A DNA stretch of 64,000 nt from Branchiostoma floridae (Eukaryota; Chordata; Leptocardii; Amphioxiformes; Branchiostomatidae), in the NCBI RefSeq assembly GCF_000003815.2, contig NC_049985.1:16107989-16171988 (forward strand), written 5' to 3'. The translations under genes were made by a program, and so were the position numbers. Below the pieces are notes generated by a model. That model searched no databases and had not been told where the DNA came from. It was given only the letters and a program-made list of their open reading frames with translations. Every line of letters begins with the position of its first letter. Positions within the stretch are counted from its first letter, which is position 1. This document shows positions 1 through 64,000 of this stretch, piece after piece.

Positions 1-3000
1 TAGGACGGTTGACCTCCTTGCTGTACACCAAACAAAGGTTCGGTCAGCGGAACCCCCAGTTGTTTGAACTGATGACCTTGTAGTTTACACCAAGGGTCAG
101 TGGGTTGAGTCAGCTTCTGGTCACTCTTTTTACTTACACATTTGTGACCAGCGTTCTGGGTCAGTGGTGGATGGACGCCCACTCAGCACTAGTTTGTACA
201 GGAGTCTTCTTCAGTTGTGACAACAGAGCCGGGTGGGGGAGGGGGGTGAGTCAGGGGACTGGACTGTGATGTCAGGGCTCTGCATGGGAAAGACAACAAG
301 GCAATTAGCAACATAAGAAATCCACATTCAACATGATAGATACCAAACTCACTGCTACATTTGGTATGATTAAAGCAAAGAAGGCTGCATTCACACCCCC
401 TGTTGAATATTAGATTCAGGAAAAAATTCTCTGAGTCCAGGCAAGTTAGAGCTTGCCTAGAACTTCAAATAACTGAGCCACTATGAAAGTAAACAAGAAA
501 ATTGTATAAAAAGCTGACAGCTACACTTGGCATGAACCATATAATAAGGAGACAAATACATATATATATAATGTATCTACGGACAGCTAAAATGGTAACA
601 TTTCATTTTCAGGCTCTATCTCCTATACACTATGGCAGCACGACATTTTAATATATACGGTATATTGTACATCACTTGTCACTTCACTTGAAAGAAAACA
701 TACAAGAAAAGCACGACTTAAAGTTTGTTTATAACGAACTCTCTGTTTGCACCCTCAGGGGGACTTTACAAAATGACCTTTAAACCCTAGTTTGTATCTA
801 GACAACATAAAATGGCTGAAATGTCCATTACAATATATTAGGAAGATCACTGATAATATAGACCATTTATATCTCTAGATTTCTACTACTCACTGTTGTT
901 ACATCTTGAAAAGAAAATATTCCGAGTAGCAAGGACACACACGTGATCTCTTACAACACTGGAAGGAAGAAGAGTGACATAGGTCGATCGTGTTTTGGGT
1001 AGGACAGAGAACAACGAGATTGCCGTGCCTTCAGGGTACATGACTGAACACAAGGCACGCTCTACCTGTCTGTGTACCTGGGCTTTATTCCACTTTGCTG
1101 GAGATCGTGACAACCGTTAAATCACTTGGAAAGCAAGCAAAAAAATAGGGCAACGGATTATTGGATCATTGTGTATGACTACATTTACACAGATACACAA
1201 ACTCGTTTCCACGTTTGATATGTTATACTGATACAGATATGATGTAGGTACATGTATTCATCCTTTTGTATAAAGCTGGACATTTTTGTGAATACACATG
1301 TTAACAAGACACACCACCCTATGGCTCTGTATCTGAATTGACCTCCTAAGAGGGTAAGTAGTGCTGTTGAAGGTGCTTTGAGGAGGCCCTTATCCCCCTT
1401 CAGAGGGTTATACTGGACTGGAGTAAGTATTTGGGATATTCAAGGTCCGCCCCTTCCCTTTTTCCAAACACTGACAACCACCGGAAGGGCATTAGGTTCC
1501 AGTCTTGGAGCTCAGGTGTTATAGACAGAGAGGTGTTTATACCACTCAGTTCTAAAAGGCCTTGATGTGTAGGTTATAGTCAAGCCCACCTTTGGGTCTC
1601 AAGGAGGCGGAGAAACTTCCGAAAAATCACATTCCTTCCTTTGTTCATAAAATCCAGGTTATGCCAATCGGCGTCATGCGCTGTTAAACCCGCTTCACTG
1701 TATGTCTAGGAGATACCACTACACATCTGAAATTCAGAACACTCTGCCATCCACACAATCACAGGAATAAAGAAGATAAAAAAGCCTTAAGAATATTGGA
1801 AGAATCAAGCGTTTCACTACACCTACCGTTCGGTGCTGTGTTTTGAAAATGACTAGGTGTGTCTCACCTGTCTGTTTGCTTGAGCCACTGTGTACAGACC
1901 TGTACAGCAAAAACAGGTGTGTCCCACCTTTCATGTTTACCAGACAGGTAAGGTGAGTGACCAGGTAGACCTTTAACGTTTGCACAAGCATATTGGCTAA
2001 AGCAGGTAACGGTTAGTTAAAACCTATATTATGAGACAGTCTGACTTATCTTACAGTTATACTTACAGACCTGATTGCTGCATGTTTAATACAGAGGGAA
2101 AAAAATACATATTAGAGAGCCGACAGGAATGATTCATACAAATCCCTGGACTGGTATTTGGGAGCTAAGAACACTGGCATTTAAATTATAGAGGAGCGTG
2201 AAACATGACACCAATGGTAAACGTTTTTCCTTCTGAACATTTTCGAACATCTGTAGCATTCATTAGCATTATACTTTATTACTTGAAAGGTATGTAAGGT
2301 TATTAAGGCACATGCTGTTCAGAGTGTCCTATTTGACGTTTCTGGTATCTGTTGTCCTTGGACAGAGTGTTCAGAATAACATATACTGCCGTCATTAAGC
2401 ATACAGGATTAGCACTTAACGCATCTAAGTTCTGCCCTTTGGCAATGGATATTCCAGATATGAGGACAGCAGCTACAGAACTGATTACTGAGAAATAGGG
2501 CCCGGCCATGCATAGAAATACTCATAAGTACAATGATTATATAGACATAGTATTTTAGGTCCAGCTTGCTGTAGCTTCCTTTCAACCAAGTAAATACATA
2601 CCATGTATATGTACCACACAAGTCTATACATGTGTGTATGAACATGTACAAGCAACCACGCCCTACAACATACACCCCATCTAGATCTCTCAGTCAGGCC
2701 TGCATTCCCTACATTCTGTAGATAGTCTGCAGTGTTGTGTCTGGATTGTTTTGACCAGGGATCAGACGAGGAATGCCCCCAGCTGGGGGACATGAGCTGG
2801 GAATTTTGCAACATGAGTGGTGTTTCAGTCCAACTCTGCTGTAATTCACAAATATGGTTACTACTGACGTTTCAATCATACCTTGCTACATTGTACAAAT
2901 GGGTTATCTAATGTAAAGTCAGATGAAAAGAGACACACCAAGCTTATGTTACAATGTCCTATGATATTATGTCATGGATTGTCAAGTTGGATACATCATA

Positions 3001-3270
3001 ATATGTGATCCTATCATATGATGGTTGCTTTATAATTACTTGCTTCCCAATAATATCTGATGAACTTGACTCTGTCTTACTTTGGGCCTTATGGTGCTAA
3101 ATATTGCACAAATACATTCACTTCAGCAACAGCAAAGAAACCATGACAAAGCTGGTTTATTTCTCTAGATTTGGTGTGTTTTTGTAGTTTGCATATCAAT
3201 GTACATATATGGCAGGGTGCTTTCCTAATCCTATGTGCTCTTTTAATTCATTGTTAAAAGAAAGAAGCAG
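1..3270. other. No gene recognised; AT-rich non-coding DNA
   Basis: Both strands show only short open frames with no recognisable domain and no consistent exon signals. The longest, on the minus strand at 886-1113 and 2485-2814, have no family signature I know. This could be intron, 3' untranslated or intergenic DNA of a neighbouring gene; nothing in the sequence decides which. Confidence 0.6.
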
Positions 3271-3277
3271 TGATTAA

Positions 3278-3477
3278 CCATGGCCCACAGGCTAAGGCAC
3301 GATCTAGACACAGTTTTCCCGGTTGCTGATGGTTCTGCCCTCATTTTAAAAATCGCTCGATGTGTTCTGATTGCAATCCAAGCGCTACGGGTGTCTTGCG
3401 CTACATGTACGCCCTGTTATTGCTCCCGACATCTCCGCCGATGTCGGGAAAAACTGTGTCTAGATTGGGCCAAAGCC
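3278..3477. mobile_element. Foldback MITE, about 200 bp
   Basis: The left arm (GATCTAGACACAGTTTTCCC, about 3300-3319) is matched inverted near the right end by GGGAAAAACTGTGTCTAGAT (about 3446-3465). An outer GGCCCA/TGGGCC pairing extends the arms. The 67-codon open frame across it is a by-product of the inverted repeat. No transposase is present, so it is non-autonomous. Superfamily is not clear because I found no clean target duplication. Confidence 0.65.
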
Positions 3478-3479
3478 TG

Positions 3480-4056
3480 GTAGCCAACATGGTAGCCTAA
3501 TTGACCAGCCCACCATCTGTGGAACCTGGCCATCCAATCATTTTATCAGACAGACAATCCTGATTGTTTTATTACAGCTCAATCATAACTTCAGTCCTCA
3601 CAATGAACTAATAATATGCAAAATACATAAGGTCCTATGAGTGAATCTACTGTGTACATGTCATGTACAGGACAGGAAAGTATTTGACAAGACTGAAAAT
3701 ACCATTACCACTGCAAGTCCTGAACATGTTACTTTGTTAGGACAAAGTGTCTACAAAATGCCTACTGCAAAATTCCTTTGATATATGATAGAGAAGACAA
3801 AATCCAGTCTATTTATTCTTACTTAATTCAGCAGCTTAAGTTACCACTTAGAGTGCCCAAGTGGGATTTTGTGTCCCAAGATCTTCTCACAGATTACAGT
3901 TGACACTGGACCTTCCAAGCTGGAACATGTCTGAATAATGTATAGAAAGTGCCTGTAATTGAATGAAGCACGCATGGTGTTCCAAAACTGTGACATTGGA
4001 AACTGCCACAAATAACCAGTATAAGTAGCCTTAGCAGGACTTGTGAGACCATGATA
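3480..4056. other. No gene recognised
   Basis: Non-coding DNA between two small transposons. No domain, tRNA or clear repeat was seen, apart from the 8-bp CCATGATA at 4049-4056, which is the target duplication of the next element. Confidence 0.5.
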
Positions 4057-4396
4057 CAGGGGTCTAGCCAGCGTCCGTTTTTCCGTCAATTGACAGAAAT
4101 TTGCTGCGTCTGACGGAAAAATTTTAAAATCAATCCGTCAACTTTGACGGACAAAAATCCTTGGTGGAAGCTACAGGCGGCTTGGGGACGCCGTCCACGG
4201 CTGTAAAAGCCACACACTGTCTGTTTTGCTATTGTTATGATTGTTGACAATGTGTGTCGGCGCCCTTTCGCATACGATAATCTCATTAAAACCGGTTTTT
4301 CAAGGTCTCAGTTCAGTCCTTCTAATTAATTTTCGCGGTTTTCGCGACGATTGTAATTGGCCGACGGGAAAAAAATTCGAGCTGGCTAAAGCCCTG
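4057..4396. mobile_element. Non-autonomous hAT-type element with 8-bp TSD
   Basis: The 340-bp element starts CAGGGGTCTAGCCAGC and ends GCTGGCTAAAGCCCTG, a terminal inverted repeat of about 16 bp with few mismatches. It is flanked by a perfect 8-bp direct repeat, CCATGATA (4049-4056 and 4397-4404). An 8-bp target duplication with CAGGG-type ends is the known signature of the hAT superfamily. There is no transposase, and inner copies of a TGACGGA motif are present. Confidence 0.85.
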
Positions 4397-4404
4397 CCAT
4401 GATA

Positions 4405-4920
4405 GATCCATTAGTGCAACCACAAGCCATTACCGGATATATAGTATCTATTCAGAAAATTTCCTGGGGTAACCAAGTCTTTGGAAAGTGTTATAACTTA
4501 CATATGTAGATACCGTATTAACATAGTCTGTGTAACGCAAACTCTGCTGTACGGGGCTGCTATAAGCGAGATTTAATCAGGGCCGAGGCTAGTATTAACA
4601 CAAATGATTCCTAAACGATTTCAGTACAGCAGCAAGAATCTAATATTAAGTTAAACTTAACTTATAAGCATACAACCATAAACAGTAGTATGCGTGCCCC
4701 CCTCACCTCATGAAAAACCACATAACTTTCAGCAATCCAGTACATAACAAATCTATCTTAAGGGGTATTATCTCAACTGGAGCGAGACTCCTACCTAACT
4801 GCAGAACGCTACTCTACTCTACTCTTAAAAGTCTTGTGCTTTATCTGTAAGGTTTGAAACATTAGCACAAAGCATAATAAATGTTTCCTAGTACCAGATG
4901 TTGGATATCATCTGTTATTA
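4405..4920. other. No gene recognised
   Basis: Includes a short piece at about 4520-4600 (TCTGTGTAACGCAAACTC to AAGCGAGATTTA) that is related, inverted, to 14860-14955. This is a dispersed repeat fragment. Nothing coding is seen. Confidence 0.45.
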
Positions 4921-4974
4921 CCTTTGCCAGAATGGCTAAGGTTATGTTTTCGGTTTGGTGGTGTGGTTCTCTCC

Positions 4975-5500
4975 GTTTGTGAGCAGCATAACTCGAGAGG
5001 ACTTCGATGGATGCAGCTGATATTTGGTGGGTGGGTAGGGGTGTGGAAGACGAAGGTCGAGTTCGATAATGGGCCTCCTAGCGGCTTGCTAAGGTACTGC
5101 AGCGGGACCTGCATGCTTGATATCTCGCGTTCCGGACATGCTGCGGTCGTGATTTTTAAGCGTTAGGGAGCCCTTAAAGCAGGGAGTGATTACTGCGAGT
5201 TTGGGCCCCCTAGCGGATTTCATGGAAGTGCGGGCGCCGGTTTAATTGCAAACTTTTGTCTGCGGACAGCATAACTCGAGAAGACTTCGACGGATGCAGC
5301 TGGTATTTGGTGGGTGGGTAGGGGTCTGGGAAACGAAGGGGGAGTTCGATAATGGGACCCCTAGCGGCTTCCCTTGGTACTGCAGCGCAACTTCCGGGTG
5401 TGTTTTCCCATCTTCTGAACATGGTATGGCCACGAGTTTCGGGTGTTAGATAGCTGTTGTGCTCAGGAGTTGGTGACATAAGTTTGGGCCCCCTAGCGGC
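4975..5500 (+). repeat. Dispersed repeat family R1, two adjacent copies
   Basis: A block containing CATAACTCGAGA, TATTTGGTGGGTGGGTAGGG, GAGTTCGATAATGGG and CCTAGCGGCTTG occurs at about 4985-5160 and again at about 5270-5480. The open frames over both strands (for example minus 5210-5719) come from the repeat and do not resemble known proteins. Other copies are at 6430-6640, 8330-8430 and, inverted, at 27990-28270. Confidence 0.7.
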
Positions 5501-6213
5501 TAGTGTAGGGATAGTCGGGGCATTCTTGTCGAAAACTTCTGAAGCATTACAACCCCCCCAGCCTGGTTTCAAATTGGTTGATTCCATCAGTGAGAGTACA
5601 CAGCACAGTTGACGCGTTACTTGATCCAATGTTGAGGTGAAAGGTGGTGACCTAAGGTGAGGTAGCAGCTGCTGATCTCTAAGGATTGAGTCAATGAAGT
5701 TTGTTGTGGGGCAGGACATATTCGAAGACAGGGATTTTTACGTTTGCCAGAATTGCTAATTGTGGATACTGGTGGAGCAGAGATTAACTTGGAGGTCTTG
5801 TCGGTCTGGAAGCAACTTTGATGACCTAACTGACAGGTAAGATTGAATATATGATAACGATTTTAAGTGTTAGAAAGGTGTTGTTTGTAGGAAGACGTGA
5901 CATATGTTTGAGTCCCCTAGCGGCTTGTTTCTGGGGATAGCAGGCATTTTTGTCGAAAAGTTCTGTGGAAATGCAAGGCATTTTTGTCATGACACTCCAA
6001 TGTTGCCAAGTGGTAGAAGTAGTATGTTGCTCCCATGGAGTTAGGCCTTATTGTTGCCTCTGTATATTTTTTGATTCCACTGCTGGGCACTAGTGAATCC
6101 TTTCTGGTGGGTTGTTGTTGCATGACAGCCAACCATTCTTTGCAAGGATGTGTGAATTGTTATATTCCTAGACCACTGACCCATTTACAAGATGTTTCAA
6201 AAAATGGTAGGGA

Positions 6214-6309
6214 ATGGTAAATAATGGTAGAATTCTGTTATCTAGAAACTATCAAAGGTATCAAGGTCTACATTATAAATATTTTTATAATTATGGAGGA
6301 CCAGGGAAA
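6214..6309 (+). repeat. Direct repeat, first copy (second at 6720-6842)
   Basis: The stretch running from GTAAATAATGGTAGAAT to GGACCAGGGAAATATT reappears at 6720-6842 with about 10-15 percent divergence. The two copies bracket an R1 repeat, which suggests a local duplication around, or together with, that insertion. Confidence 0.65.
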
Positions 6310-6429
6310 TATTCATAAGGTTGAAACAGTGCTTAGAATATGTCTGATGTATGAAATGTTCTAGACATTTATGTACAAGACTTTAAAATCAATTGTAAGT
6401 AAAGGTAAGGGAGATCCGTACGGTTGCAG

Positions 6430-6645
6430 TTTCTTATAACTCGAGAGGGCTGTGACGGATGCTGATGATATTTGGTGGGTGGGTAGGGGTCTGGGGAACG
6501 AAGGGGGAGTTCGATAATGGGCCCCCTAGCGGCTTGCTAAGGTACTGCAGCGGAACCTCCATGTCTGATATCTCGCATTCTGGACATGCTGCGGTCGTGA
6601 TTTTTGAGCGGTAGGGAGCCCTCAAAGCGCCTTGGAGACCAACGT
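6430..6645 (+). repeat. Dispersed repeat R1 copy
   Basis: Shares the R1 core (TAACTCGAGAGGGCTGTGAC, TTTGGTGGGTGGGTAGGG, CCCCCTAGCGGCTTGC) with 4975-5500. It is non-coding and lies between the two halves of a direct repeat. Confidence 0.65.
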
Positions 6646-6719
6646 CCTGTAATGGGGGAGGATCCTGGTGGCCCCGAACAGTACTAAGTACTGCAATGCT
6701 TAGATAGGGTTTAAAGAAT

Positions 6720-6842
6720 GGTAAATAATGGTAGAATGCTGTTATCATTATCTAGAAACTATCAGAAGTATCAAGTTCCACTTTATAAATATTTCTATAA
6801 TTATGCAGGACCAGGGACATATTTATAAAGTTGAAACAGTGT
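6720..6842 (+). repeat. Direct repeat, second copy
   Basis: Second copy of the block at 6214-6309, offset by about 505 bp. Confidence 0.65.
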
Positions 6843-6849
6843 CCCTTAG

Positions 6850-8320
6850 AGGACGTGCTAAAATTTTCGGCGCATACAGGAATCGTAGCTAGAATTGTCG
6901 ATCCTCAAGCGCACCAACCTACCAACTGTTTGTGGGATGTTCAGATACTTATATTAATGCTAGATAGGTAAAACTATACATTTTTTGAAAAGCTAAGAAC
7001 CTGTAGAATATGAATATATCAAGATAAAGACTGTATCTAGTTTGTAAGGAATAATACTGCGCAAAAGGAAATATATTTGAAATGTATATAACATCACCCA
7101 CAAAGTCTAAAATAACTAAGTCACTGAAAACTAGGCTAGAATGCCTTGCTATTCTTCCTGAATCAATAAAAACATAAAACAAATATGTAAGTGACTGTAA
7201 CTGTTTTATTCTTGCTAGCAAAGATAGTACCTAAAGCCTTGACCAGTTGTAAAAAGATGGGCCTTATCAGTGTTCCCCTAATGTTTGACCAGGAAGATTT
7301 CACCAAAATTATGAGTTGGAGGAAAACCAAAACACTCAGACTTTGCTACCTCAACGAGTGTTACATACATGTCTGAACATGCTGCCCTCCCCCATAGGCG
7401 AAAAAAACAAACAAATACAAAGCAGAAATTTGGCTGGATCAATAATTTGAAAACAATTTCAGACACTCATGGCCCTCAGTCCTTTATGATAAACACCAAA
7501 AAACACCCACCTACTCCTTTTTCACAGCAAAGAAAACAAAGGTTTGTAAATACTACCACATGGTACAGGACCGGCAAATGGCAGTCAAAATGACGAAGTT
7601 TTCATCAACTTCCAGTGGTAGAAACATCGTCAATCTCTTCCTCAGTGGTGTCACAACCCTTTCTAGGTTCTTCAGCGTAATTGGCAATCAATAAATTGTG
7701 ATTTTGAGGGGAAAAAACAAGGCAGAAACTCCCAAACTACAGCTTCATCCCTCCCCAACTTAGGGGAATCCCCTGCACATCAAAACAGGCTGTTTCCCGA
7801 TTCCACCCGGGAAATACCGAGGAATGCCGAGACATGTGTAAATTGATACTCTCCAAGCAGAGGTTGAGTCGCGGAGATATACTAGTAGTCGAAAAAATAC
7901 AGAGCCGCTCCTCCTACTCCTATTCACCAAATTCACCGCTCCTACTACTCCTATTCCGGGTAGTTCTGTACATTACAGTACAGTATAGTTTAGAGTTGCA
8001 ATTGTTTTCCTCATTAAATTTGAAAGATTCCAGTTCTTAAACATTGTTGTATAATCTGTGTCATGTAATATGATCTACTTAGATGCCTAGCTTCTATAGA
8101 CATACTTTGTGCTATATCTTTTGAACTTAGTTGGTTAGGGGTCGGAGACTTGAACGAATAGTCAGGAACATGTATGGTCCTGATTTTTAGAAGTTAAATA
8201 GGTGTTGTGCTTAGGAAGAAGTGACATATGTTAGGGCCCCCTAGCAACTTGTTCCTGGGGATAGCAGGCATTTTTAACTTTGTCAGGAGGGTTTAAAGGT
8301 TATGTTTTGGGTGTGTTTGT
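6850..8320. other. No gene recognised
   Basis: AT-rich non-coding DNA. A single arm of the CTCCAAGCAGAGG MITE family lies near 7849-7866. No domain, splice-consistent exon or RNA gene was seen. Confidence 0.5.
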
Positions 8321-8329
8321 GTGTGTGTG

Positions 8330-8430
8330 TGTCAACAGCATAACTGGAGAAGCCTTGGATGGATCCTGATGATATTTGGTAGGTGGGTATGGGTCGGGGA
8401 AACGAAGGTCATGTTTGATAAGGAGCCCCT
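8330..8430 (+). repeat. R1 repeat fragment
   Basis: Contains the R1 order of motifs: CAGCATAACTGGAGAAGCC, TATTTGGTAGGTGGGTA, then AACGAAGGTC. It is diverged and truncated. The preceding 8215-8275 block also matches 5890-5960 (GACATATGTT to GGGGATAGCAGGCATTTTT). Confidence 0.6.
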
Positions 8431-9860
8431 TAGTTTAGAGTTGAGTTGCATTTGTTTATCTTATTCAATGTGGAAGATTGCAGTTCTGAAACAGTCCTGT
8501 ATAGTATATTGATTCTCTCAGTGGTTATTTTAATTTAATGCTGTAGGGGTAATACTTATTGTACTGTGCCAAGCAATGTTAGGGAAATCTACTTTCTGCA
8601 GGTCTGTCTTGTTATAAAACAAAATGAAATGAGTAACGCATTTTTCTACAGACATCATTCTGCATAACAAACCTGGTTTATTTGGCAAAGGTATGTGTTC
8701 GTGGAACTCTAGTCTTTGTCTGCTGACCCCTTGACCTGTTATCTCAAAAGGTTTACTGGTGGGATATCACTAGTGGGGTAGGGTCTACAGAGGAGGTACA
8801 AGTGCGGAGTGAAAATGTCATATTGTCTGTGATTGCTGGAACATTGCATGATTTGCATCAAACTCTGTAAGCAAACACAACTAATTTTTAGTGCAGATTT
8901 GAACCCACATCCCAGAGTTACACTCTGTTCCTGCAGAGGAAGTTCTTGCATGCCAATAGGAGAATAGGAGCATATTACTATTAGAAGAATGACATAGCTT
9001 TCCCATCTACAAACTATCGATAGATCATACCACGTTTTGTATAATAGCATTACACAACACTTCACCACCAGTTTGCTTCACAACCACCTTATTGCTACCC
9101 TTTGCAAAGCAGCATAGATGTAAATAAAAGTCTAAGTTCTCAGAGATGTGTAATACACATACACACTCAGGTTTAAGATTCATGTACACACAGTCACACA
9201 TACACTCACAAAAATCCTGAGTAGCTATAGCCATGATATGATATATAATACAGTGCAGAAAGGAGATGTAACTTTTGTAAGGTGGTGTAAACAGTAATGG
9301 CACTGATGATCCCTTGATGAATGACAGATCCAGTTCCTGGCTCATTACAAGACAGAGATGAAGTGCTATGGTAGAGCAGGTACCCAATTATTCTCTTCTA
9401 CCCCTATGGACACTACAGTACAGGACCCTGATGTCCAACAGATGGTTTACAACTACCACCCCAGGGGGTCGGCTTATTAGAGCCTTGAGAGGTTTTCCTT
9501 TGTATACTCCTCTTTTCTGAGAGTTTTGCATAAGAAGATAAACCAAGAGTTAAGTATGCCACATTGTTGTCAAGAGTGAAGAGAAAAGAATTTTGCTTAG
9601 GAAAAAATGCTTGGTATGTTTGTTTTCTTTATCAGTCATTTACTGTTGCAGAAATTTAAGCCGATATTTAATTTGTGCTTGCCTCCCATGTGAATTCAAC
9701 ATACAATATGTACAGCCAAGCAATGTTGTGTTTCACATGGATAGTACTGCAGTGTGGTATCAATGCTGAATCTGCTATCCTGGTGCTACTAAAAACAACT
9801 AACAAGGGCAGTCACCCTAGATCGGTTTTGTCTACAAAAAGATTTTGCCCACTTCAAAAC
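8431..9860. other. No gene recognised
   Basis: Minus-strand open frames at 8739-9068 and 9025-9387 lack any recognised domain or codon signature. Treated as non-coding. Confidence 0.45.
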
Positions 9861-9869
9861 GACACGAAG

Positions 9870-10135
9870 AGATGAAACCTATCCCACCAGTGGGAGTGTC
9901 CACAGACTTGCTGTGCAGGATTTTCGGACACTTTATCTCCTTAGGAACCATTTACAGGGGAGGCGGAGGTCGGAAGTTGCCGGATCAGAGCAGCTCTCGG
10001 CTCGTTTTTGATTTCCAGGGACAGATGTTCACAGAGCGGAGCCATGTTCCGACGTAACAAAAACCAGACTTCCGCCCCTCTGGAGGCCGTGTTCGGGCAC
10101 GTAAGGCAACTAACCCAGCCCGAAATCACTTCTAT
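9870..10135. other. CpG-richer patch, possible unassigned first exon or promoter
   Basis: This patch is clearly richer in CpG than the preceding 10 kb. On the plus strand an ATG at 10051 opens MFRRNKNQTSAPLEAVFGHV, followed by a donor-like CAC|GTAAGG. On the minus strand an ATG near 10045 opens MAPLCEHLSLEIKNEPRAAL. I recognise neither as a known protein, and at most one is likely to be real. It may be the upstream promoter of POLR1D or of an unseen neighbour. Confidence 0.25.
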
Positions 10136-11082
10136 AATACTCTCTGGTAAAAGGGTATGGTCTCCTTTCTACATTTGCAGTGGCTAGTGGACAACGCGAG
10201 AACTTCAAACGACACGTTTTCCATTTCTGGTATACTATAAGTCTTGAGAAGTCTACCCAAGGAGCTTTTATCAGCTCCTTGGTCTACCACATAGAAGCCA
10301 ATACAACCACACGCATTCGGCTATGGAAAGTTCAAGTATCCTAATCCCCTTTTCTTTGATTATTTCTTTGCAGGGACGACAAAATTACGTCCTCGTAAAT
10401 AATGGCCATGTTAAACTTTAACACCAACCCATGGGAACCAACCAAAACACAGCACTTCCTGCATCCAGTGTCGACTGTACTGTGGCACGGGTCGCTTCAT
10501 ATTTTCCTATTAATAACACGTCAAACAACCATTAAAACAACAAAGTTTTTACTATAAAGCTAAAGAAAGGGTGTAACATACCTTTCTGTCAGAGAAGAGT
10601 CCAGTACATCTAAGAAAAGGCACAAGAAAGTTGATCTTAAGGGGAGAAACGTTTCCCCGTCCGTCTCAGGAGCCGCTCGGAAACTTCTGAATTTCAAACA
10701 AAGGTCATAGTTCATAGCGTCTGCGTATAAGACGTCAGCGCGGTTGATCTCATTATCTTCTGGGGTGTATTCTTCAGAAACTACTGGTAATTCAAAATTC
10801 TTTTTGCATAGTGCCCATTATTTTCTATATATATTGGTATATTTCAATAGTTAAAACATTATATTGTACAATTTTTTGGGTCGTTTTTATCTTAAAACTT
10901 GTCCATATACCGTATAAATATATCTTAGACACCTGTCATTAAAAAAAATGGATACTTCCCGCACCTCGAAACAACAAAGCCTCCAGCTATGGTCAGATGC
11001 TAACCGAATGTGTTTTTGACAGTTGATAGTTATCTGTCTTTCTCTTTTTCTTTCGTTATTCTTCGTGCAATACCTGCTCAAG
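10136..11082. other. Upstream region of the POLR1D-like gene
   Basis: No exon was recognised. The likely promoter and 5' leader of the downstream gene lie here. No convincing TATA box was identified next to the start codon at 11083. Confidence 0.4.
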
Positions 11083-13012
11083 ATGGATGAGGGTGAACTG
11101 GAGAAGTGAGTATTTACAAGTGAAAGCCTTGTACGAGTACATGTCATAGCTTTTGCCGACCACATATTCAGTTTGGTGGGGGAGGGAGTTGTCACTGCAT
11201 TCCAGAATTATTGAGATATTTTCAACCAAGACCTTCTTTGTGTACTAGGCTTGCTGTGGAAGAACTGCTGCGTGAAGCAAAGAGAGGACGAGAGCGTGCC
11301 AAGGACATGGGACCTGCAGGATGGTAAACAAAATGTTTTGTGATAGCAAGGGATTTTCTTGGTGATGAAAACCAAGAGGCAAGGAGATCTAAAGAAACCA
11401 ACTTCTGGCCCGAGGGATTCCAACCTGCACCAAACTTACACTGCCAACTCACAAACCCAACGCCATTAACGAATTCTTCAAATGGTTGGACCATTTGGCG
11501 TGGTCAGTTTGGTGGCACTTGAACCCCACTGATACTAAGTACACTACTCCCTCCTTTCTTTTAATAATAATATCGGGTGTATTTTGCAGCCAGTAGGTAC
11601 TCAAAGTGAGGGTAATGAGGCTGTTTAACATGGTCGAGGCACCTCCTTGAGCACGGGACCCCCGTTTTACGTCCCTCCCGGAAGACGATTTCGTGGAAAG
11701 CTTCGTGAGGCTACAGCAATTCGGACGTCCTTGGTTGGTCCCCCATCCAAGTACTGTGCGGACCGCGTGTTGCTTAACTTCCGAGATCGAAGGATCGGGT
11801 GTACCAACGCGCCACGCGGCCGTAGCTAAAGATTCATCCACAAATTTCCGAGCTCAATATCCCTGTGTAGCACAGCTTTAGTCTCTTACTTATAGAGTTG
11901 GTGTGTGAACCAGTGGCTCGCAGGATTCAAACCCGGACCTCCAGCTCACAAAACGCCGCTAACCACTGAGCCAAAAGGTCGAACCATTTAGGTATGGTCA
12001 GTTTAGCGGCGCTTGAAAGGAGTTTTGTAGCCTGGTTACGTAACAGTGAAAAAGTAAGTAAAAAAAAAATAACGAAAATGGTACCCAGGCAAGTAAAAGA
12101 GAAGCTGAAGGTAGCAAAATTGGGGGGAAAAACGTGTATGTTGACTTGTTGAGGCCGATTAAGTCCTTTATATCTCATAGTCATCTCAACACTTAAGGCC
12201 CCATCCTTCATGTAGATACCCTGGGAAACCTGCTCGAGAAGCTTCGCAAATAAGAGTCGCAAATAAGAGTTACCGATCCCCTGCCTAACGCGCGCCCTCC
12301 CGCCTCTATGCACCCGCCCCACTACCAGCTGGCCCTACTTACGCCGGTCCCCAACATCGCTCGCTTCCGAAAGAGGCTCGTGTTAGTAGGGGCCAGCTGG
12401 TTCGAGGGCCGGCGGGTGTTAGGCGGCGGGTGTCCCGTGCGTGCGTGTTGTAGGGATCGGTAAACTTTGCGTGCCTCGTTAGGAGTCTGCGTTTTCCCAG
12501 GGAATCATGTAGAGCATGTCATGTCTTTGTTAAAGTAATACCCAGCACAAAAACTGGAATCACCCAAATGTTTTTATTATCAAAGTGCATTCTTCTTTTC
12601 TTCCAGGGACAAGTGCCCAGTTCCTCCGGCGAACAAACGGTTTCTGATAAATACTTTGGCCAGCCAGCTGTCTAGTCAGAAACGACAACCGCAGTCTGGG
12701 AAAAAGAAGAGCGACGACGACGAACAATCTACTTCAAAGGCATCACGGTCCACTGATCAGAAACATGGTGCTGTAAGATCTAGCTCCTCAAGAACACATC
12801 ATGACAAAGATGTTCCGTCAAGCAAGAAGGACAAACATAGGAAATCCTGTTCCAGATCAAGATCCAGAGATACTCATAAACACTCGGATTCATCCAAGTC
12901 AAGGTCATATGGACACTCATCAAGGTCAAAGTCATCTGAACAGTACAAAAAAGGAACCTCCACAGGTCGCAGATCAACAAGGGACAGATCAAGAACTCAC
13001 AATAAAGATTAA
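11083..13012 (+). CDS. POLR1D: POLR1D isoform-2-like protein, three exons
   Basis: The exons are 11083-11105, 11249-11323 and 12607-13012. The junctions are GAGAA|GTGAGT, CTAG|G, GGATG|GTAAAC and CCAG|GGAC. Together they give 504 nt, or 167 residues. The N-terminus reads MDEGELEK followed by LAVEELLREAKRGRERAKDM, then GP-GW-KCP and NKRFLINT. This order (EELL-EAKRG, MGP-GW-KCP, NKRFLINT) is what I know from the alternative isoform 2 of vertebrate POLR1D. That isoform shares its first exon with the RNA polymerase I/III subunit RPAC2 but has an unrelated body of unclear function. The last exon continues into a Lys/Ser/Arg-rich tail with many RS/SR dipeptides, which suggests nuclear location. The RPAC2-type core was not found in this window. 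The start is the only ATG consistent with the shared short first exon. Confidence 0.85.
11564..11826 (-). mobile_element. SINE with a 5S-rRNA-derived head (SINE3-like)
   Basis: Read on the minus strand, 11826-11706 follows the order of 5S rRNA. GCTACGGCC is followed by ACCCGATC, GATCTCGGAAGTTAAGCA, CAGTACTTGGATGGGGGACC and GCTGTAGCC. These correspond to the 5' end, the internal control region and the 3' end of animal 5S genes, with many substitutions. It continues into AGGGACGTAAAACGGGGGTC and TACCTACTGGCTGC and ends in an ATTATTATTA tail. The same tail unit occurs behind a different head at 32920-33110. It lies antisense in intron 2 of the POLR1D-like gene. A plain 5S pseudogene is less likely because of the tail. 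Confidence 0.75.
11925..11995 (-). mobile_element. tRNA-derived SINE head
   Basis: On the minus strand, TGGCTCAGTGGTTAGCGGCG resembles a pol III A box and GGGTTTGAATCCTG a B box, about 40 bp apart as in tRNA genes. The intervening arms do not fold into a good cloverleaf, so this is a SINE or tRNA relic rather than a working tRNA. A related fragment (TGGACCATTTGGCGTGGTCA) lies near 11487-11506. Confidence 0.55.
12217..12504. mobile_element. TIR element with 9-bp TSD, in POLR1D intron 2
   Basis: The ends are TACCCTGGGAAAC and GTTTTCCCAGGGAA, flanked by the perfect 9-bp repeat TCATGTAGA (12208-12216 and 12505-12513). Inside is a second inverted pair (ACCGATCCC/GGGATCGGT) and a third (CCAGCTGGCCC/GGGGCCAGCTGG), so the whole can form a cruciform. 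A 9-bp duplication fits Mutator-like elements. The element is GC-rich and has no coding capacity. Confidence 0.75.
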
Positions 13013-13188
13013 GGTTCAGTCCCCAACTTGAAGAACGTGTGTTCACATACAAGTATAAGTATTCAAGACAAGTAGAATCTATGTGTGTATAGCCAACATT
13101 GGAGTGATTTTTTGTTGTATTGCACCGAAATCTGGGGGGGAAAAAGCGCCTGTCAGGAATTACAGAAGATTTTTCACAAAATAACGGC

Positions 13189-13194
13189 AATAAA
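13189..13194 (+). terminator. Candidate poly(A) signal AATAAA of the POLR1D-like gene
   Basis: AATAAA lies 177 bp after the stop codon. Another AATAAA (13001-13006) overlaps the last codons of the CDS; if used, it would give an almost absent 3' UTR. The downstream copy is the more likely signal. Confidence 0.4.
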
Positions 13195-13353
13195 ACTTAA
13201 TCTGACAAAAGCCATTCTCCTATGCAGAGCTGAATCCATGTTACAGAAACTCTTCTATGAAAACTGATGTGGGTTTGGATCTGTGTAGGTGATTAGAAAA
13301 CCTGAATCCGACTTTTCAGGATGCCTATTCATGCCTGCTTGCAAGTTGTTACT

Positions 13354-13751
13354 TAGCCTGGTTACCAAACCCCAGCCCGATCTCAAGTATCTATCGTGCA
13401 GGGGTCTGGCCGGATGGGATAGGAACTCTTCTCAATTTTGCACCTTATAGTGGGCAAAAAACCCCACCAATAGAACAACACAGGATCAGCAGGAGGTAAT
13501 TACACCCCTGCCATGATTGGTTAAAGACCCCCAACTGTACTTTTTGAATCCATAACGTAGCTGATTCGCTACTGTGATAGCCTGCTGACCAACTGTGGTG
13601 TGTTGTAGCTGGCTACCTGTGGTGAGAGTGGTCATCAATCCTAGGTTCTCCTCCCACTGATCAACGGGCCTTCGAGAACCTTTCTACAGCCATGTTGCCA
13701 GACCCCAACACGAAAGATATATCTTGAGGTTGGGGTATGGAATCCAGGCTA
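13354..13751. mobile_element. MITE with long TIRs and 9-bp TSD
   Basis: The terminal inverted repeats start TAGCCTGGTTACCAAACCCC and end TATGGAATCCAGGCTA, and pair for about 55 bp with gaps. The flanks carry the perfect 9-bp repeat GTTGTTACT (13345-13353 and 13752-13760). It is non-autonomous. The 9-bp duplication again suggests a Mutator-like or related superfamily. Confidence 0.8.
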
Positions 13752-13818
13752 GTTGTTACTATATTGGTCAGCCTAGTTCTGCAACATCATTTCAGTGTCT
13801 ACTCCAGATGGGCTTCTC

Positions 13819-14056
13819 TATATGGGGGTCTGCATGGGGGGTCCAGGCAAAGCTTTATGCTAAATTCAGGATGGCTGACTACACTTTAAGTTAAATTCAT
13901 GAAAGCAACCAATGCTTTACACTTCTGAAGTTCATCCCACTTTGAATTACGTAAAATAAAATACTAGCAGCTTCCCTACAAGTTATGGGAAATTAAAAAG
14001 GCCTGCCTACGCCTTTAATAATGAAAACAAAACAAAACATGCAGACCCTCCTATAT
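13819..14056. mobile_element. Small TIR element, TATATGGGGGTCTGCATG family
   Basis: The left end TATATGGGGGTCTGCATG is matched inverted by CATGCAGACCCTCCTATAT at the right end. The same terminal motif (GAGGGTCTGC) bounds the larger element at 15978-18160, so both belong to one family. No coding capacity. Confidence 0.6.
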
Positions 14057-14790
14057 GGCAAATACACATTGAGGCTCTATAGTTCTTCAATAGTACCATC
14101 ACTGGTTTCACAACTGTCAAGTGACCATACTTGTAAATGACCTTTCTGCCAAGGCGATCACGGATCACTTATAGTACACATATCACTTATAGTGCACATA
14201 TGTTCTATTGTTTTCAGGTGGACTTTATACAAGTAGCTTTTTGGCCCATAAATGCTATGATGTAGGCCGATCTGTTAGCATCCTTGTTTTCTGGAGACAG
14301 TCAGTATTACAAACAGCCAAGTAATAAAGTAATTTCATGCACTTATACATTGTTCACAAATCATGTGCCAATCAGTAGTGTCATAACAAGCTGCCTAAAC
14401 AGGAAATCCTATTGGTGAGGAATAGGGGTGGGTACTGTACAGAAAATCCAGGTCTACAGGATCAGTAGTCCAAGTCCGGACCTGAACATGGACCTGAAGC
14501 AGTTTGTGGAAACTTGAGAATACATTTCGCTACAAAAGACTCTTTTGTGGAGTATTCAACTCCCACTGGCATTTTAAAATCCCACAAGACTAACTGCCTC
14601 TGTATTATTGACTGTTAAACTAGGTAGAAACGACTATTGACTCTACTCTACTTTGCTCGCTATTTTCTTTGACCGGTAAGCCCCAAAATGTGTTAGTGAC
14701 TGAGATATATAATCTCTTCATTTTCCAATAGGGATGATTCATTGCCAAAAATCTTCTGTCTAGGCAAGGAGGTTTGATATGTCTAGGTAG
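14057..14790. other. No gene recognised; one possible hAT end
   Basis: Near 14425-14520, AGGGGTGGGTACTGTAC and a CCGGACCTGAAC motif resemble the ends and interior of the hAT-type element at 16021-17052. A second terminus was not found. The rest shows nothing recognisable. Confidence 0.4.
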
Positions 14791-14794
14791 GCTT

Positions 14795-14990
14795 AATCTC
14801 CAAGCAGATCCTACGGTGGCATAAGATTGTATAAAAGCTAGCTTGTTACTAGCCTGAGTAAATCTCGCTTATAGGAGCCCGCCAAACATCCGCTGGCCCC
14901 CTAGAGGGGCCAGTTACAGCCCTGGACAGCGGAGTTTGTGTTACACAGACTAGCTTGCTATACACCTTGGCCAGCTGTGATACTACATAA
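14795..14990. mobile_element. CTCCAAGCAGA-family MITE interrupted by another repeat
   Basis: TAATCTCCAAGCAGATCCTA at 14796 and CTTGGCCAGCTGTGATACTA near 14967 are the two halves of the MITE seen intact at 22929-23065 and 41883-42019. Between them lies a CTAGCCTGAG...CAGACTAG insertion carrying the AAATCTCGCTTATA block that also occurs at 4520-4600. Confidence 0.55.
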
Positions 14991-15001
14991 ACTATCATTA
15001 A

Positions 15002-15973
15002 CCCTCAAACACCCGAGTGGGGTCCATTTGGACCCCAGGCGTACATTTTGAAGTGCCATTTCAACATTTTTGATCTGAAGAAAAAATCCTTCCGTGACTT
15101 TGTCAGTCAATATGTCTTACACCTTCTCCTTAGTTTTCGCAATGATTTGTACAATAATGTGGAAATTATTAAGAAAGTTTGTGTTCAGTTCCTCTGGGGT
15201 CCAAACGGACCCCAGCAAAAATGTGCAGTTTTTAAAACAAACTTTGGAGGCTAACTCCTTAACCACTTACAGTATGAATACCAAACTTTCAGACAATAAT
15301 AAAAATGTAAACTGAAATCATCACAAAAATTTCTGGGTCATCAACATGTAATGTGACGACATTATGACGTCATTTGCCTAATCGGGGCGGCCATCTTGGA
15401 TTTTGACCAATGACGTCATAAAATTAGCATAAATTATAAATTTTAAGTCATGAAAACTGCATTGAATTTCATAGAATTTAATTGTTGTCAGAAAACAGGT
15501 GTAGTTTACCAAGAAAACCTTGTTAATATTGAAATTGTCAAATTTTGGCAAAAATATGCCTGTTAGAATATGGTTGCCATGGCAACCCCAAAAAATGATA
15601 AACTTACTTTATTGACCAAAAACTTTTGCAAACAATATTCTGTGATAAATTACCAAGTTTCGTAGCTTTAGCTCTATCCGTTCATGAGTTATGCGACATA
15701 AATGTTTCTGAGGGCCTCAAAATTCCCCTATCTGGTGGGAATAGGTTTAGTGCAAAACGTGGTCCTTCTGAACTTTTGCATAAATTATGATAATGAGTTG
15801 GAATTAGCAACACCTTAACATCTCAAAATCTTCCTCTTACATTAACGAAGCAATGTATATATAATGCTCGCCGATAAGACATGGTACTGAGATTTTATGA
15901 ACAAAACATTTTGGGGTCCGTTTGGACCCCACTCGGTCATTTTAGTCGCAAAAAAAGGTCGGGTGCTTGAGGG
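15002..15973. mobile_element. piggyBac-like non-autonomous element (TTAA TSD)
   Basis: TTAA occurs at 14998-15001 and 15974-15977. Between them the ends are CCCTCAAACACCCGAGTGGG and an inverted CCCACTCGG...GGGTGCTTGAGGG. Near each end is a GGGGTCCNNTTGGACCCC palindrome. TTAA duplication with CCCT termini is the classical piggyBac signature. The 972-bp body has no transposase frame. Confidence 0.85.
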
Positions 15974-15977
15974 TTAA

Positions 15978-18160
15978 TATGTGAGGGTCTGCATGCCTTT
16001 TTCCGTTAAGCGTTAGGAGCTAGTGGTGCGTACCGAAGCTCACATTCCGGTTCAGGTCCGGACTCGAGTCCAAAGATTCCGGTTCAGGTCCGGACTTATA
16101 AGTCCGGTTTTTTTACGGTCGCTAAAGTTTCCCAATTAACGTTAGACACAAGCATAAAGCGACTTGCTCTAATGCGGCGACCCATTTGCGTATCCGGCGC
16201 CCGCCACTGGGCCGCATGCTATCAAAATATTGCCAAAGACGACTGCATCATTTTCAAAGGTGTAGAAACATCGATTTTTAATAAAAACTATCGGGAAATC
16301 ACGGCAAAATTCGACATTTTCCGCTTTTTTTTTTTTGACGGCCGAAATTTCAAAATGGCGCTTGCGAGGTCATAGGGGTCAATGGGATAGCCTACTGTAA
16401 TGCGGGTAGAAATTATCCGTGCGGTGTTTTTATCTTCTACATTCAACCGTAAAATTAATTTTAAATTTATTCGTTACAAAGATAAATGCAGGGGGTATAA
16501 CATAAGTTCATGAACTTAAAACTTTTTCTAAAATAGAACGTGCCGGTGTTTCTTTTTAACAAGCTACTCACCCATGCTTTCAGTGAAGTATCCCGGCAAG
16601 CGGCAAATGTCATTTACAGTCGCCGCGCCGGAGATTTGTTTTAGCTTGTTTATCTTGGAAATTTTCTTCATTTTTAGAAGATATGGGACTTAAAACCCAT
16701 ACCAGGAGATAAACAAATCCACATGCTTTATTTTCATGGGTAATATTGCTAAAGTCAACCTGTCATTTTTGCCGCGTTGCCGGATTTTGAAAGAAGGTTG
16801 CCGCGGCGCGACCATGTGCTTGGCTTATGGCGGTAGGACAATACGCAGAAATACGTTATTTTCTGGCCTGTTGGCTGCGATTAAAAAGTTACATAGGCAT
16901 CTAGCGTTGTTTTTAGATGTTCCTAGTATACAACAAAAAAGAGATTTCCGGTTTTCCAGAAAACCGGTTTTTGACGTTCCGGTTTTAACCGGACTTGAAC
17001 CGAAAGTTATAGCAAGTCCAAGTCCGGTTCGGCGAACCGGTACGCACCACTATTAGGAGCCATTTTAATTCACCGTTAATCGTTACCGACCCGCTCTAAT
17101 TCAACGTTAATCGTTATCGGTATATTCTTCGTGAAGCGTTATTGGTTGTTTTAATTCAACGTTAATCGTTATTTGTTATGTCGAATTCACCGTTAAGCGT
17201 TACCAAGAAATTCTTCGTAACCTGTTATACTATACACACGAAGTCAAATGCCAGATAGAGCCCCTGAAAATGCAGGAAATGGCACTTCAAAGGGTCCAGA
17301 TTTCAAAATTTCTCCGAGCCTCCCGGCCTTCCACTCTGAACATGGTAAAATATGTTGCGGAAGCGTCGCGCGCCCTCAAAACTTTATCACTCATAGAGAT
17401 TTTAGCATCAAACATAGCTGAGTTTCGGGCAAAAAGTTCTCCTAGAATGCAGAAAATGAGGTTTCTCCGGACCTCCATTGCGACGGCTTGCGCCTTTGGC
17501 GCTCACGACGACATGGCGAAAATATGTTAGGGGCGTGGGTTTTCGCACAAAAAAACTTTTGTCATTTGAATTAGCTTCGTCTACGGCAAAATCTGCCCTT
17601 CAAAATGCAGTAAATGGCGTTTCAGACGCTCCAGATTTTAAAATTTTCGATAATTCCCGGACTTATATTGCAACATCTCGTGCCTTCCTAGCTCGAAATG
17701 GTAAAAATATGTCGGGGCTCTGGGGTTGGAGGCCAAAGCTACGAGTACAATCATGTGTAATTTGATGAAAATGTCAAAATCAACCTAGCTTAGTCGGTCG
17801 GCAAAATTTGCCAAAAATGCAGGAAATAGCATTTAAGAGGGTCTTGGTTTTAAAAAATCCCTGGAATGCGTCGCGCCTTCGGTGCTCCATGTGCTGAAAC
17901 AATTCTGTGGCGGGCCGGGACAATTTACAGATGTCATGGACATTGTCCCTGTTATTCCTTCGGGTTCCGGGCACCTTTTGCTTCTCACAATGTATTTTCA
18001 CCCATTGATATAACTACTCTATCGTTGTATGAATAGGAATGCACGTCAATGTTACTGTTATGGTTTGTATTACTTATTCTGAATTTACCGTTAAGCGTTA
18101 CCGGGCCTCCTGAATTTACCGTTAAGCGTTACCAAGACCCCCCCTTGCAGACCCTCATAT
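15978..18160. mobile_element. 2.2-kb TIR element carrying a nested hAT
   Basis: The left end TATGTGAGGGTCTGC and the right end GCAGACCCTCATAT are inverted copies. The sub-terminal motif CCGTTAAGCGTTA recurs at both sides (about 16003, 17190, 18088 and 18117). The interior from 17270 to 17930 holds three degenerate units beginning AAAATGCAGGAAATGGC, spaced about 250-330 bp. No transposase is visible. It directly abuts the TTAA of the preceding piggyBac-like element, so the three insertions form a stack. Confidence 0.6.
16021..17052. mobile_element. Non-autonomous hAT element with 8-bp TSD
   Basis: The ends are TAGTGGTGCGTACCG and CGGTACGCACCACTA, perfectly inverted. The perfect 8-bp repeat TTAGGAGC flanks it (16013-16020 and 17053-17060). 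Sub-terminal CCGGTTCAGGTCCGGACT repeats lie at both sides. TAGTGGTG-type ends with 8-bp duplications are typical of hAT. The 106-codon open frame at 16736-17056 has no transposase motif. Confidence 0.9.
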
Positions 18161-18280
18161 GTCACCATAGGATATGTTTGGAGAGTAGGTTGGCCCACTT
18201 TCTGACATCTATCACAACCGAGACAAGTTGGAAGAAGGCAGCTGATCGATCTCCCTGCCAAACCTCTGCTTGAGTAATGT

Positions 18281-18358
18281 AGCCTGGCTGAGGTTAATGA
18301 CCTAGGGTGGCGGCAATTGTATGGCCGGCCGCTAGGAGCGCGATTTTAGTCAGGCTAT
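18281..18358. mobile_element. Short TAGCCTG...CAGGCTA element
   Basis: TAGCCTGGCTG and TTTAGTCAGGCTA bound 78 bp containing GGCGGCAATTGTATGGCCGG and CTAGGAGCGCGAT. Close relatives are at 24428-24533 and 39453-39508. It is palindromic and very short, and may be a SINE fragment instead. Confidence 0.5.
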
Positions 18359-18384
18359 ATTTACAGTACGTAAACTGTAAAGAT

Positions 18385-18645
18385 TGCAACCAAGTGGAAA
18401 GACCAAACACCCCCATATGCGATCGAATGATTGCAATGCCATCACATACTTTCGCATGAAGGGGAATTTTTTTAAGGACAGAATTCTTCCCAACGACTAC
18501 AAATAGAGAAAAATAGGTTATCGGTATTATTTTTGTGAACTTTTCTCGTTCACATTTGGTCATGTTCACGTGGCAAAACGATGGGTCACGTGATATACTT
18601 CACACGTTTCTGACAGCACGCGCGAGACGTGTCAACAAGGACAGT
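18385..18645 (+). promoter_or_regulatory. Promoter module of ANK-MYND gene A with two CACGTG E-boxes
   Basis: CACGTG is at 18567-18572 and 18587-18592, exactly 20 bp apart, followed by TTCTGACAGCACGCGCG. The same module precedes genes C (32133 and 32153) and D (42419 and 42439), also with 20-bp spacing, and the relic at 59002. Here it is cut off from the gene A start codon by a Helitron-like insertion, yet lies at about the same distance once the insertion is ignored. TCACGTGA sites are bound by bHLH-Zip factors (USF, MITF/TFE); which factor acts here is unknown. Confidence 0.6.
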
Positions 18646-18702
18646 CCCAAGTTTTTGGTTTCTATCGGATCTCCTATTTATATTTCAGCCATACCATAGG
18701 TA

Positions 18703-20085
18703 TGGTGAAATATATTGTATTCGTAATGTTTCTTTCTTTCTTTCTTTCTCCTGTCAAATTTTCAAAGCGATTCATCTCCGCCGTTTCTGGACCAAATGAC
18801 TTGAAATTTGGCACAAGGGTAGAGTGGGCCAATACCCAAATGTGTTTTTTTTATTTTTTTCATATCTGCTCCTTAAATGATTTTATTGAGGTTTTATTGC
18901 AACTTTTGGACCAAGACTGTATATTTTGGCCCCCTGTACCATGGTATTACATCCAAATGACCTGAAATTTGGCACAGAGGTGCCCTAGATACTTATTCAA
19001 AGGATCCATGTATAATATGTAGTATAAATCACTTCAAAATGGCTCCTTAAGGAGGTTTTTGTGGGAGAGTTTAGGATAGGTAAGGTTGGAGTGCCGAGGT
19101 CAACGACCTCTAGGTCATTCTGGTGTGTCAGGGCCACAGGTGTGCCAGGTAGATCCAATTATCTACCTACCTACCTAGTCCATAGACATCCAGGTGGTTG
19201 GTGGACAAGGTAAATCCAATTAATGGCCAGCCAATGAGCGAGCTTATTTTGCTGGAAGAGTCCATTGTTGGACAGGGGGTGTATTTTAAAATTTACTTTT
19301 AGACTTTGTTGATAATGCCAATTTTTTTAGCGGAAGTGTTTTCGCACTGAGCCACTTGACATAAGACTACTACTGGGACAGTCCATTTTTGCACATAGGG
19401 GGGGATTTTAAAAAAATCAGTTTTGGACATGGGTGATGATTCCGAATTCCATTTGTTAGATGGAAGTTTACCCCCACCTGAAGACTGTACATGAGGAGGA
19501 TTCGGCAGCCAATCAGCAAGCCTTGTTTTATCTGGAAGAGCCCATTCATGCACGGGGGACTTTTTTTTAAATTCAGTTTTGGACTGGGTTGCTTCTTATG
19601 CAAAGGCCATGTACTGTGAGTATTTCTGGACTTGTCTATTGTGCAATTTCAAACAGGGTGAGCTGGGAGATTCCATTCTACGACGAAGGGGGTATTTTTT
19701 TAAAATTCATTTTGTGGACTTCGCTGACTATTTTAGCTGATATATTTTTGGATCGCTCCACTTTACATAGGGGTATAACAGGAAGAGTCGATTCTTGCAC
19801 AGAGGGGGGATTTTTTGCAAATATGGTTTTGGACGGCTGATGATTCCAAATTCCATTTCTTAGCGGAAGTGTTTTTGGAGTCGTCTATTTTTTTGAGTCC
19901 ATTCTTGAAGGGGTTTTTGTAAGATTCATTTTTGCTCATAAGTGTGATTAGTAGTTAGAAGTCATTTTAAGCAGAAGTGTTCCATTTTTGCACATGAGTG
20001 ATTTTGGAACAGTCTATTGTTACATGAGGAGGGAGATGGCTGAAATATGCTGTATTTGCTCTCAAGCAAATGTCGGCCTTTCTAG
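18703..20085 (+). mobile_element. Helitron-like non-autonomous element upstream of gene A
   Basis: The 3' end has the Helitron layout: an ATTTGCT-CTCA-AGCAAAT hairpin (20054-20071), a 10-bp spacer, then CTAG (20082-20085) followed by T. The 5' end (TTCTCCTGTCAAATT near 18746) and the TGACCTGAAATTTGGCACAG motif are shared with the two copies at 28462-30537. The middle holds a degenerate tandem repeat of about 100 bp (GGAAGAGTCCATT...GGGGGGATTTT). There is no Rep/helicase. The 5' boundary is approximate. It ends 23 bp before the gene A start codon. Confidence 0.7.
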
Positions 20086-20108
20086 TTTAAATTAAAATTA
20101 TAGACGGT

Positions 20109-22636
20109 ATGGCGAACGATAATGCGAATAAAGATCTGATGTATGCCACCTTCAATGGCTCGGTTCAACGCGTTGAAGCATCATTGAAAGCTGGTAAGTC
20201 TAACCAAGACGTTGACTATTATTTCTTGATCTTTCTTCGAGTCGTGTGTTTCCGTGACATATACTGTATATAATGTAAATTATTGTATTTTCTGTTCCCA
20301 TAAGTATCATACTATCACAGTACGCGTGCAAAGCCCTCCAATAATTTAAAGATTCGGCTCCGGCTGTGTTTTTTTTTTGCGTGTTTTCATTATGAAATGG
20401 CGGGGCTTTCTATTTTGTCCTTTGTTTTTATTTGGCTCTCCTGAGTCCTGGACTCAATTTATTTTGTTAGTTCTTGCCGAGCGCCCCGCTAAGCTGGCCA
20501 CTGGAAGTGTAAACAGACCAGCATCTGTGCACAGTACCGTCTGTATTTAGAGTATTCCTGGGTTTGACCTCTCGCCGAGTTCAATTCCAGATTTTCCCGT
20601 CTATGTGGGCCTCATCATTTGTTGAGGACGTACTCTGCGTCTCGTCTATCGGACAATGCATGCTTGTTTGCAAGCAATTATAATGATAATCTGCAGCAGC
20701 ATGACGAAGAATTTTCCCGCCATTTTGAATTTTCGCGCAAGGGGTCACTGTTGGTCACGTGTGCACCGCAATGGAATCCTGCGCTGCGGATGTCCCGCGG
20801 CCGCGATACTCTGCCTCCTTGTCTGAAATAGTCTCTACCAGACTCCATAGGCTGATGGAGAAACCGTAGAAATGTACTCTTCTGGCCGGCTTACTCCTCT
20901 ATTTATTCCATATCTACTTGCGCGTAAATTCAAAATGGTGGGAAAATTCTAATCTCCAAGCAGATCTTGCTGTGGCAAATGGGAAGGACCACGGTGAATC
21001 TGATTTTAAACTAAATCACCAACCGTAGGTGCAGACATTGACTTCAATCAGCTTGGCCCTAGCTCTGGCTCATCTACAGCATTGTTCATGGCTTCCGCGA
21101 TGGGGCATGTGGATGTAGTGAGACTGCTGCTCCGCAAGGGGGCATCTGTGCAGAAGAGGGTTTTTCATAGAAACGCCCCTCTTCATGCTGCAGCCGCCGA
21201 AGGTAGGTCTGTGAATGCCACACTTACACCTAAATAAGGTTCGGTTCCACAAAAGTACGTAACCTCAATTTCTCCACCAGAAAGTCACAAGGGTCATCTT
21301 AACAAACATAAAACAGTATCAACCAGCTCAAACTCCGAGGACTCGAGCCCGCCGCTATAGAAGAAATCTCACCTTTGAGCCCCCAATTTCTCCTTATTCA
21401 ACCCGAAAGACCCAACACCTCAAATTCTTCCGCACGTCAACTAAACTGATTTCATAAAACGTCCTTGACCTGATGAATTTAACAAATTTTGACCAAAATT
21501 GGAAAGCTTAGACCCTACCTGCTCCTTCTGTTCTGACTAAAAATCTCTACCAGATGATTTTCAAGGATTTTACTTGGCACTATAATTATTAAAAAAAAAC
21601 ACTTCAATTTCCAGATCTTCGTGGCCTGGAGTCCAGCCTTGTTCGTTTTGGTCCGCTCCCGAAGTAGGGTAACTAATCTCCAAGCAGATCGTAGTGTAGC
21701 ATAAGATAGTGTGAAAAGCTGGCAGGGGAGTGAAGCCGACCTAGGAGTGTGTATATATGCTACCGGAGTATTACTTCGTGGAAGGCAACCTTTGCTTTAT
21801 ATGCATTTCTTTTGTCTCAAATCCAACCTAGGGTGGACAGAGATAGTGGAACTGTTGGTGCAGCATGGTGCAACATTAGACGTACGGGACGGCTTCCAGG
21901 ACACTCCACTCATGGGTGCCGCTGACAGCAACGAAGTCGGCACAGTTCGACGACTGATTGAGCTTGGAGCGAGACCTGACTTGACCGACGGTCTTAAAGC
22001 CTCGAGGCAAGTTCCACATCCATCCTTCCACCAGACTATCTATAGATTCAATGAATGACGAATGAATGATTATTTCTATGTTGACAAACTTTAAAGTAAA
22101 GCTGGGCTGACTCGTCGCCTTGTGTGCATGATGCATGTTTTGTACTGTTCCGGCAATTTCCCTAAAAAATGAGTCACACCTTTCACCACGTAGGTTTGGG
22201 ATAGACGACGAAAAACACTCTGTGTCAGAGAGTGTAAAGCTGCTACAAGAGGCGAGGAAGTCCAAGCTGCTGAGATGCTGCAACCCTAAGTGTGGCAAAC
22301 CTGGCTACAGGTAGGTTTTGCTGATGCACGTGGCTGATGACGGTTCAGCCACCGTCAGATATCTGATTTCCACTTCGTCTCGCTTTGTCATCCGTCCTAT
22401 GTGCAGATATTGTTCTTGACTCCAAAGAAAGTATATTTCTATGTCTTTGCTGTACAGCCTACAGAAGGAAATCAAATTAATTTTTGTTCTGAATTCTACA
22501 CAGTCCTCTAAATAGCTTGTGTCTCTACAGGAAAACCCTGAAGCTATGTGCCAGATGCAAGCTGACCCGCTACTGCAGCCGTGACTGTCAGATACAACAC
22601 TGGTCTGTCGGACACAAGAAGTGCTGTGGGCACTAA
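20109..22636 (+). CDS. ANK-MYND protein, gene A (218 aa)
   Basis: The five exons are 20109-20193, 21029-21202, 21832-22006, 22194-22310 and 22531-22636, with phases 1,1,2,2 and 657 nt in total. Exons 1-3 encode about four ankyrin repeats, for example GHVDVVRLLLRKGAS in exon 2 and TEIVELLVQHGATLDVRDG then TVRRLIELGARPDLTDG in exon 3. Exons 4-5 encode a MYND zinc finger: RCCNPKCGK, LCARCK, RYCSRDCQIQHW, GHKKCC. All expected Cys/His ligands are present. Ankyrin repeats and MYND fingers bind proteins, so an intracellular adaptor role is inferred; no signal peptide or membrane segment is seen. Intron 3 uses a GC donor (AG|GCAAGT). The C-terminus ends at CCGH, shorter than its paralogues. The closest family known to me is ANKMY2-like, but this protein is much shorter. 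Confidence 0.85.
20829..20970. mobile_element. MITE fragments in gene A intron 1
   Basis: GTCTCTACCAGACTCC (about 20832) matches the end of the TIR element at 28391-30805. TAATCTCCAAGCAGATC (about 20951) matches the CTCCAAGCAGA family. Only one arm of each was seen. Confidence 0.45.
21670..21760. mobile_element. CTCCAAGCAGA-family MITE fragment in gene A intron 2
   Basis: TAATCTCCAAGCAGATCGTA is followed by GCATAAGATAGTGTGAAAAG, the left half of the family consensus seen at 22929. The right half is eroded. Confidence 0.5.
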
Positions 22637-22928
22637 TTTGAAGGACCAACCCCCTTCCAAAATATGGTTTTGTTTATGGCAAATCGCAACCGAGCTTAAG
22701 TGCATTTTAACCAAGTCATTAAAGAATCCTCGGCCACTACTAGTCCCTCGACTTAAACCCAGCTTGGAGAATAAACACTTTTACAAGTTGGGCATCTTTT
22801 ACCCGTTTGCATGTTATTGCTTATCACTCCACACAAAGACCTGTTGATCACGCGTTGCCGCTACAGCCATATCAAATTTAGCATAAGAAAGTGGGATGTT
22901 TTTTAAGCCTTGGCTAAGACTAAACGAT

Positions 22929-23065
22929 TAATCTCCAAGCAGATCCTACGGTGCCATAAGATAGTTTTCAAAGCTGGCCAAGGAGTGTAGCCGGCCAAGG
23001 GAGTCAAACGGGCACCGGATGTTTGATACTATACATTACGCACCGTGGATCTGGTTCGAGATTAC
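22929..23065. mobile_element. CTCCAAGCAGA-family MITE, full copy
   Basis: TAATCTCCAAGCAGATCCTA opens and GGATCTGGTTCGAGATTA closes the element. Inside, AAAGCTGGCCAAGGAGTGTA is followed by GCCGGCCAAGGGAGTCAAAC. It is an almost exact inverted copy of 41883-42019. Confidence 0.7.
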
Positions 23066-23680
23066 TAAACGATGTGCTAGAATTGATGGTCACCTCTTCC
23101 TATTGTTTTCAGAGATATGAATCGCTCAAGGTATGAAAGTAAGAAGATCTTGATGTAAATGCCCCTTTGCGGTATTGCACACCTATGTGAAACAGAAACA
23201 CTTGACAGGAATTGTAGAAGATGTTTCCGTAACGGCTCCGATAAAAATCCGACACTAATAGATTCTTCTGTTTGTCACAAGTACGCCTTTTTATGTCTGT
23301 TTGTAGCACACTGTGGCCATTGGTCAGTCTTGTCAAGGATTGTGTACGCATGACAGTGCTCTCTTCATTTGTTTCAATGCATGTACATTGTACTAAGTGT
23401 CAAACGCGCAATAATGATGCTCTGTAGAGTCATTCCATGGTATCATCCCAACATCTAAGCGGCCATGTCTATTGATAAATAACCACTACTGTGCCAAGGA
23501 TAGCACTTCTACGTAATCAAATGCTGTTTATACCATGGATTATTGTAATAAAGTAACTTTTGGCTCATGAATATTATCATTTTTGCTCTTATGGATTGTA
23601 TGACATTTGGTGGAAGGGGCTTTGCACTGGGTCACTGAAACATTTCTTTAGCCGAGGAGGGCCATGGAATGTTTTAATGT
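23066..23680. other. Gene A 3' flank; no gene recognised
   Basis: The 3' flank just after gene A (GCGTTGCCGCTACAGCCATATCAAA near 22850) is shared with the 3' flanks of the paralogues (39890, 40550 and 46205), so the duplicated unit extends past the stop codon. Open frames here have no recognisable homology. Confidence 0.5.
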
Positions 23681-23683
23681 TTA

Positions 23684-24005
23684 AAGGGCACAACCCGCCG
23701 TACGTGCAATTTGTCGTATGTGTTTTTTTGGGAGGCCACGTCCGCCACGTTTTTCTGAAAACGTTCAGCTGTACAGGGCAGGCACGTCGCCCGTACTGGC
23801 ACGTACGGGTGGCGAATCCACAGCCCGTTGGCACACAAAGTTTTGCCTGCACGCAAAGTTCTACGGCGTGTCTGTGTGCTCCAAAATCCGTCGGATTCCC
23901 ACGAGTTTTTACGGAGGCGGCACTTACTACTTACGGATCCAAAAGATTGCCCACGTTTTGGCACGTAGACAGCACGTACTTGCAGGTACAGCGGGTTGTG
24001 CCCTT
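23684..24005. mobile_element. MITE with AAGGGCACAACCCGC ends
   Basis: AAGGGCACAACCCGCCGTAC at the left is inverted as GTACAGCGGGTTGTGCCCTT at the right. The interior is rich in CGTACG-type motifs, which create long open frames on both strands (for example 23560-24084). A related right end, GGCGGGTTATGCCCTTAGC, occurs at 32833-32851 in gene C intron 2. Confidence 0.7.
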
Positions 24006-24427
24006 AGCTTTAGCTGAAACAAGGAGGTTGAAAAAGGAGAAGACGAATCTGTCATCAGTGGGACTGGAATTTTCGAAAATATGATGTTTGATAAGAAGGA
24101 GGTCTACGGATATGTTCTGTATTTTCATTGTGTTCAAGTGATTGTTTTACACGGCATATGAAATTGTAGTTTCGTACTTGGATTAAGAAAAGGATTATTG
24201 TCGATAAGACAAACATTAATATTCTAGAGACCGACCAAAGTTGGGTCTCTAGACAAATATTCTAGATACCCAACTTTGCGAAAAGTCTGGTGCATTAGTG
24301 ACCATTAGTATCCCAAAATATCATCTATCAGAAAATAACACTCGCCTCTGGAGTGGAATGCCCCTTGAACAAGGTAATCGTATTATCATTATTATTATTT
24401 TTCTGAACTTGTGCATTCTCATTCTAC

Positions 24428-24533
24428 TAGCCTGTGTTTACACAATCTCTCGTTGACAGGGGTTACTGACCCCCTCCTAGGGCGGAGGCAACTGTAGAGC
24501 CAGCCGCTAGGGGCGCGATTTTAGTCAGGCTAG
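24428..24533. mobile_element. Short TAGCCTG element flanked by a 12-bp repeat
   Basis: The 106-bp block, bounded by TAGCCTGTG and GTCAGGCTAG, is flanked by TTCTCATTCTAC on both sides (24416-24427 and 24534-24545). It carries CCAGCCGCTAGGGGCGCGAT like the copy at 18281. A 12-bp duplication is long for a DNA transposon and could indicate retroposition. Confidence 0.6.
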
Positions 24534-24684
24534 TTCTCATTCTACAGCTCCTTTAGCAACAATTAACTGTTAATAAATAATCACCTTTGTGTCAAGACAG
24601 TCGCTTCTATACATTTTCAGTTTGATGGTGGACTACTAGTATTTTCTTCAAGCAGATGTTGGACAGAGAGATCGTTTACCTTCA

Positions 24685-24892
24685 TTAATCTCCAAGCAGA
24701 TTGGTGCAGTAAGATGGTGTCAAAGTTGGCCAAGGAGGGAATCTGCCATCACTAAAACAGGGAAGAGCAAGTGTTGCTGACCCCTCCTGACAAATCGCAG
24801 ATTCCCTTTGGCCGGCTATACTCCTTGGCCAGCTTTGATACTGTCTTATGGCACCTGTAAATCCAACAATCTCTCCATCTAACATCTGCTTG
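24685..24892. mobile_element. CTCCAAGCAGA-family MITE
   Basis: TAATCTCCAAGCAGATTGGT at the left and AACATCTGCTTGAAG at the right are inverted. The sub-terminal pair AAGTTGGCCAAGGAGGGAAT and TACTCCTTGGCCAGCTTTGA supports the assignment. Confidence 0.65.
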
Positions 24893-24894
24893 AA

Positions 24895-25000
24895 GAAAAA
24901 AAAACAATGTTCAAAAGTAGCTAAGATATCAGCCAAGTGCAAGTTACACACAAGTGTCTTTGCATATTTGTGCATCTAAAAGCAGGGATTGTGCTTAAAA
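24895..25000. promoter_or_regulatory. Orphan copy of ANK-MYND upstream sequence
   Basis: GCCAAGTGCAAG, CTTTGCATATTTGTGCATC and TAAAAGC occur in the same order as upstream of gene B (minus strand, about 31330-31270), gene C (about 31910-31990), gene D (about 42245-42315) and the 58.8-kb relic. No first exon follows, so this is a remnant of a duplicated promoter. No CACGTG was seen here. Confidence 0.4.
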
Positions 25001-25570
25001 ACATGTTTATTCCAAAAAAGCAAAGAGAATCAGATGATCGATTCTTAGGCTAATGTCAACTAATGGAAGAATGGAATACATGGCCTACAGTAGCGACTTG
25101 CTAGCATACATAAACAGGCATCCTTCTATCTTTTCCTGTTGGTATTTTGTCACATCAAAGGATAAATAAAGAGAGCACTGCAATAGACTAATAATGTAGA
25201 AGCACTAGGCTGTCTATAATAAACAATGAACATGTAGCAACATATGACCCATAGAAGCAAATTGCAAGGTGCCCTTGTATCCTTTCCTAGAGGAACATTT
25301 TTCAAAGACCTTTTACACTTCTAGACGATTGCTCCTTTTTGAAATTTGTGAGCAAGTAGATACTACCAGCAATACAAAGTTTCCAATCTGTGCTATATCT
25401 TCTAACATTAATGTTAACACAAATTTGTAACACTGATGTGGCTTTGAGACACATTCAACCGCCATACTTATATGGCATACATACATACACCGCTAATACT
25501 TATTAAGAAATACATTATAGCTATATGCTAAATGATTGGTAACATTCAGTTTGCTACTTTGTACTACATT

Positions 25571-28500
25571 TCATGTGGCTGTAGCTGTACTGACTGATTG
25601 ACTACATACATGACTCACACAAAAATGACAATCATTTTGTTTGTCATTTTCTACCAAGTACGCCATCGCTTTTTGCATGGGGTGTGGTTCCTCATCAATG
25701 TACTTGTCCCGTCCACAGCACTTCTTGTGTCCGACAGACCAGTGTTGTATCTGACAGTCACGGCTGCAGTAGCGGGTCAGCTTGCACCGGCCACACAGCT
25801 TCAGGGTTTTCCTACATAAGATAACAGATACAAATGTTGATCAGAGACTGGGTCAAAAGTAAATAAAAAAAGCATTTTGGTTTGTAAGAAGAAACTTAGA
25901 GAAATTTTCACCTAAGTAAAGCGAGGAAAGTTGTGTAAAGTGTCTTTCCCAAGAGCACAAGATCGGTAGCATGGCAGCTGGATTCGAACCTGAGACCTCT
26001 TGGTCCTGAGCCGAACATGCTGCCACTGCACTACGCGGTCCCACTGTCTTTATAAGACTCCTGATTTCAAGATTTGCAGACAAGATGAGAGAAGTATGGT
26101 AAGGAAAAATATAACAACGACGGAAGCATAACCAACAAAACCTACCTGTAGCCTGGTTTGCCACACTTAGGGTTGCAGCATCTCAACAGCTTAGTCTTCC
26201 TTGCCTCTTGTACCAGCTTTATACTCTCTTTTGCAGAGTTCCTCACCTCTGGTACCAGCTCAAAACTGTCTTCTGCAGAGTCATCTATCCCCAACCTAGT
26301 GAAAGGTGCGACTCATTTAGGGAACAAAATAAAGTGTTTTCTAGAGTACTTATGGTCTAGAAAGTTGTTAAATCATGTAGCGCACATATACGTTACACAG
26401 ACAGACCATCTCATACACACACAACGGTGGATAAAAACAAACACAAGTCGACAAGTCAGTCCAGCTACATTTAGAGACCTTATACCTCCTTGAAATATTG
26501 CAATTATGCAAATGACACATGTGGGACACATTCGAATTCTATCCTGGGAACACTACTTCAAACTCAGGACCTCTTGGGCCTGAGCCCAATGCGCTGCCCA
26601 TTATACCACGCGATCAACAAATGTCTAGAAACACAGATACACACACACACACACAGAGACAATGGCATACACATCCAAAATAATACCTCCATTTTTCATA
26701 TATTCATTCTAACATATTCTGATAGAAATGTGTAAAACTTACTTTCTGGCTATAGAACCATCGGTCAAATCAGGTCTTGCTCCAAACTCAATCAGTCGCT
26801 GAACTGTGTCGACATGGTTGTTGCCACATGCAGCCATGAGTGGAGTGTTCCTGAAGCTGTCCCGTACATCTAATGTTGCACCATGATGCACCAGTATTTC
26901 CACTACTTCTGTCTTCCCTAGGTTGGATTTGCGACACAAGAAATACATATCAAGGAAACGTTGCAGTTCACAATGTATTACGCAAAAAAAATCACATGTA
27001 GATGTACTAACACACGTCACAAATATAAGTTCCCATCATTCGATTCCAACAATTAAGTTGTTTTGCCATGTTTGTATTAAAGAAATTATGCAAATCAGTT
27101 TTACATTTGCATGTTTGCTTATTTACTTATTTATTTATTTACAGAAAGAGATCTGAGAGGTGTGGGTAACAGGATTAAACAACCTTTACAAGGCCTGGTA
27201 TCGGTTTCAACTTTGTCTCACCTGCCATGAATTACATGTGTTACATTTATGGAAAACAATGGAATGATAGAATTTCCTTATTGGTGATATAAATTAAGAA
27301 ACTGGTTTACATAATGTGCATATGATTATTATAAACATCATTCTTTTATTGAGTTATCCTCTTCGGAAATTGCTGACATAAATGCTCCTGCTACTAAGCT
27401 AACTCAAATTTATGTCACTGTGAACGTTTTGCAATGAAAAGTCGTATCGATTTCTGATTCGAACTTCAATCAGCGTACAACAGACAAGCCTTTTTTTACG
27501 AAGGAACCTTAGTCTAACCATTGGACGCTGCTTCATGAAGGGGAACCATGCCCCCCATGGTTCTCTTCACCACGGAGGCCCCCTTGCTGAGCAGCAGTCT
27601 CACTACATTTATATGCCCTCTGTGGCAAGCAACATACAAAGGCGTGCATGGTGGTAAGCTTGCATCATCACCTGGTCTCCAGTTCTCCAGTTGATCAAAG
27701 TCAATGTCTGCACCTGCGTTTGGTGGACCATGAATAAATAAAATTAATATCACAAGGAAAATTTCATCAATACTGTCCTTGATATTATTTTACAAGGAAG
27801 GAAGTCAGCACAAGAGTAAGCCTGGGCACCATCCTAGTTTTAGCATGGCTCCTTGCACTTGCTACCCTAAATAAATGAGGTAACAAGTCGACAAAAGCTT
27901 CACCTTCTGCATTGGTATTCCAGTGCTGATTCAATGGTCAAAGCCGCGGAACTCTCTTCAGCAAATTCACCCAGCCGTTCTTGAGTTATCTTGTTGACAG
28001 ACTAGTCGCTAGGGGGCCCAAACTTATGTCACTTATTTCTGAGCACAGGCACTATCCAATTCGTGACCATAGCATGTTCAGAGCACAAGATCTATCAAAA
28101 CCGGAAGTTGTGCTGCAGTACCAACGGAAGCAGCTTGGGGGCCCAAATTCTCATACTTTCCAGTTTTCATCACACCCCACTAACAGACCAATTATGAAAC
28201 CAATCCATCCAGCCGTTCTTGAGTTATCTTATTGACAGACAGACAGACAGATAGACCAAGGAGGTTTTAAAAAAAGGGATTTTTAACCTCCTTCAATGGA
28301 TAGACAAACGCTAGTGGAAAATATAACCTCCATCAGTCCATGAAATTTCATGGAGGTAATAAACTGAATAGACATTGATCGCCAGTCTGAGACTGTTTCT
28401 AGTCTCTACCAGACTCCGGATCGCTGGAAAATAGTAGAAATGGAACAAATAGAGAGGAATACTAGAAAGGCCGACATTTGCTTGGGAGCAAATACAGCAT

Positions 28501-31048
28501 ATTGCAATCCATCTTCATGTGCATGCCAATCCCAAATTTAACAATTTTTGATTGATGTACACCATAGGTGTGAATAGAGCCCTGTGGCTACATAACATAC
28601 GCACCTTCATACCAAATTTCAGACCATTTGGTTTTCATACATAGGTACAGGAGCCAAAACTTAACATTTTTAGTCCGTAAATGGCAAAAAATCCCAAAAT
28701 TCAACAATTTAAAGTATTGTATGCCCAAAGTGAAAATGAAGTACTGTGGGCACTTGCCAGACACACTTTCATGCCGAATTCCAGGTCATTAGGTTTTCAT
28801 ACAAGGGTATAGGAGCCAAAAGTATACATTTTTTGTCAAAAATAGCCGAAAAACCCAAAATGACTCATTTTTAAAGTGATCTATAAAGAAAGTGTTGATT
28901 GGACCCTGTGCTCATATGACCAATGCACCTATGTACCAAATTTCAAGTAATTAAGTTTTCATATAAGGGTATAGGAGCCAAAAATATACATTTTTAGTCA
29001 AAAATGGCCGAAAAACCCTAAAATAACTAATTTTTGGAGTAAACAATGAAAAAAGCGTTGATGGGGTTCTGTGGTCATATGTCAAACGCACCTATGTACC
29101 AAATTTCAGGTCATTTGGTTTTAATACAAGGGCATAGGAGCCAAAAATATACATTTCTAGTTAAAAATGGCCAAAAACCCTATAATAACTCATTTTTGAA
29201 GTGATCTATGAAGAAAGTGTTGATGGTTTTCTGTGCTCATATGTACAATGCACCTCTGTACCAAATTTCGGGTCATTAGCTTGTAATACCAGGGCACAGG
29301 GGCCCAAAATATACATATTTTGTCTAAAAATGACCAAAAACCCTAAATATCATAAATTCTAAGGCCTCTATCAAGAAAGTGAAAAAAACGTCTGGGGGTA
29401 TTTGCTATTTCTACCACCTTGCCTAATTTCAGCTCATTTGGCCCAAAAATGAAAAAGTTGAATCCATTTGAAGAATTTGACAGGAGAACCAAAGGAAAAA
29501 CTAGAAAGGCCGACATTTGCTTGGGAGCAAATACAGCATATTGCAATCCATCTTCATATGCATGCCAATCCCAAATTTAACAATTTTTGATTGATGTACA
29601 CCATAGGTGTGAATAGAGCCCTATGGCTACATAACATACGCACCTTCATACCAAATTTCAGACCATTTGGTTTTCATACATAGGTACAGGAGCCAAAACT
29701 TAACATTTTTAGTCCGTAAATGGCAAAAAATCCCAAAATTCAACAATTTAAAGTATTGTATGCCCAAAGTGAAAATGAAGTACTGTGGGCACTTGCCAGA
29801 CACACTTTCATGCCGAATTCCAGGTCATTAGGTTTTCATACAAGGGTATAGGAGCCAAAAGTATACATTTTTTGTCAAAAATAGCCGAAAAACCCAAAAT
29901 AACTCATTTTTAAAGTGATCTATAAAGAAAGTGTTGATTGGACCCTGTGCTCATATGTCCAATGCACCTATGTACCAAATTTCAGGTCATTAAGTTTTCA
30001 TATAAGGGTATAGGAGCCAAAAATATACATTTTTAGTCAAAAATGGCCAAAAACCCTAAAATAACTCATTTTTGGAGTAAACAATGAAAAAAGCGTTGAT
30101 GGGGTTCTGTGGTCATATGTCAAACGCACCTATGTACCAAATTTCTGGTCATTTGGTTTTAATACAAGGGCATAGGAGCCAAAAATATACATTTCTAGTC
30201 AAAAATGGCCAAAAACCCTAAAATAACTCATTTTTGAAGTGATCTATGAAGAAAGTGTTGATAGTTTTCTGTGCTCATATGTCCAATGCACCTCTGTACC
30301 AAATTTCTGGTCATTAGCTTGTAATACCAGGGCACAGGGGCCCAAAATATACATATTTTGTCTAAAAATGACCAAAAACCCTAAATATCATAAATTCTAA
30401 GGCCTCTATCAAGAAAGTGAAAAAAACGTCTGGGGGTATTTGCTATTTCTACCACCTTGCCAAATTTCAGCTCATTTGGCCCAAAAATGAAAAAGTTGAA
30501 TCCATTTGAAGAATTTGACAGGAGAAACTCAGGAAAAACAATATATTGCAATCCCATACTATGTATGGATTGCAATATAACAATATATTGCATCCATACT
30601 ATGTATGGATTGCAATATAATAACCGGCCAGGGAACAGGTCGCGATCGCGTGCTGTTCCCTNNNNNNNNNNNNNNNNNNNNNNNNNNNNNNNNNNNNNNN
30701 NNNNNNNNNNNNNNNNNNNNNNNNNNNNNNNNNNNNNNNNNNNNNNNNNNNNNNNNNNNNNACGATTTTTCCAGCGATCCGGAGTCTGGTAGAGACTAGA
30801 CTGTTTCCAGGGCAGGGCTTATACACTTAACTATGGCCAACATCCCCCAAAGAACATACGGCAGACCCCAGAGTTAGAACCTGACTGTTGGTAGGCTAAG
30901 GGGGGTGGGGGGTCCAGGCAAGGAGGTTTATCAAGCGATTCCAGCAGTTGACTTGGTTCGACTTACCAGCTGCCAATGCCACTTCAACGCCTTCAAGTGA
31001 GTCATTATCAGCCGCAGACAACAGAAATTCATTCACATTTTCCGCCAT
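25571..31048 (-). CDS. ANK-MYND protein, gene B (280 aa)
   Basis: The exons on the minus strand are 31048-30967, 27713-27519, 26917-26743, 26295-26146 and 25811-25571, in total 843 nt with phases 1,1,2,2. The protein starts MAENVNEFLLSAADNDSLEG. Exon 2 carries ADIDFDQ and GHINVVRLLLSKGAS, exon 3 TEVVEILVHHGATLDVRD and TVQRLIEFGARPDLTDG. Exons 4-5 encode the complete MYND finger (RCCNPKCGK, LCGRCK, RYCSRDCQIQHW, HKKCC) and a longer tail (DKYIDEEPHPMQKAMAYLVE). Exon 4 holds an internal 14-residue duplication (SAEDSFELVPEVRN next to SAKESIKLVQEARK). Intron 3 has a normal GTAAGT donor. Intron 2 has a weak GTTAGA donor. Intron 1 (3.25 kb) contains two tandem Helitron-like copies and an assembly gap, so the link to exon 1 relies on paralogue order. 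Confidence 0.8.
25972..26047 (-). mobile_element. tRNA-derived SINE in gene B intron 4
   Basis: On the minus strand, TAGTGCAGTGGCAGCATG (A-box region) and GGTTCGAATCC (perfect B box) are spaced as in a tRNA. A related copy is at 26558-26622. The arms do not form a convincing full cloverleaf, so I do not call a functional tRNA. Confidence 0.6.
26558..26622 (-). mobile_element. tRNA-derived SINE in gene B intron 3
   Basis: On the minus strand, GCGTGGTATAATGGGCAGCG and GGGCTCAGGCCCAAGAGGTC match the copy at 25972-26047. The B-box part is degraded (GAGTTTGAAG). Confidence 0.5.
27985..28275 (-). repeat. R1-family repeat with GACA tail, in gene B intron 1
   Basis: The reverse of the R1 family seen at 5-8 kb: CTAGGGGGCCC, AACCGGAAGTTG, GTACCAACGGAAGCAGC, and CCAGCCGTTCTTGAGTTATC twice. 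Each of the latter is followed by TTGACAGAC, the second by a (GACA)n run near 28235-28252. Confidence 0.6.
28462..29500 (-). mobile_element. Helitron-like element, tandem copy 1
   Basis: On the minus strand the 3' end is the hairpin ATTTGCTCCCAAGCAAAT, a 10-bp spacer GTCGGCCTTT, then CTAG (28462-28465) followed by T. The body is made of about six degenerate units of about 150 bp, each with ACCAAATTTCAGGTCATT and AGGAGCCAAAAATATACATT. The 5' end includes TTCTCCTGTCAAATTC. It is nearly identical to copy 2, which follows head to tail. Confidence 0.7.
29501..30537 (-). mobile_element. Helitron-like element, tandem copy 2
   Basis: This has the same 3' hairpin and CTAG end (29501-29504), fused directly to the 5' end of copy 1. 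The sequences differ at only scattered positions, so the tandem is recent. Tandem head-to-tail arrays are known for Helitrons. No Rep or helicase coding is present. Confidence 0.7.
30541..30661. repeat. Short inverted repeats next to the gap
   Basis: Two adjacent hairpins built on TTGCAATCC-ATAC-ATAG-TATGGATTGCAA occur at about 30545-30581 and 30583-30619. They are followed by AGGGAACAG...CTGTTCCCT (30630-30661), which abuts the N run. Confidence 0.65.
30662..30761. other. Assembly gap (100 N)
   Basis: One hundred Ns, a conventional placeholder of unknown true length. It lies within gene B intron 1, at the centre of the inverted-repeat element. Confidence 0.95.
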
Positions 31049-32251
31049 TCCGTTATAGTATAACTTTATAAGAACTGCCGCTGTTCCCACTTTTACGCGT
31101 GTTTTGACGATGTCTCAGAGTTCGAACTGAAGGTGTTCTGTCACATAAACTGTAGTCATATGAGCAGCATGAGAACGTAGATGTTTAGAAAAGAAGTTTT
31201 CTATCACTACAGCATTTATAGTTTAATTACATTTGTTTTTATACATGTTCTGATTTGTTTTTAGTGATTGATGCACAAATATGCTAAGATATAGCTATCA
31301 TTCGCGCGTCTGGGTGTGTGCGTCTCGCGTTTGGCTGCTATCTTTGCTTACTCCTGGGATCCGGGGGGCAACTGAGTTACAATTTTTCCCAGTGACATAC
31401 ATAAACGCGTTGATCCTGTGGGAAAGTGGAGGATACAAATGTGTCATGATATCAGGAATCAAAACTTCAAACCATACACTCAAACCCTCAACCCTCGTCA
31501 ATTATATCAAGAAGTTTTTATTGATAACAGCTCCTTGATTATATCACTGAATTACAGTTTTTGATTACACTTTCAACTTGACTTCCTGTCATTGATCGTT
31601 GTCCTTGCTGTTGTAGGCTATGTAATAAAGTAACCCTTCGTCTCATAAATGTAATGGTTTTTGCCCATCTTTTAGCATAAAAGCAGCCAAGATAGTATTC
31701 TTCAAGCAAAAGTATCATGCCCCGGTCGTTTTTTGGGCGTGTTTTAGGCGTTTTTGTCGGGCATTCTATTGTGTACTTTTTTTTTTTCATGTGCAGTCCG
31801 CCAGCCAAAATGGCGAAAATTAAGAAAAAAGCACAATATAGAAAGCCCAATAAAAAAAGCCTAAAATTACGTTGCAAACTTCTGCTCAAAACTTGGAGAG
31901 AATCAAGATGGCAGCCAAACGCAAGAAGCACATACAGTACCTCGACATGCGAATGAGAGCAATGTTTGCGCATATCTGTCCATCAATAACTACAAGCAAA
32001 ACAGGTACTTGTATAGAAACAACAACAACAACAATTATACGGATAAAAACCCAGATTTTCAAGATCTTTCAATACTTCTTTTCCGAAGATCCTCTCTAAT
32101 TCTCTGCGTTCTCACACAGTCCTCCAACAAATCACGTGTCAAAACAATAGGTCACATGACCAAACAGCTTCCTCTCACGCGTCTTCAGTTCAAACTCGCA
32201 CTTTGTCAGAACACACACGTGGAAAGGTGTCCGACAGCGGCAGTAAACGGA
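31049..32251. promoter_or_regulatory. Divergent promoter region between genes B and C
   Basis: Genes B (minus) and C (plus) are transcribed away from this 1.2-kb region. Both sides carry the same leader motifs: AGCAGCCAAACGC, GCATATTTGTG or equivalent, CTTCAGTTC-AACTC, then GACAGCGGCAGT-type sequence before ATGGCGGA. On the C side, CACGTG (32133-32138) and CACATG (32153-32158) form the 20-bp E-box pair. On the B side the E-boxes are not intact. An inverted duplication of a gene with its promoter explains the symmetry. Confidence 0.55.
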
Positions 32252-35200
32252 ATGGCGGAGACTGATGCGAATAAATTGCTGTTGTCTGCGGCAGCGAAGG
32301 GCTGGATTGGAGGCGTCAAAAGGGCATTGGAAGCTGGTAAATCAGATAATGTACTGTACTCACCAACATTGTTGAGCAAAGAGAGATGTGGAACTGGGCA
32401 ACTGGAACTAGTTAGGCTGCTGCTCCGCAAGGGAGCGTCTTTGGTGAAGAGAACCATGGGGGCCAAGGCTCCCCTTCACGCAGCAGCGATGAATGGTAGG
32501 TTCATTAGAAACAAATTCTCGACAGTTATATACACCGAACGAAGCCAAAAAACAGAAGTTGATACGACTTTTCATTTTGAACTGTTCACGACAAGTTACA
32601 TACAGTTACGTGGCAATCGAACGATATTAGCACGTACAACTCGTCACTTGCGTGACGAACGATGCACGCAACCGTTCACGGCATGCAGACCACATTACAT
32701 ACTCATTGCCTTAAGCAACCGCGAGAGTGACGCACGTTGACGCACTCCCTCCCTGTTCTTCCCCACGTTTTCAGAAAAAAACGTGGCGGACTTGGCCTCC
32801 CCAAATCCGTACGGACAAAAATCACGTATACGGCGGGTTATGCCCTTAGCTTTATGCAGACCTCATCGCCATCGCCAAAAACTAATAATTTGCAGAATAG
32901 TAAAATAGTTTCTAGTATGCTTGGCCATTTGGATCTAGTTCCATGGATCCGTTTAGATGCCAGGGTCAGCTCAGCTCCGACATGTTGTAAGGGATTGCAT
33001 TTGTCTTTCAGAAGGGACGTAAAATGGGGGTCACATGTTGGAGGTGCTTCGAGCACGTGAACACCTACTTATTACTCAGATTGGGCACCTACTGGCTACC
33101 CTAATACACCAATACACCAAGGTTAACCATAGCAAGGATGTGTGTTTCTAAATGCATACAAGTATTACTCAGTGGAAGGCAGCCTTTGCTTGATCGTAAC
33201 CTCGCGCTTATTTTCCTTGTGTTGAGGAAAATCATGAAATCTTCATCATGGATTTATCTACCAACACAGATACGCTTTCATGCTAACGTGTGCTTGATAA
33301 GATGATATTTTTGTGTCTCAAATCAAACCCAGGAAAGACAGAAGTGGTGGACTTGCTGGTGCAGCATGGTGCAACATTAGACATACAGGACCCCGACGGC
33401 TTCCAGGAGACTCCACTGATGAATGCATGTCGCTACAACCACGTGGACACAGTTCGGCGACTGATTGAGCTCGGAGCAAGACCTGATTTGACCAACGGTC
33501 ACGTAGGCCAGAAGTAAGTGTCAAACATTTTCATCAGAATATAGAATGAACGATTGTTACCTCCATCAAAAATGGTCGTATTGCTTTGCTTAACACTCAG
33601 AGAAACGATTCGAATAAAACATTTATCAGAATAAAAATTTTTCTGTCCCATCCAAAATTGTGTTCACACTGCTCTTCAGCAATCCCGTCCGATTTGTGCG
33701 CCCTCCGTCTTATCTGAATAAAACATAAATTGCGTTTCACAGATGAATCGCTACATCTTGTGGTAGTCGGCGGTGAGATTCACTTTATTTCTGCATTGGT
33801 CGAGGGATTTCTCAACTCCATGCCCCGCCATTCCTTCGGATATATCTTCTGAAACAACCAGAGGGGCAGAAGTTCGGGCCGAACTGGAGCCCCTTTTCGA
33901 TCTAAGCCACATTTCGGACGGGTCACACAAAGAGCAACTTTTAGATCTCCTCGTGAAGTATGAGGATATCTTTTCACGCAACCAGGAAGACATGGGCATG
34001 ACCAGTAAAGCGACTCACCAAATTGACACTGGTGACGCCCCTCCGGTTCGGTTGCCGCCCCGGCGCGTTTCTCCCCAGGCGAAGGAGACAATTGGTCAGG
34101 AATTGGATAAACTGACCCGATTAGGCTTCATAGAGGAATCAATCTCGCCTTGGGGGGCCCCCGTTGTGCTTGTCAATAAAAAAGACGGTACAAAGCGAAT
34201 GTGTGTTGACTACCGAGGTTTGAACAATGTCACCAAGAAATCGTCTTGGCCATTGCCGCGCATAGACGACACTCTTGATGCGCTGTCAGGCTCCCAACTG
34301 TTCTCCACGTTAGACTTAAGAGCGGCATATATGCAGGTTCCTCTAGAGGAAGCGGCAAGGGAAAAGACCGCATTTACAACCCCGTTTGGCTTGTTCCAAT
34401 ACAAACGGCTTCCGTTCGGCCTCTGTTCGGCTCCCTCTACTTTTGCGAGGTTAATGGAGAACGTGTTGCGTGGCCTACAGCCTCATGTGTGTATGGCATA
34501 CTTGGATGATACTATCGTTCACTCCGATGACGCAATTGCCAACCACCTTGCGAACCTAGAGGCTGTGTTCCAGCGCTATCGCGAAGCGAATCTTAAGCTC
34601 AATCCTGAGAAGTGCATGTTCCTCGTCACTGAAGTCGAGTTCCTCGGCCACGTCATTTCAGGCACAGGCGTGCGTACCGACCCCAAAAAGGTTAGCGCTG
34701 CAGCAGAATGGCCTACGCCGCGCACTGTGCGTCAGGTACAACAATTCCTGGGCTTTGCGAACTACTATAGGCGTTTCATACAAGATTTCGCCAAAAAGGC
34801 CAAACCGCTAACGTCATTGACGCGCAAAAACACTCGCTTCAAGTGGACAGAGGAATGCGACAATGCTTTCCGCGAGCTCAAGCAGCACTTAGTGTCGGCA
34901 CCTATCCTGGCCTATCCTGACTTCTCAAAACCCTTCATTGTTGACACAGATGCATCTGATGTTGGTATTGGAGGAGTGCTGAGCCAAAAGCAGGACGGTC
35001 TTGAGAGGGTAATCGCATATTACAGCCGTTCTCTAACGCCTGTTGAGCAGCGCTACTGCGTGCATAGACGCGAAATGCTAGCAGCGGTAGAATTTATCAC
35101 AAAGCACGAGTGCTACTTGCAAGGCGATGATGAGTTCTTGTTGCGAACAGATCACAGCGCACTACAGTACTTGATGAATATGAAAAACCCATCAAGTCAA

Positions 35201-38200
35201 TACGCGCGCTGGTTATTGCGTTTGGCCACGTACAAGTTCCACATCGAGCACAGGCCGGGAGCCAGCCATGGCAACGCTGACGGTTTAAGTAGAGGGCCCT
35301 GTTCCCAGTGCAAGAAAAGCGACTCGGAGGACAGTGAGCCAGTTAGGGTTTTCGCAGCTCGGCAGGCTGATCCAGATGGGCTCAACCCAATCCCTGCCTT
35401 GTCTCAGAATGAGATTAGACGAGCCCAGCGTGCTGACCCGACTTTGGCTTGCCTCGTATTGGACGTGCAAAGAGGCACTAAACCCGATAATCTCGGCCTC
35501 CAAAGGCTCACCCGGGAACAGCGCACGCTCTATGCTGATTGGCCATGTCTAGAATTCTGGGACGGCGTCCTGTACAGAAATTGTGATAGGAAAGATGGCC
35601 TGGGACCCCAGCTCCAACTGCTGCTCCCAAGGACGCTCGTCCCTCGCGTGCTTAAGATGGTCCATGACGAACCGCTTGGTGGTCACTTAGGCGTAGAGAA
35701 GACCCTTAATAAACTTAGGTCTGCTTTCTACTGGCCCGGCATGCGTCACGACGTGACTGCCCACGTGTCAGGTTGTGAGACCTGCATACGGACCAAGAGC
35801 GGCAGGCGTAAACAGAGAGCCCCCATGCAGCCTAGCGCAGTCGGTTTCCCAAACCACCGAGTCGCCATGGACATAGTCGGCCCCCTTCCTAAGTCGCGTG
35901 CTGGCAATAAGTACATTTTGGTCGCGACAGACTATTTCACAAAGTGGGTTGAGATTTTCCCCATGGAGAATGAGACGGCAGAGTCTGTAGCCAAATGTTT
36001 CTACAAAGGTTGGATCTGCGTCCACGGTCCTCCACAGTCTCTACACACAGATCAGGGCAAGAATTTCGATTCTGTGTTGGTGAAGGACCTTTGTCGGCTA
36101 ATGCAAATTCATAAGACTCGGACGACGCCGTATCATCCCCAGTCAGACGGTCTTGTTGAGCGCTTCAACAGGACAATGGGAAATATCTTACGCGCCTACG
36201 TGTCGCCCACCCAGCGCGACTGGGATGAGCACTTGCCCGCGGTCAAGTACGCGTATAATACAAGTTGTCACGCGACAACCGGGTTCTCGCCCTACTTCCT
36301 GATGCACGGTCGCGAGGCACGTCTTCCCATTCATGTAATGGCGCGCATCCCTACTAGCGTCGGTGAGGTTCATGAACACGTGGAGGTATTACGGAACCGC
36401 CTACCGTCTGTGTTCAATCTTGTACAGGAGAAGACACAGCAACAGCAATGTAGACAGAAGGAGCTCTATGACAAGAAAATTCATGGCAAGCCCTATGACA
36501 TTGGCGACACCGTCTTCATCCTGAACAAACAGGTGCCAACGGGGCTTGCGCGGAAATTGGCGCCAAAGACTAAAGGCCCATTTGAGGTCTTGCGCCGCAT
36601 TAGCGATCAGGTCTACGAAGTGCGTGGCATGAGAGGGAGGGCACAGCAGAAGGTAGTATGTGTGAGTTTTGAGAACATGATACCCTTCTCTCCCACCCAG
36701 GACGACCCGGATTACGATCCGCGGAATGACCGACCCCGTCGGCCTGCCCGCCCTAACCGTAACCGGCGCCAAGAACCTTCCCTTTCAGAGGATCCAGTGA
36801 CGTCCGGGGAAGAGTCCTCCCAGGGCACTTGTTCTGCTTCCGTTTCAGGTTCCGACCAGCAGTCTGGCGATGAAGATGACCAGGACGAGGCGTCCGTCCC
36901 GAAGACACTTGTTCCGCCGAGGGAGAGACGACCAGCTGTGAATCCGGACGTCTCCAGTGACAGCGAAGAGGAGAGGACTTCGACGAGCCATGCTGCTGAC
37001 GTCCCGAGACCACGACGACATCGCCGCAGACCGTCGTACCTGGAGGACTTTGCGTTGGACTCTGACTCGGATTACATAGATTTAACATAGTGTGTTATTG
37101 TTAAGTTGTGCTGAGCAAAGACAGACCACTTCGTGTCTCGCGGTTCTGATGGTGCAAATCATTCGGCTGGGTGTGCTGGTGCATTGGTTGTTGTAGATTG
37201 TGTGTTGGTTCCTGTTTCACCTGTAAATCACCGTGGCTAGGTCCCCCGGAAGTTAAGGTTATATGAAGATTTTTTTTTTTGTTATCAAGTACGGATGGAA
37301 CTCCGGAGCTGAGCTGAGAGGATGGGTAGGTATACACGTTTTCTGTTTTCACGCCGTAGCCAATGTAGGCGAGCTCAAGTCTCCTGTTGGTGTCGTCTGC
37401 GTGCTGCGTGTCCATCTCTCGAGGAATTGGATGGGGATTTGAGTATCTAATCTCAAAGGTGATTAGCAGTAAATCTCTCCCCATGCCAGTGAGTATGTGT
37501 TAAGGTTACTTAGGTGTTTATTCGGGTAACGACGGACAAGTTTAAGTGATTGACCGGGTAGTATACATGGGATTCTGCATGCCTTCTCTGCTTCTGGTGT
37601 GTTTGGCCGCCTTGTCGTCTGCTATGCACCTGCCACCGCCGTACACGTTGGAATTTTGTCTCTTGCGAAGCACACATGTAAATTGTTGTCTGTATCAGAC
37701 ACAGTGTAATAAAACCACATGATTATTGCTTATGTATTGCTGATGTATTGCGTACGCATTGCTTATGTATATGTTTATCTGTATTATGCTGAACTTTTGT
37801 ATTGTATTGACCATATGCAGAATGTGAGTGGCCAATGGCTGGTGAGAGCAGTCTGATTGGTCACAGAGATATAGATAATGCTGAATATCTGTACTATGCT
37901 GAAATTTTTGTATTGTATGGACCATATGCGGAATGTGAGCGACCAATGGCTGGTGAGAGCAGTCTGATTGGTCACAGAGAGCTAAATAATGATAAATGAC
38001 TGATGGTACCCACTTTTGTTATTTTATATCAACCTGTTGTATTTTTGTTACACCTCCCTTGTAATGTTATGGTATCTTAACATTTGAGGACAAATGTTCG
38101 GTGAGGGGGAGGTAGTGTAACGGCCATGACCTTTGACATATGAGATAATTAGGTAATGACCGTCTAGACCATATGAGGAGGAGCTGACATTAGCATATTA

Positions 38201-39878
38201 GGTAATCCCTGATTGGCTGGATGCCGACAGCATCCAACCAGCTTACCTGTGATGGGCGGAGTTATACATCCTATTGTCATGCTAGTTAACCTTAGAGATT
38301 GTATGAAGAGATTTAGTCAGTCTCGTGCCCCAAGGACTCAGGTGAGGTACTTTGGTAGGGCTTAGTCCCTCTGTTGGATTGTGTACTAGTTATTAGTTAG
38401 ACCGGCTCTCTCTGTAAATATACTTAGATCTCTGTATCATTATCCTAGACCTGTATCCTGTAACTGTAACTTGCTGTAGTCCTAAGTGAAACAACCAGAG
38501 GGGCGAGTAAGAACAGAAAGAAACAACACCCCGACTCCCGGGATTCGAACCCGCGCCGAACCCGGGCAGCCGGATCACAAATCGAACGTGCAAACCGTTC
38601 GGCCAAAAGGCTTAAGCCGTTAGGCGTCTTCGGTTTAGCAGTCCTTGAACACCACTGTTACACTTCATATTATAATCTCTCTGTTTTTATGAACGTTCCC
38701 GAGCCTTTTCCGTGTCTCCTTTCACCCCCAGATGGAAGTTAGCAGCTTCGTTTGTTACGGTGTCCACTCGGCGAATGATGAAGATTTCCCTTTCTTTCCA
38801 CTCATTGCGTGCCAGTGTTTCCCGCGCGATGCGAAGTATGACCCCAAGTTCCCGGATGAATGACGTTACACACCGGAATTAGCGGAATCCTATCCACTTG
38901 CGCGTTCACACTGCCGAATCGCACGAATCGGGACTCCCTGCAGCGCAGTTCTATCCACTTGCCCCAGTTCTATTCACCTCCCCGAGTTGGATCGCGAAGG
39001 ATTCACTTCGACGAAATCCAAGTGATTTGGGGGCGTTCTCACTGCAGATACTTATTCGAATCGGGTCGTCTTATTCGGATAACATGTTTTATTCAAATCG
39101 TTTTTCTGAGTGTGAATATGGTCTGTAGGGGTCTTAGCCTGTATGTATGTATGTATGTGCCTGTGTAACTATTGATCGGTTATTGACTATGTGTAACTTT
39201 TTCTTGACCCTGAGTGCTATAAAACGCATGTATATTGTTATGAGTCACATCTTTCATTAGGTTAGCGGTAACAGCCGAAATTCGTCATGACTTTGCGGAA
39301 GAGAGTCTGAAGCTGATAGAAGAGGCGAGGAAGACCAAGCTGTTGAGATGCTGCAACCCTAAGTGTGGCAAACCAGGCTACAGGTAGGTTTTGCTGCTGA
39401 CGGTTCCATCATTGATAGATTTTTTCGCACTATACTTTTCTAAATTTTGTAGCCTGACCATAATCGCGCACCTGGCGGCCAGCGAGAGATTGTGTAAACC
39501 CAGGCTACAAATGTTGCAATTGACACAAATGTTTCCTTTTAATTTCTTTGTAGCTTATAAAATGAGATCGAAAGATTTCTGTGAATTTCCTTATTAGTCA
39601 ATGAACAGGATCTGTGCCTGTTATACATCTTCTACAGGTCAACTGGAACCCTGAAGCTATGTGGCCGTTGCAAGCTGACCCGCTACTGCAGCCGTGACTG
39701 TCAGAAACAACACTGGTCTGTCGGACACAAGAAGTGCTGTGGGAATGATGCGTACTCTATCGAGGGGTCAGACCACTTCCAATTGGGTCAAAAATTATGT
39801 ATGTACTTAGGAGAACAACATCCAGAACTCTTAGACTACCAATTCTGTATAAATCTTGCTTATTCGAAGAATAGTTAA
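32252..39878 (+). CDS. ANK-MYND protein, gene C (262 aa), exon 1/2 fused, retroelement in intron 3
   Basis: The exons are 32252-32495, 33333-33513, 39261-39383 and 39638-39878, in total 789 nt. The first exon equals exon 1 plus the end of ancestral exon 2. The old donor (GCTG|GTAAAT, 32337) is still visible, but the ADIDFDQ half of exon 2 is gone and about 25 former intron codons read through in frame to LELVRLLLRKGASLVKRTMG. A 75-nt mini-intron (32337-32411) would also keep frame. Exon 3 has two extra residues (QDPDGFQE). The MYND finger is complete (RCCNPKCGK, LCGRCK, RYCSRDCQKQHW, HKKCC) with a tail GNDAYSIEGSDHFQLGQKLC. Intron 3 (5.75 kb) holds a 5'-truncated Ty3/gypsy element in the same orientation, yet frame and splice sites on both sides are preserved. 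Confidence 0.8.
32920..33110 (+). mobile_element. SINE with tail shared with the 5S-headed SINE
   Basis: TGCTTGGCCATTTGGATC and CCAGGGTCAGCTCAGCTCCG form the head. AGGGACGTAAAATGGGGGTC, GAGGTGCTTCGAGCACG and CACCTACTGGCTACCC form the tail. The tail matches 11564-11690 (minus). The head matches, inverted, 42845-43020, where GTGGCCTAATGCTGC and GAGCTCGATCCCAGG look tRNA-derived. Confidence 0.65.
33767..37090 (+). CDS. pol: Ty3/gypsy retrotransposon Pol (RT, RNase H, integrase), 5'-truncated
   Basis: One open frame of about 1,105 codons with no in-frame ATG near its start; the first clear retroelement sequence begins about 33846. The order of domains is Ty3/gypsy type. The RT has VDYRGLNN, LDLRAAYMQV and the catalytic YLDD at about residue 243. 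RNase H has DTDASDVGIGG and a TDHSAL site. The integrase zinc finger is H-H-C-C (HLGVEKTLNKLRSAFYWPGM then CETC). The integrase core has D (VAMDIVGP), D (LHTDQGKNF) and E (HPQSDGLVERFNR). A GPF-type C-terminal module and an acidic, Ser/Arg-rich tail follow. Gag, protease, primer site and 5' LTR are absent, so it is not autonomous. It sits sense-oriented in intron 3 of gene C. No frameshift or stop was seen, so insertion is recent. Confidence 0.92.
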   Translation, partial: SAVRFTLFLHWSRDFSTPCPAIPSDISSETTRGAEVRAELEPLFDLSHISDGSHKEQLLDLLVKYEDIFSRNQEDMGMTSKATHQIDTGDAPPVRLPPRRVSPQAKETIGQELDKLTRLGFIEESISPWGAPVVLVNKKDGTKRMCVDYRGLNNVTKKSSWPLPRIDDTLDALSGSQLFSTLDLRAAYMQVPLEEAAREKTAFTTPFGLFQYKRLPFGLCSAPSTFARLMENVLRGLQPHVCMAYLDDTIVHSDDAIANHLANLEAVFQRYREANLKLNPEKCMFLVTEVEFLGHVISGTGVRTDPKKVSAAAEWPTPRTVRQVQQFLGFANYYRRFIQDFAKKAKPLTSLTRKNTRFKWTEECDNAFRELKQHLVSAPILAYPDFSKPFIVDTDASDVGIGGVLSQKQDGLERVIAYYSRSLTPVEQRYCVHRREMLAAVEFITKHECYLQGDDEFLLRTDHSALQYLMNMKNPSSQYARWLLRLATYKFHIEHRPGASHGNADGLSRGPCSQCKKSDSEDSEPVRVFAARQADPDGLNPIPALSQNEIRRAQRADPTLACLVLDVQRGTKPDNLGLQRLTREQRTLYADWPCLEFWDGVLYRNCDRKDGLGPQLQLLLPRTLVPRVLKMVHDEPLGGHLGVEKTLNKLRSAFYWPGMRHDVTAHVSGCETCIRTKSGRRKQRAPMQPSAVGFPNHRVAMDIVGPLPKSRAGNKYILVATDYFTKWVEIFPMENETAESVAKCFYKGWICVHGPPQSLHTDQGKNFDSVLVKDLCRLMQIHKTRTTPYHPQSDGLVERFNRTMGNILRAYVSPTQRDWDEHLPAVKYAYNTSCHATTGFSPYFLMHGREARLPIHVMARIPTSVGEVHEHVEVLRNRLPSVFNLVQEKTQQQQCRQKELYDKKIHGKPYDIGDTVFILNKQVPTGLARKLAPKTKGPFEVLRRISDQVYEVRGMRGRAQQKVVCVSFENMIPFSPTQDDPDYDPRNDRPRRPARPNRNRRQEPSLSEDPVTSGEESSQGTCSASVSGSDQQSGDEDDQDEASVPKTLVPPRERRPAVNPDVSSDSEEERTSTSHAADVPRPRRHRRRPSYLEDFALDSDSDYIDLT
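37764..37990 (+). repeat. 112-bp tandem duplication in the gypsy 3' region
   Basis: Two adjacent copies share ATGCTGAA, TTTTGTATTGTAT, GACCATATGC, CAATGGCTGGTGAGAGCAGT and CTGATTGGTCACAGAGA. It lies between the pol stop and the 3' LTR and is non-coding. Confidence 0.75.
38100..38115 (+). other. Polypurine tract
   Basis: GGTGAGGGGGAGGTAG lies immediately before the 3' LTR, where the plus-strand primer of a retroelement is expected. Confidence 0.7.
38116..38662 (+). mobile_element. Ty3/gypsy 3' LTR
   Basis: It begins TGTAACGGCC after the polypurine tract and ends CCACTGTTACA, giving the TG...CA termini with a TGTAAC/GTTACA inverted repeat. The length is 547 bp. No matching 5' LTR was found in the window. 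The 18-bp motif TGAAACAACCAGAGGGGC near 38487 also occurs at about 33850, at the truncated left end of the element. Confidence 0.8.
38526..38616 (-). repeat. tRNA-like sequence inside the LTR
   Basis: On the minus strand, TTTTGGCCGAACGGTTTG resembles an A box and GCGGGTTCGAATCCCGGG contains a perfect B box with a matching T stem. The acceptor and anticodon arms do not pair well, so this is a tRNA-derived segment, not a confident tRNA gene. Confidence 0.45.
39453..39508. mobile_element. TAGCCTG...CAGGCTA mini-element in gene C intron 4
   Basis: GTAGCCTGACCATAATCGCG and GTGTAAACCCAGGCTAC are the ends. It has the same ATCGCG-type interior as 18281-18358 and 24428-24533. Confidence 0.5.
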
Positions 39879-40960
39879 GCACACGATGCCGCTACAGATA
39901 TGTAGTACTTACAAATTAACAAGCAGTACGTTACCAAACCTTACGCTTATCTTGCGAATGATATGAAGGTGTCTTTGAAGAAAATTATGTCTAAAAGCTC
40001 ATACTTTAGGTCATCTGTTTGAGTTCTCTTATAAAAAAGTAAACACGTTGAAGGTGTACTACACATACACACGAAGTTTAAACGTAAGAAGATATAACAA
40101 ACACTGAAATGCTTGTTGTATTGATGGTATCATCTACTTTCTCATGAATATGGGAAAAATAAAGCTCGTAAAGGATTAGATTTTACGGGGTTTGGTTTTT
40201 GACAAATGTCTCCCAAGGAAAGGACACTGGGGTACCTGTGCGTGTCTGCTTTAAATTTTGTATCATTGGTCTGCCTAGTGCTTCAACATTATCTAGAGCT
40301 TCAACATTATCATTCTCTTGCATTCAATTAGCCTTGGATATATTTAAATGTCTACCCTTTGTATTATTGCTAGTCCTTCAGCTGTGGGCATGACGCCTAG
40401 TAGGCTACTCCGTCCAGGGACCAGACCGCTCCAGACATGTCCAACTGGGCGAAAAAATGCTTCTGTATATGGAAGAACATGTACAATAAACATAACTCGA
40501 CCACTTTTGTAAAAAAAAAAATCTTTGTAAAGCATTATTGAGCACCCGATACCGCTACAGCCGTATCACAATTCTGTCTAAGGACATGGTTCTGGTGTCC
40601 TTGTAAGATAATAACGTCCAAAGTTCATGTCAGCTATGCCATTGCTTGTTGCACCGAGTAGCCAAGTAGTCAGGCTTGTGAAGATGTCATTATCCCTGTG
40701 CTTAGAAGATCACTTGTGCTATTTTCAGTTGGATTTTTTGCCATGAATTATTGAACTAACATAAACATGTCTCATAGATATAATAACTTTCTGTTTTTGC
40801 TCATCTCTTAGCATCCTTGTCTTCTTTTTTTGAAACTTCAGTTTAAAAAGCAGCCAAATAAACTTTCATGCAATGTTCGGAAATCCTCAATGAATAAATA
40901 TCTATCTAAGTATAGATATATAGAGGAGAGGTAACGTTAGAGATAGAGAAAGAACATGAC
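39879..40960. other. 3' flank of gene C with duplicated intergenic DNA
   Basis: Segments around 40160-40383 align with 58480-58760 (AAGGAAAGGACAC, TAGTGCTTCAA, TGTCTACCC and CTTCAGCTGT in order). Segments around 40545-40640 resemble the flanks after genes A and D. These are pieces of decayed tandem duplications. No intact gene. Confidence 0.5.
40391..40497 (+). pseudogene. Relic of an ANK-MYND terminal exon (tail only)
   Basis: GTGGGCATGACGC, CAGGGACCAGACCGCTCC and CTTCTGTATATGGAAGAACA match the tail of the last exon (compare 46068-46160 and 58014-58107). Early stop codons (TAG TAG after CATGACGCC) and absence of the MYND part show that it is dead. Its 3' flank also matches paralogue flanks. 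Confidence 0.7.
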
Positions 40961-40967
40961 TTATGCC

Positions 40968-41854
40968 TAGGTTACACATAGCCGACTTTGGCTCCCGAAC
41001 ACTAGCCGACTCTTAGCCGACCCAAGTCGGCAGTAGTTCGGGAGTAGTCTGACCAGTTTAGGCCACGCCTATTTTTTAGTGCCGAACATGTCCAGAATAC
41101 CTCCCGACCAGTAAATGACTTACTCCCGACTGTGTCCCAAATGCTAACTAACCTATCACCAACCATCCCGACCTCTAGCCGCAGACTGCCGAATCACTCC
41201 TGACTGATCCCCAACCGATTGCCGACCTTTTTCGACTTGAAATAGACATAATCAGCGATTTTCAAAAGAGTGCTCATTTTCGTTTTTAATCAAGAATGTC
41301 CTTTGTTCTATTTGTAAACATCACTAAGAGATCAAATTTAGATCACATATAGCTCCAGTGCGGCATTTATGGGTCTTTTTGCTTTTGGCTGGATGTCGGT
41401 CGTGTGAAGTTCGGGAGTGATTCGTCTACGTTCTGGCAATAGTCTTTTTGCTTGGGAATGAGTTAGCAGAGATTTGTCTAAGGTCTTGGGGTGAATCATT
41501 GGTAAGTTGGAAACAATCTGGGAGTAAATTAGCAATGTTTATGGCGTGGTTAAGATTTAATTTGACTGCTGACTTACTCCCGAACACCAACCGAATACTA
41601 GCCGACCGTGCCGAACACCAGCCGACCACCAACCGACCCATTCCAGAGTTGCCGTTCAGAGCCGAATGTTTTGAACATTTCAAAACATTCGGATGGAGCA
41701 GCCGAACACCAGCCGACTCAGCCGAACGCCAGCCGAACGCCATCCGACTCAGCCGAACGCCAGCCGACTACAGCCGACTAGCTCCCGAATCATTCCTAAA
41801 CCATAGTCGGGAGAGAGTCGGGAGCCAAATTCGGCTATGTGTAACCTAGGCATA
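40968..41854. mobile_element. TIR element with internal AGCCGAC repeats
   Basis: TATGCCTAGGTTACACATAG at the left is inverted as CTATGTGTAACCTAGGCATA at the right. The pairing extends into CCGA-TTTGGCTCCCGA. The interior is filled with iterations of CAGCCGAACGCC and CCGACC/GGTCGG-type motifs on both strands. About 890 bp, no transposase. Superfamily unknown; the target duplication was not resolved. Confidence 0.75.
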
Positions 41855-41882
41855 AACAGGAAATCCTATTGAGAAGGAAACC

Positions 41883-42019
41883 TAATCTCGAACCAGATCC
41901 ACGGTGCGTAATGTATAGTATCAACCGTCTCCGGTGCCCGTTTGACTCCCTTGGCCGGCTACACTCCTTGGCCAGCTTTGATACTATTTTATGGCACCGT
42001 AGGATCTGCTTGGAGATAA
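41883..42019. mobile_element. CTCCAAGCAGA-family MITE, full copy
   Basis: TAATCTCGAACCAGATCCAC and GGATCTGCTTGGAGATAAAA are the ends. The interior matches 22929-23065 in inverted orientation. Confidence 0.7.
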
Positions 42020-42239
42020 AAGGAAACCTACTGTGCACCGGTGTAAGAAATAACGTATATCTTCAGAATAATGACAAGTTCTAACGGTTGGACTGTAAAG
42101 GGAAAGAAAAACACAGGCATACAAACATTGTGCACACCCTTCGGAATAGCCAATTTACCGCTCTCAGAGAGCACCAGAGCAAGCAAAAGAAAGCTAGCGA
42201 TCTGCAGGTCGAACCTCTGCTTGAACAAAATGTAACGGT

Positions 42240-42530
42240 CCAAAGCAGCCAAACGCAAGAGACACACCCACCCACGTCCTTTTTCGCATATTTGTGAATG
42301 AATCATGAATCACTAAAAGCATGAATAGGAAAATAAATTTATCCTTTAGAAGAAAAACCTTCTGATGGAAAACCAGCTTTTCAATTCTCTTTTCTAAACC
42401 TATACGTTCACATATGGTCACGTGGCTAAACAACGACTCACGTGACCAAACAACTTGTGACCACATGTGTCTTCAGTAGTCTCAGTGGGGAACACATACA
42501 CAGATGTCCGGAAACGGTGGTCCTAACGAA
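42240..42530 (+). promoter_or_regulatory. Promoter module of ANK-MYND gene D
   Basis: AGCAGCCAAACGCAAGAG, TTTTTCGCATATTTGTG and AATCACTAAAAGC are followed by CACGTG at 42419-42424 and 42439-42444 (20 bp apart), then CTTCAGTAGTCTCAG. The second box lies in GACTCACGTGACC. The order is that of the gene C promoter. Confidence 0.6.
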
Positions 42531-45500
42531 ATGGCGAAAAATGCGAATGGATTTCTAGTGTTTGCGGCTTTGAATGGATCAGCTGAGGGCGTCAACGCAG
42601 CATTGGAAGCTGGTAAAGACGAACCAAGTATACTACAATAGCACTAGGCATTATTTGTTTGGTTCTAGACAGATGGGTTCAATTCTAGACTAATGACTGT
42701 AATCTAGGGTACACTTAATATCATAGAGAGCCTGTCAGGCCAGGTAGGAACAAGGTAGTTCTATTTTAGGCGCCTAAAATAGAACTACATTGTTCCTACC
42801 TGGCCTGACAAACTCTATTAAAGGGAGTTTTCTATGATATCAAGGCTACCCTAGATTCCAGTCCATTTTACGTCCTTTACGAAAGACGAAAGCAAGCCAA
42901 GCTTACAACATGTCCGAGGCGAGCCGACCCTGGGATCGAGCTCACGATCAGGCCCACAGATCAAATTGATGGAATTGGATCCAGATGGCCAAGCAGCATT
43001 AGGCCACGGAGACACTAAACAGTTTAAAACTATCTCTTTCTCCGCTAGACGTGGCCGGCCATATGGGCTCATGGTGCATAATAAGGCCAGGAGAAACGGA
43101 AAGTTACTGTATTAAACGTTAAATTCTTTTTATCAGTTTTTTATCAGTTTTCGCCTGGTATTTTGGGTCGGTTACTTTCGGTGACATCTTGTTTTACTTC
43201 ACATTTTCATTTTCATTTACAGGAGGAATCAGACTTGCAGAAATGCAGTAAATAACTTCGCTTTGAGTTGGGTTTGAAAAGACGCTTATTCATATGTAAA
43301 TCACAAATAAGGATTTTCACACAAGTGCGAAGTCGGGGCCTGCATGTGCGAAGTACAGTGCACTGGTGACACCTTTTGATCTTCTCCGTGCTATTCGGGC
43401 AATTTACATAGTCTCTACCAGACTCTGGGTCGCTTGAAAAACATAGTAATTGAACAGATAGATGAGTAAGCCGACCAGAGAAGTATAGCCGGCTAGGGAA
43501 CAGCGCGCTACCTACGAAGGTGAACGAAAATTTAAAGCTGACAGAAAAAGAAGAAGCGTAAAACACATCAAACACAGCCGGGGCCGACAATTTGCTAGGA
43601 GAGTAGAGAATCACACCCTTGGGTTGATATTATAAATCTGTACTGATCACTTTCTTATGTTGCAATACCTAATGCCTTGGAAAGTATGAAATACGATTGT
43701 CGCTATTCGTGTACTAGTATGTTGGATTCATATTTGCCTTCCTTGCAAAATTATGTGAAATAAATGAAATATCTATTGTGGGATCCATTTGTACCAAATC
43801 ATGGGGTTGTTTTGGATCACAGGTGCAGACATTGACTTTGACCAGTTTGACGGCTGGAACTCGGGTGATAGCACAACCTTACCACCATGCACGGCATTGT
43901 TCATCGCTTGTCTCAAGGGGCATGTGGATATAGTGAGACTGCTGCTCCGCAAGGGGGCGTCTTTGGTGAAGAGAACCATGGGCGCATCGGCTCCCCTTCA
44001 TGCTGCAGCGTCCAATGGTACGTTAATCACAATGCTATTCTCCAAGCAGAGGTTGGGTCGTAGTTTTTACTGGCCCGCTTCCCCTTTAAGGGTTTGATCC
44101 GTTCCGTTTTGCGGCAGAGGTGAGGGAAGCGAGCCAGTAAAAATCCCGACCACTATAGCTACATGTACTATCTTCGCAACCTCTGCTTAGAGAATAGGCT
44201 TAAAATAGGTAAAACAAATGCTTGTCTGTTAACGTTAAGCGCCATATTTCCAAATGTTAACGGTAAGATGTAATTGACTGCTCTTGGATCATGGGAATCC
44301 AAAAAATATTTAAACAAGAAAGCTTCCGAAAAAAGCTAGCCGGTGCGTATTTTGGAAAAAAGCCTGGATGTTAAACAAAATCACATGAAAAAAAAGAGTT
44401 TTTAAACTTCGAATTACTGAATCGGTCTGTCTTCTATATAAAAAAAGGAGAATTCATAATTTACATGACAAATAAATAGTAACAAGTGGGGATCGTACCC
44501 ACAATCCACGGCTGCAGAAGCAAATTGCTTAGACCTTAGGCCGGTCGGCCACGCTGACTCAAATGCGTAATCAAACCTATGGAAGGGCTATTAGAAGGGT
44601 TTGGTTAAAACAAGGAGGTCAAAAATCACGGCCCCAAATCGATGTTTCCTGGACGAGTGATGTTGAAACTGATTCGTAAACAAAGGCCCGTGCTAGCCTG
44701 GCGAGATGCAGATTGGGTGTGATTCACACTCGCGGCAAAGATCGAAACAATAGGAAGTCTCTCCTTTTTTTAACCTCCTTGGTTAAAATCACCGATCCAT
44801 GCATCCATCCATGGATCCATGTCGATTCCAATCCTGTGCGTAAAGGTAATACCGCGGCAGAGCAGCAGATCGACTAAAATTCATGATTAACGGTTTTCTT
44901 TGTGTTGGAACAAAGCTTAAACTTTACAACTTTTGTTTGGATTATACCATCACAGATGAGTGTTTATTCGTGTGGTTACATGTTCGCGGAAGGCAGCATG
45001 TCTTTATGAGTATTTCTTGTGTCGCAAATCCAACCTAGGGCATACAGAGATAGTTGAAATGCTGGTGCAGCATGGTGCAACAGTAGACATACAGGACGGC
45101 TTCTACGATACAGCAATCATGGTGGCATGTCGCCACAAACATATCGACACAGTTCGGCGACTGATTGAGTTTGGAGCAAGGCCTGATTTGACAGATGGTT
45201 ATATGACCCAGAGGCAAGTGTCACACATTTTATTTACATTAGAACAGAAGGAACAATTGTAACCTCGGCAAAAACTGTTGAGGTATTGTTTACCAAAAAG
45301 TAGGTACTCAAGCAACTGGATATGGTTTTGGAAACGGTCAGACGTTTCAACTGGAATCCGCCAGTGTTCCTCAGTGACACTGAAGTGATCTGGAAGAAAC
45401 AGGTCTTTTATACTCTAACTATGAATGAGGCAATTTCAGATGTCCAATAGGAAACGTTGTAAGACAATTCAGACTGAAGACAATTTTTGGTATGGTTTGT

Positions 45501-46067
45501 GTGTTTGTGTGTGTGTATCATGTGTGCTTGTCTGATGTCAATACACCATTAAAAGCCAGTGAAACTTTTTAGACCATAAGTGCACTTAAGGAGTCTATAT
45601 GTAGAAAATGTATCGATATGTCGTTCCCTTACTGAGTCATACATTTTTCTAGGTTGTGGAAAGAGGTCGAAAACTGTGACTCTGTGGAAGAGAGTGTAAA
45701 GCTGGTACAAGACGCAATCGAGACCAAGCTGTTGAGATGCTGCAACCCAAAGTGTGGCAAACCAGGCTACAGGTAGGTTATGCTAACAGTGGTTCCGTGG
45801 TTAATGAATTTTTCTTCGCACATTACTTTTCTCATCCTCCGTGCAGATGTTGCAATTGACACAAAAAAAGTAGATCTATGTACATGTTTCAATCTAAATT
45901 TAAGATCGAAAGATTTCTTTGTGAATTTAACTCAGTCCCTGATCAGCATTTGTACCTGTTACATCTTCTACAGGAAAACCCTGAAGCTGTGTGGCCGGTG
46001 CAAGCTGACCCGCTACTGCAGCCGTGACTGTCAGATACAACACTGGTCTGTAGGACACAAGAAGTGA
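42531..46067 (+). CDS. ANK-MYND protein, gene D (221 aa, truncated by UGA in the MYND finger)
   Basis: The exons are 42531-42612, 43823-44017, 45039-45213, 45653-45772 and 45974-46067, with phases 1,1,2,2 and 666 nt. An upstream in-frame ATG at 42504 would add nine residues; 42531 is chosen because it aligns with the paralogues. Exon 2 carries ADIDFDQFDGWNSGDSTTLP and GHVDIVRLLLRKGAS, exon 3 TEIVEMLVQHGATVDIQDG and TVRRLIEFGARPDLTDG. The MYND finger runs RCCNPKCGK, LCGRCK, RYCSRDCQIQHW, GHKK and then meets UGA where paralogues have Cys-Cys. After the UGA the frame stays open for 34 codons and resembles paralogue tails (CGHDVYSEERPDGLQLAKKF). Intron 3 uses the GC donor AG|GCAAGT, as in gene A. 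The product may be partly disabled. Confidence 0.8.
42733..42810. repeat. Near-perfect 78-bp palindrome in gene D intron 1
   Basis: Two 39-bp arms meet at GGCGCC (42769-42774) without a spacer. They start TGTCAGGCCAGGTAGGAACA and differ at one position. Weaker pairing (TATCATAGA/TCTATGATA) extends outward to about 42718-42840. Confidence 0.85.
42845..43020 (-). mobile_element. tRNA-headed SINE
   Basis: On the minus strand, GTGTCTCCGTGGCCTAATGC, GAGCTCGATCCCAGGGTCGG, CTCGGACATGTTGTAAGC and AAAGGACGTAAAATGGAC follow in order. The head looks tRNA-derived, and the tail begins like the SINEs at 11564 and 32920 but is truncated. Confidence 0.55.
43405..43510. mobile_element. Copy of the TCTCTACCAGACTC element
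   Basis: TAGTCTCTACCAGACTCTGG and GGCTAGGGAACAGCGCGC match the arm and centre of the element at 28391-30805. No opposite arm was found. Confidence 0.45.
44036..44196. mobile_element. CTCCAAGCAGAGG-family MITE in gene D intron 2
   Basis: TATTCTCCAAGCAGAGGTTG and CAACCTCTGCTTAGAGAATA are inverted termini with one mismatch. Inside, TTTTTACTGGCCCGCTTCCC pairs with GGGAAGCGAGCCAGTAAAAA. Confidence 0.8.
44481..44563 (-). pseudogene. tRNA-Leu-like relic
   Basis: On the minus strand, GTCAGCGTGGCCGACCGGCC plus TAAGGTCTAAGCA resembles the acceptor and D arm of a leucine tRNA, and GTGGGTACGATCCCCAC its T arm. The anticodon loop lacks the expected U33 and the acceptor stem is broken. It is a pseudogene or SINE head in intron 2 of gene D. 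Confidence 0.5.
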
Positions 46068-47160
46068 TGTGGGCATGACGTGTACTCTGAAGAACGACCA
46101 GACGGTCTCCAATTGGCGAAGAAATTTCTACTGTACATAGAAGAACATGAACAACATGAGCAACAAACATGACTCTTGTATAAAACATTGGATATGAAGC
46201 GATACCACTACAGCCATAATCATTATAGTTTACATGTCACAAGCTACAATCACTCAAGCACGTAGCCCTATCTTACTATGGACATGATTCAGTTGTCTTC
46301 GAAGTAAATGATGTCCAAAAGGTCACTCTACGTTTCATCGATGTTCCTAGTTTATCTAGTAAATCAAACACCATGAAGGATTCCGTATGATGTATGAATG
46401 TAAGAAGATAGACAGTGAAAAGGTTTGTTGTAAAGTGTAGTTTTCTTGTTTTCCACGCGTATATTCTATCCAAATGTCATGTTTTAATTTTCATTTGCTA
46501 ATCTTATAGAAGTTAAGTAAAGACGTTGAAGTGTAACACGGAAAGTAGGATTTTTACGAAGCCTCTTTGTAAATTAGCCTATTTCCCTATATCTGTTGTT
46601 AGATAAAATATCGTAGAATAAAGTCATGTGTAACGCTTTATATTCTCACCGAATCGTGTTTCATTTAATAAATGTAACCTGCTACTGAACCAAGGATTTG
46701 AAGGAGGTTGAATCGCACAAAGTATGAAAGAAAGAAGATATAACAGTTATCGGAAAGGCTTCCGATATTGCACACTAATACTAAAGAGAAACACTAGTCA
46801 ATAATTGTTGATTTCGACTTTTTTCAGAGATGTAACGGTAACAAAAACAAACAAACTAACAAACCTATTTCGACAAGACCTTACCCCGACGCTTCGACAC
46901 TATTTTCTCTGTCATGAAAAGGAAAGGACGCATATCTAAGCCTTTTTGTAAGTTGTTATGATTGGCTACACTGTTCCAGGCTTCATAGGTCGCAGAACAA
47001 AGTACAGAAATAAACGGATAACCAGTATCCGGCAGAGGAGTATAGTTTACCACGTTGGTACTTCTATCATAAGGGGACCTTCTCGCCCGGCCATTAATAC
47101 TTCTCTTTAATTAACCCGAGTATAACCTTCGTAGTGACCGCTGGCTCAATGTGTCAATCC
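46068..47160. other. Gene D 3' flank; no further gene
   Basis: Begins with the still-open tail of gene D (to UGA at 46170-46172). It continues with the CGATACCACTACAGCCATAA flank shared with the paralogues, then non-coding DNA. Confidence 0.5.
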
Positions 47161-47164
47161 TTTC

Positions 47165-47237
47165 TACTCTCCAAGCAGAGGTTGAGATTTTCCGATTACT
47201 ACTATATTTCCGCGACTCAACCTCTGCTTGGAGAGTA
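47165..47237. mobile_element. Minimal CTCCAAGCAGAGG MITE (73 bp)
   Basis: TACTCTCCAAGCAGAGGTTG at the left and CAACCTCTGCTTGGAGAGTA at the right are exact inverted copies, with a short interior. It is the smallest member of the family in this window. Confidence 0.85.
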
Positions 47238-47239
47238 AA

Positions 47240-48005
47240 TCCTTTTGCTTGCTATCCGAGCCAGCGGTCCCTTAATATACGGAGGATGGTACTCAGGTTA
47301 AACTCCTCTGGCATTTTGATATATATGTATTGTTACTATTGTTATTGTATTGTCATCTAAGCCGAATTCTACAGCTGTTTTTTCAGCGCCCTGTGACGCC
47401 TGGTAGAGGCTAGCCAATAGTAACAACTTGTAAACAGCCATAAATGGGCGTGCTGGTTGTTTCTTACTTAGGATGTGATCTGGTAGAAAATAGCGTCATC
47501 CATAAATCACTAAGTCAAACCTGTTCAAGGCGACCACTTGAGGGACCGGTTGTTTTGGACAGATGGTCGGTTTGAACTCACAACACGTCCGAGGCATAGT
47601 ATAACTGGTTTCTGATTTTCGTGCTACAAAATTTGCTCCCATCATTAGACTGCCCAATAGACCTCAAATGACACATCCACGTGCATCCGCCGCCATTTTT
47701 ATTTGGAACAAAACATATAGTATGGCTGTCAAAACCCGCGCAAACTGGCCGATTTTGGAACAAAATCGCGCTAATTACCATCGAAATTCGATGACACTTC
47801 AAGCTTGAAAATGACGCGGTCGTTATCGGCAGTGAGTTGGTCCGCTGCGGTTCCACTTTTTGGCGGTAGAGGTCGCGTTGGCCAGATGGTCGTCTTGAAA
47901 AGGTAGTTTAATTCTTAAGTCAACGAGGAAAATTTTCGGGACCGAGAAAAAACGGTCGTAATGACCAGATGATCGGCTTGAAAGGGTGGTCGCTTTGGCA
48001 GGTTT
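47240..48005. other. No gene recognised
   Basis: Contains motif-level repeats such as GGCGACCACTTGAGGGAC and GGTCGTAATGACCAGATGAT. The minus-strand open frames at 47578-47856 and 47823-48026 have no recognisable domain. Confidence 0.45.
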
Positions 48006-48008
48006 AAT

Positions 48009-48304
48009 TTGACTGCATACCTGCATACCTGCATACCATCTTCAGTCGAGGGAGGAGTGGACTCCTGTAGTGGACTGATCTTGACACTTCAGGTCATCGG
48101 CTACGCATGCTCATACTTCAGATGGCTCCAGTGTTTGTCTAGCTGTTTTTTGAATTCGTTCACTGTCTTACTGCTCACTACTTTCTCTGGCAGGGAGTTC
48201 CAGTTATTTGCCACTCTTGTGCTAAAAACCTGAGCTCTCAACCTCGACTTAGCCAGGGGGATCTTCAACTTTAGACTGTGCCCTCTTGACTGTATATCAT
48301 ATAG
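48009..48304 (-). mobile_element. Non-LTR retrotransposon (CR1/L2-type) 3' fragment
   Basis: On the minus strand the frame ending at 48101 reads SRGHSLKLKIPLAKSRLRAQ, then VFSTRVANNWNSLPEKVV, then FKKQLDKHW. This R-x-FS-RV-N-WN-LP-VV...FK..LD pattern is the familiar C-terminus of CR1/L2-like ORF2 proteins. It is followed by about 90 bp of 3' UTR and an 8-bp microsatellite tail (ATGCAGGT repeated, about 48009-48038), as such elements often have. The element is strongly 5'-truncated, and the 3' end of ORF2 plus its tail is all that remains. Confidence 0.8.
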
Positions 48305-49125
48305 TACAGTTTATTACAACAATGCAGTTTTCAGAGCCTGTTTAATCTTCTTACTTTCACTTGAGTGTGAAAGTAAACTGGCCTGAAGAAGATTTAAAAC
48401 AGATCTTTTCATGTACAAATCATACAGTCTCAGAGTCGACACCTTCCGTCACCACGCAGCACAGGTTATATCTGTCTGCCCCTCAAATAAGGCTATTTAC
48501 CTCTCCTTCCACAAGTTTATCCGTACTACTTATACATAAATGTACCCTCGTCATGGAACAAACGCCGGAAACAAATCGAGGGCCGAATCGAGGCCAGTGT
48601 TTCAGGTTGGTCACCAAGGACGGGCTGTACCATGGGGAAAATATTACCTAAATCACGTTTGAAAGCTCAGAGACGTAATTTATTAGATCACAGGATTCAC
48701 CAGCCCCCCCTATTTTGTTTTGCAATCAATCTTGTAGTCATTGATGACATTGTTTATAGGGATTGTACATTATACATATGGGGTACACAATGTGGAAGAA
48801 TGTTACATCATTTTTGTAGCAATCAACAAGTAGCCAATGTTGGCTTGTATTGTCGAGGTCGTACACCATACGCATAGTTGGTGTACAAAAACTAAATTGC
48901 ACTTTTTCTTGGTCTAAAGATTTTTAAAAAATCATATGAGGAACATGTACACCCCATCATGTATAATGTACAATCCCTGTAAAATATAGCAACGATTTCT
49001 TTGTAATCTTGGACAGTAACTTCTAGTATACTGAGTGAATTTGCTCTTACCTGAGTATATTTTCTGCTATCTGACGAATTATCTGTTGTTGTCAGTAAGT
49101 AGTTCAGATTCGGCAAGACAAATAA
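48305..49125. other. No gene recognised
   Basis: Plus-strand frames at 48361-48651 and 48632-48877 have no domain I recognise. GGGATTGTACATTATACATA (48760) and TGTATAATGTACAATCCCTG (48960) form a distant inverted pair, probably another small TIR element of about 220 bp. Confidence 0.45.
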
Positions 49126-49145
49126 TCCTAAATAATAGCAAGCTG

Positions 49146-50025
49146 GTCGTGCGATTTAATCCGGAGCGCTTCATATGGAAATATCCCAAAGAATCACGCG
49201 ACTTTTTTTTTAACCAATCAACTTTGATTGGGGATACTAATGGCTAATTTAAAACGCGCTATCTAATTGGATGACAGAGGAAAAGACCTTAATCGGTGAA
49301 CAATGGCAGACATTGTTAATATTCAACATGGCTAAGCTACTGAGCGTTCCTCTTCGCTGATTGGCTGCAGTTTAATAATCAAATTATCAAACTTCACGTG
49401 CAGGAAGATATATTGTCAATGACCGGTGCTTGTCAAGGATTGCGTTGCTGTATCTTCGTCGTATGTTTCGTCGTTTTGGGATTAATTCCGTGCGGGATAT
49501 TCTACGGAAGATTGCGGGACTGACCGTCTGGTGCTGCACAAATGTTTGAGGTGGGTGGCTAACTCGTTACTATTTGTTAAATACCAATTGTAGCGCCCCT
49601 GCACTTGAGGAGCTAGGCTCCCCGTCTCTCACCCCCCCCCCCCCCACACACACACACAAACAAACATAACGAACAAAAGCAAGAAGCAACCACCGCGTCT
49701 TAAAAAGACCCTCGTCCCAATCCGTGTCCTGAGTCTTCGACCAAATGAAACTGGACACGCACATGGAAGAAGAAGAAGAAGAAATGGGCAATTATCATTG
49801 ATCATAACACATTCGTTCCAGGCGTTAGCTACCTTACGTTAGGCCATGTTGATTTGATTATATGGATGACATCCACGAGAGCATCAATTTTCGGCAGTTT
49901 CCAAAAATGAATGTTTAAAAATGTTTTCAACCATACATCGTAAATCACACAAAGCAGCTTCAAAATAAGAGCTATCATGCAATTATTTAAAAGCATTTTT
50001 CATAATGTAGAACGATATGAATGTA
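49146..50025 (+). repeat. Segmental duplication, copy 1 (copy 2 at 59135-60018)
   Basis: From GCGCTTCATATGGAAATATC to ATGTAGAACGATATGAATGT the two copies align with small indels over about 880 bp. Shared segments include GGATGACAGAGGAAAAGACC, TGCACTTGAGGAGCTA and GGATGACATCCACGAGAGCA. The flanks differ: copy 2 is preceded by an ANK-MYND promoter relic. Confidence 0.85.
49419..49556 (+). pseudogene. Possible signal-peptide exon, frameshifted copy
   Basis: ATG opens MTGACQGLRCCIFVVCFVVL plus GLIPCG, a hydrophobic stretch. The frame then reaches a stop (CGG GAC TGA) because CCGTGCGGG here replaces CCGCGGG of copy 2. A GAG|GTGGGT donor-like site follows, as in copy 2. I do not recognise the family. 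Confidence 0.3.
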
Positions 50026-50071
50026 GGACGATACTAATACACTACAGTATGTTAACGTTATGTATATGTTA

Positions 50072-50075
50072 ACGT

Positions 50076-50111
<36 letters not shown>

Positions 50112-50140
50112 CGTGCGTGTGTGTGTGTTTGTGTGTGTTG
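50072..50140 (+). repeat. (GT)n microsatellite with GC interruptions
   Basis: A run of GT dinucleotides interrupted by CGTGCGTGCG and TTT. The open frame over it is low complexity. Confidence 0.9.
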
Positions 50141-50399
50141 CTTATTTCACAAAAATGTCTGACCTGAAGATGTTTTATGTATATATCCTGTCTCTGTCTA
50201 TATTCTATTTTTTTCTATATAAGTCTATTACAGTGTCTTCATGTGTGGCCATGTGTTGGGTCAACGACGGTCATTTTACCATATATGGTGAAACGCTTGG
50301 ACGCAGTGGGCCTTTGAAAATAAACTATTCCTTTTGAAGACGAAGCCGAAACCTCCCGAATACCATATTTCACTCCATGGATCCAAACCAGACCTACGG

Positions 50400-50499
50400 N
50401 NNNNNNNNNNNNNNNNNNNNNNNNNNNNNNNNNNNNNNNNNNNNNNNNNNNNNNNNNNNNNNNNNNNNNNNNNNNNNNNNNNNNNNNNNNNNNNNNNNN
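50400..50499. other. Assembly gap (100 N)
   Basis: Placeholder of unknown true size between duplicated regions. Confidence 0.95.
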
Positions 50500-51285
50500 G
50501 TCTAATTTCATATCGGCTATCTATGTACAATCCAACTTTCATTCAGGGAGTTGAACTCAGTGATCATCGCTAATGGTGTGGGGTTAGGGCGCGGTCACAT
50601 TAAATCTGCGCGATCGTCGTACGATCGCTAAATTCGTCGGGCATTTTGGACAACAATCTTGTACGTCTCTTGCAAAGTTCAACTGTCTTGGTAGAAGAAA
50701 TACTGTTTTAAATCCTTATCGGTGGTTGGTTCTGTCACAGCCTGCTTCAAAATCCTGTATCAGTCGCCAACCTATGTGCCCTAACATACAGGGATATTTT
50801 GGGTGCACAAAGCACGTTTGGCCCTTCGTAGTTTTTAGACCACGCCCACTCGCTCCTATGTGTGCACCTCATTACTACCCAAACCAGTCAAGATCGACGG
50901 GTGAAGTATATGGTCGCAGAACACAGTATTAATGGGCGACCCCGTAGGTCGGGCACAAAATAGTACGTCGCAATTCTTGAAAAGCCATAGAATTTTTTTC
51001 TGTGCGCGTCAGCGAGTCGGAAACTGTGGTGAATAGTAGAGGAATTCGTAAGTTTTGAGGTGGTATAACATGGGTTACGATGTTTGTTTGACTAGGTAGA
51101 ATTTCGCGCACGAATCCTGTTCCCGCTATTTCCGTGTGTCGCCTGCAGTGTGGTGACCTCCGCCGGGGGTTATTTAAAAGTGTTTTTTTCTGGGAAGCAT
51201 TCAAAATCAAGCTCATTGGATACTTCCTTCTCGAGATATTCTTTAGTATACGGGCTCTAGGCACCTAGCGACTTAAAGCTCTAGG
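50500..51285. other. Unique-looking DNA before the minisatellite
   Basis: No gene recognised. The last about 100 bp (GGATACTTCCTTCTCGAGAT, TTTAGTATACGGGCTC) is already a diverged unit of the following array. Confidence 0.5.
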
Positions 51286-54200
51286 CTTTAAGTTCCGGCC
51301 TGGCAAGTTTGCTATGGTTGGAAAGGTCACTTAGCAAGGAATCGAAAGGTGCAAACTGCAAAATGTTGGGATACTTCCTTCTCGAGATATTCTTGACGGT
51401 ACAGACCCTGTTTAGGCGTAACCGCTAGCCGTCTTTTTTTAAGCACCGCCTGTGACGGCACCGGGTAGGGGCTGACTTAATAACGCGATTGTAGCTCAGG
51501 CTTTAAGTTCCGGCCTGGCAAGTTTGCTATGGTTGGAAAGGTCACTTAGCAAGAAATCGAAAGGTGCAAACCGCAAAATGTTGGGATACTTCCTTCTCGA
51601 GATATTCTTGACGGTACAGACCCTGTTTAGGCGTAACCGCTAGCCGTCTTTTTTTAAGCACCGCCTGTGACGGCACCGGGTAGGGGCTGACTTAATAACG
51701 CGATTGTAGCTCAGGCTTTAAGTTCCGGCCTGGCAAGTTTGCTATGGTTGGAAAGGTCACTTAGCAAGGAATCGAAGGGTGCAAACCGCAAAATGTTGGG
51801 ATACTTCCTTCTCGAGATATTCTTGACGGTACAGACCCTGTTTAGGCGTAACCGCTAGCCGTCTTTTTTTAAGCACCGCCTGTGACGGCACCGGGTAGGG
51901 GCTGACTTATAACGCGATTGAGGCTCAGGCTTTAAGTTCCGGCCTGGCAAGGTTTGCTATGGTTGGGAAAGGGCATTTAGCAAGGAATTCGAAAGGGGCA
52001 AACCGCAAAAAGGTGGGGATACTTCCTTCTCGAAAATATTCTTGAAGGTACCAAACCTGGTTTAGGCGTAAACCCTTAGCCGTCTTTTTTTAAGCACCGC
52101 CTGTGACGGCACCGGGTAGGGGCTGACTTAATAACCCGATTGTAGCTCAGGCTTTAAGTTCCGGCCTGGCAAGTTTGCTATGGTTGGAAAGGTCACTTAG
52201 CAAGGCATCGAAAGGTGCAAACCGCAAAATGTTGGGATACTTCCTTCTCGAGATATTCTTGACGGTACAGACCCTGTTTAGGCGTAACCGCTAGCCGTCT
52301 TTTTTTAAGCACCGCCTGTGACGGCACCGGGTAGGGGCTGACTTAATAACGCGATTGTAGCTCAGGCTTTAAGTTCCGGCCTGGCAAGTTTGCTATGGTT
52401 GGAAAGGTCACTTAGCAAGGAATCGAAAGGTGCAAACCGCAAAATGTTGGGATACTTCCTTCTCGAGATATTCTTGACGGTACAGACCCTGTTTAGGCGT
52501 AACCGCTAGCCGTCTTTTTTTCAGCACCGCCTGTGACGGCACCGGGTAGGGGCTGACTTAATAACGCGATTGTAGCTCAGGCTTTAAGTTCCGGCCTGGC
52601 AAGTTTGCTATGGTTGGAAAGGTCACTTAGCAAGGAATCGAAAGGTGCAAACCGCAAAATGTTGGAATACTTCCTTCTCGAGATATTCTTGACGGTACAG
52701 ACCCTGTTTAGGCGTAACCGCTAGCCGTCTTTTTTTAAGCACCGCCTGTGACGGCACCGGGTAGGGGCTGACTTAATAACGCGATTGTAGCTCAGGCTTT
52801 AAGTTCCGGCCTGGCAAGTTTGCTATGGTTGGAAAGGTCACTTAGCAAGGAATCGAAAGGTGCAAACCGCAAAATGTTGGGATACTTCCTTCTCGAGATA
52901 TTCTTGACGGTACAGACCCTGTTTAGGCGTAACCGCTAGCCGTCTTTTTTTAAGCACCGCCTGTGACGGCACCGGGTAGGGGCTGACTTAATAACGCGAT
53001 TGTAGCTCAGGCTTTAAGTTCCGGCCTGGCAAGTTTGCTATGGTTGGAAAGGTCACTTAGCAAGGAATCGAAAGGTGCAAACCGCAAAATGTTGGGATAC
53101 TTCCTTCTCGAGATATTCTTGACGGTACAGACCCTGTTTAGGCGTAACCGCTAGCCGTCTTTTTTTAAGCACCGCCTGTGACGGCACCGGGTAGGGGCTG
53201 ACTTAATAACGCGATTGTAGCTCAGGCTTTAAGTTCCGGCCTGGCAAGTTTGCTATGGTTGGAAAGGTCACTTAGCAAGGAATCGAAAGGTGCAAACCGC
53301 AAAATGTTGGAATACTTCCTTCTCGAGATATTCTTGACGGTACAGACCCTGTTTAGGCGTAACCGCTAGCCGTCTTTTTTTAAGCACCGCCTGTGACGGC
53401 ACCGGGTAGGGGCTGACTTAATAACGCGATTGTAGCTCAGGCTTTAAGTTCCGGCCTGGCAAGTTTGCTATGGTTGGAAAGGTCACTTAGCAAGGAATCG
53501 AAAGGTGCAAACCGCAAAATGTTGGAATACTTCCTTCTCGAGATATTCTTGACGGTACAGACCCTGTTTAGGCGTAACCGCTAGCCGTCTTTTTTTAAGC
53601 ACCGCCTGTGACGGCACCGGGTAGGGGCTGACTTAATAACGCGATTGTAGCTCAGGCTTTAAGTTCCGGCCTGGCAAGTTTGCTATGGTTGGAAAGGTCA
53701 CTTAGCAAGGAATCGAAAGGTGCAAACCGCAAAATGTTGGAATACTTCCTTCTCGAGATATTCTTGACGGTACAGACCCTGTTTAGGCGTAACCGCTAGC
53801 CGTCTTTTTTTAAGCACCGCCTGTGACGGCACCGGGTAGGGGCTGACTTAATAACGCGATTGTAGCTCAGGCTTTAAGTTCCGGCCTGGCAAGTTTGCTA
53901 TGGTTGGAAAGGTCACTTAGCAAGGAATCGAAAGGTGCAAACCGCAAAATGTTGGAATACTTCCTTCTCGAGATATTCTTGACGGTACAGACCCTGTTTA
54001 GGCGTAACCGCTAGCCGTCTTTTTTTAAGCACCGCCTGTGACGGCACCGGGTAGGGGCTGACTTAATAACGCGATTGTAGCTCAGGCTTTAAGTTCCGGC
54101 CTGGCAAGTTTGCTATGGTTGGAAAGGTCACTTAGCAAGGAATCGAAAGGTGCAAACCGCAAAATGTTGGAATACTTCCTTCTCGAGATATTCTTGACGG

Positions 54201-55267
54201 TACAGACCCTGTTTAGGCGTAACCGCTAGCCGTCTTTTTTTAAGCACCGCCTGTGACGGCACCGGGTAGGGGCTGACTTAATAACGCGATTGTAGCTCAG
54301 GCTTTAAGTTCCGGCCTGGCAAGTTTGCTATGGTTGGAAAGGTCACTTAGCAAGGAATCGAAAGGTGCAAACCGCAAAATGTTGGATACTTCCTTCTCGA
54401 GATATTCTTGACGGTACAGACCCTGTTTAGGCGTAACCGCTAGCCGTCTTTTTTTAAGCACCGCCTGTGACGGCACCGGGTAGGGGCTGACTTAATAACG
54501 CGATTGTAGCTCAGGCTTTAAGTTCCGGCCTGGCAAGTTTGCTATGGTTGGAAAGGTCACTTAGCAAGGAATCGAAAGGTGCAAACCGCAAAATGTTGGA
54601 ATACTTCCTTCTCGAGATATTCTTGACGGTACAGACCCTGTTTAGGCGTAACCGCTAGCCGTCTTTTTTTAAGCACCGCCTGTGACGGCACCGGGTAGGG
54701 GCTGACTTAATAACGCGATTGTAGCTCAGGCTTTAAGTTCCGGCCTGGCAAGTTTGCTATGGTTGGAAAGGTCACTTAGCAAGGAATCGAAAGGTGCAAA
54801 CCGCAAAATGTTGGGATACTTCCTTCTCGAGATATTCTTGAGGGTACAGACCCTGTTTAGGCGTAACCGCTAGCCGTCTTTTTTTAAGCACCGCCTGTGA
54901 CGGCACCGGGTAGGGGCTGACTTAATAACGCGATTGTAGCTCAGGCTTTAAGTTCCGGCCTGGCAAGTTTGCTATGGTTGGAAAGGTCACTTAGCAAGGA
55001 ATTGAAAGGTGCAAACCGCAAAATGTTGGGATACTTCCTTCTCGAGATATTCTTGACGGTACAGACCCTGTTTAGGCGTAACCGCTAGCCGTCTTTTTTT
55101 AAGCACCGCCTGTGACGGCACCGGGTAGGGGCTGACTTAATAACGCGATTGTAGCTCAGGCTTTAAGTTCCGGCCTGGCAAGTTTGCTATGGTTGGAAAG
55201 GTCACTTAGCAAGGAATCGAAAGGTGCAAACCGCAAAATGTGGAATACTTCTTCTCGAGAATCTGAG
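51286..55267 (+). repeat. Minisatellite, about 18.5 units of 215 bp
   Basis: Units start CTTTAAGTTCCGGCCTGGCA, at 51286, 51501, 51716, 51930, 52152, 52367, 52582 and so on. Each contains GATACTTCCTTCTCGAGATA, GGCGTAACCGCTAGCCGTC, AAGCACCGCCTGTGACGGCA and GCGATTGTAGCTCAGG. Units are nearly identical except the fourth (51930-52151). A G/A variant (GTTGGGATAC or GTTGGAATAC) divides them into subtypes. The array runs into an assembly gap, so its true length is unknown. Confidence 0.95.
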
Positions 55268-55367
55268 NNNNNNNNNNNNNNNNNNNNNNNNNNNNNNNNN
55301 NNNNNNNNNNNNNNNNNNNNNNNNNNNNNNNNNNNNNNNNNNNNNNNNNNNNNNNNNNNNNNNNNNN
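55268..55367. other. Assembly gap (100 N) in the satellite
   Basis: The gap lies at the boundary between the homogeneous 215-bp array and its diverged relatives. Array collapse is the likely cause. Confidence 0.95.
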
Positions 55368-57730
55368 GTGACTTAAAACTGCGATTGTAGCTTAGAGTTT
55401 AAGTTCAGGCCGGGCACACTTGGTATGGTTGGAAAGGTCCCTTAGTGAGGAATTGAAAGATGAAAACCGCAAAATGTTCGGATACTTCCTTCTCGACTCG
55501 AGTATAGCCCCCCCCCCGGGGGACACTTTCTTCCTGAGATATTCTTGAATATATGGACCCTCTTTGGGCGCAACCGCTAGCTCTTTTTTTTGACGCACCG
55601 CCTGTCACGGCACCGGGTAAGGTGATGACTTAATGTCGCGATTAAAACTTAGGGTTTAAGTTTCGGCCTGGCAAACTTGGTATGGTTGGAAAGGTCCCTT
55701 AGTAAGGAATTGAAGGATGAAAACAGCAAAATGTTTGAATACTTCCTTTCCGATATATTCTTGAGTATACGGACCCTGTTTAGGGTCAACCGCTAGCTCC
55801 TTGTTTTGAAACACCGCCTGTCATGGCACCGGGTAGGGTGATGACTTAAGACTGTGATTGTAGCTTAGAGTTTAAATGCCGGCCTGGCACACTTGGTATG
55901 GCTGGAAAGGTCCCTTAGTGAGGAATTGAAAGATGAAAACCGCAAAATGTTCGGATACTTCCTTCTCGACTCGAGATATTCTTGAGTATAAGGACCCTGT
56001 TTGGGCGCGACCGCTAGCTTCTTTTTTTGAAACACCGCCTGTCTTGGCACCGGGTAGGGTGGTGACTTAAAACTGCGATTGTAGCTTAGAGTTTAAGTTC
56101 AGGCCGGGCACACTTGGTATGGTTGGAAAGGTCACTTAGTGAGGAATTGAAAGATGAAAACCGCAAAATGTTCGGATACTTCCTTCTCGACTCGAGATAT
56201 TCTTGAGTATAAGGACCCTCTTTAGGCGCAACCGCTAGCTCCTTTTCATCACCCTACTCGGTGCCATGACAGGCGGTGTTTCAAAACAAATCTTGATATC
56301 ATTAGAAAGGTCTTAGTGCCTAATTGAAAGATGAAAACCGGTTTTTTATCGGATGTTTTGTTGCCGAGATATTCTCGAGTATAGCCCCCCCCCGGGGGAC
56401 ACTTTCTTCCTGAGATATTCTTGAATATATGGACCCTCTTTGGGCGCAACCGCTAGCTCTTTTTTTTGACGCACCGCCTGTCACGGCACCGGGTAAGGTG
56501 ATGACTTAATGTCGCGATTAAAACTTAGGGTTTAAGTTTCGGCCTGGCAAACTTGGTATGGTTGGAAAGGTCCCTTAGTAAGGAATTGAAGGATGAAAAC
56601 AGCAAAATGTTTGAATACTTCCTTTCCGATATATTCTTGAGTATACGGACCCTGTTTAGGGTCAACCGCTAGCTCCTTGTTTTGAAACACCGCCTGTCAT
56701 GGCACCGGGTAGGGTGATGACTTAAGACTGTGATTGTAGCTTAGAGTTTAAATGCCGGCCTGGCACACTTGGTATGGCTGGAAAGGTCCCTTAGTGAGGA
56801 ATTGAAAGATGAAAACCGCAAAATGTTCGGATACTTCCTTCTCGACTCGAGATATTCTTGAGTATAAGGACCCTGTTTGGGCGCGACCGCTAGCTTCTTT
56901 TTTTGAAACACCGCCTGTCTTGGCACCGGGTAGGGTGGTGACTTAAAACTGCGATTGTAGCTTAGAGTTTAAGTTCAGGCCGGGCACACTTGGTATGGTT
57001 GGAAAGGTCACTTAGTGAGGAATTGAAAGATGAAAACCGCAAAATGTTCGGATACTTCCTTCTCGACTCGAGATATTCTTGAGTATAAGGACCCTCTTTA
57101 GGCGCAACCGCTAGCTCCTTTTCATCACCCTACTCGGTGCCATGACAGGCGGTGTTTCAAAACAAATCTTGATATCATTAGAAAGGTCTTAGTGCCTAAT
57201 TGAAAGATGAAAACCGGTTTTTTATCGGATGTTTTGTTGCCGAGATATTCTCGAGTATAGCCCCCCCCCGGGGGACACTTTCTTCCTGAGATATTCTTGA
57301 ATATATGGACCCTCTTTGGGCGCAACCGCTAGCTCTTTTTTTTGACGCACCGCCTGTCACGGCACCGGGTAAGGTGATGACTTAATGTCGCGATTAAAAC
57401 TTAGGGTTTAAGTTTCGGCCTGGCAAACTTGGTATGGTTGGAAAGGTCCCTTAGTAAGGAATTGAAGGATGAAAACAGCAAAATGTTTGAATACTTCCTT
57501 TCCGATATATTCTTGAGTATACGGACCCTGTTTAGGGTCAACCGCTAGCTCCTTTAGGCGCAACCGCTAGCTCCTTTTCATCACCCTACTCGGTGCCATG
57601 ACAGGCGGTGTTTCAAAACAAATCTTGATATCATTAGAAAGGTCTTAGTGCCTAATTGAAAGATGAAAACCGGTTTTTTATCGGATGTTTTGTTGCCGAG
57701 ATATTCTCGAGTATAGCCCCCCCCCCCCCA
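55368..57730 (+). repeat. Diverged satellite with 876-bp higher-order repeat
   Basis: Related units (AACCGCTAGCTC, CACCGCCTGTCACGGCACCG, GGTATGGTTGGAAAGGTC) differ from one another by 10-25 percent. The block starting at the poly-C motif AGTATAGCCCCCCC (55501) recurs at 56378 and 57254, so four different units form one 876-bp repeat present twice and a partial third time. Encoded short frames at 55865 and 56741, and at 56249 and 57125, are identical. Confidence 0.9.
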
Positions 57731-57962
57731 TTAACTAACCGCTAACTAGCACCTACGCGCGTTCATACGCTGAGAGCCAGGGGTAGGGGCGTCGATACCT
57801 TTATTCTGTTATTCAAGCTAAGTTCCGGCCCGGCAAACTTGATATCATTAGAAAGGTCTCTTAGTGCCTAATTGAAAGATGCAAACCGCTTTTTAATCGG
57901 ATGTTTTGTTATCGATATATTCCTGATCGTTTGCACTCTTGTCCTAACCGCTATCCTTAACC
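57731..57962 (+). repeat. Degenerate satellite edge
   Basis: Still shows AAGTTCCGGCCCGGCAAACT, TCATTAGAAAGGTCTCTTAG and a final TAACCGCTATCCTTAACCG before the ANK-MYND relic begins abruptly. Confidence 0.6.
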
Positions 57963-58113
57963 GAGAGCCGTGACTGACAGAAAGAACACTGGTGTCTCGG
58001 ACACAGGAAGTGCCGGGGCATGACGTATACTCTGCCCAGGGACCAGACCGCTCCAAACATGTCCACTTGGGCGAACAAATGCTTCTGTACATGGAAGAAC
58101 GTGTACAACAAAC
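57963..58113 (+). pseudogene. Relic of ANK-MYND last exon next to the satellite
   Basis: AGCCGTGACTGACAGAAAGA, ACACTGGTGTCTCGGACACA and GGAAGTGC correspond to the SRDCQ..HWSVGHKKC part. The cysteine codon TGT has become TGA and there is a frameshift. The tail CAGGGACCAGACCGCTCC and GAAGAACGTGTACAAC follows. The upstream part of the exon is replaced by satellite DNA. Confidence 0.8.
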
Positions 58114-58760
58114 ATAAGTCTACCAATTCTGAAAAAAAAACTTTCTTATCTAAAGCATTATTGACCATATACGAGACCGCTGCAGTCGTATACGTGTATC
58201 AAATGTTTCACAGAATAGCAAGCCGCATGTTACCATATAGCTACTAGTCTTTATGTCTGAAGATATATTTCTGACGTTCTTGTAGGAAAGATAATGTCAA
58301 GGTCATATCATAATACTACACATGCACTGTACAGTGTACAGATGGATGTTAATTCATCTTGCTTTCAGAGTTATGACTTATAAACCACTTGTGTGAAAGT
58401 TAGGACATTAAACAGACACTGTTAAGGCTTGCTGTATTGATGGTACCATCGACTTTTTCACCGATTTGGAAAAAAGACGCACTTGTGAATAATAGTAATG
58501 AGTTAAATTTTACAGGATTTGAGTTTATACAAACTCAAGGAAAGGACACCTCTTTGTATCTCCTTGCAAGTTGTTACATTTGTACTATTGATCAGCATAG
58601 TGCTTGAGCGGGCGACAAGATATTATGATGAGCATAGTGCTTCAATGTTATTATTCTATTGCTCTGCTCTCTGTATTTAAGCCCTGATGTATTTCAATGT
58701 CTACCCGATGTGGAAAATCCACTTGATAATCTGTACTCTTGCTAGGTCTTCAGCTGTACC
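58114..58760. other. 3' flank of the ANK-MYND relic
   Basis: Parallels the sequence downstream of gene C (compare 58480-58760 with 40160-40383). No gene. Confidence 0.5.
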
Positions 58761-58799
58761 ATCGCTGGTTAGAAATATAAATAGCCGGGGCCGAACCTC

Positions 58800-59115
58800 T
58801 GCTCGGAGAGTACCAAAATAGCAACCAAACGCAAAAAAAAAAACACTCACGCGAAAATGATAGCAATGACTTCGCATATTTGTGCAGTAATCACTAAAAG
58901 CGAGAATCATTGAGTACTTGTATAGGACGATATAATTATCCGGAAAAATAGAAAACAAGGTTTAATACTCCCTTTCAAAATCTTTACGCGTTCATTCTGC
59001 TCACGTGACATGTGGCGAGAAATACTTCACGTGACAAAACAACTTCCGTAAGTGATAAAACAACTTCCGTCTCGTAAATTCAGAGACTCAGACTGTCAGA
59101 CATGTCGACAGCACG
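58800..59115 (+). promoter_or_regulatory. Orphan ANK-MYND promoter copy
   Basis: GCAACCAAACGCAAAA, CTTCGCATATTTGTGCAG and AATCACTAAAAGC are followed by CACGTG at 59002-59007 and 59028-59033 (26 bp apart here) and GACAGCACGCGCGCAAGG. No first ANK exon follows; the 59135-60018 segmental duplication begins instead. So the promoter either is dead or now drives whatever lies in the duplicated segment. Confidence 0.5.
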
Positions 59116-59134
59116 CGCGCAAGGTGTGAACTAA

Positions 59135-60018
59135 TGCATGCGCTTCATATGGAAATATCCCAAAGAATCGCGGCACCTTTTTTTTAACCAATCAGGTTTG
59201 ATTTGGGATACTAATGCTAGTCAAAACGCGCTATCTAATTGGATGACAGAGGAAAAGACCTTAAACGGTGACCAATGGCAGACGTCTTTAATATTCAACA
59301 TGGCTAAGCTACTGAGCGTTCCTCTTCGCTGATTGGCTGCACTTTGATAATCAAATTATCAGACTTCACGTGCAAGAAGACACATTGTCAATCACTGGTG
59401 CTTGTCAAGGATTTGGGATGCGTTGTTCGTTTTTCGCAATGTTTTTCGTCTTATGGGGATTAATTCCGCGGGATATTCTACAGAAGATTGCGGGACTGGC
59501 CGCTACACTGGGAGCTACACAAATATTTGAGGTGGGTGGCTTCCTCGTAACAATTTGTTAAATACCAATTGTAGCGCACCTGCACTTGAGGAGCTATGCC
59601 AAACGCCCTCCCCCCCCCCCACAAACATAACGAACAAAAGCAAAAAGCGATCACCGCGTCTTAAGCCAAAAGACCCTCGTCCTAATCCGTGTCCTGAGTC
59701 TTCCACCAAATGAAGTTGGACACGTACATGCATGGAAGAAGAAGAAGAAATGGCCAATTAACATTGATCATAACACATGCGTTCCATGCGTTAGCTACCT
59801 TACGTTAGGCCATGTTGATTTGATTATATGGATGACATCCACGAGAGCATCAATTTTCGGTCGTTTCCAAAAATGAATTTAAAAAGTTGTCAACCAAACA
59901 TCGTAAATTGCTCAAAGCAGCTTCGAAATAAGCAAATAGATTCTGTAGAATGTATAACTATCATGCAATTAAAAAAATATTTTTCAGAATGTAGAACGAT
60001 ATGAATGTCAGTAGATTG
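59135..60018 (+). repeat. Segmental duplication, copy 2
   Basis: Pairs with 49146-50025. It includes the same donor-like GAGGTGGGTGGCT and the AAATACCAATTGTAGCGC block. Confidence 0.85.
59418..59531 (+). CDS. Possible signal-peptide first exon, unknown protein
   Basis: ATG at 59418 opens MRCSFFAMFFVLWGLIPRDI, a basic start plus a hydrophobic stretch typical of a signal peptide, then LQKIAGLAATLGATQIFE, then a donor-like GAG|GTGGGT. Frames further upstream are also open. The copy at 49.4 kb is frameshifted. A related donor region (GCTACACAAATGTGAAGGTG) occurs at 60400. No downstream exon was recognised, so function and reality remain open. Confidence 0.3.
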
Positions 60019-61690
60019 GATTAAAACTTGATATTTAAATGAGTAGATCAAATTACTTTTTGATTAATCTTTTGCCAAACACCTGCTTTTTTGCCTACCA
60101 CTGCGTTACCGTGACATCGTCTCCTCTCTTGTCCAGTTTAGATTATCACACAGTGAGCTGGGTACGAGAGATCCAAGATGGTGGACAGACAAATTGCAAA
60201 ACCCACCGACAAGTCGCGTAGCATCAAGTTGCTCTACGTGTAGCCTATGTACTTGGATACCACTTCCAGTCGACGAATGCAGCGCCTGTTGTGGATTTTG
60301 GTTTCTTTTTTCACATTTGGACACGAAGTACCGTCACCAGGATTTTCGTTATTTCAAGTGGGAATTTGAAGAAGAATCTTCATGTGACCGCCTCAGGTGC
60401 TACACAAATGTGAAGGTGGGTTACAATTTGTTAAATATCAATATGAATAAAATCATCTTGACGTTGACGTTGATAATAAGTCCTTTCACAGAGATCAGGA
60501 CGCGGCGACAGGAATTCTAGGTTAATATGCCAAAGGTAACGCCTCGAAAAAGAAGTCAAAACCCGTCTGGGCGTTGTTATGCAAATCGAACAATGGTCGA
60601 CACATACCAGGATTGTTTTTTCTATCGGCCTTTTATAATTACCTTTGACATATTACCTAGAATTTCTGTCGACGCACATGAGTCCCGATCTCTGTGAGAG
60701 GGCACATGATTAACACATGATTTACATAGACTAGTATATTACGTTACCCTATCTAAATGTTATCTGTGCAAAATGCATTTAACGTTGCATCAGACATTCA
60801 TGGTACTGGTTTATCAGATTACCTTATAAAGGTTACATCTGTCATGTTACACCACATTTTCATGTTCGCCCCAATATTTCCGTCAGATCTTAAGGAGGGT
60901 GGAACAATTTTCGCGGCCCTACTAGAATATTTGTTCCGCCCATGAAAACTGCCCCCCCCCCGCACACACAATCTTTCAACTGGAATGATATACGTCATAA
61001 CAACAACTTTCCTTAACTCAGACATCTCTACATGAGTTTTTACATTGCGATTCAAGATATTTCAGAAGTGATTGTGAAACGTTTCTGCGAATTTCAGGAG
61101 GGCGAACCAATTTTCAAGTCCTTCTGAAATACTTCGCCCGCCCTTTAAAAGTGTCTCGCCTTACAATCCTCCAGTGGAGGAATCTAAGTTATGACAATCA
61201 GTTTTATTAACTTGGACATACTTTTGACATTGCGATTGTAGATGTTTCAAAGTGGTTGCATGACGATACTCCGATGTTTCAGAATTGAATATAGAACGAT
61301 GTTGTAATCTAAGTCATCAGCAGTATGTGTATGTGTATGTCTCGCGTTTATCTGTGTGTGCAGACAAGTCTGTCTCAGTCTTGTCTGAAAAAGTCAGAAC
61401 AATCCGAAGGCTTCAGATAGGTCTTAGAGCAATTCTGATACACAGAAAACAATATAGGAAGGCGAAGCATGTTTCTTTTTGTTAAAAAGGAGTAAAGTTT
61501 GATATATATAGCAACCAAAGACGCCTTATTACGCAATAAACTTAATCATTTCCATCTTCATCTACTAGTTAGTACCATGGAATTTCAATGCAAGCAGTTG
61601 AACTCTGTTATTATCGCTAATGCTCAAGAGCAACATAGCAAGAAACTTCAGGTGAACGTTGTACTCGTACTCGTGGGCCTTCGTAGTTAA
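60019..61690. other. No gene recognised
   Basis: The plus-strand frame at 60194-60520 ends in a region similar to the donor of the 49.4/59.4-kb exon but shows no domain. Two blocks (60880-60945 and 61095-61145) share GGAGGGTGGAACAATTTT/GGAGGGCGAACCAATTTT and TTCGCCCGCCC-type motifs, indicating a degenerate repeat of about 220 bp. Confidence 0.4.
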
Positions 61691-62080
61691 TAGGCCACGC
61701 CTAGCTCCTGGGTCTGCGCTCCAAATATGGTAAAAGGGCAGAATTTCGGAATTGGTACGGAATTGTAATCCCCAAACCTAATCAAAAGATTGTACTTTGT
61801 TGCCGAGATATTCTCGATTATAGGGTCCCCTTAGATAACCGCTAGGTAACCGTTAAGTAACCGTTAAGTAACCCTTACGCGCGTATATACGTCGGAGTTT
61901 CCGCAATCTTAAACGATCTTCCGGCGGGTTAACTTTGATATCGTTGGAAAAGTCCATTGGTAGGGAATTGTAATCCACAAACCGCATTAAAAGATTGTAC
62001 TTTGTTGCCGAGATATTCTCGATTATAGGGTCCCCTCAGATAACGGCTACGTAACCGCTAAGTAACACTTGCGCGCGTAT

Positions 62081-62218
62081 ATCAAATCAAATCAAATCAA
62101 ACTTTATTTAATCAACTCAGCAGTCAATCAGACTGACTTGTGTCGATTGTACAAGGAAATCATGACATATCAATAATAACATATTAATTATTCTAACACA
62201 TTGGCAATTAAAGTCAGG
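62081..62218 (-). mobile_element. LINE 3'-end copy, tandemly duplicated
   Basis: On the minus strand it ends ATTAAATAAAGTTTGATTTG plus ATTTGATTTGATA, a polyadenylation motif followed by a TTTGA-type tail. The same 138 bp occurs at 62284-62420 with a few differences. The left flanks of both copies are the same satellite sequence, so a satellite unit carrying the LINE end was duplicated (period about 203 bp). Confidence 0.7.
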
Positions 62219-62283
62219 ATATTCTCGATTATAGGGTCCCCTTAGATAAAAGCTACGTAACCGCTAAGTAACCCTTACGCGCG

Positions 62284-62710
62284 TATATCAAATCAAATCA
62301 AACTTTATTTAATCAACTTAGCAGTCAATCAGACTGAATTGTGTCGATTGTACAAGGAAATCATTACATATCAATAATAACATATTAATTATTCTAACAC
62401 ATTGGCAATTAAAGTCAGGAGATAGGTAGAATATTTTTTCAAAAACATTTCGTGTATCGATTAATTTAAATCTCTTAACGACGTACATACCAATTACAAA
62501 ACAACTGAGTACAGGTACACATACAGCAAGCGGACGATATTGCACATAGGAACAGACAATATTGCAAATAGTGACATGGGACTCAGACCAAGTCTAGTAA
62601 GTCTCTCGCTACCCTCGCCACAAACGAGTTCCTATGTCTCTCAGTACGGCTGACTGGCACTTTATACGGCTTTCTGCGCCTCAGTTCATATCGAGGTCGG
62701 AGTCGGAGTT
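62284..62710 (-). mobile_element. LINE fragment: ORF2 C-terminus and 3' UTR
   Basis: On the minus strand the frame ending at 62583 contains RYELRRRKPYKVPVSRTERH then RNSFVARVARDLLDL. A Y-LR-R, then VP..RTER..NSF..R..R pattern is typical of the end of CR1/Jockey-type ORF2. It is followed by about 300 bp of 3' UTR to the TTTGA tail. Degraded and 5'-truncated. Confidence 0.65.
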
Positions 62711-62879
62711 TCCGCGATCTTAAACGATCTTCCGGTGGGTTAAGTTTAGTATCGTTGGAAAGGTCCCTTGGTAGGGAATTAAAATCCACAAACAACATAA
62801 AAAGAATAAACTTGTTGCCGAGATATTCTCGATTATAGGGTCCCCTTAGGTAACCGCAACGTAACCGCTAATTAGCGTT

Positions 62880-63920
62880 AGCGGTTACCCCACAGGTAAG
62901 CCTTTATTTGTAGAAAGCTAACAAAGTAATTTTTGGTACTCAAATAACTTTCTACCTTCTGCCAACGGGTTTAACTATGATATTCAAGTGTTGAAAGTAA
63001 CGCACACTTTTTTTGTAATTCCGGAATTCCAATCGTAAGGATTCGCCTTTTTGCGGTTACCGAAGGGTTCGCTTAGCGGTTAGCGGTTACCCCCAGGTGA
63101 GCCTTCATTCGTTTGTAGAAAAGTCCCAAAGTAATTTTGGGTCCTCAAATCATTTTCTACCGTTTGCCCGCGTGTCTTACTATGATATTCAAGTGTTAAA
63201 GGTAACGCACACTTTGTCTAAAATTTTGGAAGTCCAATCGTAAGGGATCGCTTTTTTCCGGTTACCGAAGGGTTCGCTTAGCGGTTACCCCCAGGTGATC
63301 CTTCATTCGTTTGTAGAAAAGTCACAAAGTAATTTTGGGTCCTCAAATCATTTTCTACCGTTTGCCCGCGTGTCTTACTATGATATTCAAGTGTTGAAAG
63401 TAACGCACATTTTTTCTGAAATTTTGGAAGTCCAATCGTAAGGGGTCGCTTTTTTGCGGTTAACGAAGGGTTCGCTTAGCGGTTAGGGGTTACCCCAGGT
63501 GAGCCTTCATTCGTTTGTAGAAAAGTCCCAAAGTAATTTTGGGTCCTCAAATCATTTTCTACCGTTTGCCCTCGTGTCTTACTATGATATTCAAGTGTTG
63601 AAAGTAACGCACACTTTGTCCGAAATTTTGGAAGTCCAATCGTAAGGGATCGCTTTTTTGCGGTTACCGAAGGGTTGGCTTAGCGGTTAGCGGTTACCCC
63701 CAGGTGAGCCTTCATTCGTTTGTAGAAAAGTCCCAAAGTAAATTTGGGTCCTGAAATTATTTTCTACCGATTGCCCGCGTGTCTTACTATGATATTCAGG
63801 TGTTGAAAGTAAAGCACATTTTTTCTGAAATTTTGGAAGTCCAATCGTCAGGGGTCGCTTTTTTGCGGTTACCGAAGGGTTCGCTTAGCGGTTAGCGGTA
63901 CCCCCAGTGACATTCATTCG
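62880..63920 (+). repeat. Minisatellite, about five units of 205 bp
   Basis: CCTTCATTCGTTTGTAGAAA recurs near 63102, 63300, 63504, 63709 and 63912. Each unit includes TTTTGGGTCCTCAAATCATT, CGTGTCTTACTATGATATTC, AAGTCCAATCGTAAGG and GGTTCGCTTAGCGGTTAGCG. It contains palindromic GTTAGCGGTTACC-type motifs. It is related in layout, not in exact sequence, to the 51-58 kb array. Confidence 0.9.
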
Positions 63921-64000
63921 TTTGTAGAGAAATTAAAACTCAATCGTAGCAGCAGCAGCTGCCTGCGTCTGCAGGACCTGTTTCATCTCTCTTTCTTTTT
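63921..64000. other. Window end, nothing recognised
   Basis: Contains GCAGCAGCAGCTGCCTGCGT and a pyrimidine run. Too short to interpret. Confidence 0.5.

Follow-up and report, generated by a model that had tools for sequence, protein, structure and literature searches.

Four ANK-MYND genes in the window

The window, i.e. the whole stretch of 64,000 nt of Branchiostoma floridae DNA analysed here, contains four genes for small proteins with ankyrin repeats and a MYND finger. Pfam Ank and zf-MYND were both matched in all four proteins, at the place where the initial annotation had put them. Gene A (20109..22636, forward strand; exons 20109-20193, 21029-21202, 21832-22006, 22194-22310 and 22531-22636) encodes according to its exon model a protein of 218 aa with a short tail, and the model of gene B (25571..31048, reverse strand; exons 31048-30967, 27713-27519, 26917-26743, 26295-26146 and 25811-25571) one of 280 aa. 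Gene C (32252..39878, forward strand) has an open frame of 262 aa in the four exons 32252-32495, 33333-33513, 39261-39383 and 39638-39878. Gene D (42531..46172, forward strand; exons 42531-42612, 43823-44017, 45039-45213, 45653-45772 and 45974-46172) encodes 221 aa. These sizes are those claimed before, as is their shortness in comparison to ANKMY2 (218-280 aa vs 388-440 aa). Genes B and C lie head to head, with 1204 nt from ATG to ATG.

The initial annotation assumed a five-exon structure with strictly conserved phases for all four genes. Genes A, B and D do have five exons, phases 1,1,2,2, AG acceptors and GT or GC donors; the GC donor is found at intron 3 of genes A and D and in 11 of the 28 tabulated family members with a called donor. 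In our reading gene C departs from that structure, as its exon 1 is open into a 5'-truncated exon 2 (32252-32495, 244 nt) of which about 80 nt are missing, and in three relatives elsewhere in the genome exons 3 and 4 form a single exon of 268 nt, so that "strictly conserved" does not hold for the family. A 45-nt intron in gene C would keep the frame if removed, but it is very short and therefore not favoured. A retroelement is located inside gene C, in the intron preceding the MYND exons. Exon 3 has, as described, 181 nt in gene C and 175 nt in the other three genes; likewise the MYND exons of the four genes are nearly identical while the exon-4 linker and the tails vary.

The eight Cys/His zinc ligands are complete in A, B and C, as judged from the Pfam match and from inspection of the alignment by eye. 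The finger of gene D lacks the last Cys, although zf-MYND was matched: a TGA replaces the codon of this cysteine, and the 34 tail codons beyond it are still open. Selenocysteine at this position was rejected for now, as no SECIS match was obtained in the Rfam searches; in the whole window a 5S rRNA was the sole match at gathering score, and in positions 45900-48500 nothing matched with an E of up to 5. Among the family MYND matches a TGA was flagged at one further place, C7:21374418, which is located in the intron before exon 5.

In the family the first ligand pair lies in CCNPKC and the finger is split by a phase-2 intron after this first Cys pair. The non-family fingers that were read have CxxC, and in these eight (L001-L008) of the 35 non-family MYND matches a single open frame holds the entire finger; of the remaining 27, several match only from profile position 4-19 onwards and may be split too.

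Two relic exons were found as well, both on the forward strand and both similar to exon 5 of C7_15507575m. The relic at 40381..40540 (86% nt identity) is an exon-5 tail and starts just past the MYND core, and the frame-shifted one at 57966..58140 (88%) is the remnant of a fifth family member in the window. Since gene D is damaged, gene C altered and relics are present, part of the family is dead.

Size, distribution and phylogeny of the family

Calling the locus a cluster of four genes was largely right but far too small in scale, as the family comprises about 80 copies genome-wide. Assigned from the listed places, 81 of 116 MYND matches in the genome belong to it, and so do 85 of 86 matches to ankyrin exon 3. 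Chance can be excluded because the genome contains 75 exact copies of a 30-mer from the MYND exon and none of its reversed control. Nearly all copies are found in four clusters, which lie on the contig of the window and on two unplaced contigs. Complete five-exon models without internal stop account for 18 of the 37 tabulated family members; one relative, C7_21368812p, carries a stop in exon 2. Contig C199 contains a tandem pair with equal match scores. It may be the other haplotype of the C7 stretches retrieved, which include part of the 21.4-Mb cluster: at least three matches were listed for it, and these correspond to the 15.47-Mb stretch at exon scale. Within the B. floridae genome these copy numbers support well the earlier proposal of a small, adaptor-like family expanded with birth and death.

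The same proposal placed birth and death in one locus, which the gene tree does not bear out. In this tree of 31 sampled genes, whose nearest neighbours could be altered by further copies, the sister genes of B, C and D are found at 15.529, 15.523 and 15.490 Mb (support 99, 88 and 97, respectively); the position of gene A is not settled (57). The tree thus gives no support for a local tandem birth of B, C and D. As their sisters lie about 0.6 Mb away, the cluster of the window appears to consist of older paralogues that were displaced, and not of genes from a local burst.

Probable diversification of the ankyrin exons

Codon site models were compared for the two ankyrin exons. M2a was preferred over M1a, with a 2dlnL of 57.6 in the 28 genes used for exon 3 and of 33.5 in the 31 genes used for exon 2. 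In exon 3 six sites had a posterior above 0.8, and three of them sat at the donor-side end of the alignment; with this end trimmed and these three sites thus excluded, exon 3 still gave 50.3. The 24 data sets simulated under M1a, for exon 3 only, gave a mean of 2.9 and no value above 11.9. Such tests can be inflated by gene conversion. The exon-3 data on the exon-2 tree gave 66.8. For the genes of the window and of the 15.5-Mb region alone, the value was 34.0 with 17 genes for exon 3 and 23.9 with 16 genes for exon 2.

Within the numbered ankyrin units, sites with a posterior above 0.5 fall on unit positions 1, 2, 4, 5, 10, 13, 14 and 16 and none on positions 17-33. DARPins are engineered ankyrin binders from libraries in which the repeat surface is varied on a fixed scaffold. 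At the DARPin positions 2, 3, 5, 13, 14, 26 and 33 the site posteriors are higher than at the remaining positions (Mann-Whitney p 3e-6), and 5 of 21 such positions but only 3 of 76 others exceed 0.8 (Fisher p 0.011). The ratio of dN at these positions to overall dS is 1.24 over all 300 pairs but 0.72 in 12 disjoint nearest pairs; as the latter does not exceed 1, relaxed constraint is a possible cause. Under M1a, 43-56% of the ankyrin codons have an omega of about 0.1. Altogether the site models speak for positive selection on the ankyrin exons, acting mostly at the face that binds the target, with nearest-pair counts not above 1.

The frozen core of the MYND exon

Positions 30-99 of exon 5, about 70 nt, are 94-100% identical among the copies, and on both flanks identity drops to about 0.5 over a distance of some 40 nt. 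Synonymous sites of the core hardly vary either, and many of its codons are identical in 32 of 32 sequences. For the 23 inner exon-5 codons, 13 near pairs have a synonymous difference of 0.034 and 13 far pairs an equally low one of 0.025; in exon 3 it climbs from 0.187 in near to 0.313 in far pairs. Purifying selection on the protein alone was rejected as explanation of the near-identical MYND exons, because the exon-4 half of the finger, which is under similar protein constraint, is not frozen at synonymous sites (0.216-0.223).

Gene conversion is the likely cause of the frozen core. The sole common core variant, I or K (ATA/AAA), needs 11 changes on the tree of exons 2 and 3 compared to 10.6 with shuffled labels, and in a runs test on 276 pairs six were above the 5% level. 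In five of these the run falls within the stretch of exons 4-5 that codes for MYND, where a low substitution rate also lengthens runs. A selected nucleotide sequence (a splicing enhancer, a target of small RNA or antisense, or an overlapping function) is a possible alternative for this core, which we would give roughly one chance in three. It would account for the sharp borders, for the many invariant codons and for a synonymous difference that does not grow with distance. It would also fit the variable core sites, which as a set are not more shuffled than those of exon 4 (observed/shuffled 0.83 vs 0.81), three of nine keeping tree signal. The shuffled ATA/AAA variant and the position of the significant runs speak against it, although rapid mutational or selective switching could mimic the former.

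Paired promoter boxes

Two CACGTG boxes 20 nt apart are found upstream of gene D at 42419..42444 (forward strand; boxes at 42419 and 42439). An identical arrangement at 18567..18592 (forward strand; boxes at 18567 and 18587; genomic place 16126554, corresponding to window position 18566) lies 1.5 kb upstream of the ATG of gene A and is probably a displaced promoter element of this gene. The CACGTG boxes of gene C (32133..32221, forward strand) start at 32133 and 32216, with a CACATG 20 nt behind the first, and the E-boxes of gene B are degenerate.

Of 24 family genes, 18 have a CACGTG at most 300 nt from the ATG, compared to 8% of background stretches; it is missing from the proximal 300 nt in the other six. 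Among 20 pairs of neighbouring boxes the spacing is 20 nt in 11, 15 nt in four and different in five. The pattern TCACGTG-13N-TCACGTGA has 53 occurrences in 513 Mb, of which the family clusters hold 43, including two overlapping triple boxes. The reversed control of this pattern matched once forward and once in reverse. The pair is inherited, so that the copies are not independent observations.

A putative repertoire of small adaptors

We consider it an even chance that the family is a co-regulated repertoire of about 80 small ANK-MYND adaptors with a variable binding face and a constant finger. In the sequences the variable half is seen in the ankyrin units from exons 2-3, where the site models point to diversification on the target-binding face, and the constant half in that portion of the MYND finger which exon 5 encodes and which is near-identical DNA across several contigs. 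The proteins are probably intracellular. The ankyrin face of each copy may bind a different, or changing, partner protein, which the common finger would couple to one shared effector. A bHLH-leucine-zipper factor of the MiT/TFE/USF kind could turn the copies on jointly through the shared promoter signature, the two CACGTG palindromes two helix turns apart, and unequal exchange and gene conversion via the MYND exon might propagate and renew the array. The selection pattern is compatible with fast-changing partners, for example pathogen proteins or fast-evolving host receptors. A less likely extension of this reading, to which we give roughly one chance in three, is an innate defence repertoire, a natural "DARPin library" of about 80 intracellular ankyrin adaptors with a diversifying face, a MYND end homogenised across chromosomes by conversion and a common two-box promoter that would turn the copies on jointly.

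The proteins could instead be ANKMY2-like trafficking adaptors, whose ankyrin repeats hold membrane cyclases or chemoreceptors and whose MYND finger holds the maturation machinery; the expansion would then track the clients and have a sensory and not an immune role. Diverse clients would drive diversification of the binding face, and the family has the domains of ANKMY2/DAF-25 (three ankyrin repeats, MYND) in the same order; protein length (388-440 aa, here 218-280 aa) and copy number differ, and we regard this role as unlikely, at about one chance in four. Mostly neutral birth and death of a tandem family through repeats and recombination, with relaxed surface positions and no common role, is less likely still: the relics, the stops in gene D and in exon 2 of C7_21368812p, the fused exons of C and three relatives, the C199 pair with equal match scores and the nearest-pair ratio at the binding face would fit it, but the strongly constrained ankyrin codons, the complete models in 18 of 37 members, the retained box pair and an exon-3 M2a signal far above the simulated nulls argue against it.

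If the adaptor repertoire is real, a basal chordate possesses small ankyrin binders of variable/constant design beyond the receptor classes familiar to us. Promoter signature and frozen exon would then make the repertoire directly testable, and primers within the frozen core could read most of it. Among 5.39 million openly accessible papers, covered by titles and the beginnings of abstracts, none was listed with an account of this family.

Comparison with known systems

ANKMY2 is generally represented by one conserved gene per genome. The B. floridae family was not assigned to it because there are 81 MYND exons and 85 copies of exon 3. ANKMY2/DAF-25 is required for the delivery of guanylyl and adenylyl cyclases to cilia (PMC2991253, PMC12774363), and the proteins, 388-440 aa long, are well conserved among chordates (PMC2991253). 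Both share ankyrin repeats followed by one C-terminal MYND finger and an adaptor logic; the B. floridae family differs by its 218-280 aa, about 80 copies and a probably diversifying ankyrin face.

With DARPins the family shares the repeat surface that varies on a fixed scaffold, but DARPins are engineered, and the B. floridae proteins are encoded naturally in a genome and carry a MYND finger. The nematode MATH-BTB and F-box families are tandem adaptors with selected substrate-binding domains; they resemble the B. floridae family in their many copies, in a variable binding and a constant linking domain and in birth and death, and differ in the domains used. The nematode families are linked to ubiquitin ligases. 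CLEAR/M-box promoters are bound by MITF, TFEB and TFE3. They have the TCACGTGA palindrome in common with the B. floridae promoters, which in contrast carry a pair of boxes, most often 20 nt apart.

Family size and genomic distribution

In the 513 Mb genome (431 contigs) at least 116 MYND matches were found with 150 of 156 candidates scored, and at least 81 of these are assigned to the family by their genomic place, the other 35 lying elsewhere. The contig of the window, C7 (window at 16107989-16171988), carries 50 family matches in four clusters, with 13 at 15.5 Mb, 5 at 16.1-16.3 Mb, 4 at 17.06-17.08 Mb and 28 at 21.4-21.6 Mb; further family matches lie on C199 (23), C198 (3), C10 (2), C11 (2) and C14 (1). 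Exon 3 gave at least 86 matches at E <=1e-5 (150 of 295 candidates scored), of which 85 fall in the same places as the family MYND matches, and the odd one out on C18 reaches 36 bits versus at least 51 bits for the others. Copies beyond the stretches read are counted from place and match only, and because C198 and C199 are unplaced some of their copies could be allelic. All family results refer to one genome.

Within the 21.4-Mb cluster a ~20.5-kb unit carrying several genes recurs (C7:21357001-21397000). Two family copies with equal match scores lie 2.8 kb apart in C199:232001-242000 and are probably a very recent tandem birth. A family gene in C11:6233001-6243000, close to a 1245-nt block that shares 97% identity with C7 at 15.478 Mb, has probably moved between contigs recently. 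Two non-family MYND genes, L004 and L005, have open frames of 317 and 345 aa, starting with repeats that by eye resemble a parallel beta helix.

Gene models in the window

The splice sites of all models are predictions from sequence, and the four window genes were modelled on splice sites and frame. Gene A (20109-22636, + strand, 218 aa), gene B (25571-31048, - strand, 280 aa) and gene D (42531-46172, + strand, 221 aa) each comprise five exons in phases 1,1,2,2, and gene C (32252-39878, + strand) encodes 262 aa. Each of the four proteins has matches to the Pfam families Ank and zf-MYND. The size range of 218-280 aa in the initial annotation is thus confirmed; the shared five-exon structure with these phases holds for A, B and D and fails for C, in which exons 1 and 2 run together. 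In gene C the reading frame of exon 1 continues across 45 nt that were once intron and on into what is left of exon 2; a deletion is hence predicted to have taken ~80 nt of exon 2 together with most of intron 1, with the frame kept. In gene D the last zinc cysteine is replaced by a TGA codon, with 34 codons beyond it still open. Intron 3 of A and D has a GC donor. Two relics were recognized, an exon-5 tail starting directly behind the MYND core (40381-40540) and a frame-shifted exon 5 (57966-58140).

The intron of gene C preceding the MYND exons harbors a retroelement (33850-38500), which we take to be Ty3/gypsy-like, with two pieces matching RVT_1 and integrase in Pfam; a repeat search for copies of at least 60 nt found its ends free of long direct repeats. 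The first intron of gene B contains an array of a 162-nt unit (28458-30500), in which a 300-nt stretch recurs at 99% 1039 nt further on, followed by a run of 100 N (30662-30761). A 5S rRNA match lies at 11708-11827 (- strand, 45.1 bits).

Gene structure and phylogeny of the family

Beyond the window 260 kb were fetched, ~190 kb of them within the ~0.9 Mb spanned by the clusters; models were built from 240 kb of these and the window, and the last 20 kb were scanned only. The 37 rows, with exon-5 tails and exon-4 starts picked automatically, also cover incomplete copies and a single MYND match from outside the family (C5_16824453p). Complete five-exon models free of internal stops were obtained in 18 of the 37 rows (A, B and 16 automatic ones, in one of which exon 3 starts at an N gap). 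Of the 28 rows in which exon 3 was called, 15 have it at a length of 175 nt, and exon 1 measures 82 nt in 17 of 24; exons 3 and 4 are fused in three genes. At intron 3, at least 11 of 28 rows use a GC donor, and 17 were called as GT (stretches L009-L032 and the window). The GC count is a minimum because the picks penalised GC and because two GT rows, C14_16501343m and C7_15495252p, have gcaagt at the donor place of their relatives. Both donor types are intermixed on the tree, and the sister pair C7_15556695m and C7_15543688m clearly differs. Five head-to-head pairs, among them B/C, are 449-1204 nt apart.

In a tree of exons 2-4 of 31 genes, B groups with the gene at 15.529 Mb (support 99), C with that at 15.523 Mb (88) and D with that at 15.490 Mb (97), while A is placed weakly (57). 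With the nearest sampled genes of B, C and D at 15.490-15.529 Mb, the window cluster appears to be a displaced group of older types.

Variable ankyrin exons

Site models, which are sensitive to recombination, favor a class of codons under positive selection in exon 3 (2dlnL 57.6, omega 3.5, 12% of codons) and in exon 2 (2dlnL 33.5, omega 2.3, 16% of codons). For exon 3 trimmed of its uncertain donor end 2dlnL is 50.3, versus at most 11.9 in 24 data sets simulated under M1a, and the signal survives gene subsets and a swapped tree. In our own numbering of the ankyrin units, sites over 0.5 are positions 2, 13 and 14 of unit 2, positions 1, 4, 5, 10, 13 and 16 of unit 3, and positions 2, 10 and 13 of unit 4; the loop ahead of unit 2 and the donor end of exon 3 hold further ones. 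The unit positions belong to the turn tips and the inner helix, the parts facing targets. Across units 2-4 the query aligns ungapped with a DARPin chain (6mol) and an ankyrin chain (4rlv) in the alignments shown. At the positions varied in DARPins the ratio is 1.24 across all 300 pairs and 0.72 in 12 disjoint nearest pairs, and because of the latter value we regard positive selection on the ankyrin exons as likely, not as proven.

Constant MYND finger

The MYND exons had been described as nearly identical, which is borne out for exon-5 positions 30-99, where nucleotide identity is 94-100% in 32 genes and ~0.5 further out. An exact 30-mer from this core occurs 75 times in the genome, its reversed control not once. 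In 24 genes pS is 0.09 over the 33 exon-5 finger codons and 0.03 in the finger middle; elsewhere it amounts to 0.19-0.59 in sliding windows across the ankyrin exons and to 0.49 for the tail. Among 13 near and 13 far disjoint pairs, pS of the inner 23 exon-5 codons is 0.034 versus 0.025, and that of exon 3 is 0.187 versus 0.313. In the other half of the finger, encoded by exon 4, pS is 0.216 near and 0.223 far, with similar pN.

We read these data as an exchange of the finger among family genes. A serious rival is that selection on the nucleotide sequence itself holds the exon-5 core, and it is favored by the shuffling of labels set by set, in which exon 4 (observed/shuffled changes 0.81) cannot be told apart from the exon-5 core (0.83). 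However, placing the sole common core variant, ATA/AAA (Ile/Lys), on the exon 2-3 tree takes 11 changes, as many as shuffled labels require (10.6). Site by site, tree signal (P <0.05) is present at 10 of 13 sites of the exon-4 linker end (columns 31-37), at none of 14 sites towards the finger (columns 38-56) and at 3 of 9 variable exon-5 core sites, all near the core ends, several sites having too few variants to tell. In a runs test, confounded by the low rate at the MYND end, 6 of 276 pairs exceed the 5% level, five of them at that end.

Promoter boxes

Within 300 nt upstream of the ATG, CACGTG is found in 18 of 24 genes versus 8.3% of background stretches, and TCACGTGA in 16 of 24 versus 3.4%. 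Neighboring boxes are spaced by 20 nt in 11 of 20 cases, by 15 nt in four and otherwise in five. The pair TCACGTG-13N-TCACGTGA occurs at 53 genomic places, 43 in family clusters and 10 elsewhere; the reversed-pattern control gave one forward and one reverse match. Gene D has its pair at 42419/42439, and the boxes of gene B are degenerate. The pair of gene A (18567/18587) lies 1.5 kb upstream, which suggests that inserted sequence or an intron in the 5' UTR has separated the promoter from the gene. Outside the family clusters, two pairs of 20-nt spacing lie 138 nt apart at C17:6674350 and C17:6674488 and perhaps mark another gene under the same control.

Putative function and closest known protein

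The sequence data show the domain architecture, the number of copies, the pattern of selection, the nearly identical core of the finger and the common promoter element. As to function, the family may form an adaptor set, whose members would bind varied partners and hand these over to a single effector. Among known proteins the closest is ANKMY2/DAF-25, an adaptor for cyclases en route to cilia (PMC2991253, PMC12774363). The amphioxus family differs from it in size and copy number and is therefore kept apart.
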